The translations under genes were made by a program, and so were the position numbers. The notes beneath the pieces were generated by a model. It saw only the letters and a program-made list of their open reading frames with translations. It did no database searches and was not told the DNA's origin. Positions 1 through 32,403 of a stretch of DNA of 32,403 bases are shown here, piece after piece. Each line of letters begins with the position of its first letter. Position 1 is the first letter of the stretch. The DNA is from Prevotella sp. (lineage in GTDB: Bacteria > Bacteroidota > Bacteroidia > Bacteroidales > Bacteroidaceae), in NCBI GenBank assembly GCA_017642485.1, contig JAGCPC010000117.1:1-32403 (forward strand), in the 5' to 3' direction.

Positions 1-1
1 A

Positions 2-2470
2 CTGCCTGATGACACACGATATGATTTCTACTTATATGACGACACTTACACTTTGATGGGATACATCCAGCAGAAGAGCAGTCCGCACTCTTATGTAGTG
101 GAGGGAAAGAAGGTTGACGTACTGATGGGCATCCGTTTTCCGTGGACAGAGGGCAAATACACCCTCCTTGCCAACATCATCACGCCTGCCAACCATATAG
201 AGCCTGAGAAGATAGAGACCATAAAGGTCAACTTCATAGTGCAGGACTATATGGACATTATAGATGATGAGCTGACGATACACATGATAGATGTGGAGCC
301 ATGCACGGGCATCACCCCCGAAGTGGCGTTGGCTCAGCGACTCAACTACGATGCATCATCCACATGGTGTGGAGAGTTCTTCCAGCGCATAGTAGGCATA
401 AAGCCGCTGAAGCAATGGATCATACGACGCAAGCAGTGGGAGATGGTCGATGGACTGTTGGACGACGGCAAGCCCAACCCCATAGCCTATTGTAACAACT
501 ACCTGCTCACGCTCAAGTCAAGATCCAATTACTACTTGATGCAACTCTCCGTGCACATCAAGATGATAGCCTTCAAGGACTTTGAGGGGACAAGCATAAA
601 CTGCGAACGGCTGTATGACGGCCTTACCCCTGCCGATCCCTACCACCCTCTCAAGGAGATGTTTACCAAGAACGATGCTTCTGACAACCTCCTGATTTCG
701 GCACTGGGTCTTCCACAAAGGAGAAAGGAGATATACTACATATACAACATAGGCATACTCTCCACCCCCAAGGGCAAACCCATACTGAAGGAACTGATGT
801 GGTCGGTCATAGGCAACAACCCCGAACACATCGTAGTCATAGCAGGAACAGAGCAGGAGATAGAAGCCCTCTTTAAGGCAGAGCCCGCACTCCGCGTATA
901 TTTCCCCACGATGGGCAGGGCAGAGACAGGTCCGCTCACCTATCCCGAGATACTGCGCTGTATGCACAGTTGGATAAAGATGAGGGATATGCGTCTCAAC
1001 CGCGCGACGGCCAACGTACTGAAGTGTGACATCAAGAAAGGGTACGAATCAGGCATGGTGCGTGACTGGACGGTAGGCGATATAGAGGACTACGTGGTAA
1101 ACGTACTCAAGCCCCGCTATACCGACCGTGTCTCTGCCGATATGGATGTCAATAGCCTGCTCACACAAACGGATAGCGTACTTGTTGACATTAATGACCT
1201 CGACCGTAGCTACTTCTTAGGAGGCAAAGCGGAAGACTGGGAGGTAAACTTTGAGGAGGATGAAGACCCCCTCCAACTCCCCCCTGCAGGGGGAGAGACA
1301 GAGGATGATGAAGCCTCCTCCGAAGAGAGTGGAGAAGATGAGGTTGACGATGACTTCGAGCGCCTGCTCAATGCTTTCATCAATGACCCTGACTTTGGGA
1401 AAAAGGAAGAAGACTCACCCCTAACCCCTCCCTTGGAGGAAGGGGAACAAAGTGAAAATGTTGATGATACGGATTTCCCTTTGGATGACGATGATGACGA
1501 AGACGGTGATTGTAGCATCTCCCCTCTCTTCAAGAGTGGGGGTGGGGGAGAGTCTGACGACGACGATGATGATGACTTTCCCTCACGCAATCCCAAGATA
1601 AAGTTTCAGGTGCTGCCTCCGCTGCTCCACCCCCAAGAGGAGATGGGCAGACTCGTAGGATGTGATGACATCAAGCAGCGCATAGAGCAGCTTACCATGA
1701 TGTCACGCTACAATCGCATGGTGAAGAAAGCCAACCCCCGTGTTAAGCCCCACGCACTGTCGCTTCACAGCATATTCTTTGGCAGACCAGGCACTGGCAA
1801 GACCACCGTATGCAAGATTATGGGCGGACTGCTCAGGAGGTCGGGAGCACTCAGCATAGGCCATGTGGTGGTGTGCAGCCGTAAGGACTTTGTCGGCACA
1901 CACTGGGGCGACGAAGAGCGTGTGGTGCGCAAGGCTGTCAAGGAGGCACGGGGCGGTGTGCTGATGATCGATGAGGCATACCAGCTCATCAGCGACAATC
2001 CCAACGACCCAGGACGTCTCGTCGTACCCCTGCTCATGGACATCCTCTCCGACGAGTCACAGCGTGACATCGCCATAGTGCTCTGTGGTTACAAGGACGA
2101 GATGAAGCGCCTCATCGACCTCAACCCCGGACTCTATTCCCGTTTTCCCAATGTCTTTGAGTTTAAGGACTTCACCATCGACGAACTCCTCAAGATCACC
2201 GAGCGCCGCGTGAGGGAGTACGGGTATGAGTTTACCCGCGCAGCATGGCGCAAGTACCGTAGCATAGTAGAGGAGGCATACCAGACGCGTGACGCCAACA
2301 CATGGGGCAATGCACGTTTCATAGCCAACCTGCTTGAGAAGATATACCTCAACCATGCCATGCGATGTGTCAGGAAGGGTGAGACAGACCCTCACCGCCT
2401 GCTCCTTATCACCCCTGCCGACGTGCAGCCAATAGAAGTAGCCAAGCCAAAACCCCATATCGGGTTTTGA
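2..2470 (+). CDS. AAA+ ATPase, CbbX/CfxQ-like, with degenerate first AAA-like module (5' partial)
   Basis: The reading frame is open to the left edge, so the N-terminus is missing; TTG 53/ATG 56 are only the first start-like codons inside the window. Counting from 53, the intact ATPase lies at about residues 540-790: Walker A GRPGTGKT (577-584), Walker B with MIDEA (638-642), then CGYKDEM and a helical lid, as in CbbX/CfxQ and ESX EccA-type AAA proteins. Around residues 240-345 a similar stretch (VVIAGTEQEIEALF, then a lid-like helical segment) aligns by eye with the intact copy but has no Walker A or acidic Walker B, so it looks like a dead ATPase module. Residues about 400-535 form an Asp/Glu-rich linker interrupted by three palindromic DNA elements. 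It probably remodels a protein partner using ATP; the partner is unknown. Its last codons form one arm of a terminator. Confidence 0.85.
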   Translation: MPDDTRYDFYLYDDTYTLMGYIQQKSSPHSYVVEGKKVDVLMGIRFPWTEGKYTLLANIITPANHIEPEKIETIKVNFIVQDYMDIIDDELTIHMIDVEPCTGITPEVALAQRLNYDASSTWCGEFFQRIVGIKPLKQWIIRRKQWEMVDGLLDDGKPNPIAYCNNYLLTLKSRSNYYLMQLSVHIKMIAFKDFEGTSINCERLYDGLTPADPYHPLKEMFTKNDASDNLLISALGLPQRRKEIYYIYNIGILSTPKGKPILKELMWSVIGNNPEHIVVIAGTEQEIEALFKAEPALRVYFPTMGRAETGPLTYPEILRCMHSWIKMRDMRLNRATANVLKCDIKKGYESGMVRDWTVGDIEDYVVNVLKPRYTDRVSADMDVNSLLTQTDSVLVDINDLDRSYFLGGKAEDWEVNFEEDEDPLQLPPAGGETEDDEASSEESGEDEVDDDFERLLNAFINDPDFGKKEEDSPLTPPLEEGEQSENVDDTDFPLDDDDDEDGDCSISPLFKSGGGGESDDDDDDDFPSRNPKIKFQVLPPLLHPQEEMGRLVGCDDIKQRIEQLTMMSRYNRMVKKANPRVKPHALSLHSIFFGRPGTGKTTVCKIMGGLLRRSGALSIGHVVVCSRKDFVGTHWGDEERVVRKAVKEARGGVLMIDEAYQLISDNPNDPGRLVVPLLMDILSDESQRDIAIVLCGYKDEMKRLIDLNPGLYSRFPNVFEFKDFTIDELLKITERRVREYGYEFTRAAWRKYRSIVEEAYQTRDANTWGNARFIANLLEKIYLNHAMRCVRKGETDPHRLLLITPADVQPIEVAKPKPHIGF
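1265..1299 (+). repeat. GC-rich palindromic element 1 inside the AAA linker
   Basis: This short run has a perfect palindromic core, CCCCCTGCAGGGGG, flanked by CT/AG pairs. It is translated in frame as DPLQLPPAGGE within the acidic linker. Its Pro/Gly-rich, neutral product contrasts with the Asp/Glu runs on both sides, which suggests an inserted element and not native linker. Confidence 0.6.
1411..1450 (+). repeat. Palindromic element 2 in the AAA linker, shared with feoB
   Basis: These 40 bases match 16221-16260 in feoB at 36 of 40 positions by direct comparison. The element has a C-rich arm and a G-rich arm around TTGG, forming an imperfect hairpin. Here it is read as SPLTPPLEEGEQ; in feoB the same bases are shifted by one and read as RLTPNPSLGERE. 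Confidence 0.75.
1518..1554 (+). repeat. GC-rich palindromic element 3 inside the AAA linker
   Basis: The core pairs CCCC-T-CTCTT with AAGAG-T-GGGG around a single C (1521-1541), with one T/T mismatch. It is translated in frame as SPLFKSGGGGE, between two poly-Asp runs. Confidence 0.6.
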
Positions 2471-2489
2471 CTTGGCTACTGTTTTTTTT
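2439..2489 (+). terminator. Intrinsic terminator overlapping the AAA gene's stop codon
   Basis: A 17-bp stem (2439-2455 with 2462-2478, 16 of 17 pairs matching, 6-nt loop) is followed by CTG and eight T. The TGA stop codon at 2468-2470 lies within the right arm, so the last ten codons of the AAA gene also encode the terminator. Confidence 0.88.
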
Positions 2490-2524
2490 ATAGTTCCTAT
2501 AGTATTTATAGTTACTATAGCCTT
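2489..2524. repeat. Tandem 9-bp repeat TATAGNNNN x4
   Basis: Four consecutive nonamers begin with TATAG (starts at 2489, 2498, 2507, 2516) and differ in their last four bases. The block fills the space between the T-tract of the AAA terminator and the stop codon of the convergent MaoC-like gene. Confidence 0.8.
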
Positions 2525-2982
2525 TAATTAAAATAATAGATAAATATCGCGATACCCTCCAGAGCCTTCTTGCCAGTCTCCTTCACGTTCATCGTAAACT
2601 TTATCTCCGTCTTCACTGCGCCGCGCAGGTTTACTATGCTCTGCAGCGTGGTGGTGAGGTTGAGGCTCTGTCCGCTCAGCACTGGCTGACCGAACTTCAT
2701 CTTGTCTATGCCGTAGTTTACCAGCATCTTCACGTTCTGCACGTCCACTATCTGGTTCCACAGGTAGGGCAGCACTGACAGTGTCAGGTAGCCGTGAGCT
2801 ATCGTAGTGCCAAACTGGCTCTCCGTCTTTGCCCTCTCCGTGTCGATGTGTATCCACTGGTGGTCCAGCGTAGCGTCAGCAAAGAGGTTTATACGCTCCT
2901 GGGTGAGTTGTACGTAGTCTGATGTGCCCAGCACCTTGCCCTCATACTGGGCAAAATCTTCATAACTTGTGATTGTAAGCAT
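2524..2982 (-). CDS. MaoC-like hot-dog dehydratase / (R)-specific enoyl-CoA hydratase family
   Basis: This 152-residue protein has the single hot-dog fold length typical of MaoC/R-hydratases. The hydratase motif is clear: FADATLDHQWIHID around residues 34-47, with the expected catalytic pair Asp40 and His45, followed by AHGYLTLS (62-69). Members hydrate trans-2-enoyl-CoA or related acyl thioesters in the cytoplasm; the exact substrate cannot be told. The gene stands alone, convergent with the AAA gene and divergent from 3129. A TAACTTTG -7 element lies at 3026-3019, and the leader between it and the start codon is almost entirely a 7-bp tandem repeat. The start at 2982 is chosen because the conserved N-terminal region begins there. 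Confidence 0.85.
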   Translation of the reverse strand: MLTITSYEDFAQYEGKVLGTSDYVQLTQERINLFADATLDHQWIHIDTERAKTESQFGTTIAHGYLTLSVLPYLWNQIVDVQNVKMLVNYGIDKMKFGQPVLSGQSLNLTTTLQSIVNLRGAVKTEIKFTMNVKETGKKALEGIAIFIYYFN

Positions 2983-2986
2983 TGTT

Positions 2987-3012
2987 CTTTATACTTTATA
3001 CTTTATACTTTA
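2987..3012 (-). repeat. Tandem 7-bp repeat in the MaoC-like gene leader
   Basis: On the plus strand there are three perfect copies of CTTTATA (2987-3007) plus a partial fourth. Seen from the gene it is an AG-rich leader (GTATAAA units) ending four bases before the ATG. It starts about seven bases after the -7 promoter box, that is, about at the predicted transcription start. Confidence 0.85.
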
Positions 3013-3018
3013 CTTTTG

Positions 3019-3026
3019 CAAAGTTA
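3019..3026 (-). promoter_or_regulatory. Bacteroidetes -7 promoter element for the MaoC-like gene
   Basis: Read on the minus strand this is TAACTTTG, matching the TAnnTTTG consensus. It lies 37 bases upstream of the start codon. No well-spaced -33 TTTG was found. Confidence 0.7.
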
Positions 3027-3041
3027 CAACTTTTTTCCTAA

Positions 3042-3057
3042 TTGTTTGTTCAAACAA
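3042..3057. promoter_or_regulatory. Inverted repeat between two divergent promoters
   Basis: TTGTTTG and CAAACAA form perfect 7-bp arms around TT. The site lies between the minus-strand promoter (3019-3026) and the plus-strand promoter (3069-3076) and contains the likely -33 TTTG (3045-3048) of the latter. It could be an operator serving both directions. Confidence 0.45.
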
Positions 3058-3076
3058 ATAAAAAAACTTAACTTTG
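3045..3076 (+). promoter_or_regulatory. Promoter for the 3129-5177 cluster
   Basis: A -33 TTTG (3045-3048) and a -7 TAACTTTG (3069-3076) are separated by 20 bases, a good Bacteroidetes sigma-ABfr promoter. The predicted start leaves a leader of about 45 nt before ATG 3129. Confidence 0.75.
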
Positions 3077-3128
3077 TCGCCAGAAAGTGATAATATACGC
3101 ATTAACTAACTAAACAATTCACGAAACA

Positions 3129-3734
3129 ATGAATAGGAAAAAAGTTTTTGTGCAGCCCCTTGCCCTTTTTGTATTGATGTTGGCGGCAATGGTGTCTGTC
3201 GCTGACAGTGCCAAAGCAGATGACGGATGCTTCACCGACATGCCTCCAGGAGAAAACGAACCCCTGGATGACCGTCCTTTAATCAATGAGGAGTTTGACG
3301 TCAGTGTGCGCACTTTTGACATGGACAGCCATGACCCAGGTCCTGGATACGAAGTCACCATAGGACTTGACGATAAGATGCTGCAGGTGGTAGAGGGCCG
3401 TGGCTATGACTATCCCAAGGATATGCTGGAGTCATTCGGCATGGTGTGGATGGTCGATGCGGACTTCGACGGACATACCGACGTACTGGTCAGTCTGGGT
3501 ACGGCGCCTGCCAGTGACCAGACCTTCGAACAATATGATGCTTGGTTGTACAATCCTGACGAGGGTAAGTTTCACTATGCGAAGACTTTTCGTGACATCT
3601 ACAACCCCGAGTTTGATGCTAAGGGACATCGCGTGCTGAGTCACTATATAGCACGTGACGGCAAGACAATGGTCTATAGCGCCTACTACTGGCAAAAGGA
3701 CGGAAGCATAAAGGAGGTAGGCAAAACGTGGTAA
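3129..3734 (+). CDS. Periplasmic protein, possibly XAC2610/FG-GAP-like
   Basis: This 201-residue protein begins with a clear Sec signal peptide (RKK, a hydrophobic core, then SVADSAKADD with a probable cut near residue 30). The mature part contains DADFDGHTDVLVS, an Asp-rich calcium-loop-like motif seen in FG-GAP and XAC2610-related periplasmic proteins, and WLYNPDEGKFHYAKTF, again typical of that family. It is likely a small periplasmic beta protein of unknown role. It has a strong promoter upstream, and its stop codon TAA shares one base with the ATG of the next gene, so the two are probably translationally coupled. The family call rests on motif recognition only. Confidence 0.75.
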   Translation: MNRKKVFVQPLALFVLMLAAMVSVADSAKADDGCFTDMPPGENEPLDDRPLINEEFDVSVRTFDMDSHDPGPGYEVTIGLDDKMLQVVEGRGYDYPKDMLESFGMVWMVDADFDGHTDVLVSLGTAPASDQTFEQYDAWLYNPDEGKFHYAKTFRDIYNPEFDAKGHRVLSHYIARDGKTMVYSAYYWQKDGSIKEVGKTW

Positions 3735-3979
3735 TGTTCTTCATCTTTGGTCGCAAGTATAACCCTGGTCTCGTAATAAGCATCCTGCTGAACATACCGT
3801 TGGGAGTCTTTACCATCTGGTACTTCCTCACGAACAGTCTTGTCACCACTGAGGTGAACATCATCAGCATCATGGTCGGCATCATAGCACAGGCCAGTAT
3901 GATGGTTTATGGCTTTGCCTACCTCGTGCCGAAGTCAAAGAAAGAAGGATATCATAAGTCAGTCTGCAATAACAACTAA
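3734..3979 (+). CDS. Small two-helix membrane protein
   Basis: The frame could open at GTG 3728, but ATG 3734 is preferred because it overlaps the upstream stop as TAATG, the usual coupling arrangement. The 81-residue product has two hydrophobic segments (about residues 12-32 and 43-64) joined by a short polar loop, and a basic tail (PKSKKEGYHK) that would lie in the cytoplasm. No family is recognised. Its position between a periplasmic protein and a membrane-bound AraC regulator suggests an accessory role in the same unit, which is inference. Confidence 0.7.
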   Translation: MFFIFGRKYNPGLVISILLNIPLGVFTIWYFLTNSLVTTEVNIISIMVGIIAQASMMVYGFAYLVPKSKKEGYHKSVCNNN

Positions 3980-4001
3980 TGGGGAAGAATCGCACCAACA
4001 A

Positions 4002-5177
4002 ATGGTTGGAATGAGACAATTCGTCAAATATCAGTCGGGGGTAATCTTTTGCCTGTCGCTTACTGCCTGCGTGGTGGTGAGCCTATGGCTGTCGCAGTGG
4101 ATTCCAACCGCTTATTTCGACAATGTCGTAACACCCATACTGGTGGTGTGTACTACGACGGTTGCTCTTGTAGGGGCCTGGCTGATGTTCCGCCACAGCG
4201 ACGGTCTGCGCATTCGCAAGGCATGGGGCAGTACGCTCGTGGTGTGGGCTCTGGCTGATGGGGCTTATCTCGTCTGCTGGGTAGCGGCTCCGCTGTCTGT
4301 GATGAATATGGGTGCCTATCAGCTGACTACTCACGAGCTGCTCATCGGGAACTTACTTGGATGGACGTTGCTGGTTTACCCCACAGAGGCGCTACGCCCG
4401 CAGTGGCTAAACGGCAAACGCGCTCTTTTGCAGTTGGTGCCCATGATTGCACTGGTGGCGCTCGATTATATTCTGCCTGTGAATCTGGCTCCCGTCATTG
4501 CGCTCTACCCCTTCGTGCTGCTTGGACTGCTCATCACGCACGTGCGTGCATATAAAATATGGTGTGAGGAGAACTTTTCAACGCTCGACAATTTCGATGT
4601 GCAATGGATTATGCGCTATCTCATTATGCTCATGCTGGTGGGGTGCATGTACTTGTACCTCTGTCTGAGCCACAGCCACACGCGTGGTTTCACGCAACTA
4701 TGGCTGGTCATTATCATGTTAGCCTATAGCACAGAGAAGATTCTGTTTCAGCGTGACCCATGGAAGATGGTGCTACACACGGACTTGACAGACAGTCAGG
4801 AGAGTTCGGAGGTTCAAGGGGTTACTGGGGAATCTGAAAGCGCCAAGTTCCGTGCTGCGTTGGAGCAATGGATGGAGGCAGGAAAGCCATACTGCAACCC
4901 CGACTTCCGACTGATAGACCTGCAGCAGGTGCTGCCCATGAATCGCACCTACCTCTCGCAGTTCATTCACAGGGAGTATGACTGCACGTTCTACCAGTTT
5001 GTGAACCGCTATCGCATTGAGGAAGCCCAGCGACTGAAGATGAAACAGCCCGATATCAAGCTTGCTGAAATGTCTGTTCGTTGTGGATTCTCATCGCCCA
5101 CCGTCTTCACCCGCACCTTTACCGCTATCGTTGGTGTCACCCCTCGTCAGTGGGCAAAAAAAATCCACTCTGCGTAA
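4002..5177 (+). CDS. Membrane-embedded AraC-family transcriptional regulator
   Basis: The C-terminal 100 residues (about 288-391) carry the two helix-turn-helix motifs of AraC proteins: LIDLQQVLPMNRTYLSQFIH, then RIEEAQRL, IKLAEMSVRCGFSS and FTRTFTAIVGVTPRQW. The N-terminal 280 residues are mostly hydrophobic, with about seven predicted membrane helices, a layout common in Bacteroidetes. It would sense a membrane or periplasmic signal and bind DNA in the cytoplasm. The open frame extends back to 3909, inside the upstream gene; ATG 4002 (or 4011) is preferred because residues before it are polar and overlap that gene, and GGGGAAG lies upstream. The likely target is the adjacent gene at 5311, because a direct repeat sits between them. 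Confidence 0.85.
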   Translation: MVGMRQFVKYQSGVIFCLSLTACVVVSLWLSQWIPTAYFDNVVTPILVVCTTTVALVGAWLMFRHSDGLRIRKAWGSTLVVWALADGAYLVCWVAAPLSVMNMGAYQLTTHELLIGNLLGWTLLVYPTEALRPQWLNGKRALLQLVPMIALVALDYILPVNLAPVIALYPFVLLGLLITHVRAYKIWCEENFSTLDNFDVQWIMRYLIMLMLVGCMYLYLCLSHSHTRGFTQLWLVIIMLAYSTEKILFQRDPWKMVLHTDLTDSQESSEVQGVTGESESAKFRAALEQWMEAGKPYCNPDFRLIDLQQVLPMNRTYLSQFIHREYDCTFYQFVNRYRIEEAQRLKMKQPDIKLAEMSVRCGFSSPTVFTRTFTAIVGVTPRQWAKKIHSA

Positions 5178-5213
5178 AAAACAAGTCTTTTTTTCTTGAT
5201 TTTGCGTAAAAAA
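5171..5213 (+). promoter_or_regulatory. Direct repeat TGCGTAAAAAA x2, candidate AraC operator
   Basis: Two identical 11-mers (5171-5181 and 5203-5213) are spaced by 32 bases, about three helical turns. The first overlaps the stop codon of the regulator gene. Both lie about 50-90 bases upstream of the predicted start of the 5311 transcript, a normal place for AraC-type activator half-sites. Confidence 0.45.
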
Positions 5214-5217
5214 ATCG

Positions 5218-5246
5218 CCTAAGCATTCGTTTAGGTATTTTTTTTT
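5218..5246 (+). terminator. Intrinsic terminator after the AraC regulator
   Basis: CCTAAGC (5218-5224) pairs with GTTTAGG (5229-5235, one G-T pair) around ATTC, followed by TA and nine T. It ends three bases before the -7 box of the next gene. Confidence 0.75.
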
Positions 5247-5248
5247 GT

Positions 5249-5256
5249 TACCTTTG
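5249..5256 (+). promoter_or_regulatory. -7 promoter element for the 1705-residue exported protein gene
   Basis: TACCTTTG matches TAnnTTTG. The predicted leader is about 48 nt and A-rich. No -33 TTTG is seen at the right distance because that stretch is the T-tract of the preceding terminator, which suggests activator dependence. Confidence 0.7.
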
Positions 5257-5310
5257 CAAATAATCTACAATCTATTATAAACAATACTAAAAACCTACAT
5301 ACAACCGACT

Positions 5311-8300
5311 ATGAAACTATCACTACGACAGACTTTGGCGACTCTTTCCTTGCTGCTTCTGAACTGCGTGACAGCATGGGCTGACGATTTCACTGTGGAG
5401 AGGGCTGTAAACCTCGGCACGCTGGATTCCTGGGCTGACATCAGCCAGTTTGAGTGGCAGGAGATAGACCACGTCATTCAGGACAACCGTGAGGAGATGG
5501 AAGCGCTGAAAACGCTGTTCTACGATCCCGCGCCGAAGGATACGGTGGGGTTTTACAACCAGATATACAAGGCTCGTGACAACCAATACATAGTGCTGCG
5601 TCTGGACAAGGGGCAGGGCAACCGTCCCTTCCACATCCGCGTGAAAGTAATCAAGAGCGCCATTGACCCCTCGAAGAACTCCTCGCAGGTATTTGCGGCA
5701 GAGAACTACGTCTATATCATGCCGCCCATCGGTGAGAACCAGTTCGAGGTAAAGATATGGCCACAAGGCGAAGGCGAGGAGACGGCGAAGACCTACACCT
5801 TCAACACTCACAGCTACGGCTCGGCATCGCTGCGCACCGTGATGCTCGACAAGAGCCGTATCATAGAAGGTAACTACGACCTGCAGCTTATCTACTACAA
5901 CAGCGAGACCGAGAAGAGCGACACCTCGTATGTGGAGAAACTGGTGGTCGATAAACTCTACTCCTTCTACGACTACAAGGAGGGAGACCTTGTGGAGGCC
6001 TACCTGCGCCTTGACAACTTCAGGCGCATAAAGCTGAAGACCGAATGGTGGGCGAGGGATGCTGTGACGCACGTCAACGACAATTCGGTGACGGTGATGA
6101 CGGGTCCGAAGATGCCCTTCCGCCAGCACAAAAGGCTCGACGCCCCTAATCCTACCTACCTCGACTCGCGTCTGTTCTCACATCACGATACATTATGGGT
6201 AAACCTCTATCTGGACAATGTGCGATCAGACGACAAAGACGGACTGACTATGCACGCCATTCGTGCTGACGACAACAATATTCCTACGGGCAAAGAACTG
6301 CTGACGTGGGACAAAGACCCTGTGAGTGGACGTCTGTACGTGTTGACTGACGGACTGCCTGCTACCATAGAGTGCTACAAGGACGGCTACCTGCCAAAGC
6401 TGTGCATGTATCCTGGTTCGTACGACCACCGGACGGGTATCATCGAGGGCGACAGGGAAGAGGCCGAAATCCATTTGGAGTCTATCCCCGAGCCAGTGAC
6501 CAAGCCGACTGTCAGTTCGGCAGTGCTCTCGACGCTAACCACCACCACCGACTGTCGTGGCAGTTTCTACGTCAGCAGGATTCAGCGGGCAGACATCATT
6601 CACGAACTGCTTACCGAGACAGTGTTTTACGATGAATACGCCTCTCACAAGGACACTATGAAGTTGGCGAGCGGTCTGTTCTACATGAACTATGCCGAGA
6701 TGAAGGTGGGCATCGTATCGCTGAACACCACAGATAAAATCAGTGGTATCACGCTAAAAAAGGTGCAGAACGATGCCGAGCAGAACGACATCGCGAAGGA
6801 GACGCTGGAGGGTGACACGACGCTGATACACCACGCGCTGTATGACTACAACTACTGGACCGCCACCTTCGACCTGCGCGAATACATCCCTATCGAGAAG
6901 TCGGGACGTCCGGCCATCGCCTTTGACGGCACGGAAGTGCGACAGCTCCCCATATTGTATAATAGGTATATCGACCTGGAGAAGCTGGCTAAAGATGCCG
7001 AGGAAGTAGCTAAAGAACGTCTGAGCGGCGAGGATGCCGGCGACGAAGCCAGCGGATGGGTGACAGACGTGGCTCCCAGTGCAGTGACGCAGCTGAGTTT
7101 CAAAATTCCGTTGGAACCACCATTCTATATACGTATTGGTGTGGATGTCGATTTCTTCAAGGCCAAGAAGCTGAGTTTCTTCATGGCCGTCGGCGTAGGC
7201 TACGAGTATGACCTCATCAAAAAAGAGAGCAACATGAAGCCGTTGAGCAAGACCCAGGAGTACTCTGTACGCATGGGGTCGTGGGACGACTATGGCAACA
7301 ACGGCACAGATGCGACGCCAGCCCTGGCACAATTGGGAGCAACCCCCAAGAACTTCAAAGGCGACCCCTATGCACTCTTGAACAAGAGCGCCGCCTTCAA
7401 CGCCTTCGCTGAGCTATATTCGCAATACAGCCTGCCTATGACCCTGAAAGGCAACGACTGGAAGCAGTGGCTCACGGGTATGCAGTGGCTCGACGAGGCC
7501 AGCCTGCGTGCCGAGCTCAACATCTCGGCCAAGTTCGGACTGGACTATCTGAAGATGCTCAAAGCCCTTGGCGATTTGGCTGGCGGTGTTCCACTGGTGG
7601 ACGACTTCTATGGTTTTATGAAAAAGACCAAGCTGACCACCATATTCGACATGCTCGGAGGCACTTCGTTTGAAGGAGGCTGTGGCGCACGCCTGAATAT
7701 CACCACCGGACTCTTCGCCTTCGACAACACGAAGGAACAGGGGTGGGGCAATCCGCTGAAGAACCATATCCTCGCCTTCAAGTTCATGGGTCAGGTTTAT
7801 CTGGCCTTCAAGATGGGTATGGATTTGGACATCATCCTTGCCGGGGCCGAACTGGGACTCAAGACCGGTGCGGGTGTCACCTTTAAGTATGCCGGAGGCA
7901 GCCGACTGGACTTCCGCAACCCATTCTCAGGCAGTGCCTGGAGTTGGTTTGCCGGACTGGGAGCCTACTACAAAGTAAAACTCCTCTTCTGGAGCAAGCA
8001 CGACGAATGGGAAGTCGGCAATCTGGAGGCTGAGCAGCGACTCATCAAGCCGAAGAGCTACAAGAATCCGTTCCATAAAAACTTTGTATATTATCTGAGC
8101 GACGATGCCGACCCCGACGAGCCACCCGCTCCCGCCTCTCTGCCTGGCGACATAGTGACCAACAGTGTGGACTTCTCACAGCCTGTGAAATTCCTGGCAG
8201 GAGGTGACAGCATCGTATATCAGAGCCGCCATGACAATCCTAACGAATACACCGTCGATGTGGCTATGACAGGCAATCCGCAGACCATCTCCGACTTCCG

Positions 8301-10428
8301 CATAGGCGGATGTACCGACTATGATGCAGCCTCCATTCCTGGCATCGACCTCGTGGTTTTGGAACAGGCCACGGCTCAGGTTTCCAAGGAAGACCTTGAG
8401 GACAGTCTGCATTTGGACGAGACGATCAACCGCGCCAGCCGCGTATATGATGTCTATTACACGAAGAAGAACGCTGGTACGAAGTGGTACAGTCCTAAGC
8501 CCATATACAGTTCGGCCGAAACGACATCCTTCAAGCCACGCGTGGCACTGGCCGACGACGGCAGAGGTGTTGCCATCTGGCAGGAGGGCAATTTCCAGAA
8601 AGGCAGTTGGGTGGCACCGGAAGATACCGTACAGTTGGCTGACATCGTGATGACTGGCCAGCTGATGATGTCGCGCTTCGACGGTAAAGAGACGTGGTCG
8701 GCACCCATACCGATACAGGCCGTGGACGAGAACTTCCGACTGAAAGACTACCGCGTCAGCTACGACGGACAGACAGCCTTCATCATCGTACGCCGCGAGG
8801 GTAGGGATATGGCATCCGAGAACTATTGCATAACAGTCGATGCTCAGAATTCAGTCACCACCCAACAGATGGGATACACTGACGACATGATGCAACTCCG
8901 ACGCATAGGCGACAACAACGTGCTGGTTTGGGTAGCTGTGACCGATACGGCAACCAGCACTCAGTGCTTCCGCGTGAAGAGCGTCGGCATGGACGGCAAG
9001 GACAAGCAGGGTATCAACACCTCGCTGACGCTCAACGGCGCTAATGTGGAAGAATTCCGCATCGTGCCCGACCTGCAGGCCAAATCGCTCAACAATGTGG
9101 CTCTGCTGTGGCGCGAGAAGATCTTCCTGAACGACAGCACGAAGACAGTGCTGAGAGCCTCACGACTGGTGCCCCATCGCGACGGCAGTTTCGGCATAGG
9201 CACACCCATCACTGCAGTAAGCGTGGATAACGCCACAACGATATATGGTTTCGACGGCTATATGAGCGACGAGAAGATACAGATATGCTATGTGGCTACT
9301 GATGGTCAGGGCAATGCGCAGCTGAACAAGGCGCCGGCATACTTCGGCAACGCCTTCAACTACACTGTAGCGTTCGACAACGATAACAACCAAGGATTCC
9401 AGTGCGACAAGGATTCAATCAACCTGCTCGTCACCGTCAATAACTATGGTACATCTACCATCAGCGATTGCGTGCTGACGGTAGAGGGAAAGCAGTATCC
9501 GCTTAATGTGACGATTCCTGCAGGAACCTCGGCTCCGGAGCGCGTCACCATACCATATATAATAGGTACGGGTGTCAACACCACGCTTACCGTGAAGTAT
9601 GACGATGTGCTGGGCATACAGGAACAGAGCTATGCCCGCTTCCAGGCGCGCTGTGCTGCACGTGCAAACAGCCGCAAGGCCGTCATCAATTCGGAGGACG
9701 CTGTCTATGAGCAGAAGACCCAGGTGTTCTATCCCTATCTTCCGCGACTGGAGTGCTTCGTAGCGGCACAGAGTGTTGACGAGAACGGCGACAACAAGAT
9801 TACCATCTGCGTGCGTAACTATTCTCGCCGCACGCTGAAGGGCGACTTTGCCATCCTCGTCGGACTGAAGGACAATACCTATAATTCAATAGTGTACAAC
9901 AGCGTCACTGACAACCACAACAAGTACGAAACCAAGAAACTGCTGTTCGACAGCGACGGCGAATTGGCGAGCGGTGACGGCCGTATGTATGACTATGGCA
10001 GCTACAGTGCCGGCTACGTCACGCTGACCGTGCCTGGTGTTACAGAGAAGCAGGAGATGTATGTTGGTGCCACACTGGCAATTCGGTTTCCGTTGACGGA
10101 TACCTACATGCGACTCCCTCCAAACATCTATTCAGGCAGCAACAATAGCGGTGTAGTGACACTCTATCCGTCGTCGGAAGTGACGGCTGTGAAGAAAGTG
10201 TTCAACAACGGTGACAAGGGTTCTCACATGCATGTCAGCCGTCAGGGCAACAGCCTCGTGGTGACGGGTGCCAAGCCTCATGAGCAGGTGCGCCTCTATC
10301 AGGTCAACGGTGTCGTCATGGCACGCCAGCAGGCTGACGAGAGCGGCAATGTTACTTTCAGCATACCAAAAGACAACGCTGTAGGACTGGTATCATCAGG
10401 CGACGAAACGGTGAAGTTCGTGTACTAA
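5311..10428 (+). CDS. Giant exported multidomain protein with sorting-like C-terminus
   Basis: The product is 1705 residues with a signal peptide (1-24, cut after AWA). Residues about 50-600 are beta-rich and not recognised. Residues about 600-920 alternate hydrophobic and polar residues with many Gly and aromatics (FFMAVGVGYEYDL, LNITTGLFAF, MGQVYLAFKMG), resembling a membrane-beta or lipid-facing region. About 970-1350 has repeated strands such as FKPRVALADDGRGVAIWQEG, as in beta-propellers. About 1365-1445 resembles a CARDB/Ig-like domain (LLVTVNNYGTSTISDCVLTV). The last 70 residues (GNSLVVTGAKPHEQVRLYQVNG) resemble a type IX secretion sorting domain. It is probably surface-exposed or secreted; no enzymatic motif was found. 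It follows the AraC regulator and precedes another exported protein. Confidence 0.8.
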   Translation: MKLSLRQTLATLSLLLLNCVTAWADDFTVERAVNLGTLDSWADISQFEWQEIDHVIQDNREEMEALKTLFYDPAPKDTVGFYNQIYKARDNQYIVLRLDKGQGNRPFHIRVKVIKSAIDPSKNSSQVFAAENYVYIMPPIGENQFEVKIWPQGEGEETAKTYTFNTHSYGSASLRTVMLDKSRIIEGNYDLQLIYYNSETEKSDTSYVEKLVVDKLYSFYDYKEGDLVEAYLRLDNFRRIKLKTEWWARDAVTHVNDNSVTVMTGPKMPFRQHKRLDAPNPTYLDSRLFSHHDTLWVNLYLDNVRSDDKDGLTMHAIRADDNNIPTGKELLTWDKDPVSGRLYVLTDGLPATIECYKDGYLPKLCMYPGSYDHRTGIIEGDREEAEIHLESIPEPVTKPTVSSAVLSTLTTTTDCRGSFYVSRIQRADIIHELLTETVFYDEYASHKDTMKLASGLFYMNYAEMKVGIVSLNTTDKISGITLKKVQNDAEQNDIAKETLEGDTTLIHHALYDYNYWTATFDLREYIPIEKSGRPAIAFDGTEVRQLPILYNRYIDLEKLAKDAEEVAKERLSGEDAGDEASGWVTDVAPSAVTQLSFKIPLEPPFYIRIGVDVDFFKAKKLSFFMAVGVGYEYDLIKKESNMKPLSKTQEYSVRMGSWDDYGNNGTDATPALAQLGATPKNFKGDPYALLNKSAAFNAFAELYSQYSLPMTLKGNDWKQWLTGMQWLDEASLRAELNISAKFGLDYLKMLKALGDLAGGVPLVDDFYGFMKKTKLTTIFDMLGGTSFEGGCGARLNITTGLFAFDNTKEQGWGNPLKNHILAFKFMGQVYLAFKMGMDLDIILAGAELGLKTGAGVTFKYAGGSRLDFRNPFSGSAWSWFAGLGAYYKVKLLFWSKHDEWEVGNLEAEQRLIKPKSYKNPFHKNFVYYLSDDADPDEPPAPASLPGDIVTNSVDFSQPVKFLAGGDSIVYQSRHDNPNEYTVDVAMTGNPQTISDFRIGGCTDYDAASIPGIDLVVLEQATAQVSKEDLEDSLHLDETINRASRVYDVYYTKKNAGTKWYSPKPIYSSAETTSFKPRVALADDGRGVAIWQEGNFQKGSWVAPEDTVQLADIVMTGQLMMSRFDGKETWSAPIPIQAVDENFRLKDYRVSYDGQTAFIIVRREGRDMASENYCITVDAQNSVTTQQMGYTDDMMQLRRIGDNNVLVWVAVTDTATSTQCFRVKSVGMDGKDKQGINTSLTLNGANVEEFRIVPDLQAKSLNNVALLWREKIFLNDSTKTVLRASRLVPHRDGSFGIGTPITAVSVDNATTIYGFDGYMSDEKIQICYVATDGQGNAQLNKAPAYFGNAFNYTVAFDNDNNQGFQCDKDSINLLVTVNNYGTSTISDCVLTVEGKQYPLNVTIPAGTSAPERVTIPYIIGTGVNTTLTVKYDDVLGIQEQSYARFQARCAARANSRKAVINSEDAVYEQKTQVFYPYLPRLECFVAAQSVDENGDNKITICVRNYSRRTLKGDFAILVGLKDNTYNSIVYNSVTDNHNKYETKKLLFDSDGELASGDGRMYDYGSYSAGYVTLTVPGVTEKQEMYVGATLAIRFPLTDTYMRLPPNIYSGSNNSGVVTLYPSSEVTAVKKVFNNGDKGSHMHVSRQGNSLVVTGAKPHEQVRLYQVNGVVMARQQADESGNVTFSIPKDNAVGLVSSGDETVKFVY

Positions 10429-10431
10429 GAA

Positions 10432-10520
10432 AGTTCAAGAGTTCAAAGGTTCTTGCGCTCCAGTAGGTGCTCAGGCGAGCAAGCTCGGAGCAAGAGTTCA
10501 AAAGTTAAAAAGTTCAAGAA
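10432..10520 (+). repeat. Structured spacer: 8-bp tandem repeats flanking a hairpin cluster
   Basis: Just after the 5311 gene's stop, GTTCAAGA/GTTCAAAG/GTTCTTGC repeats with period 8 (10433-10456). Just before the next start, GAGTTCAA/AAGTTAAA/AAGTTCAA does so again (10494-10517). Between them lie GCTC-AGGC-GAGC (10469-10480) and an outer pairing of GCTCC (10457-10461) with GGAGC (10487-10491). Confidence 0.65.
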
Positions 10521-10521
10521 T

Positions 10522-12894
10522 ATGAAAAAGATATTATTGACAATTCTCGTGACGGCTTTGACTGCCACAGGCGTTCATGCTCAGGAAGCCCCCGACCCGA
10601 CGGTGTGGGACGGAGAATCGGTATCATCGACGTTGGTTGCTTTTGATGGCACCATCGAAATTTATACCGCTGCCGACCTGGTAGCCCTTCATGCCCTGTG
10701 GGATACGTTTAAGGATGGTGACCAAGGCTATAAAGGCTGGACCATCAAACTGATGAACGACCTCGACATGGATAACCACAACTTCAACGGTCACACCATT
10801 GGATGGAATGACGACAACAAGTTCGGCGGAACATTCGACGGACAAGGGCACATTATCAGAAACCTGAAAATCCATGGAAAAGACAACAATCGTGGACTCT
10901 TCGGCAAGATGGACAACGGAAAAGTGATGAACCTCAAACTGGTGGATGTCGATATCCGCGCCGGCGACGGTGACGACTGTCACATAGGTGCCCTCTGTGG
11001 CAGAATGTACAACCACAGTACCATCACCCACTGTGCCGTGGTGGGAGGAAGTGTGAGAGCGTACGAAAGCGACAACGATGAGTTTGGCGCCATCTGCGGC
11101 TATATGACCAACAACCACAACAGCATAGAATACTGCTATAGCGACATCACCGTGGAGGCCGATGCCCAGGTCGGCGGACTGGTGGGTAAGATAGAGCAGG
11201 GCGATGACAATACCTCGGGCATCTTTCACAGCTACTTCAGCGGAACAGTCATCCACTACGGCGATGATTACTTCGCATCCATTGCCGGTGAGCGTTACAG
11301 TGAGAAACTGCAGAATAATTTCTACCTCTACCGCGATGACGGTGTGAAAGGCACTGGTTGGGATAAAGGCAGCGCCGACCCCAGGGGTGACGAGATTGCG
11401 GCGTGCACGGATGAAGAACTGAAGCAACCCTTCCTGTTCAGTATATATAATGATGAATACACCCTCGAAGGTGATCAGTATATCTACCCCTTCAACGGTT
11501 ATCCCGAACTGAAGGTGTTCCTGCGCTACAACGTGGGCGACAGTTTTTATAATAAGAACATCGGCTACTTGGACAACAATGCCGAAAATGTCGTTGGCGG
11601 TCATGTCAGGATTCTCAACAACGATAATGCCCCATCCTTTAAAGTGTGTCTGGAAAAGACAGCAGGAGGCACAGGCACCGATTTCGCTGTCAGCGAAACC
11701 TCGCAGGCTTATTTCAACGACCAGGTGCAGCTCACCGTGACCGGTCTTGGTCAGAACATCTTCGAGAACCTGGGCGTAGTGAATACTGTCACCATACCTG
11801 CTACTGTCGATTCCATCGCCTATCCGCAGCGCCATCAGGTGCAGAATGCTTTTATCCTCAGTGGTGATGAAGGTGCCGTGAAGGATGGCGCGCTTTACAG
11901 CCTGAAGAACAGATACTTCATCACAGTACCGAAGACATACGAGACGGTGACAGTGCGTGAGGAGTTTGCCGACAAGATTGCTGACTATGCCTTTGAGAAT
12001 ATGAGTGGGCTGAAGACCATTTATATCGATACCTGGGTGCCTGCAGGAACTCTGGTCGATGACGATGAGAATACTCCTACTACCGTTGTACTCGATGGCG
12101 ATAATATCTTCGCTGGATGTCCCGAAGGCCTCGATGTCTTTATCAAAGACGGCACCACCAACCAGCTCTTCCTCGGCTATCAGGGACCTGGCGGATATGG
12201 CTACAGAAATGCAGACAAGTGGAAACTGTTCTACTCCGACTATCAGGATGTTGAGAACCACATGTTCTCTTATTTCCCCATTAACCGCAATCCTGGCGGC
12301 ATGTCAACGCTGATGCTGGGCTACCCTGTCGAGCTGCCTGAAGGAGTAACAGCATGGTGGGCAGGCTCACTAAATGACGGCAAGGTGAAACTGAGGGCGC
12401 TGGGTACGCAGATAGTGCCTGCACTGACTCCCGTACTGCTTGCCTACGAAGGCACCACCGAACCGCTCTATCTCTCCCACTACGAGGGCACTGACCCAGG
12501 TGCTGCTACCGACTATGAGAACAACCTGTTCAAGGGCAGTGTTGACCCAGGAGGTCACACTATGACATCGTCAGAGATGATGAGCAACTTCTTCACCTTG
12601 GGACGTCCCTCTGGCGACACTACCTATGACCATCTGGGATTCTACCGCTTCCGTCCTGCTAACCACATCCTGCCCGCTTACGTGGCGTGGTTGGCTCGTG
12701 AAGACCTGCCATCAAGCAACGGCTTCACCCTGACTTTCGACGACATCCCAACGGCTATTCAGTCTGCACAGCTTTCAACCCTCAACGTTCAACCTTCAAC
12801 TAAAGTATATACTGTGCAGGGTGTGCGCATAGACCCATCGGCTATGCAGGAGGGAACTTTGTATATTGTTAACGGCAAGAAACTAATAAAATGA
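10522..12894 (+). CDS. Exported GLUG-motif / LRR_5 (BspA-like) protein with sorting-like C-terminus
   Basis: The open frame extends back to 10453, but ATG 10522 begins a textbook signal peptide (MKKILLTILVTALTATGVHA) and the upstream codons are the repetitive spacer, so 10522 is chosen (790 residues). Residues about 100-225 contain GLUG-type repeats (FGGTFDGQGHIIRNL, GLFGKMDNG, GALCGRM, GGLVGKI). Around 475-510 is a BspA-like leucine-rich segment (IADYAFENMSGLKTIYI). The end, KVYTVQGVRI then GTLYIVNGKKLIK, resembles a Bacteroidetes C-terminal sorting domain, and the linker just before it is encoded by a 7-bp tandem repeat. It is probably a surface adhesin or binding protein. It shares context with the 5311 protein and overlaps the next small gene. 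Confidence 0.85.
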   Translation: MKKILLTILVTALTATGVHAQEAPDPTVWDGESVSSTLVAFDGTIEIYTAADLVALHALWDTFKDGDQGYKGWTIKLMNDLDMDNHNFNGHTIGWNDDNKFGGTFDGQGHIIRNLKIHGKDNNRGLFGKMDNGKVMNLKLVDVDIRAGDGDDCHIGALCGRMYNHSTITHCAVVGGSVRAYESDNDEFGAICGYMTNNHNSIEYCYSDITVEADAQVGGLVGKIEQGDDNTSGIFHSYFSGTVIHYGDDYFASIAGERYSEKLQNNFYLYRDDGVKGTGWDKGSADPRGDEIAACTDEELKQPFLFSIYNDEYTLEGDQYIYPFNGYPELKVFLRYNVGDSFYNKNIGYLDNNAENVVGGHVRILNNDNAPSFKVCLEKTAGGTGTDFAVSETSQAYFNDQVQLTVTGLGQNIFENLGVVNTVTIPATVDSIAYPQRHQVQNAFILSGDEGAVKDGALYSLKNRYFITVPKTYETVTVREEFADKIADYAFENMSGLKTIYIDTWVPAGTLVDDDENTPTTVVLDGDNIFAGCPEGLDVFIKDGTTNQLFLGYQGPGGYGYRNADKWKLFYSDYQDVENHMFSYFPINRNPGGMSTLMLGYPVELPEGVTAWWAGSLNDGKVKLRALGTQIVPALTPVLLAYEGTTEPLYLSHYEGTDPGAATDYENNLFKGSVDPGGHTMTSSEMMSNFFTLGRPSGDTTYDHLGFYRFRPANHILPAYVAWLAREDLPSSNGFTLTFDDIPTAIQSAQLSTLNVQPSTKVYTVQGVRIDPSAMQEGTLYIVNGKKLIK
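12773..12800 (+). repeat. Tandem 7-bp repeat (NNTCAAC x4) inside coding sequence
   Basis: TTTCAAC, CCTCAAC, GTTCAAC and CTTCAAC follow each other exactly. They encode LSTLNVQPST, the linker between the body and the C-terminal sorting region of the GLUG/LRR protein. Confidence 0.8.
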
Positions 12895-13031
12895 TGAAGA
12901 AACATTATATCACTCCCATAGTGAGGGTGGTTGCCTTGCCCCGCATGGCACTGCTCGATTATACCTCAGGTGAGCCGACGCCTCCTGAGGTGCCCTACGA
13001 TCCAGAAATAGAAACAGGTGAATCATTCTAA
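12891..13031 (+). CDS. Small peptide gene coupled to the GLUG/LRR gene
   Basis: ATG 12891 overlaps the upstream TGA as ATGA. The 46 codons begin MMKKHYITPIVRVVALPRMA and end in a Pro/Glu/Asp-rich acidic tail (GEPTPPEVPYDPEIETGESF). The N-terminal half is basic and moderately hydrophobic and the C-terminal half strongly acidic. Short proteins of this form (MKK-Y-P-V-V followed by a polar tail) are often seen in Bacteroidales genomes, but I know no function for them. The overlap and ordered charge pattern argue that it is translated; it could be an accessory peptide of the upstream surface protein. Confidence 0.55.
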   Translation: MMKKHYITPIVRVVALPRMALLDYTSGEPTPPEVPYDPEIETGESF

Positions 13032-13037
13032 CATCTT

Positions 13038-14360
13038 ATGGCAACACTACTTATCATACTGCAACTGCTGATAGTTTTGGCGATGATATTCATCGGCGCC
13101 AAGGTGGGAGGCATTGCCCTGGGCATGTATGGCATGGTGGGTGTGCTGGTGCTGGTGTTTGTCTTCGGACTGGAACCAGGAGTCATTCCTGTCGATGTGA
13201 TGCTCATCATTGTCAGCGTCATCACTGCCTCGGCATCGCTGCAGGCTGCTGGTGGACTGGACTATATGGTGAACGTGGCAGCACGCTTTCTCAAGAAGCA
13301 TCCCAGTCGCATCACTTTCTATGCTCCTTTGGTAACATGGGGCTTCACCCTGTTGGCTGGCACTGCCCACACCTGTTACGCTCTGCTCCCTATCATAGCC
13401 GAGATAGCACGTAAGGAGAAGGTGCGTCCTGAACGCCCACTTAGCATAGCCACCATAGCGGCATCATTAGGGTGCTCGGGTTCGCCAGTGTCAGCAGCTA
13501 CTGCTGCCATCCTCTCCACCTCGCTGTTGGGTGCCAAGGGCATAGGTATGAGAGAGATTATGATGGTCACTATCCCTGCATCGCTCATCGCCATACTGGT
13601 GGCATCGTTGGTGCAGAACTATGTGGGCAAGCCTCTGGAGCAAGACCCTGAATACCAGCGTCGACTGCGTGATGGACTGCTTGAGGACGATGCTGCTGCT
13701 ACTGAGGAGAAGGCTGTCAATCCGCGTGCCAAATGGGCTGTGCTGGTATTCCTGCTGGGTGTGCTGATGATAGTGCTCTTTGGCATCTTCCTCGGACTGC
13801 GCCCTTCCTTCGACGATGAACCGATGGAGATGAATGCCATCATCGAGATACTCATGATGAGCATAGCAGCCCTGATACTATGGGTGGGCAAGGCTGATGT
13901 GCGTCATGCTATGGGTGGCAATGTGTTTGCTTCTGGCATGAACGCCATGGTGTCCATCTTCGGAGTGGCATGGATGGGTAGCACATTCTTCGAGGCTAAC
14001 CGCGAAACCATAATAGACAGCGTTGAGGGTGTCTTCACCTCGTATCCGTTGCTCTTCGCCATACCCCTCTTTCTGTTCAGCATCATGCTCTTCTCACAGG
14101 CGGCAACAGCTAAGACGCTCTATCCCGTAGGACTGGTGATGGGTGTATCGCCCATGATGTTGCTGGTGCTCTTCCCAGCAGTGAATGGCTACTTCTTCCT
14201 GCCTAACTACCCTACCTCAGTGGCTGCCATAGGTTTCGACCGCACTGGCACCACCCGCATTGGTAAGTATGTGGTGAACCACTCCTTCATGCTACCTGGT
14301 TTCATCACCACCTTCGTCAGCATCGGAGTGGGGTACCTTATAGCTTCGCTAATCCCTTAA
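13038..14360 (+). CDS. dcuB: Anaerobic C4-dicarboxylate transporter, Dcu family
   Basis: The product is 440 residues, the usual length for DcuA/DcuB, with 10-12 hydrophobic helices and the characteristic conserved segments GGLDYMVNVAARFLKKHPSR, LAGTAHTCYALLPIIAEIA, SLGCSGSPVSAATAAI and FLPNYPTSVAAIGFDRTGTT. It sits in the inner membrane and exchanges or takes up aspartate, fumarate, malate and succinate under anaerobiosis. The next gene makes fumarate from aspartate, so aspartate in/succinate out exchange feeding fumarate reductase is the likely job. It starts six bases after the small peptide gene, so it may be co-transcribed with it. DcuA and DcuB cannot be separated from sequence reading alone. 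Confidence 0.9.
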   Translation: MATLLIILQLLIVLAMIFIGAKVGGIALGMYGMVGVLVLVFVFGLEPGVIPVDVMLIIVSVITASASLQAAGGLDYMVNVAARFLKKHPSRITFYAPLVTWGFTLLAGTAHTCYALLPIIAEIARKEKVRPERPLSIATIAASLGCSGSPVSAATAAILSTSLLGAKGIGMREIMMVTIPASLIAILVASLVQNYVGKPLEQDPEYQRRLRDGLLEDDAAATEEKAVNPRAKWAVLVFLLGVLMIVLFGIFLGLRPSFDDEPMEMNAIIEILMMSIAALILWVGKADVRHAMGGNVFASGMNAMVSIFGVAWMGSTFFEANRETIIDSVEGVFTSYPLLFAIPLFLFSIMLFSQAATAKTLYPVGLVMGVSPMMLLVLFPAVNGYFFLPNYPTSVAAIGFDRTGTTRIGKYVVNHSFMLPGFITTFVSIGVGYLIASLIP

Positions 14361-14379
14361 CGGGAACGATAATATAGTA

Positions 14380-14462
14380 GCCGAAGGCGTATCGTAGCAA
14401 CGAAGTTGCGTATCGTAGTGGCAAAGCCACGTATCGTAGCAATCTTCAGATTGCGTTTCGTA
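14380..14462 (+). repeat. Array of four hairpins separated by an 8-nt spacer GTATCGTA
   Basis: Between dcuB and aspA the pattern is: GCC-GAA-GGC (14380-14388), spacer, GCAAC-GAA-GTTGC (14397-14409), spacer, GTGGC-AAA-GCCAC (14418-14430), spacer, GCAATCT-TC-AGATTGC (14439-14454), spacer. The first three spacers are identical (14389-14396, 14410-14417, 14431-14438) and the last is GTTTCGTA. Stem sequences differ but each is perfectly self-complementary. Confidence 0.85.
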
Positions 14463-14494
14463 CGAATAAAACAACGTTTTAAAAGTTAACAACT

Positions 14495-15904
14495 ATGAAC
14501 GAACAGAAATTCAGACTGGAGTCCGACCTCTTAGGCGAACTCAAAGTGCCTGCCGACGCACTTTATGGCGTACAGACACAGCGTGGTATCAACAACTATC
14601 ACATCTCACGCAAGACGATGTCCATGTACCACGAGTTTATCAAATCCATAGCCTACGTGAAACTGGCTGCAGTACAAACCAACCACACACTCGGAGTCAT
14701 CAACGACGAGATCTATGAAGCTATTTCGCAGGCTTGTCAGGAGATAATCGACGGCAAATGGCGCGAGCACTTCCCCATCGACATGGTGCAGGGTGGAGCA
14801 GGCACCAGCGTCAATATGAATGCCAACGAGGTGATAGCCAATCGTGCCCTCGAGATTATGGGCCATGAGAAGGGCGACTACCAGTACTGTCTGCCTAACG
14901 ACCACTGCAACTGCGGACAGTCCACCAACGATGTCTATCCCACCACCATTCGTCTTGCCGTCATCCGCTACAACAAGAAACTCGTAGGTGCCCTCACAGG
15001 CCTCATCAGTGCCTTCCGCTATAAGGGTGACGAGTTCAAAGACTGCATCAAGATGGGTCGCACACAGCTGCAGGATGCAGTGCCTATGACCAGCGGACAG
15101 GAGTTTAATGCCTATGCCAACAATCTGGAGGAGGAGATATCCAACCTGGAGCGCAACGTCAAACTGATGCTCGAAATCAATATGGGTGGCACAGCCATCG
15201 GCACAGGACTGAATGCCGTACCAGGCTTCGCCAAACTATGTGCTGCCAACCTCTCAAAACTCACTGGCGAGGCATTCGTCTCAGCTTCCGACCTCGTTGA
15301 GGCTACCCCTGACACTGGTGCCTACGTCAGCTATTCCAGCGCGCTGAAGCGACTGGCTGTGAAACTCTCCAAGATATGTAACGACCTCCGACTCATGGCT
15401 TCTGGTCCACGTTGCGGACTCAACGAGATAAACCTTCCTCCGAAGGCTCCTGGCTCATCCATCATGCCTGGCAAGGTGAACCCCGTCATCCCTGAGGTAG
15501 TCAATCAGGTATGCTTCAAGGTCATTGGCAACGACACCACCATCAGCTTCGCCGCTGAGGCAGGACAGCTACAGCTCAACGTTATGGAACCCATCATCAC
15601 CGAGTCACTCTTCGAGAGTCTTATCTGGCTCAAGAAAGCCATCGAGACCCTCACTCAGGAGTGCATACTCGGCATCACGGTCAATAAGGAGCGCAACCTC
15701 GCTATGGTCAAGAACTCCATCGGCATCGTCACTGCCCTCAACCCCTACATAGGCTACAAAACCTCTACCAAGGTGGCTAAGGAGGCTCTCGAAACCAACC
15801 GCTCCGTTTATGACATAGTTCTCGAACAGGGACTGATGACTCAAGAGAAACTTGACGAGGCTCTCGACCCCTCCATGATGCTTGCCAGTCATCCTCAGTT
15901 TTAG
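14495..15904 (+). CDS. aspA: Aspartate ammonia-lyase (aspartase)
   Basis: The protein is 469 residues, the full length of bacterial aspartases. It converts L-aspartate to fumarate and ammonia in the cytoplasm. The superfamily signature GSSIMPGKVNP, which includes the catalytic Ser of the mobile loop, lies at residues 320-330. Other conserved parts are GGAGTSVNMNANEVIANRALE, PNDHCNCGQSTNDVYPT and GRTQLQDAVPMT, which fit aspartase better than fumarase C. It follows the Dcu transporter; no TAnnTTTG box is seen in the gap, so it may be read from the dcuB transcript through the hairpin array. A strong terminator follows. Confidence 0.95.
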   Translation: MNEQKFRLESDLLGELKVPADALYGVQTQRGINNYHISRKTMSMYHEFIKSIAYVKLAAVQTNHTLGVINDEIYEAISQACQEIIDGKWREHFPIDMVQGGAGTSVNMNANEVIANRALEIMGHEKGDYQYCLPNDHCNCGQSTNDVYPTTIRLAVIRYNKKLVGALTGLISAFRYKGDEFKDCIKMGRTQLQDAVPMTSGQEFNAYANNLEEEISNLERNVKLMLEINMGGTAIGTGLNAVPGFAKLCAANLSKLTGEAFVSASDLVEATPDTGAYVSYSSALKRLAVKLSKICNDLRLMASGPRCGLNEINLPPKAPGSSIMPGKVNPVIPEVVNQVCFKVIGNDTTISFAAEAGQLQLNVMEPIITESLFESLIWLKKAIETLTQECILGITVNKERNLAMVKNSIGIVTALNPYIGYKTSTKVAKEALETNRSVYDIVLEQGLMTQEKLDEALDPSMMLASHPQF

Positions 15905-15926
15905 GTATTTTATTGCTTATATATAT

Positions 15927-15956
15927 AAAAAAGGTGGTAGCGGTGCCACCTTTTTT
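15927..15956 (+). terminator. Intrinsic terminator after aspA
   Basis: AAAAAAGGTGG (15927-15937) pairs with CCACCTTTTTT (15946-15956) around an 8-nt loop. The A/T symmetry means it could work in both directions. Confidence 0.88.
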
Positions 15957-15968
15957 GATTATTTTTTG

Positions 15969-15976
15969 TATTTTTG
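15969..15976 (+). promoter_or_regulatory. -7 promoter element for feoAB
   Basis: TATTTTTG matches TAnnTTTG and lies 22 bases before ATG 15999. The predicted leader is very short. An AAGGA ribosome binding site precedes the start. Confidence 0.6.
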
Positions 15977-15998
15977 CATCCGCAAAAATAAATAAGGA

Positions 15999-18407
15999 AT
16001 GAAACTTTCAGAATTGGAAATAGGACAGACAGCCACCATAACGAGTGTGGGTGGCAAGGGAGCGTTGCGTCAGCATTTTCTTGATATGGGTGTGATACCA
16101 GGTGCTGAGGTGACGCTTAACAAGTATGCTCCGCTGGGCGACCCTATGCAGTTTGAGATACATGGCTACGCCCTGACACTGCGCAAGGATGATGCGAAGA
16201 AGATAGAAGCCTCTCTCCAAAGACTCACCCCTAACCCCTCTCTTGGAGAGAGGGAAACAAAAACCATAGAAGTTTCGGCTGGAGGTGAGTCTTTTCACCC
16301 TGGACTGGGTGAGGGTGGTCGTTATCATGACTCAAAGCATGAGCACCCCCTGCCTGAAGGCACTAAGCTGACATTCGCCCTCGCTGGCAATCAAAATAGC
16401 GGTAAAACCACGCTTTTCAACCAACTGACAGGTGCCAACCAGCATGTGGGCAATTTCCCTGGTGTGACGGTTGACCGTAAGAGTGGCAGCATTCGTGGAC
16501 GTTCAAATACTGAGGTTACCGACCTGCCAGGCATATACAGTCTGTCGCCTTACAGTGCGGAGGAGATAGTCAGTCGTGACTTTATACTTGGGGTAGAGAA
16601 ACCTCAAACCTCAAACCTCAAACCTCAAACCTCAAATCCTCCAAAGGGTATCATAAACATTGTCGATGCTACGAACATAGAGCGTAACCTATACCTGACC
16701 ATGCAACTCATGGAACTGGGCGTACCGATGGTGCTCGCCCTGAACATGATGGACGAGATGGAGGGCAACGGTGGTACGGTACATGTGAATGAGATGGAGA
16801 GTTTGTTGGGCATACCTGTGGTGCCTATTACAGCAAACAAGAATCATGGTGTTGACGAGTTGATAGAACACGCTATGCACGTGGCTAAATATCAAGAGAA
16901 ACCAGCAAGACAGGACTTCTGCAGTCCGGAAGACCATGGTGGTGCTGTTCACCGTTGTCTGCATGCCATCATGCACTTGGTGGAGGATCATGCAGAGCAT
17001 GCAGGAATGCCACTGCGATTTGTTGCGGCCAAGATAGCTGAGGGCGACAGCATAATAGCCGACAGTCTGGGACTATCACAAAACGAGAAAGAGACCATAG
17101 AGCACATACTCCGACAGATGGAGGAGGAACGCGGTATGGACCGTGCTGCTGCTATGGCTGATATGAGGTATAGTTTTATTAAGAAACTATGCAGCCAGAC
17201 GGTGGTAAAGCCAAGTCACAGCAAGGAGGCTCTCCGTTCGCAACGTATAGATAAGGTGCTCACAGGCAAGTGGACCGCCTTGCCAGCCTTTGCGCTGATA
17301 ATGGCATTCATATTCTGGGTAACGTTCGACATACTCGGAGGCACCATGCAGGAGTGGCTTGAGGAAGCGATAGACTGGTTTACGGGCATAAGCGATGAGG
17401 CCCTGCAGTCATGGGATATCAACGACTCGGTACGCTCGCTCATCATCGATGGTGTGTATGCTGGTGTGGGGTCTGTGGCTACCTTTGTTCCTATCATCGT
17501 GATATTATTCTTCTTCCTCAGTATGCTGGAGGACTCAGGTTATATGGCTCGCATAGCATTTGTAATGGACAAATCGCTGCGTAGGCTCGGACTGTCAGGA
17601 CGTTCCATCGTACCACTGCTGATGGGTTTTGGATGTTCGGTGCCGGCAGTGATGTCGAGTCGCACACTGCCATCAGAGCGTGACCGCAGACTGACCATCA
17701 TGCTTACCCCCTTCATGTCATGTACTGCAAAACTGCCTATCTATGCCTTTCTCGCCGCAGCATTCTTTCCTCATGACGGTGCGCTGGTGATGTGTGCCAT
17801 GTACCTGCTTGGCATCGTCATAGGCATAATGGTGGCATTGGTGCTGAAGCGCACAGTGTTTAAGGGCGAGGCAGTGCCTTTCGTCATGGAGTTGCCTAAC
17901 TACCGTATGCCAGGTATGCGCAATACGTTGCGACTGCTATGGGACAAGGCGCGTGACTTCCTGCAGAGGGCGTTTACGGTGATATTCTGCGCTACGATAG
18001 TGATATGGTTCTTGCAGAGCTTCTCATTCAGTCTCAATATGGTGGAAGACCAGTCAGAGAGTATGTTAGGACACATGGCATCAATAGTGGCACCAATATT
18101 CCAACCTTTAGGATTCAACGACTGGCGTGTGGCAACAGCCCTCGTGGGTGGTTTCCTTGCCAAGGAGAGTGTGGTGAGCACGATAGAGGTACTATTCGGT
18201 GGAGTGGCTCTGACTGATGTGATATCAGCAGCGGCAGCATTCTCGCTCATGGTATTCTGTCTGCTATACACCCCATGTGCTGCAGCCATAGCATCGATAC
18301 GTCGCGAACTTGGCAACCGTGATGCCCTGACGGTGGTGACGGGACAATGCGTGATAGCCTACGTAGTGGCGCTGATAATATATCAGCTTATACAGCTTGT
18401 TCAGTAA
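15999..18407 (+). CDS. feoB: Ferrous iron transporter, FeoA-FeoB fusion
   Basis: Residues 1-75 are a FeoA SH3-like domain (LRQHFLDMGVIPGAEVTLNKYAPLGDP). The GTPase has G1 GNQNSGKT (130-137), G3 DLPG (175-178) and G4 NMMD (249-252). The membrane part has the FeoB gate motifs GFGCSVPAVMSSRTL and PFMSCTAKLPIY. It imports Fe(II) across the inner membrane, and such fusions are normal in Bacteroidales. Two things are odd. The FeoA-FeoB linker (about 76-120) contains two palindromic DNA elements, one shared with the AAA gene. Between G3 and G4 the usual EKPDVIVN-like loop is replaced by EKPQTSNLKPQTSNPPKG, encoded by a perfect 7-bp tandem repeat. Because 7 is not a multiple of 3, a change in copy number would break the frame. 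As written the frame is intact. Confidence 0.95.
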   Translation: MKLSELEIGQTATITSVGGKGALRQHFLDMGVIPGAEVTLNKYAPLGDPMQFEIHGYALTLRKDDAKKIEASLQRLTPNPSLGERETKTIEVSAGGESFHPGLGEGGRYHDSKHEHPLPEGTKLTFALAGNQNSGKTTLFNQLTGANQHVGNFPGVTVDRKSGSIRGRSNTEVTDLPGIYSLSPYSAEEIVSRDFILGVEKPQTSNLKPQTSNPPKGIINIVDATNIERNLYLTMQLMELGVPMVLALNMMDEMEGNGGTVHVNEMESLLGIPVVPITANKNHGVDELIEHAMHVAKYQEKPARQDFCSPEDHGGAVHRCLHAIMHLVEDHAEHAGMPLRFVAAKIAEGDSIIADSLGLSQNEKETIEHILRQMEEERGMDRAAAMADMRYSFIKKLCSQTVVKPSHSKEALRSQRIDKVLTGKWTALPAFALIMAFIFWVTFDILGGTMQEWLEEAIDWFTGISDEALQSWDINDSVRSLIIDGVYAGVGSVATFVPIIVILFFFLSMLEDSGYMARIAFVMDKSLRRLGLSGRSIVPLLMGFGCSVPAVMSSRTLPSERDRRLTIMLTPFMSCTAKLPIYAFLAAAFFPHDGALVMCAMYLLGIVIGIMVALVLKRTVFKGEAVPFVMELPNYRMPGMRNTLRLLWDKARDFLQRAFTVIFCATIVIWFLQSFSFSLNMVEDQSESMLGHMASIVAPIFQPLGFNDWRVATALVGGFLAKESVVSTIEVLFGGVALTDVISAAAAFSLMVFCLLYTPCAAAIASIRRELGNRDALTVVTGQCVIAYVVALIIYQLIQLVQ
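16221..16260 (+). repeat. Palindromic element in the FeoA-FeoB linker
   Basis: CCCTCTCT (16236-16243) pairs perfectly with AGAGAGGG (16247-16254) around TGG. The 40-bp element matches 1411-1450 at 36 of 40 positions but is translated in a different frame (RLTPNPSLGERE). Confidence 0.78.
16281..16320 (+). repeat. Second hairpin element in the FeoA-FeoB linker
   Basis: TCACCC (16295-16300) pairs with GGGTGA (16307-16312) around TGGACT, within a stretch translated as GGESFHPGLGEGG. It lies 20 bases after the first element and may be a second insertion or part of a composite one. Confidence 0.5.
16601..16635 (+). repeat. Tandem 7-bp repeat ACCTCAA x5 inside feoB
   Basis: Five perfect heptamers lie in the G-domain coding region between G3 and G4. 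Three units (21 nt) encode one KPQTSNL peptide repeat. This is a simple-sequence repeat of the kind that can change length by slippage. Confidence 0.9.
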
Positions 18408-18440
18408 TAACTGTGAATGCTCGCCGATGACCGATGTATG

Positions 18441-18484
18441 AAAACCAAGCCGATGTTGCCCCTGCGGGGAGGCTTAGGTTTTTT
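18441..18484 (+). terminator. Intrinsic terminator after feoB
   Basis: AAACCAAGCC (18442-18451) pairs with GGCTTAGGTTT (18471-18481, one bulged base), with an inner CCCC-TGC-GGGG hairpin (18459-18469), followed by a run of T. Confidence 0.82.
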
Positions 18485-18515
18485 AGAGGTCATCAAGATG
18501 CATCAGCGAAGCTAA

Positions 18516-18543
18516 CTGTGAATTGTGAACTGTGAATTGTGAA
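18516..18543 (+). repeat. Tandem 7-bp repeat YTGTGAA x4
   Basis: CTGTGAA and TTGTGAA alternate twice. The block ends five bases before the TTG start of the FeoB-associated gene and occupies its ribosome-binding region. Confidence 0.85.
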
Positions 18544-18548
18544 CTGAA

Positions 18549-18689
18549 TTGAACCTTCAATCCTACATATTACTGGCTATAGTGGTAGTAGCCTTTACCC
18601 TTGTGCTCCGCTACATACATCGTGGTGGAGGGAAGAGAGACTGCTGTAAGGGGTGCGATGGTAGCGACTGCAACTGTTGCAATCGTTAA
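18549..18689 (+). CDS. FeoB-associated Cys-rich membrane protein
   Basis: A 46-residue product has one N-terminal membrane helix (about SYILLAIVVVAFTLVLRYI) and a Cys-rich tail: CCKGC then CNCCN, six cysteines in 13 residues. This is the layout of the FeoB-associated Cys-rich membrane proteins found just after feoB in many Firmicutes and Bacteroidetes. They are thought to help FeoB-mediated Fe(II) transport, perhaps as a metal ligand (FeoC-like role); the mechanism is not settled. The only start in the frame after the upstream stop codon is TTG 18549, so start choice is forced. It is separated from feoB by a strong terminator, and a 7-bp tandem repeat fills its leader. Confidence 0.82.
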   Translation: MNLQSYILLAIVVVAFTLVLRYIHRGGGKRDCCKGCDGSDCNCCNR

Positions 18690-18727
18690 ATATACCTAAT
18701 AAATTTCTTCATCTTACTAAAACTCAC

Positions 18728-18735
18728 TATCTTTG
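18728..18735 (+). promoter_or_regulatory. -7 promoter element for the GH3 gene
   Basis: TATCTTTG matches TAnnTTTG and lies 23 bases before ATG 18759; AAGAAAG precedes the start. No clear -33 TTTG is present. Confidence 0.65.
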
Positions 18736-18758
18736 CATACTAAATACAAAGAAGAAAG

Positions 18759-20279
18759 ATGAGTATAACGTCTATAGCGTCACTGTATTTCCGTAAGCGT
18801 CAAAGAGAGTTGGAGAAGCATTTTACCGAGCCGGTGCAGTTGCAGGAAACCGTGCTCAGGCGGCTTGTGTCCATAGGTTCTGATACCCTGTACGGCAAGG
18901 AGCGCGGTATGGGGAAGGCTCTTTCCTACGAGCAGTTTAGCAAGAGGATAGCCGTAAACACCTACGAGGAGCTGAAGGGCTACATAGACCGTATGCGTCA
19001 TGGTGAGAAGAACATCCTGTGGCGCGGGCAGGTGAGGTGGTATGCCAAGTCATCAGGCACCACCAACGACAAGTCAAAGTTTATACCTGTAAGCAAGGAG
19101 GGACTCAAACGCATACACTACGCAGGAGGCAATGATGTCGTGGCCTACTATCTGCAAAACAATCCCAAATCAAGACTTTTTGACGGCAGGGCACTCATAC
19201 TTGGAGGTTCGCACAGTCCTAATTATAATGTGGCAAACTCCCTGGTGGGTGACCTCTCAGCTATTCTCATTGAGAATATCAACCCCATAGTGAATCTTGT
19301 CAGAGTTCCAGACAAGAAAACAGCACTTATCAGCGAGTTTGACCGCAAACGCGAACTGATAGCACGCCAGTGCCTGAATGCCAACGTGACAAATATCAGC
19401 GGGGTGCCATCGTGGATGATGTCAGTGCTGATGCGCGTCATGGAACTGTCGGGCAAGCAGCACCTGGAGGAGGTGTGGCCAAATCTTGAGGTATTCTTTC
19501 ATGGTGGCATAGCATTTACACCATATCGCAAGCAGTACGAGCAGCTCATCACCAAGAGCGACATGCACTATATGGAGACATACAATGCCTCCGAAGGTTT
19601 CTTTGGAATACAGAATGACCCAACGGACAGCAGCATGATGCTGATGCTGGACTATGACGTATTCTATGAGTTTGCGCCAATGGAGGCAATCGACGACGAA
19701 GGCATGCTGATGGATGAAAGCAAGGTGGTGCCACTGGAAGGTGTCGAGACGGGAAAGAACTATGCTATGATAATCTCTACGTCATGCGGACTGTGGCGCT
19801 ACATGATAGGCGACACGGTGAGGTTTACCTCGAGGAAACCATATAAATTTGTCATCACTGGCAGAACGAAGAGTTTTATCAACGCCTTTGGTGAGGAACT
19901 CATCGTGGACAACGCAGAGAAAGGACTGCAGTATGCCTGTCAGCAAACAGGGGCACAGGTGCGTGAATATACTGCTGCACCCGTGTTTAGGGCAGAGGGT
20001 GTGGTGCCCCACCATCAGTGGCTCATAGAGTTTACTAAGGAACCAGAAAGCATAGATGAGTTTGCTACTATACTCGACCGTAAACTGCAAGAACTCAACA
20101 GCGACTACGAAGCAAAGCGATTTAAGGATATCAACATGGTGCGCCTGAAGATAGTGAAGGCACGCAAAGACCTCTTTGACGACTGGCTTCGCAGCAAGGG
20201 CAAACTCGGTGGGCAGCACAAGGTGCCACGACTTGCCAACACGCGAAAACACATAGAAGAACTCTTGAATGTTGAATAA
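18759..20279 (+). CDS. GH3-family acyl-adenylate/amido-synthetase-like protein
   Basis: The 506-residue protein has the three ATP/AMP-binding motifs of the GH3 auxin-responsive family: SSGTTNDKSK (98-107), YMETYNASEGFFGIQ, and the C-terminal stretch YMIGDTVRFTSRKPYKFVITGRTKSFINAFGEEL (broken here by reading: first YMIGDTVRF, then FVITGRTKSF). In plants GH3 enzymes activate a carboxylic acid with ATP and join it to an amino acid. Bacteroidetes carry homologues whose substrate is unknown. It overlaps the next lipoprotein gene by 11 bases, implying co-expression. Confidence 0.88.
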   Translation: MSITSIASLYFRKRQRELEKHFTEPVQLQETVLRRLVSIGSDTLYGKERGMGKALSYEQFSKRIAVNTYEELKGYIDRMRHGEKNILWRGQVRWYAKSSGTTNDKSKFIPVSKEGLKRIHYAGGNDVVAYYLQNNPKSRLFDGRALILGGSHSPNYNVANSLVGDLSAILIENINPIVNLVRVPDKKTALISEFDRKRELIARQCLNANVTNISGVPSWMMSVLMRVMELSGKQHLEEVWPNLEVFFHGGIAFTPYRKQYEQLITKSDMHYMETYNASEGFFGIQNDPTDSSMMLMLDYDVFYEFAPMEAIDDEGMLMDESKVVPLEGVETGKNYAMIISTSCGLWRYMIGDTVRFTSRKPYKFVITGRTKSFINAFGEELIVDNAEKGLQYACQQTGAQVREYTAAPVFRAEGVVPHHQWLIEFTKEPESIDEFATILDRKLQELNSDYEAKRFKDINMVRLKIVKARKDLFDDWLRSKGKLGGQHKVPRLANTRKHIEELLNVE

Positions 20280-22275
20280 ATTGACGCATATATTTTCCAT
20301 ACCCTTGGGGATGGATGTACTCAGGACAGGGTGGGGGTCGCTCCTTCTCCTCTTGTGTGGAGTGGTAGGGGAGACTCTTCTCTCCTCCTGTGCTCGCATG
20401 GGGCATCCCGACGGTGGATGGTATGACGAGAGACCGCCACATGTAGTAGGCGCTGAGCCAGAGGAGAATGCTACTAATGTGACGAGTAAGAAGATTGTAA
20501 TAAGTTTTGATGAGTACATAAAACTCGAGTCGGCACATGAGAAGGTGATGATATCACCACCACAGCACGAACAACCCGAGATAAAGGTGACGGGCAGAGA
20601 GATATATGTGAACCTGTTGGACTCACTGCTACCCAACACTACCTACACCATAGACTTCAGCGATGCCATACTCGACAATAACGAGAGCAACCCCATGGGC
20701 AACTACACATATACCTTCTCCACAGGTGATACGATTGATACTCTGGAGGTAAGCGGATATGTGCTCGAGGCAAAGAACCTCGAACCAGTAAAGGGCATAC
20801 TCGTAGGACTCTATGCCGACGGCGACAGCGTAATGCGACGTGTGGCAAGGAGTGATTCGCGTGGACATTTCGTGATACGTGGCATAGCACCTGGCGGTTA
20901 CACCGTCGGTGCAGTACAGGATGCTGACGGAGACTATCGTTTCACGCAGCGTAGCGAGAAGATGGCATTCAGCCACGACATCATAGTGCCCACCAGCAAA
21001 CCTGATACGCGCCAGGACACCCTATGGCAAGATAAAGATCATATCAAGGACATCACCATCACGGGATATACCCATTTCCTGCCTGATGATATAGTGCTGA
21101 GAGCCTTTGACCATAAGGCTACGGAACGTTACTTCCTTAAGGCGGAGCGTAAGGACGAACGATACTTTACACTATACTATACAGCACCAGTCGATGTTCA
21201 GTACAAGAAGCCTCTGCCTCAGCTCCGATTGCTCAATGCTCCCTCCCATCTCGGTAGGGACTGGGGAGTGGCTGAACCTTCAGTCAATGCTGACACAATA
21301 ACATACTGGTTACGTGACACAGCATTGGTAAATCAGGATACGCTGAGACTTGAGATGCAGACATACATCACCGATACGCTCGGTGTGCAGCGACTCACTA
21401 CCGACACCTTGGAAATCCTCGCCAAGACACCGTATGCCAAGAGGCTGAAGAAGCTACAGAAAGAAAAAGAGGAATGGCAGGAAGACCTTGCTAAACGACT
21501 GCGCAGGGCAAAGCCCGATGAGGTGGTGGATACCTTGATGCCGCGCAAGATGCTTGATGTGAAGTATTCATTTAATGCACCAATGATACCTAATGGAAGT
21601 ATCGTGGTCGGAATGCCATCACCCTTGGAGAGGTTTGATACAACAGCGGTGCATCTCTACGTGAAGCGTGACTCCCTACTGGATGAAGTGCCCTTTGTCA
21701 TAACGCCAGTAGTGAACAGACGCTGCGAGATATTCACCGACTGGCAGCCAGGTGCCACATATTCACTTAAGGTGGATTCACTCGCTTTTATAGATATATA
21801 TGGTACGGAGAGTGGAAAATACGAGAAGGATATTCAGGTAGGCAAAATGGAGGATTACGGTTCGCTATTTGTTAACGTGACGGCATCCCTCCCCGTTATT
21901 GTCCAACTGCTCAATGGTCAGGACGACGTGGTGATGACATCGCCTGCTACTGACGGCACGGCGGAGTTTTACTATATCACGCCAGGTACTTACTACCTGC
22001 GTGCCATCATCGACAGTAACGGCAATGGTGTATGGGATACGGGTGACTACTTCGCTGACTGCCAGCCAGAGGACGTATATTACTGTCCTGACCCAGTGGA
22101 GTGTAAAGCAAAGTGGGATATCACCAAGACATGGAACCCCACCGCCAAACCTCTATACCAGCAGAAACCGTCGGCTATAACCAAGCAGAAACCTGATGCA
22201 GCAAAAACTATCAAACAACGCAATGCAGAGCGTGCACGCAGCCTTGGAATAGAACTGCCGGCATACCTTAGATGA
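20269..22275 (+). CDS. Ig-like (Big_5-type) surface lipoprotein
   Basis: This 668-residue protein starts inside the GH3 gene (ATG 20269, 11-base overlap). A hydrophobic core (GSLLLLLCGVVG) and LLSSC give a lipobox with Cys41; a start at Met15 would also work. Residues about 60-155 fit a bacterial Ig-like Big_5 domain (ENATNVTSKKIVISFDEYI, then TFSTGD). About 160-230 resembles a carboxypeptidase-regulatory/SpaA-like fold (GYVLEAKNLEPVKGILVGLY). About 389-415 is a charged coiled coil. About 580 has a Ca-loop-like DSNGNGVWDTGDY. It is probably an envelope lipoprotein of unknown role, apparently in one unit with the GH3 and DUF3108-type genes. Confidence 0.78.
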   Translation: MLNKLTHIFSIPLGMDVLRTGWGSLLLLLCGVVGETLLSSCARMGHPDGGWYDERPPHVVGAEPEENATNVTSKKIVISFDEYIKLESAHEKVMISPPQHEQPEIKVTGREIYVNLLDSLLPNTTYTIDFSDAILDNNESNPMGNYTYTFSTGDTIDTLEVSGYVLEAKNLEPVKGILVGLYADGDSVMRRVARSDSRGHFVIRGIAPGGYTVGAVQDADGDYRFTQRSEKMAFSHDIIVPTSKPDTRQDTLWQDKDHIKDITITGYTHFLPDDIVLRAFDHKATERYFLKAERKDERYFTLYYTAPVDVQYKKPLPQLRLLNAPSHLGRDWGVAEPSVNADTITYWLRDTALVNQDTLRLEMQTYITDTLGVQRLTTDTLEILAKTPYAKRLKKLQKEKEEWQEDLAKRLRRAKPDEVVDTLMPRKMLDVKYSFNAPMIPNGSIVVGMPSPLERFDTTAVHLYVKRDSLLDEVPFVITPVVNRRCEIFTDWQPGATYSLKVDSLAFIDIYGTESGKYEKDIQVGKMEDYGSLFVNVTASLPVIVQLLNGQDDVVMTSPATDGTAEFYYITPGTYYLRAIIDSNGNGVWDTGDYFADCQPEDVYYCPDPVECKAKWDITKTWNPTAKPLYQQKPSAITKQKPDAAKTIKQRNAERARSLGIELPAYLR

Positions 22276-22307
22276 GATTGAAAATTGAAGATTGAGAATT
22301 GAGAATT
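22276..22307 (+). repeat. Tandem 7-bp repeat RATTGAR x4-5
   Basis: Units GATTGAA, AATTGAA, GATTGAG, AATTGAG run directly on from the lipoprotein's stop codon (22273-22275) and the next partial unit AATTATG contains the start codon of the following gene. Confidence 0.85.
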
Positions 22308-23156
22308 ATGATTACCATACCTTTTTGTAAGAAGCATAAACAGGATAAAGATGGAAGTACAGGCAGGTTTGTTCGCTTAGTGCTTCTGCTGGTGATTTTC
22401 AATTTACAATTTTCAATTTTCAATTCTGTAAGGGCGCAGAGTCAATGCGAGTATAAGATTACGGCATTCGCTGATAGCGAGACCATCAACTATAATCTCT
22501 ATTTCAATTGGCAGTTTATATGGATAAAGGCAGGCACGGCATCGCTTACGACTAATAAGAAAGAGTACAAGGGAAAGCCAGCCTACACCACAAGCCTCGT
22601 GACATCATCATCGAAGAAGGTAGATCGCTACTTCATGATGCGCGATACTATCATGAGTATCTTCTCCGACCGTCTGGTGCCACTATACTACAGAAAGGGT
22701 GCACGCGAGGGCAAGCGATACTATGTCGATGAGATGTGGTATTCGTATGGCGACGGGAAGTGTCACACTACTACACGCCATACCCACGATGATGGGCACA
22801 AGACAGCAGAAAAACACACCTACAACCAGTGCATGACCGATATGCTGCACGCCTTTCAGCAGTTTCGCAATATCGACACATCGGGATGGAAGAAAGGACA
22901 GTCACGCAACCTCAGTATAGCGGGAGGTTCCGAAATAGTAAAGGCACGTCTGTTCTATCGCGATGACAAGACGGTGAAAGGCGACGATGGCAAGAAATAT
23001 CCCTGCTATGTCATTTCATATATAGAAAAGGATGGCAAGAAAGAAAAGGAGATAGTCCGCTTCTTTGTCACCAAAGACAAACGCCATATCCCCATACGCC
23101 TCGACCTCTTCCTTAAGTTTGGTTCAGCAAAAGCTTTCTTTAGTTCGATGAAATAA
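22308..23156 (+). CDS. DUF3108-type exported protein
   Basis: ATG 22308 is preferred over TTG 22299, which lies within the repeat. The 282-residue product has a basic N-region, a hydrophobic core (VLLLVIFNLQFSIFN) and an AQ cleavage site. FNLQFSIFN is encoded by a 7-bp tandem repeat, so part of the signal peptide is repeat-derived. The mature part (NYNLYFNWQFIWIKAGTASL, YFMMRDTIMSIFSDRLVPLYY, CYVISYIEKDGKKEKEIVRF) fits DUF3108, a periplasmic beta-barrel-like family of unknown function. Context groups it with the preceding lipoprotein and GH3 genes. Confidence 0.8.
   Translation: MITIPFCKKHKQDKDGSTGRFVRLVLLLVIFNLQFSIFNSVRAQSQCEYKITAFADSETINYNLYFNWQFIWIKAGTASLTTNKKEYKGKPAYTTSLVTSSSKKVDRYFMMRDTIMSIFSDRLVPLYYRKGAREGKRYYVDEMWYSYGDGKCHTTTRHTHDDGHKTAEKHTYNQCMTDMLHAFQQFRNIDTSGWKKGQSRNLSIAGGSEIVKARLFYRDDKTVKGDDGKKYPCYVISYIEKDGKKEKEIVRFFVTKDKRHIPIRLDLFLKFGSAKAFFSSMK
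22396..22423 (+). repeat. Tandem 7-bp repeat TTTTCAA x4 inside a signal peptide
   Basis: TTTTCAA, TTTACAA, TTTTCAA, TTTTCAA encode the hydrophobic FNLQFSIFN segment. The unit is the reverse complement of the block at 22276-22307, so the two can pair in the mRNA. Confidence 0.85.
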
Positions 23157-23180
23157 CATATTTTACCCTTCAATTACCAT

Positions 23181-23220
23181 GCTTTTTAGTTAAAAAGCGA
23201 AGGATTAACAACTTTTAACT
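23181..23220. terminator. Hairpin region after the DUF3108-type gene
   Basis: GCTTTTT (23181-23187) pairs with AAAAAGC (23192-23198). A competing pairing joins AGTTAAAA (23188-23195) with TTTTAACT (23213-23220). It is AT-rich and could terminate weakly in either direction. Confidence 0.45.
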
Positions 23221-23251
23221 TAATAATATTCCCTGTGGTGCAAATTTTTCT

Positions 23252-23259
23252 TAATTTTG
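23252..23259 (+). promoter_or_regulatory. -7 promoter element of the PUL, within an inverted repeat
   Basis: TAATTTTG matches TAnnTTTG; the start of SusC is about 60 bases downstream. GTGCAAA (23238-23244) and TTTGCAC (23256-23262) form an inverted repeat covering the -7 box, a possible repressor or activator site. Confidence 0.6.
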
Positions 23260-23318
23260 CACTGCTATACGTATGCTAAAACGATAAATCATTAATACTA
23301 ATCATAAACTATTAAACT

Positions 23319-26300
23319 ATGTCTGAAAAAACAAAAAACGTACGCTATGCGCTCGTGGGAATGCTGTTGCTATTCTGTACAGCACTGCAGGCGCAGACAG
23401 TCAGCGGTAACGTGAAGGATGCCACAGGCGAACCTATTATCGGAGCTACGGTAATGGAGCAGGGCACTCAGAACGGTACTGTAACTGACTTTGACGGTAA
23501 CTTCACCATTACGTTGAAGGGAAAGAGCCATAAACTCGTATTCTCATACGTGGGAATGGTTAACCAGACTATCGATGTTGCAGGCAAGTCTTCTGTAAAC
23601 GTCAACATGAAGGACGATGCTCAGATGCTTGACGAGGTAGTAGCAATCGGTTATGGTACAGTCCGCAAGAAGGACCTTACAGGTGCTGTTGCACAAGTAG
23701 GAGCAAAGCAGATTGAGAACATACCTGTAACAGATGTTTCGCAGGCTCTTCAGGGTAAGATGTCTGGTGTAAACGTTACTGTGGCAGATGGTGCTCCTGA
23801 TGCAGAATCTACTATCCGTGTACGTGGTGGTGGCTCTTTGTCACAGGACAACTCACCACTTTACATTGTTGATGGCTTTGAGGTTGCTGACATCAGTGAT
23901 ATCGCTCCATCAGAGATTGAGACCATCGACGTGCTGAAGGATGCTTCTTCTACCGCTATCTACGGTGCTAAGGGTGCTAACGGTGTCATTATAGTAACGA
24001 CAAAGAGTGGTACTGATGCTCGCATTCCAAAGATCAATTTCAACGCAAGCTGGTCATGGAAGAAGGCTGCTAAGTTCCAGAAGGTTCTCTCTCCGTATGA
24101 CTACGCAATGGCAAAATACGAGATGACGACAGGTTCTACCAATAATCCTACAACCTATGGTAAGCGTAACGGTTTGGGATTCTACAATGACCTTGACATC
24201 TATAGAAGCGTAGCTGGTATGGATTATCAGGATGAGATATTCGGACGTACAGGATTCCAGCAGATGTACAATGTTAACATTGCTGGTGGTACGAAGATAC
24301 TTCAGTACAACGTAACATACGCTCATGATGATCAGGATGCCATCATGTTGAATTCTGGTTCAAGCAAGAACAATATCAGTGGTAAGTTGAAGTGGAAGCC
24401 AAACAAGTACATTGCTGTTGATGCAAGTGTACGTCTGTCTTATCAGAAGGTTAAGGGCTTGGGTTCTGGTGCTGACACCAACGAGTCTAATGCAGCTACG
24501 AGTATCGTTGCAAACTCAGTGGCTTATTCTCCTATAGCAGGTGTATCCATTGATGATGACGATGAAGAGCTACAGCAGACAAACACATACTCTCCACTCC
24601 AGCGTCTGTTGGGTACATACAAGAAGGTGACCAACAACAAGCAGACCTATAACATTGGCTTTACATGGAAGCCTTGGAAGCACTGGTCATTCAAGACTGA
24701 GTTCAGCTACAATCACAACAACAAGATTACTGATCAGGTGTGGACGGCTGAGGCTACTACGAGTGCAAAGACATATAAGGGTTCTGCACAGTCTCGTTAC
24801 TATGAGGACAAGAAGAAAGGCTGGACATCGAAGAACTATGTTACTTACGACAATAAGAAGCTCTTCGGTGGTCGTGACAATATCAACGTAGTTGCAGGTT
24901 TTGATATTCAGAGTACTTCAGAAAAGACCAGCGAGGACTTTAGGGCTGGTTACAACTATAATACAACGGATGAGATACTTGCTCATAGAGGAGAGGCTGC
25001 AAACTTCCTGCCTATAATCCTCGGTGAGGTAGAGGATGACAACATGAAGTCATTCTATGGACGTTTGAATTACATATTGAAGGAGAAGTATCTGCTCACC
25101 TTCACCATGCGTGCCGATGGCTCTTCTAAGTTTGCCAGTGGCAATCACTGGGGATTCTTCCCTGCTGGTTCTCTTGCATGGCGTGTGTCAGACGAGAAAT
25201 TCCTGAAGGACAGCAAGTGGATCTCTAACTTGAAACTTCGTCTGTCTCTCGGTATGGCAGGTAACAACCGTATTAAGTCAGGTCTGCTCTATACAACATA
25301 CTCTGCAGCGAGCAACTCTTCAGCGACACCATACTTTACGAATGATGTTCGCTCACAGATGTATGAAAAAACCAGTACCGCCCTCTATAACGACAACCTG
25401 AAGTGGGAGACGACCATAACACGTAACTTCGGTATTGACTATGGTTTCTGGAAGGGTCGCATAAACGGTTCTCTTGAGTTGTATTGGAACACTACTAAGG
25501 ACCTGCTGATGGCTGTTACAATTCCTGCTAACAGTGGTTCTACGACACAGTATCAGAACTTTGGTAAGACTTCAAACAAGGGTGTTGAGCTTTCGTCTAA
25601 TATCGTAGCATACGACTCTAAGAAGGTTACCATCAATGCAAACTTCAACATTGCTTACAACAGAAACAAGATTGAGGAACTGAGCGAGTATGCTGGTCAG
25701 TGGCAGAGTTCAAACTTTGCCGGCAGTAAGGTTTCTAACTATGAGGAGTTTAAGACTGTTGCAGGTGGCGCCCTCGGTGAGGTTTGGGGCTATCAGACAG
25801 ATGGTTTCTACACTCCTGTGACATACGATGCAGATGGTAACTATGTAAGCGGTCAGATTAAGTATAATGGTTCTTCTTGGGAACTTGATCCTGACTACTG
25901 CACAAATGAAAGTTACAAGAGTCTTGGAGGTATCCTTTATCCTGGTCAGCTGAAACTTAAAGATGCTGACGGTGACGATAGCTTCGACCTCGTAGGTGAC
26001 AAAGTAAAGCTTGGCAACACGGTTCCAACATGGACTGGTGGTTTCGGTGGTGACGTTACTTGGAAGAATACATGGGGTAACATTGATGCTACCGTATTCT
26101 TCAACTTTGCTCTCGGACACCAGATTCTCAATGGTACACGTCTTGTCAACTCTTATGCAAGCAGTACCAACATGAGTTATAATCTCATTAACGACTTTAA
26201 ATCAGGAAACTACTATTCATGGGTTGATCCTGCAACAGGTTATAACCTTGGACGTCCTAATTCAGATGTTATAACCTATTATGGTTCTCAGCAGGGGGTA

Positions 26301-26642
26301 CAGGATCGTCTTGCAGAGATCAATGCAGGCAGGACTCTCTATAGCCCTATCGCTACTACAAAGATGCTGATTATCAGTGACTGTGTAGAGGATGCAAGCT
26401 TCCTGCGACTGCAGAATGTAACGGTAGGTTATTCTTTCCCAAAGAAACTGGTGAAGAAGATGCATCTATCAAATCTTCGTGTATATTTTACAGGCTACAA
26501 CCTCGCATGCTGGACAAAGTACTCTGGAGCCGATCCTGAGGTGGATGTATGCTCTAAGAAGAACCCAATGTGCCCAGGTGTAGATTATTCTGCTTATCCT
26601 AAGACACGTTCATTCGTAGCAGGTCTTAATGTGTCATTCTAA
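23319..26642 (+). CDS. SusC-like TonB-dependent outer membrane transporter
   Basis: The protein has 1107 residues, usual for SusC. A signal peptide (1-25, cut after LQA) is followed by a carboxypeptidase-regulatory domain (about 27-105), a TonB-box-like DEVVAIGYGTVRKKDLTGAV, the plug domain (about 120-230: GVNVTVADGAPDAESTIRVRG, then PLYIVDGFEV and IYGAKGANGVIIVTT), and the barrel, ending in an aromatic residue (NVSF) as expected for BAM insertion. It imports oligosaccharides across the outer membrane using TonB energy. The next gene is its SusD partner, and a pectate lyase lies downstream, so oligogalacturonides or related pectin fragments are the inferred substrate. Codon choice (many GGT, GCT, TCT) differs from the upstream genes, fitting high expression. 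Confidence 0.96.
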   Translation: MSEKTKNVRYALVGMLLLFCTALQAQTVSGNVKDATGEPIIGATVMEQGTQNGTVTDFDGNFTITLKGKSHKLVFSYVGMVNQTIDVAGKSSVNVNMKDDAQMLDEVVAIGYGTVRKKDLTGAVAQVGAKQIENIPVTDVSQALQGKMSGVNVTVADGAPDAESTIRVRGGGSLSQDNSPLYIVDGFEVADISDIAPSEIETIDVLKDASSTAIYGAKGANGVIIVTTKSGTDARIPKINFNASWSWKKAAKFQKVLSPYDYAMAKYEMTTGSTNNPTTYGKRNGLGFYNDLDIYRSVAGMDYQDEIFGRTGFQQMYNVNIAGGTKILQYNVTYAHDDQDAIMLNSGSSKNNISGKLKWKPNKYIAVDASVRLSYQKVKGLGSGADTNESNAATSIVANSVAYSPIAGVSIDDDDEELQQTNTYSPLQRLLGTYKKVTNNKQTYNIGFTWKPWKHWSFKTEFSYNHNNKITDQVWTAEATTSAKTYKGSAQSRYYEDKKKGWTSKNYVTYDNKKLFGGRDNINVVAGFDIQSTSEKTSEDFRAGYNYNTTDEILAHRGEAANFLPIILGEVEDDNMKSFYGRLNYILKEKYLLTFTMRADGSSKFASGNHWGFFPAGSLAWRVSDEKFLKDSKWISNLKLRLSLGMAGNNRIKSGLLYTTYSAASNSSATPYFTNDVRSQMYEKTSTALYNDNLKWETTITRNFGIDYGFWKGRINGSLELYWNTTKDLLMAVTIPANSGSTTQYQNFGKTSNKGVELSSNIVAYDSKKVTINANFNIAYNRNKIEELSEYAGQWQSSNFAGSKVSNYEEFKTVAGGALGEVWGYQTDGFYTPVTYDADGNYVSGQIKYNGSSWELDPDYCTNESYKSLGGILYPGQLKLKDADGDDSFDLVGDKVKLGNTVPTWTGGFGGDVTWKNTWGNIDATVFFNFALGHQILNGTRLVNSYASSTNMSYNLINDFKSGNYYSWVDPATGYNLGRPNSDVITYYGSQQGVQDRLAEINAGRTLYSPIATTKMLIISDCVEDASFLRLQNVTVGYSFPKKLVKKMHLSNLRVYFTGYNLACWTKYSGADPEVDVCSKKNPMCPGVDYSAYPKTRSFVAGLNVSF

Positions 26643-26661
26643 TAATTAAGGAGGAAAACAA

Positions 26662-28746
26662 ATGAAATATAACAAAGTAATATATGTTCTGCTCTTTGGC
26701 GCATTGACACTTACAGGGTGCAGTGATTTCCTTGAGCCCGATTCTGAATACAAGAGGACTCCGGAGCAGGTGTTTAATTCTGTCGAGGAGACGGAACTGA
26801 AGTTGAATGGTACATACGGACTGTTGACAGGTAACATCTATTCAACCTATCTGACCACAATATTCTGCAACAACTCTGATGTAGAGCTCGTTGACGAGGG
26901 TAAGGATACAAAGATTGATGTGGATAACTTCCGTGGTTACATGAACTATGTGAATATGTCTGGTGCAAAGTCATACAGTGCTATCACTACACTGTGGAAC
27001 AATGCATATGCTATCATAGAGGATTGTAATGAGATAATCGATGGTATCAACAAGAGCAGTATCAAGGATGATGCCAAGATGAAGCAGTACCTTGGAGAGG
27101 CTCTTGCCATACGTGCCTTGATGTATATGGAGATTACACGTCTGTGGGGTGATGTGCCTCTGATGATGGAACCTGCGAAAGCTGACTTGAGCAATGTCTA
27201 TACGGGTAAGGTTGACAGAGACTATATACTCGACAAGATGCTTGAGAGCCTTGAGGAAGCAGAGGGCTATCTGGATGGTACCACGAACAACTCACGCCAC
27301 GTGACAAAATACTTTGCAGAAGCTCTCTACGGACAGATAGCACTGCAGCGTTGCGGTTATGCTATTCGTGAGCCACAACGTAACCAACCTTATGCAGAGG
27401 TAGGTTACGAAGGATATGTCAATGCAAATGCAGATGCAGATGTGCGCAAGACTCTCTCTGATGAAACCTATCCAACCATGCGTTGCTCTGACGAAGTTCG
27501 TAATGAGATATACGCAAAAGCAATCGTTAAACTCAATGATGTTATACAGAACGGAGGTTACCAGCTTGTACAAAGTTTTGAACAGTATTGGACAGACGTA
27601 AACCTTCGCAAGGATGATATCAGTGAGAATATCTTCGAGATTCCTATGGGCTTCAACGTAAGCAGTGAATTGGGTTCTACAATAGGTGTAAAACTTAATT
27701 GGTCTTCATCAGAGAAGCACAATTCATACGGTGTAGGCAATTCTGCTTATCCAAAGCTTGCACTGCCTCTTTATGACAGCTATGAGAAGGATGACGATGG
27801 AAATTGTATTGATACACGTCGTGATGTTACTTGTTCTCTCGTGACAGTGGAGAACCTCACAGCAGGAGAAGCTAATCCTGCGGATGGTAAGGTTGACGCA
27901 GATAACGAGCGAGTTTATGAAAAGCCAATAGGTGACCATCCATTCAATATTTATCCTTCAAAGTGGGATGCACGCAAACTCTATGAGTTGTCAAATGGAT
28001 GGGCTCAGCAGAACAGCAGTGTGTCAGCAAAGTGGAACTATGGTATTCGTGCCGTACGCATGCGTCTGCCACAGGTTCTTCTCTACTATGCAGAGATGTA
28101 TAATGAGCTTAACAATGTAGGCGCATTGCCTGAAGGAATTACCATGACAGCTATAGAAGCTATCAATATGGTTCATAAGCGTGCTACAGGCAAGGACGCA
28201 GAGATTTCTGGCGATTACGAAGATGTCTTCAACGCTATAGTTGACGAGAACAAGTGGGAGTTTGCAGGCGAGGGATTCCGTAAGTTTGACCTCATCCGTT
28301 GGAACCTGCTTGCATACAAGACACTTGAGATGAAGGAAACTTATGCCAAGAATTTCAAGGCTGACATATATGCTAAGGACGTAAGTTACGATTATGACTA
28401 CTATTGGATGTATGGTCAGGAGCAAACAGAAGACAAGAGTTGTCTAAGAATAACCAAGATGTATATCTATAATTCTGACAACACGGACGATGCTATGGTA
28501 CAAGGTGGAACAAGCGGATTTGGCACCAAGATGGACAACTATAATAAGGGAAAATCCGTTGACAACCTTGACAAACACCTGCCAATGATTAGCATGGGAC
28601 TTGTTGGTAAGGAGATTACAACGAAGGGATTCCCAGGTATCGTTGAGCCTACAGAGGGTGGTGTAAAGAACCGTTATCTGCTTCCTCTAACCAACGACAT
28701 CGTCAATAACTCTAACCACATATTGAATAATTCATACAATTTCTAA
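26662..28746 (+). CDS. SusD-like starch/pectin-binding surface lipoprotein
   Basis: The 694-residue protein has a lipobox LTGC (Cys20). The N-terminal SusD region begins SDFLEPDSEYKRTPEQVFNSVEE; TPR-like helices follow (LGEALAIRALMYMEITRLWGDVPLM); and the C-terminal RagB/SusD part has AEMYNELNNVG and WEFAGEGFRKFDLIRWN. SusD caps the SusC barrel at the cell surface and hands over glycans. A strong AAGGAGG ribosome binding site lies in the 19-base gap after susC, so the pair is co-translated from one mRNA. The length is somewhat above the common 520-600, as in some pectin and xylan SusD proteins. Confidence 0.95.
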   Translation: MKYNKVIYVLLFGALTLTGCSDFLEPDSEYKRTPEQVFNSVEETELKLNGTYGLLTGNIYSTYLTTIFCNNSDVELVDEGKDTKIDVDNFRGYMNYVNMSGAKSYSAITTLWNNAYAIIEDCNEIIDGINKSSIKDDAKMKQYLGEALAIRALMYMEITRLWGDVPLMMEPAKADLSNVYTGKVDRDYILDKMLESLEEAEGYLDGTTNNSRHVTKYFAEALYGQIALQRCGYAIREPQRNQPYAEVGYEGYVNANADADVRKTLSDETYPTMRCSDEVRNEIYAKAIVKLNDVIQNGGYQLVQSFEQYWTDVNLRKDDISENIFEIPMGFNVSSELGSTIGVKLNWSSSEKHNSYGVGNSAYPKLALPLYDSYEKDDDGNCIDTRRDVTCSLVTVENLTAGEANPADGKVDADNERVYEKPIGDHPFNIYPSKWDARKLYELSNGWAQQNSSVSAKWNYGIRAVRMRLPQVLLYYAEMYNELNNVGALPEGITMTAIEAINMVHKRATGKDAEISGDYEDVFNAIVDENKWEFAGEGFRKFDLIRWNLLAYKTLEMKETYAKNFKADIYAKDVSYDYDYYWMYGQEQTEDKSCLRITKMYIYNSDNTDDAMVQGGTSGFGTKMDNYNKGKSVDNLDKHLPMISMGLVGKEITTKGFPGIVEPTEGGVKNRYLLPLTNDIVNNSNHILNNSYNF

Positions 28747-28766
28747 TTCATAGATAGAGAACAATT

Positions 28767-30539
28767 ATGAAGACAAGGAAATATATATCATTCATCGTTG
28801 CTGTTCTCGGTATAGGATTTTTCTCAGCCTGTACCGACGGCAACGACTGGGGCATTGACGGGGCATCCAATCGTGTAATGACTCCAAAAATATCTTCCGT
28901 AAAAGGCGGTGAGGGTGCTTTGGATGTATCCTTTACCTCTTATGGCGGTAATGCTTACCTGATAGAGGTTAATGAGAATCCTTTCTCGATTACAGACCTT
29001 GACGGAGATGTACAGGAAGGTTCTATAACCGCTATTGTAACAGGTTCTCCTGGTACTATATCAGGTCTGAATGGCTATACAGACTACTATGTGCGTATGC
29101 GCTCGCAGTCAGATTCCAAGACTCCTTCCCATTGGTATTATTATGCAGAAAGCAGCGGTACTCTGAAGACTGCACAGACATTAGGCTTGCAGATACTTGA
29201 GGAAGTTACTGACGAAGACCGTCAGGCTGAGGCTATCACTGTACGTTGGATTGAAGGATATGCGCCTACCTCTATCACCGCAACCTACTTGAACGGTGAA
29301 GAAAAGGCGGTGATTTCTTATCCTCTTGATGATGAGGCACGAGCTAACCGCACATTCACTTGCACAGGACTTACGCCTTCTACCATCTATGCTATACGCA
29401 TATACAATGGTGAAGAGTGTATAGGTATGAGGGAAACTAAGACCCTCAAGGCTCCTCCTGTTGCAGACTTTACCTACACTGTTGAAGGTGATGTGATAGA
29501 CCAGACAATAATGGACAATGTAGCTGCTCAGGCGAAGGAGAATGCCGGTGGTGCAGACATATATGCTGCAACGTTCATTATTCCTGCAGGTAAAGAGGTT
29601 AGTGTCACCGCTGGTACTAAGGGAGTAGTTGTTCCAGCAGGTATGACGGTTTACTTCTATGGTGCTGAAAGTTCTGACAATGTCAAGGGTACTCTTGTGT
29701 TCCCATATCAGCTTGACATTTCGGGCAACCATGGTGAGATAAGCTTCGATAACCTCAACATTACAGCACCTGGTGCAGGTTCAAACAAGTATATCATAAA
29801 CCAGACGAATGCTTCCTCTACTGGTAACATTACGTTCACTGGATGTAACATATACGACGTAAACTGTGCTGTAATACGTACTCAGGGTTCTAATGCTGTT
29901 AACATCGGTACAGTTACGATAGATGATTGCGTAATCTCTAATCAGGGAACAATGAACCAGAGTTATGGCTACGTTGTCAATGCAGGCTGTACTGGTGGTA
30001 CAATAAGCGAGGTTGAGATTACTAACTCAACATTCAACACCTGTACCGTAGGTATTGTAAATAACAACACCAAGAATGCTTATTACATCTCTAAGGTGAA
30101 TATATCAGACTGTACGTTCTACAACTGTATAGGTAGTGGATATTATCTTGTCAATGCAGGTAAGGATGCTTCAAGTACGTTGCTGCCTACGGACATTACA
30201 ATAAGCAATGTAATAGTTGGTAAGTTGTACAACGCTGCAGCAAAGGGTTATCAGACTGGTGGAACCCTTACGTTGGATCATTTCTATCAGACCAGTGGAA
30301 CCAAGTTTGGCGGTGGCTCATTCAAGTCCGCTGATGATGGTTTGAAACTTGACTGGAGAACAGGTCAGTTCACTGATGAAGAGATGTTTGAAGATCCTGA
30401 GAACGGAAACTTCACGCTAAAGCATTGGTTCGAGCAGACTTCTGCAGATGAGACAAAGGGTCAGCAGTTTGACATCTATGGAGACCCACGTTGGAAGCAG
30501 GAAACTGCTGACGATGAAGGTTCTGATGAAGAAGAGTAA
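28767..30539 (+). CDS. FnIII / beta-helix surface lipoprotein (DUF4957/DUF5123-type)
   Basis: The 590-residue product has a lipobox FFSAC (Cys22). Two fibronectin-III-like domains follow (about 45-135 and 140-230, the second ending TGLTPSTIYAIRIYNGEEC). The C-terminal half is rich in Asn/Thr/Ile repeats (ITFTGCNIYDVNCAVIR, VTIDDCVISNQG, VEITNSTFNTC) typical of a right-handed parallel beta-helix, as in DUF4957/DUF5123 proteins of pectin loci. It occupies the SusE/F position after susD and probably binds polygalacturonan at the surface. A lytic role is possible but no catalytic residues were identified. The C-terminus is acidic (DDEGSDEEE). Confidence 0.85.
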   Translation: MKTRKYISFIVAVLGIGFFSACTDGNDWGIDGASNRVMTPKISSVKGGEGALDVSFTSYGGNAYLIEVNENPFSITDLDGDVQEGSITAIVTGSPGTISGLNGYTDYYVRMRSQSDSKTPSHWYYYAESSGTLKTAQTLGLQILEEVTDEDRQAEAITVRWIEGYAPTSITATYLNGEEKAVISYPLDDEARANRTFTCTGLTPSTIYAIRIYNGEECIGMRETKTLKAPPVADFTYTVEGDVIDQTIMDNVAAQAKENAGGADIYAATFIIPAGKEVSVTAGTKGVVVPAGMTVYFYGAESSDNVKGTLVFPYQLDISGNHGEISFDNLNITAPGAGSNKYIINQTNASSTGNITFTGCNIYDVNCAVIRTQGSNAVNIGTVTIDDCVISNQGTMNQSYGYVVNAGCTGGTISEVEITNSTFNTCTVGIVNNNTKNAYYISKVNISDCTFYNCIGSGYYLVNAGKDASSTLLPTDITISNVIVGKLYNAAAKGYQTGGTLTLDHFYQTSGTKFGGGSFKSADDGLKLDWRTGQFTDEEMFEDPENGNFTLKHWFEQTSADETKGQQFDIYGDPRWKQETADDEGSDEEE

Positions 30540-30559
30540 GAATTCGTAAATAAAATGAA

Positions 30560-30601
30560 AAAGCCCTTGTATCAAGATAGAACCTTGGTACAAGGGTTTT
30601 T
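30560..30601 (+). terminator. Internal hairpin terminator before the pectate lyase gene
   Basis: A 13-bp stem (30564-30576 with 30584-30596, one T-G pair, 7-nt loop ATAGAAC) is flanked by A-tract and five T. It lies between the beta-helix lipoprotein and the pectate lyase, so it should lower lyase expression relative to SusCD. Confidence 0.85.
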
Positions 30602-30620
30602 GTTAAAAAGAAATACATAT

Positions 30621-32147
30621 ATGATGAAGTTATTATCTTTAGAAACATTAAAGGTCTTTTCGTCCTTTATGTGTATAGTATGTGGCAGTATGATGCTGGC
30701 TTCATGCGGTGGTGGCGACGATGATGGAGGTAATACAGGCGGTGGTGGCACTAATTCCATTCCTGTGAAAACAAAATCTCGTTCGTTGGCTTTCCCTGGT
30801 GCGGAAGGCAGCGCCTCAACCATAACAGGTGGTGCCATAGCAGGTAGCAGCGTATATATTGTGACTAATACAAACAATTCGGGTACAGGCTCTCTCCGCG
30901 ATGCTGTGTCAGTAAGTGGCAGAACCATAGTCTTTGCCGTTTCAGGTACCATAAATCTTGAGACAAACCTTAACATAGTAGCAAAAAACCTCACCATAGC
31001 GGGACAGACAGCACCAGGCGACGGTATATGTGTGGCAGGATACCCTGTAAAGATCACCAACTCGGAGAATATCATCGTACGCTACATACGCTTCCGTCTC
31101 GGCGATCAGAATGTTGACCAGGCGAACTTTGATGCTGACAGTGGCGATGCCCTTGAGGTAAAGGATAGTAAGGATATCATGATAGACCACTGCTCTATGT
31201 CATGGTCAACAGACGAGTGTGCCTCTTTCTCACGTGTAGAAAACCTCACGGTGCAGTACTGTATAATATCTGAGAGTCTGAAGCTGTCAGGACATTCCAA
31301 GGGCAATCATGGCTATGGAGGTATCTGGGGCGGCAAGAATGCCACTTATCATCACAACCTGCTTGCTGACCATGACAGTCGTAATCCACGTTTTGACCAC
31401 CAGTACGTAGCAACAAAATCATATATGGGAACCATAGATTACGTCAATAACGTGGTGTATAACTGGGGTGGAAACTCAGCATACGGAGGCGAGGGCTGTG
31501 ATGCTTCCTTCTACATCAACATGATAGGCAACACTTACATCCCTGGCAACAATTCTACGAGTCATCCTAACCGATTGCTGGAGATGACGTCGTCATGCGA
31601 TAATTGCGTGAATAGTTCCACTTCTAAGAGTTGTCACCCAGGTTATTTCTATATCAACGGCAATACTGTTAATGGAGTGACAAACAAAGACTGGGATGGC
31701 GTAGATAATGTGAAAAGTAGTTACAAACTTTCATCTCGTTATACTACAGGACTTACTCCTTATATATCCAGTCTAGAGACAGCTGTAGAGTCATATACCA
31801 ATGTCCTTGATTTTGCTGGTGCTTCATACAAGCGCGATGCTGCGGACAGCCGTATAGTAAATCAGGTAAAGAACAATACTGGAGCTATAATCAACAGGGT
31901 GTCTGATGTGGGAGGATATCCTGTTCTAAACAGCGAGACTGCTCCAGACGACCTTGACAAGGATGGTATGCCTGATGAGTGGGAAGAGCAGCAGTTGGCA
32001 GCACTGGGTGTTACAGGTAAAACGTTTAGGGACTTCAAACCCAATGTCTATAACATCACGGGTAAATACACCAACCTTGAGGTGTATCTTAATTCCCTCG
32101 TGACAGGTACCTTCCCTTCAGGGGCAGGTGCTTCGGAGATAAAGTAA
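30621..32147 (+). CDS. Pectate lyase, polysaccharide lyase family 1, surface lipoprotein
   Basis: The open frame reaches back to ATG 30555, but those codons are the terminator stem. ATG 30621 (or 30624) is chosen because it gives a signal with lipobox MLASC (Cys29), followed by GGGDDDGG, a Bacteroidetes surface-export pattern. The 508-residue product has PL1 hallmarks: LAFPGAEGSASTITGG, NSGTGSLRDAVSVSGRTIVF, LTIAGQTAPGDGICVAG, MIDHCSMSWSTDE, and DHDSRNPRF with the likely catalytic Arg. The C-terminus has a Ca-binding-like DLDKDGMPDEWEEQ. It cleaves alpha-1,4-galacturonan by Ca-dependent beta-elimination at the cell surface, supplying the neighbouring SusC/SusD pair. Confidence 0.93.
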   Translation: MMKLLSLETLKVFSSFMCIVCGSMMLASCGGGDDDGGNTGGGGTNSIPVKTKSRSLAFPGAEGSASTITGGAIAGSSVYIVTNTNNSGTGSLRDAVSVSGRTIVFAVSGTINLETNLNIVAKNLTIAGQTAPGDGICVAGYPVKITNSENIIVRYIRFRLGDQNVDQANFDADSGDALEVKDSKDIMIDHCSMSWSTDECASFSRVENLTVQYCIISESLKLSGHSKGNHGYGGIWGGKNATYHHNLLADHDSRNPRFDHQYVATKSYMGTIDYVNNVVYNWGGNSAYGGEGCDASFYINMIGNTYIPGNNSTSHPNRLLEMTSSCDNCVNSSTSKSCHPGYFYINGNTVNGVTNKDWDGVDNVKSSYKLSSRYTTGLTPYISSLETAVESYTNVLDFAGASYKRDAADSRIVNQVKNNTGAIINRVSDVGGYPVLNSETAPDDLDKDGMPDEWEEQQLAALGVTGKTFRDFKPNVYNITGKYTNLEVYLNSLVTGTFPSGAGASEIK

Positions 32148-32168
32148 ATGTTATTACAATTAAATTTA

Positions 32169-32206
32169 CAGAGGCTATGTTTCCATATGCGGAAGCATAG
32201 CCTCTG
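32169..32206 (+). terminator. Long hairpin after the pectate lyase gene
   Basis: CAGAGGCTATG (32169-32179) pairs with CATAGCCTCTG (32196-32206), and TTCC with GGAA inside, with one mismatch. No T-tract follows, so it may be a 3' stability or processing hairpin, not a classical terminator. Confidence 0.65.
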
Positions 32207-32290
32207 CGTGTGGAAGCAATGCATCCGCAGATGGGTGCTTAGCGACCGCACGCTGAGGAATACGGACACAGGGAGTAAAAATCAACCAAA

Positions 32291-32333
32291 CAGGGTGGAC
32301 TTTCATTGCAAAAGTTCACCCTGAATTGTTTTT
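32291..32333 (+). terminator. Terminator at the end of the PUL
   Basis: CAGGGTG (32291-32297) pairs with CACCCTG (32317-32323), ACTTT with AAAGT inside, with one G/T mismatch; AATTGTTTTT follows. The 256 bases from 32148 to the edge hold only this, the hairpin before it, and the promoter and repeat below; no gene is seen. Confidence 0.78.
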
Positions 32334-32359
32334 ACATCTATTATATAGAAATAGAATTA

Positions 32360-32367
32360 TATCTTTG
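32360..32367 (+). promoter_or_regulatory. -7 promoter element for a gene beyond the right edge
   Basis: TATCTTTG matches TAnnTTTG. The predicted transcription start falls at about 32374, where a 7-bp tandem repeat begins. Confidence 0.6.
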
Positions 32368-32374
32368 CAGACAA

Positions 32375-32402
32375 ATGATAGATAACAGATAATAGATGAT
32401 AG
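32375..32402 (+). repeat. Tandem 7-bp repeat ATRAYAG x4 at the window edge
   Basis: ATGATAG, ATAACAG, ATAATAG, ATGATAG follow one another directly after the predicted transcription start and run to the window end, where they may continue. Confidence 0.85.
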
Positions 32403-32403
32403 A

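Follow-up and report, generated by a model that had tools for sequence, protein, structure and literature searches.

Mobile palindromes that insert in frame are best known from Rickettsia. The Rickettsia palindromic elements (RPE) are palindromes of 105–146 bp that lie in frame in unrelated conserved genes (PMC2229807, PMC10969869), and one RPE-carrying enzyme, gmk, is reported to be translated and active (PMC2229807). The small mobile repeats Correia/NEMIS and ERIC/RU are described as fused in frame to genes, and of the Correia forms the 107-bp one, which has open frames, is frequently found in genes, whereas the stop-rich 155-bp form is almost exclusively intergenic (PMC2229807, PMC2759123).

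Most REPs are intergenic, and in other bacteria some members of the GTAG and CGTC superfamilies have been recorded within genes (PMC3733652). The same source lists CGTC repeats in Bacteroidetes, and its Table 1 gives a flanking cognate RAYT for the GTAG REPs and not for the CGTC REPs. In Bacteroidetes, 'atypical secondary structures' adjoin the subclass 2.6 transposase genes (PMC6006769). The BrickBuilt MITE of Porphyromonas gingivalis is another small Bacteroidales repeat, annotated among the intergenic repeats in its source (PMC5771137) and set beside the present family by description.

Within the portions of the open literature available to us, no account was found of an intragenic multi-frame palindrome family in Prevotella or Bacteroidales. 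The family presented here is probably a non-autonomous mobile REPIN-like doublet of the Prevotella group that is tolerated in frame within genes. Its copies are dispersed, paired in inverted orientation, near-identical in unrelated genes and missing from orthologues of FeoAB and the AAA gene, and five of the six frames are open.

The window is the whole 32,403-nt stretch of a Prevotella sp. contig that was analysed, and the host genome (G000) is 2.09 Mb and 78.9% complete. The top direct repeat of the window in the repeat search is the pair 1411–1450 and 16221–16260 (42 nt, 90%), for which ~7e-9 chance pairs are expected in a random 32-kb window if uniform bases are assumed. The first-pass annotation had matched the two 40-mers at 36 of 40 bases, with the codon register shifted by one base between the AAA and FeoAB copies and neither gene broken. 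The direct comparison and the repeat search return the same identity, the register and the peptides are as it quoted, and both ORFs are open. It had also taken the 40-mer for one palindrome. The sequence is indeed palindromic, but each 40-mer is only one arm of an inverted pair, a REP-like doublet. The features are as follows.

53..2470, plus strand: host gene 1, an 805-aa protein with a C-terminal AAA ATPase (PF00004, aa 574-704) and AAA lid (PF17866, aa 730-791)
1411..1555, plus strand: complete REP-like doublet in the AAA gene, 145 bp, AGACTC...GAGTCT, read DSPLTPPLEEGEQ...CSISPLFKSGGGGES
1411..1450, plus strand: left arm (hairpin unit) in the AAA gene, frame fwd2, codons GAC TCA CCC, read DSPLTPPLEEGEQ
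1519..1555, minus strand: right arm in the AAA gene, a like unit inverted, differing from the search pattern at two or more positions
15999..18407, plus strand: host gene 2, an 802-aa FeoA-FeoB fusion (FeoA aa 1-70, FeoB_N aa 125-291)
16221..16260, plus strand: intact left arm, located between the FeoA and FeoB parts of the fusion in their linker and read in frame fwd0 (codons AGA CTC ACC) as RLTPNPSLGERET
16284..16292, minus strand: GGTGAGTCT, the outer end of the decayed right arm in FeoAB, base-paired to the left end when folding is predicted
16296..16331, plus strand: native FeoB codons (HPGLGEGGRYHD) directly after the element and outside it, conserved in element-free orthologues

The acidic linker of the AAA protein holds the entire doublet, whose left arm begins with AGACTCACCCC and whose partner arm runs on the opposite strand from 1555 back to 1519. 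In FeoAB, we infer 16221–16292 as the inserted stretch. As a second arm of FeoAB, CACCCTGGACTGGGTGAGGGTGG (from 16296 on) was rejected: it is the native HPGLGEGGRYHD, palindrome-like yet conserved in the orthologues.

The family unit is a hairpin of ~36 nt, about AG[AC]CTCACCCCYNNCCCCTCTC-loop-GAGAGGGGA, and two inverted units with a short centre make the doublet. One arm can fold as CCCCTCTC-loop-GAGAGGGG. An 8-bp stem rule is satisfied by 158 of 191 distinct units versus 1560 of 3820 shuffled controls, so the hairpin share is partly due to composition. In the alignment of 53 units, the commonest unit end is AG[AC]CTCACC, not the unpaired GTAG or CGTC end tag of those superfamilies.

Further copies in the genome, on which the first-pass annotation had staked its reading, are present. 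The pattern CTCACCCCTAACCCCTC with up to three mismatches gives 28 matches in the host genome versus 5 for the reversed control, and CTCACCCCYNNCCCCTCTC with up to one mismatch gives 17 copies versus 1. Pairs in inverted orientation lie on five host contigs (C10, C63, C72, C106 and C168). The host doublet cores are 118–192 nt long and differ in their centres.

With up to two mismatches, 127 of 150 same-genus genomes are matched, many of them also by the reversed control. Some of the counts are too high owing to arrays of the heptamer (CTCACCC)n, which are seen in G166 and G019 and are probable in G003 and G026, where the controls are high. With up to one mismatch and a control of 0 in each, G083 has 68 matches, 42 of them exact and ~15 belonging to heptamer arrays as counted by eye, while G096 has 48, G121 21 and G008 12. 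Among 247 Bacteroidota genomes at the same threshold, 43 have a match and 13 a reversed-control match. The doublet belongs to the Prevotella group, with low-copy pattern matches elsewhere in Bacteroidota. The named relatives are largely of animal-gut origin.

The doublets of G083 in a MatE transporter, a DUF2027-Smr protein and a GMP synthase are alike at 105–110 of 117 bases. Such near identity in three unrelated genes therefore implies recent movement.

We called a copy genic when the ORF around it spans 250 codons or more and extends 30 codons or more beyond the copy in both directions, so shorter genes are missed. Of the 17 host units, 14 are genic and fall in 12 ORFs, versus 0.71 of random positions in the same loci, and as these positions are drawn from element-centred loci the expected share is not genome-wide. 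Host genes are hence not avoided. The first-pass annotation had proposed an element that tolerates or targets coding sequence; the tolerance holds and the targeting is unsupported at this random share.

All 12 host carrier ORFs have a Pfam family above the cut-off. By Pfam or solved-structure matches they are the AAA protein, FeoAB, an SSF symporter, a DEAD/DbpA helicase, a sulfatase-domain protein, a PD-(D/E)XK nuclease, MutS2 (MutS_V and Smr), MnmA, RsgA, MetH, an RNA (uracil-5-) methyltransferase and a CHC2 zinc-finger protein. The insert of RsgA splits the GTPase domain and leaves a gap of 11 residues when the protein is aligned with two solved homologues; that of MnmA is inside the HUP domain match (aa 38-253). 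In the other ten carriers, the arm is outside the best Pfam stretch. Thus, the linker location claimed earlier stands for the AAA protein and FeoAB but not for the family.

In G083, 30 of 50 units are genic versus 0.77 in the control, and they lie in 16 ORFs, of which 13 have Pfam above the cut-off, one only below it (L162) and two none (L139 and L152). In its glycyl-radical enzyme, 35 extra residues form a clean insert, with residues 479/515 placed against 607/609 of a solved homologue. The insert of CarA breaks the protein between aa 75 and 114, that of GMP synthase is a few residues ahead of QFHPEV and that of GltB is within the enzyme domain. Linkers are not required, and some inserts are inside enzyme domains. 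From the open frames, the inserts are predicted to be translated and to lengthen the proteins, leaving the genes intact.

The genic units of the host genome use four frames (fwd0 4, fwd2 4, rev2 4 and rev1 2), and the 52 genic units of seven genomes use five (fwd0 19, rev2 14, rev1 10, fwd2 7 and fwd1 2). The use of several frames in Bacteroidales, raised in the first-pass annotation, is thereby supported for this family at the level of reading frames. The sixth frame, rev0, is open in 0 of 17 host, 1 of 50 G083 and 1 of 74 other units, being closed in nearly all because the conserved GGTGAG supplies TGA. Among host units, fwd1 is free of stops in 8 of 17, the stop being TAA in CCCCTAAC, but among G083 units in 49 of 50, so its scarcity in G083 does not come from stops in the arm.

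Since the same nucleotides are read in multiple frames, it is the DNA and not the peptide that is conserved. This bears on whether the genic arms could be low-complexity coding linkers, converged or gene-converted rather than mobile. Both window copies do lie in linkers, that of the AAA protein being acidic in the two species compared, yet the four frames in one genome, the five overall and the clean gap of the glycyl-radical enzyme against its solved homologue speak otherwise, and this origin has next to no chance of being right.

In G083, the length of complete doublets is 0 mod 3 in 13 of 14 genic versus 2 of 7 non-genic ones (Fisher p 0.006), a result that the ORF rule does not force, although the copies are partly non-independent, several having a recent common ancestor. 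Nine of the genic doublets share a 111-nt core. The cores in the AAA gene (139), the C63 nuclease (118), the G008 MutS2 (118) and a G008 protein that we take to be an ABC-F (100) are all 1 mod 3 with the same reading, and the core of the host symporter doublet is 147, or 0 mod 3. From these lengths we infer that selection probably keeps the frame of the genic doublets.

The insert might instead be excised after transcription or bypassed in translation, leaving normal proteins, as could be imagined from the insertions within core-enzyme domains (glycyl-radical enzyme, CarA, GltB and RsgA) and the strong predicted hairpins. The multiple-of-three length of the genic G083 doublets, much rarer outside genes, would be needless if the insert were removed, and Rfam gave no family match in the five loci searched. 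The stop-free genic copies count little here, their open frames being partly built in by the ORF rule. We regard such removal as highly improbable.

The comparison of orthologues, which the first-pass annotation had proposed, finds FeoAB and AAA orthologues without the same bases. Of the seven FeoAB orthologues next in similarity, six lack the element in protein alignment. The seventh, in G008, has a strongly diverged arm pair in the same linker, and Prevotellaceae bacterium UBA4332 contains the entire FeoAB sequence of G008. In the AAA gene, the orthologue from G008 (61% identical) is without the doublet.

Other sites are shared. In MutS2 and MnmA, the host and G008, a sister species, have inserts at matching sites, with frame-preserving differences in length, and the first MetH arm is common to both in frame. 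Additional G008 copies lie inside MetH and in a second protein, presumably a glutamyl-tRNA-synthetase-like one. Its genic share is 8 of 10, including L244 and L245, which were fetched via a protein query matching the inserts, and 4 of 6 at the six pattern-chosen loci.

Five other same-genus genomes differ from the host, having only 8 of 74 examined copies genic versus 0.48–0.76 in the controls (G156 1/17, G169 0/9, G016 1/8, G148 3/18 and G101 3/22). The small samples of G121 (4/6) and G096 (4/7) look tolerant. Outside the host, the shares refer to the part of the copies that was examined, from the places listed. The value for G019 is 3 of 6, then 0 of 3 once heptamers are excluded, and is given no weight; G166 has no usable unit. 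This heptamer filter was overly loose for the host, where it removed 6 of 17 distinct host units (8 occurrences) and left 9 of 11 genic, and the contrast among genomes persists under the heptamer filter (51/81 vs 8/74). Thus, gene tolerance varies by lineage: the host is tolerant, G083 shows mild avoidance and the five others strong avoidance.

The paucity of genic copies in these five genomes, as reported for most REPs, would also suit a functional host signal, such as a terminator or a supercoiling or mRNA site, positioned in genes for regulation. Against it, the copy number is patchy, from none in, for example, G024 (at up to two mismatches) to 42 exact in G083, and the carrier genes are unrelated. 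Such a positioned signal is very unlikely.

Some arms surround native codons. In the host MetH, two arms flank 28 codons that align with a solved methionine synthase and with the arm-free G001 orthologue, and at the first site the net gain versus homologues is just 2–4 residues, so this arm may have replaced native codons. In the G083 GltB, arms enclose native sequence twice, over 24 and 35 codons. The flanking arms in both proteins retain part of the inner element sequence, with the native codons in the position of the centre.

One-piece insertion for every pair was thus rejected for MetH and GltB, where the centre aligns with homologue sequence; the three cases of a native centre (MetH once, GltB twice) are not explained by it. 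In the nuclease pair on C63 (L007), the centre cannot be placed against orthologues. A bolder reading, which we offer as tentative, starts from an extragenic REP doublet that, in some of the Prevotella group, would have turned into a mobile peptide module compatible with genes, its length a multiple of three and five of its frames stop-free. Such a module would remodel core enzymes from inside time and again and may insert as two half-elements around 24–35 native codons, beyond the known movement of REPINs.

As to the mobilising enzyme, PF01797 has no match in the host genome at its 78.9% completeness. A weak match to a RAYT protein there covers 58 residues (33%, E 4e-6) within a 513-aa ORF on contig C133. 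We scanned 57 RAYT-like loci, some overlapping, as 27 with up to three mismatches (6 of 20 from one locus set and 21 of 21 from another) and 30 of 30 from a later set with up to two. Among these 57, clear CTCACCCC arms flank a RAYT only at L183, which is the same as L190, and L172 and L187 have one 3-mismatch match each.

The RAYT-like ORF of L183 (G062), lying between CTCACCCC arms in a 72-nt inverted repeat, was considered as the cognate enzyme and rejected, because its own repeat (GCGGACGG...) also flanks a 76% homologue in G002 without the CTCACCCC unit. Two further members of this RAYT subfamily have a TGTAGGGGC palindrome. No transposase is tied to the element, and a cognate flanking RAYT, as described for GTAG REPs, was not found among the loci scanned.

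This lack of RAYT association among the loci scanned, together with inverted termini of ~36 nt and a non-autonomous length of about 106–198 bp (host and G008), would also be expected of a MITE of a DDE-type insertion sequence, the arms being its terminal repeats, instead of a REPIN moved by a Y1 enzyme (RAYT). However, a hairpin is formed by each arm on its own, and many arms seem to stand singly, as in RsgA, MnmA, the DEAD helicase and the RNA methyltransferase. No target duplication is evident by eye in the flanks, where the empty sites are too diverged for exact junctions. A DDE-type origin is thus an unlikely, though not negligible, alternative to the REPIN-like doublet.

The family resembles REP/REPINs as described in PMC3733652 and PMC6006769 in its short (20–40 nt) hairpin units, mostly in inverted doublets, in its uneven copy number and in having some copies in ORFs, at times with two inserts per gene. 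It differs from them in the unit end AG[AC]CTCACC, neither GTAG nor CGTC, and in the lack of a linked transposase among the loci scanned. Its host copies are mostly genic (14/17, and 30/50 in G083), whereas those of the five other genomes are mostly non-genic and REP-like. We call it REPIN-like and not a GTAG or CGTC member because its unit end carries neither tag and no cognate transposase is tied to it. It may overlap the subclass 2.6-associated structures of Bacteroidetes (PMC6006769), which are known here by description.

The likeness to RPE, drawn already in the first-pass annotation, is supported by a dispersed palindrome that tolerates coding sequence and is read in several frames, with what looks like in-frame insertion into unrelated conserved genes. 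The difference is that this family is in another phylum, uses five frames, has apparently single genic arms and is largely extragenic in other same-genus species; the two were compared by description rather than by sequence. The contrast between the two Correia forms, as far as described in PMC2229807 and PMC2759123, parallels the lineage contrast of the Prevotella family. Correia and ERIC differ from it in their hosts and in the target duplications and TA ends listed in the table of PMC2229807, not seen here.

Mechanistically, the copies would spread via a single-stranded intermediate with an enzyme acting in trans, a RAYT or a relative of the Y1 type, and would enter genes roughly in proportion to the space that genes take up. 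Genic copies would persist only if the frame is kept and the protein accepts an extra loop of roughly 12 residues (one arm) to 51 residues (a doublet). The five potentially stop-free frames and, in at least one species, a doublet length in multiples of three would permit the survival in genes. Selection may then fix the length inside genes and leave the copies between genes to drift.

The finding brings RPE-like behaviour to Prevotella-like bacteria, a different and common group. As the same family is largely outside genes in other species of the genus, it offers a natural comparison for the causes of gene tolerance. Stretches such as SLTPxPSPxGEGS or SPLSxRGxGGES in predicted proteins can be mobile DNA and not domains, and they affect alignments, structure models and the prediction of domains or antigens.

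The FeoAB protein, a FeoA-FeoB fusion encoded at window 15999-18407, matches records labelled Lachnospiraceae and other Clostridia at 62-67%; against FeoB proteins from most of the same-genus genomes that were searched, the figure is about 34-43%. This closer likeness to Clostridia-labelled records than to most same-genus FeoB suggests horizontal transfer of FeoAB. Separately, in Prevotella sp. RGIG5162 (locus L249, 5001-7367) the linker between FeoA and FeoB contains CCGCTCCCACTGGAGGGTGGGGAGGG, translated as PLPLEGGEG, and this may be a further diverged palindromic arm, again in that linker.

Within the FeoB_N match of FeoAB lie six tandem heptamers, (AAACCTC)6, at window 16599-16641, translated in frame as KPQTSNLKPQTSN. 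They are missing in the FeoAB orthologue of the sister species G008. Since an altered number of units would shift the frame, the FeoB_N array could serve as a switch. Further heptamer arrays in the window are these:

12774-12800, heptamer array, translated within the C-terminal region of a protein (QLSTLNVQPST)
18514-18551, heptamer array
22277-22307, heptamer array, forming with the next an inverted pair that flanks the start of ORF 22299-23156
22395-22425, heptamer array, the other member of that pair

Simple in-frame repeats (NHNDNHNLNHNENE; NLNLNLNLN) are also held by the host RsgA and MnmA (L012), in addition to the palindromic arm. In the host MetH (L014) and in GltB of the relative G083 (L165), native codons are enclosed in frame by two inverted arms, and the doublet centre is replaced by this native sequence. 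To our knowledge, no insertion mode accounts for such an enclosure.

The RAYT-like genes at L183 and L191 (genomes G062 and G002) are each flanked on both sides by their own GCGGACGGCCACAAGGGCCGC-type repeat. At L182 and L189, the TGTAGGGGC palindrome takes the place of this repeat. The GCGGACGGCCACAAGGGCCGC-type and TGTAGGGGC repeats are distinct REP families of Prevotella, each accompanied by a candidate transposase.
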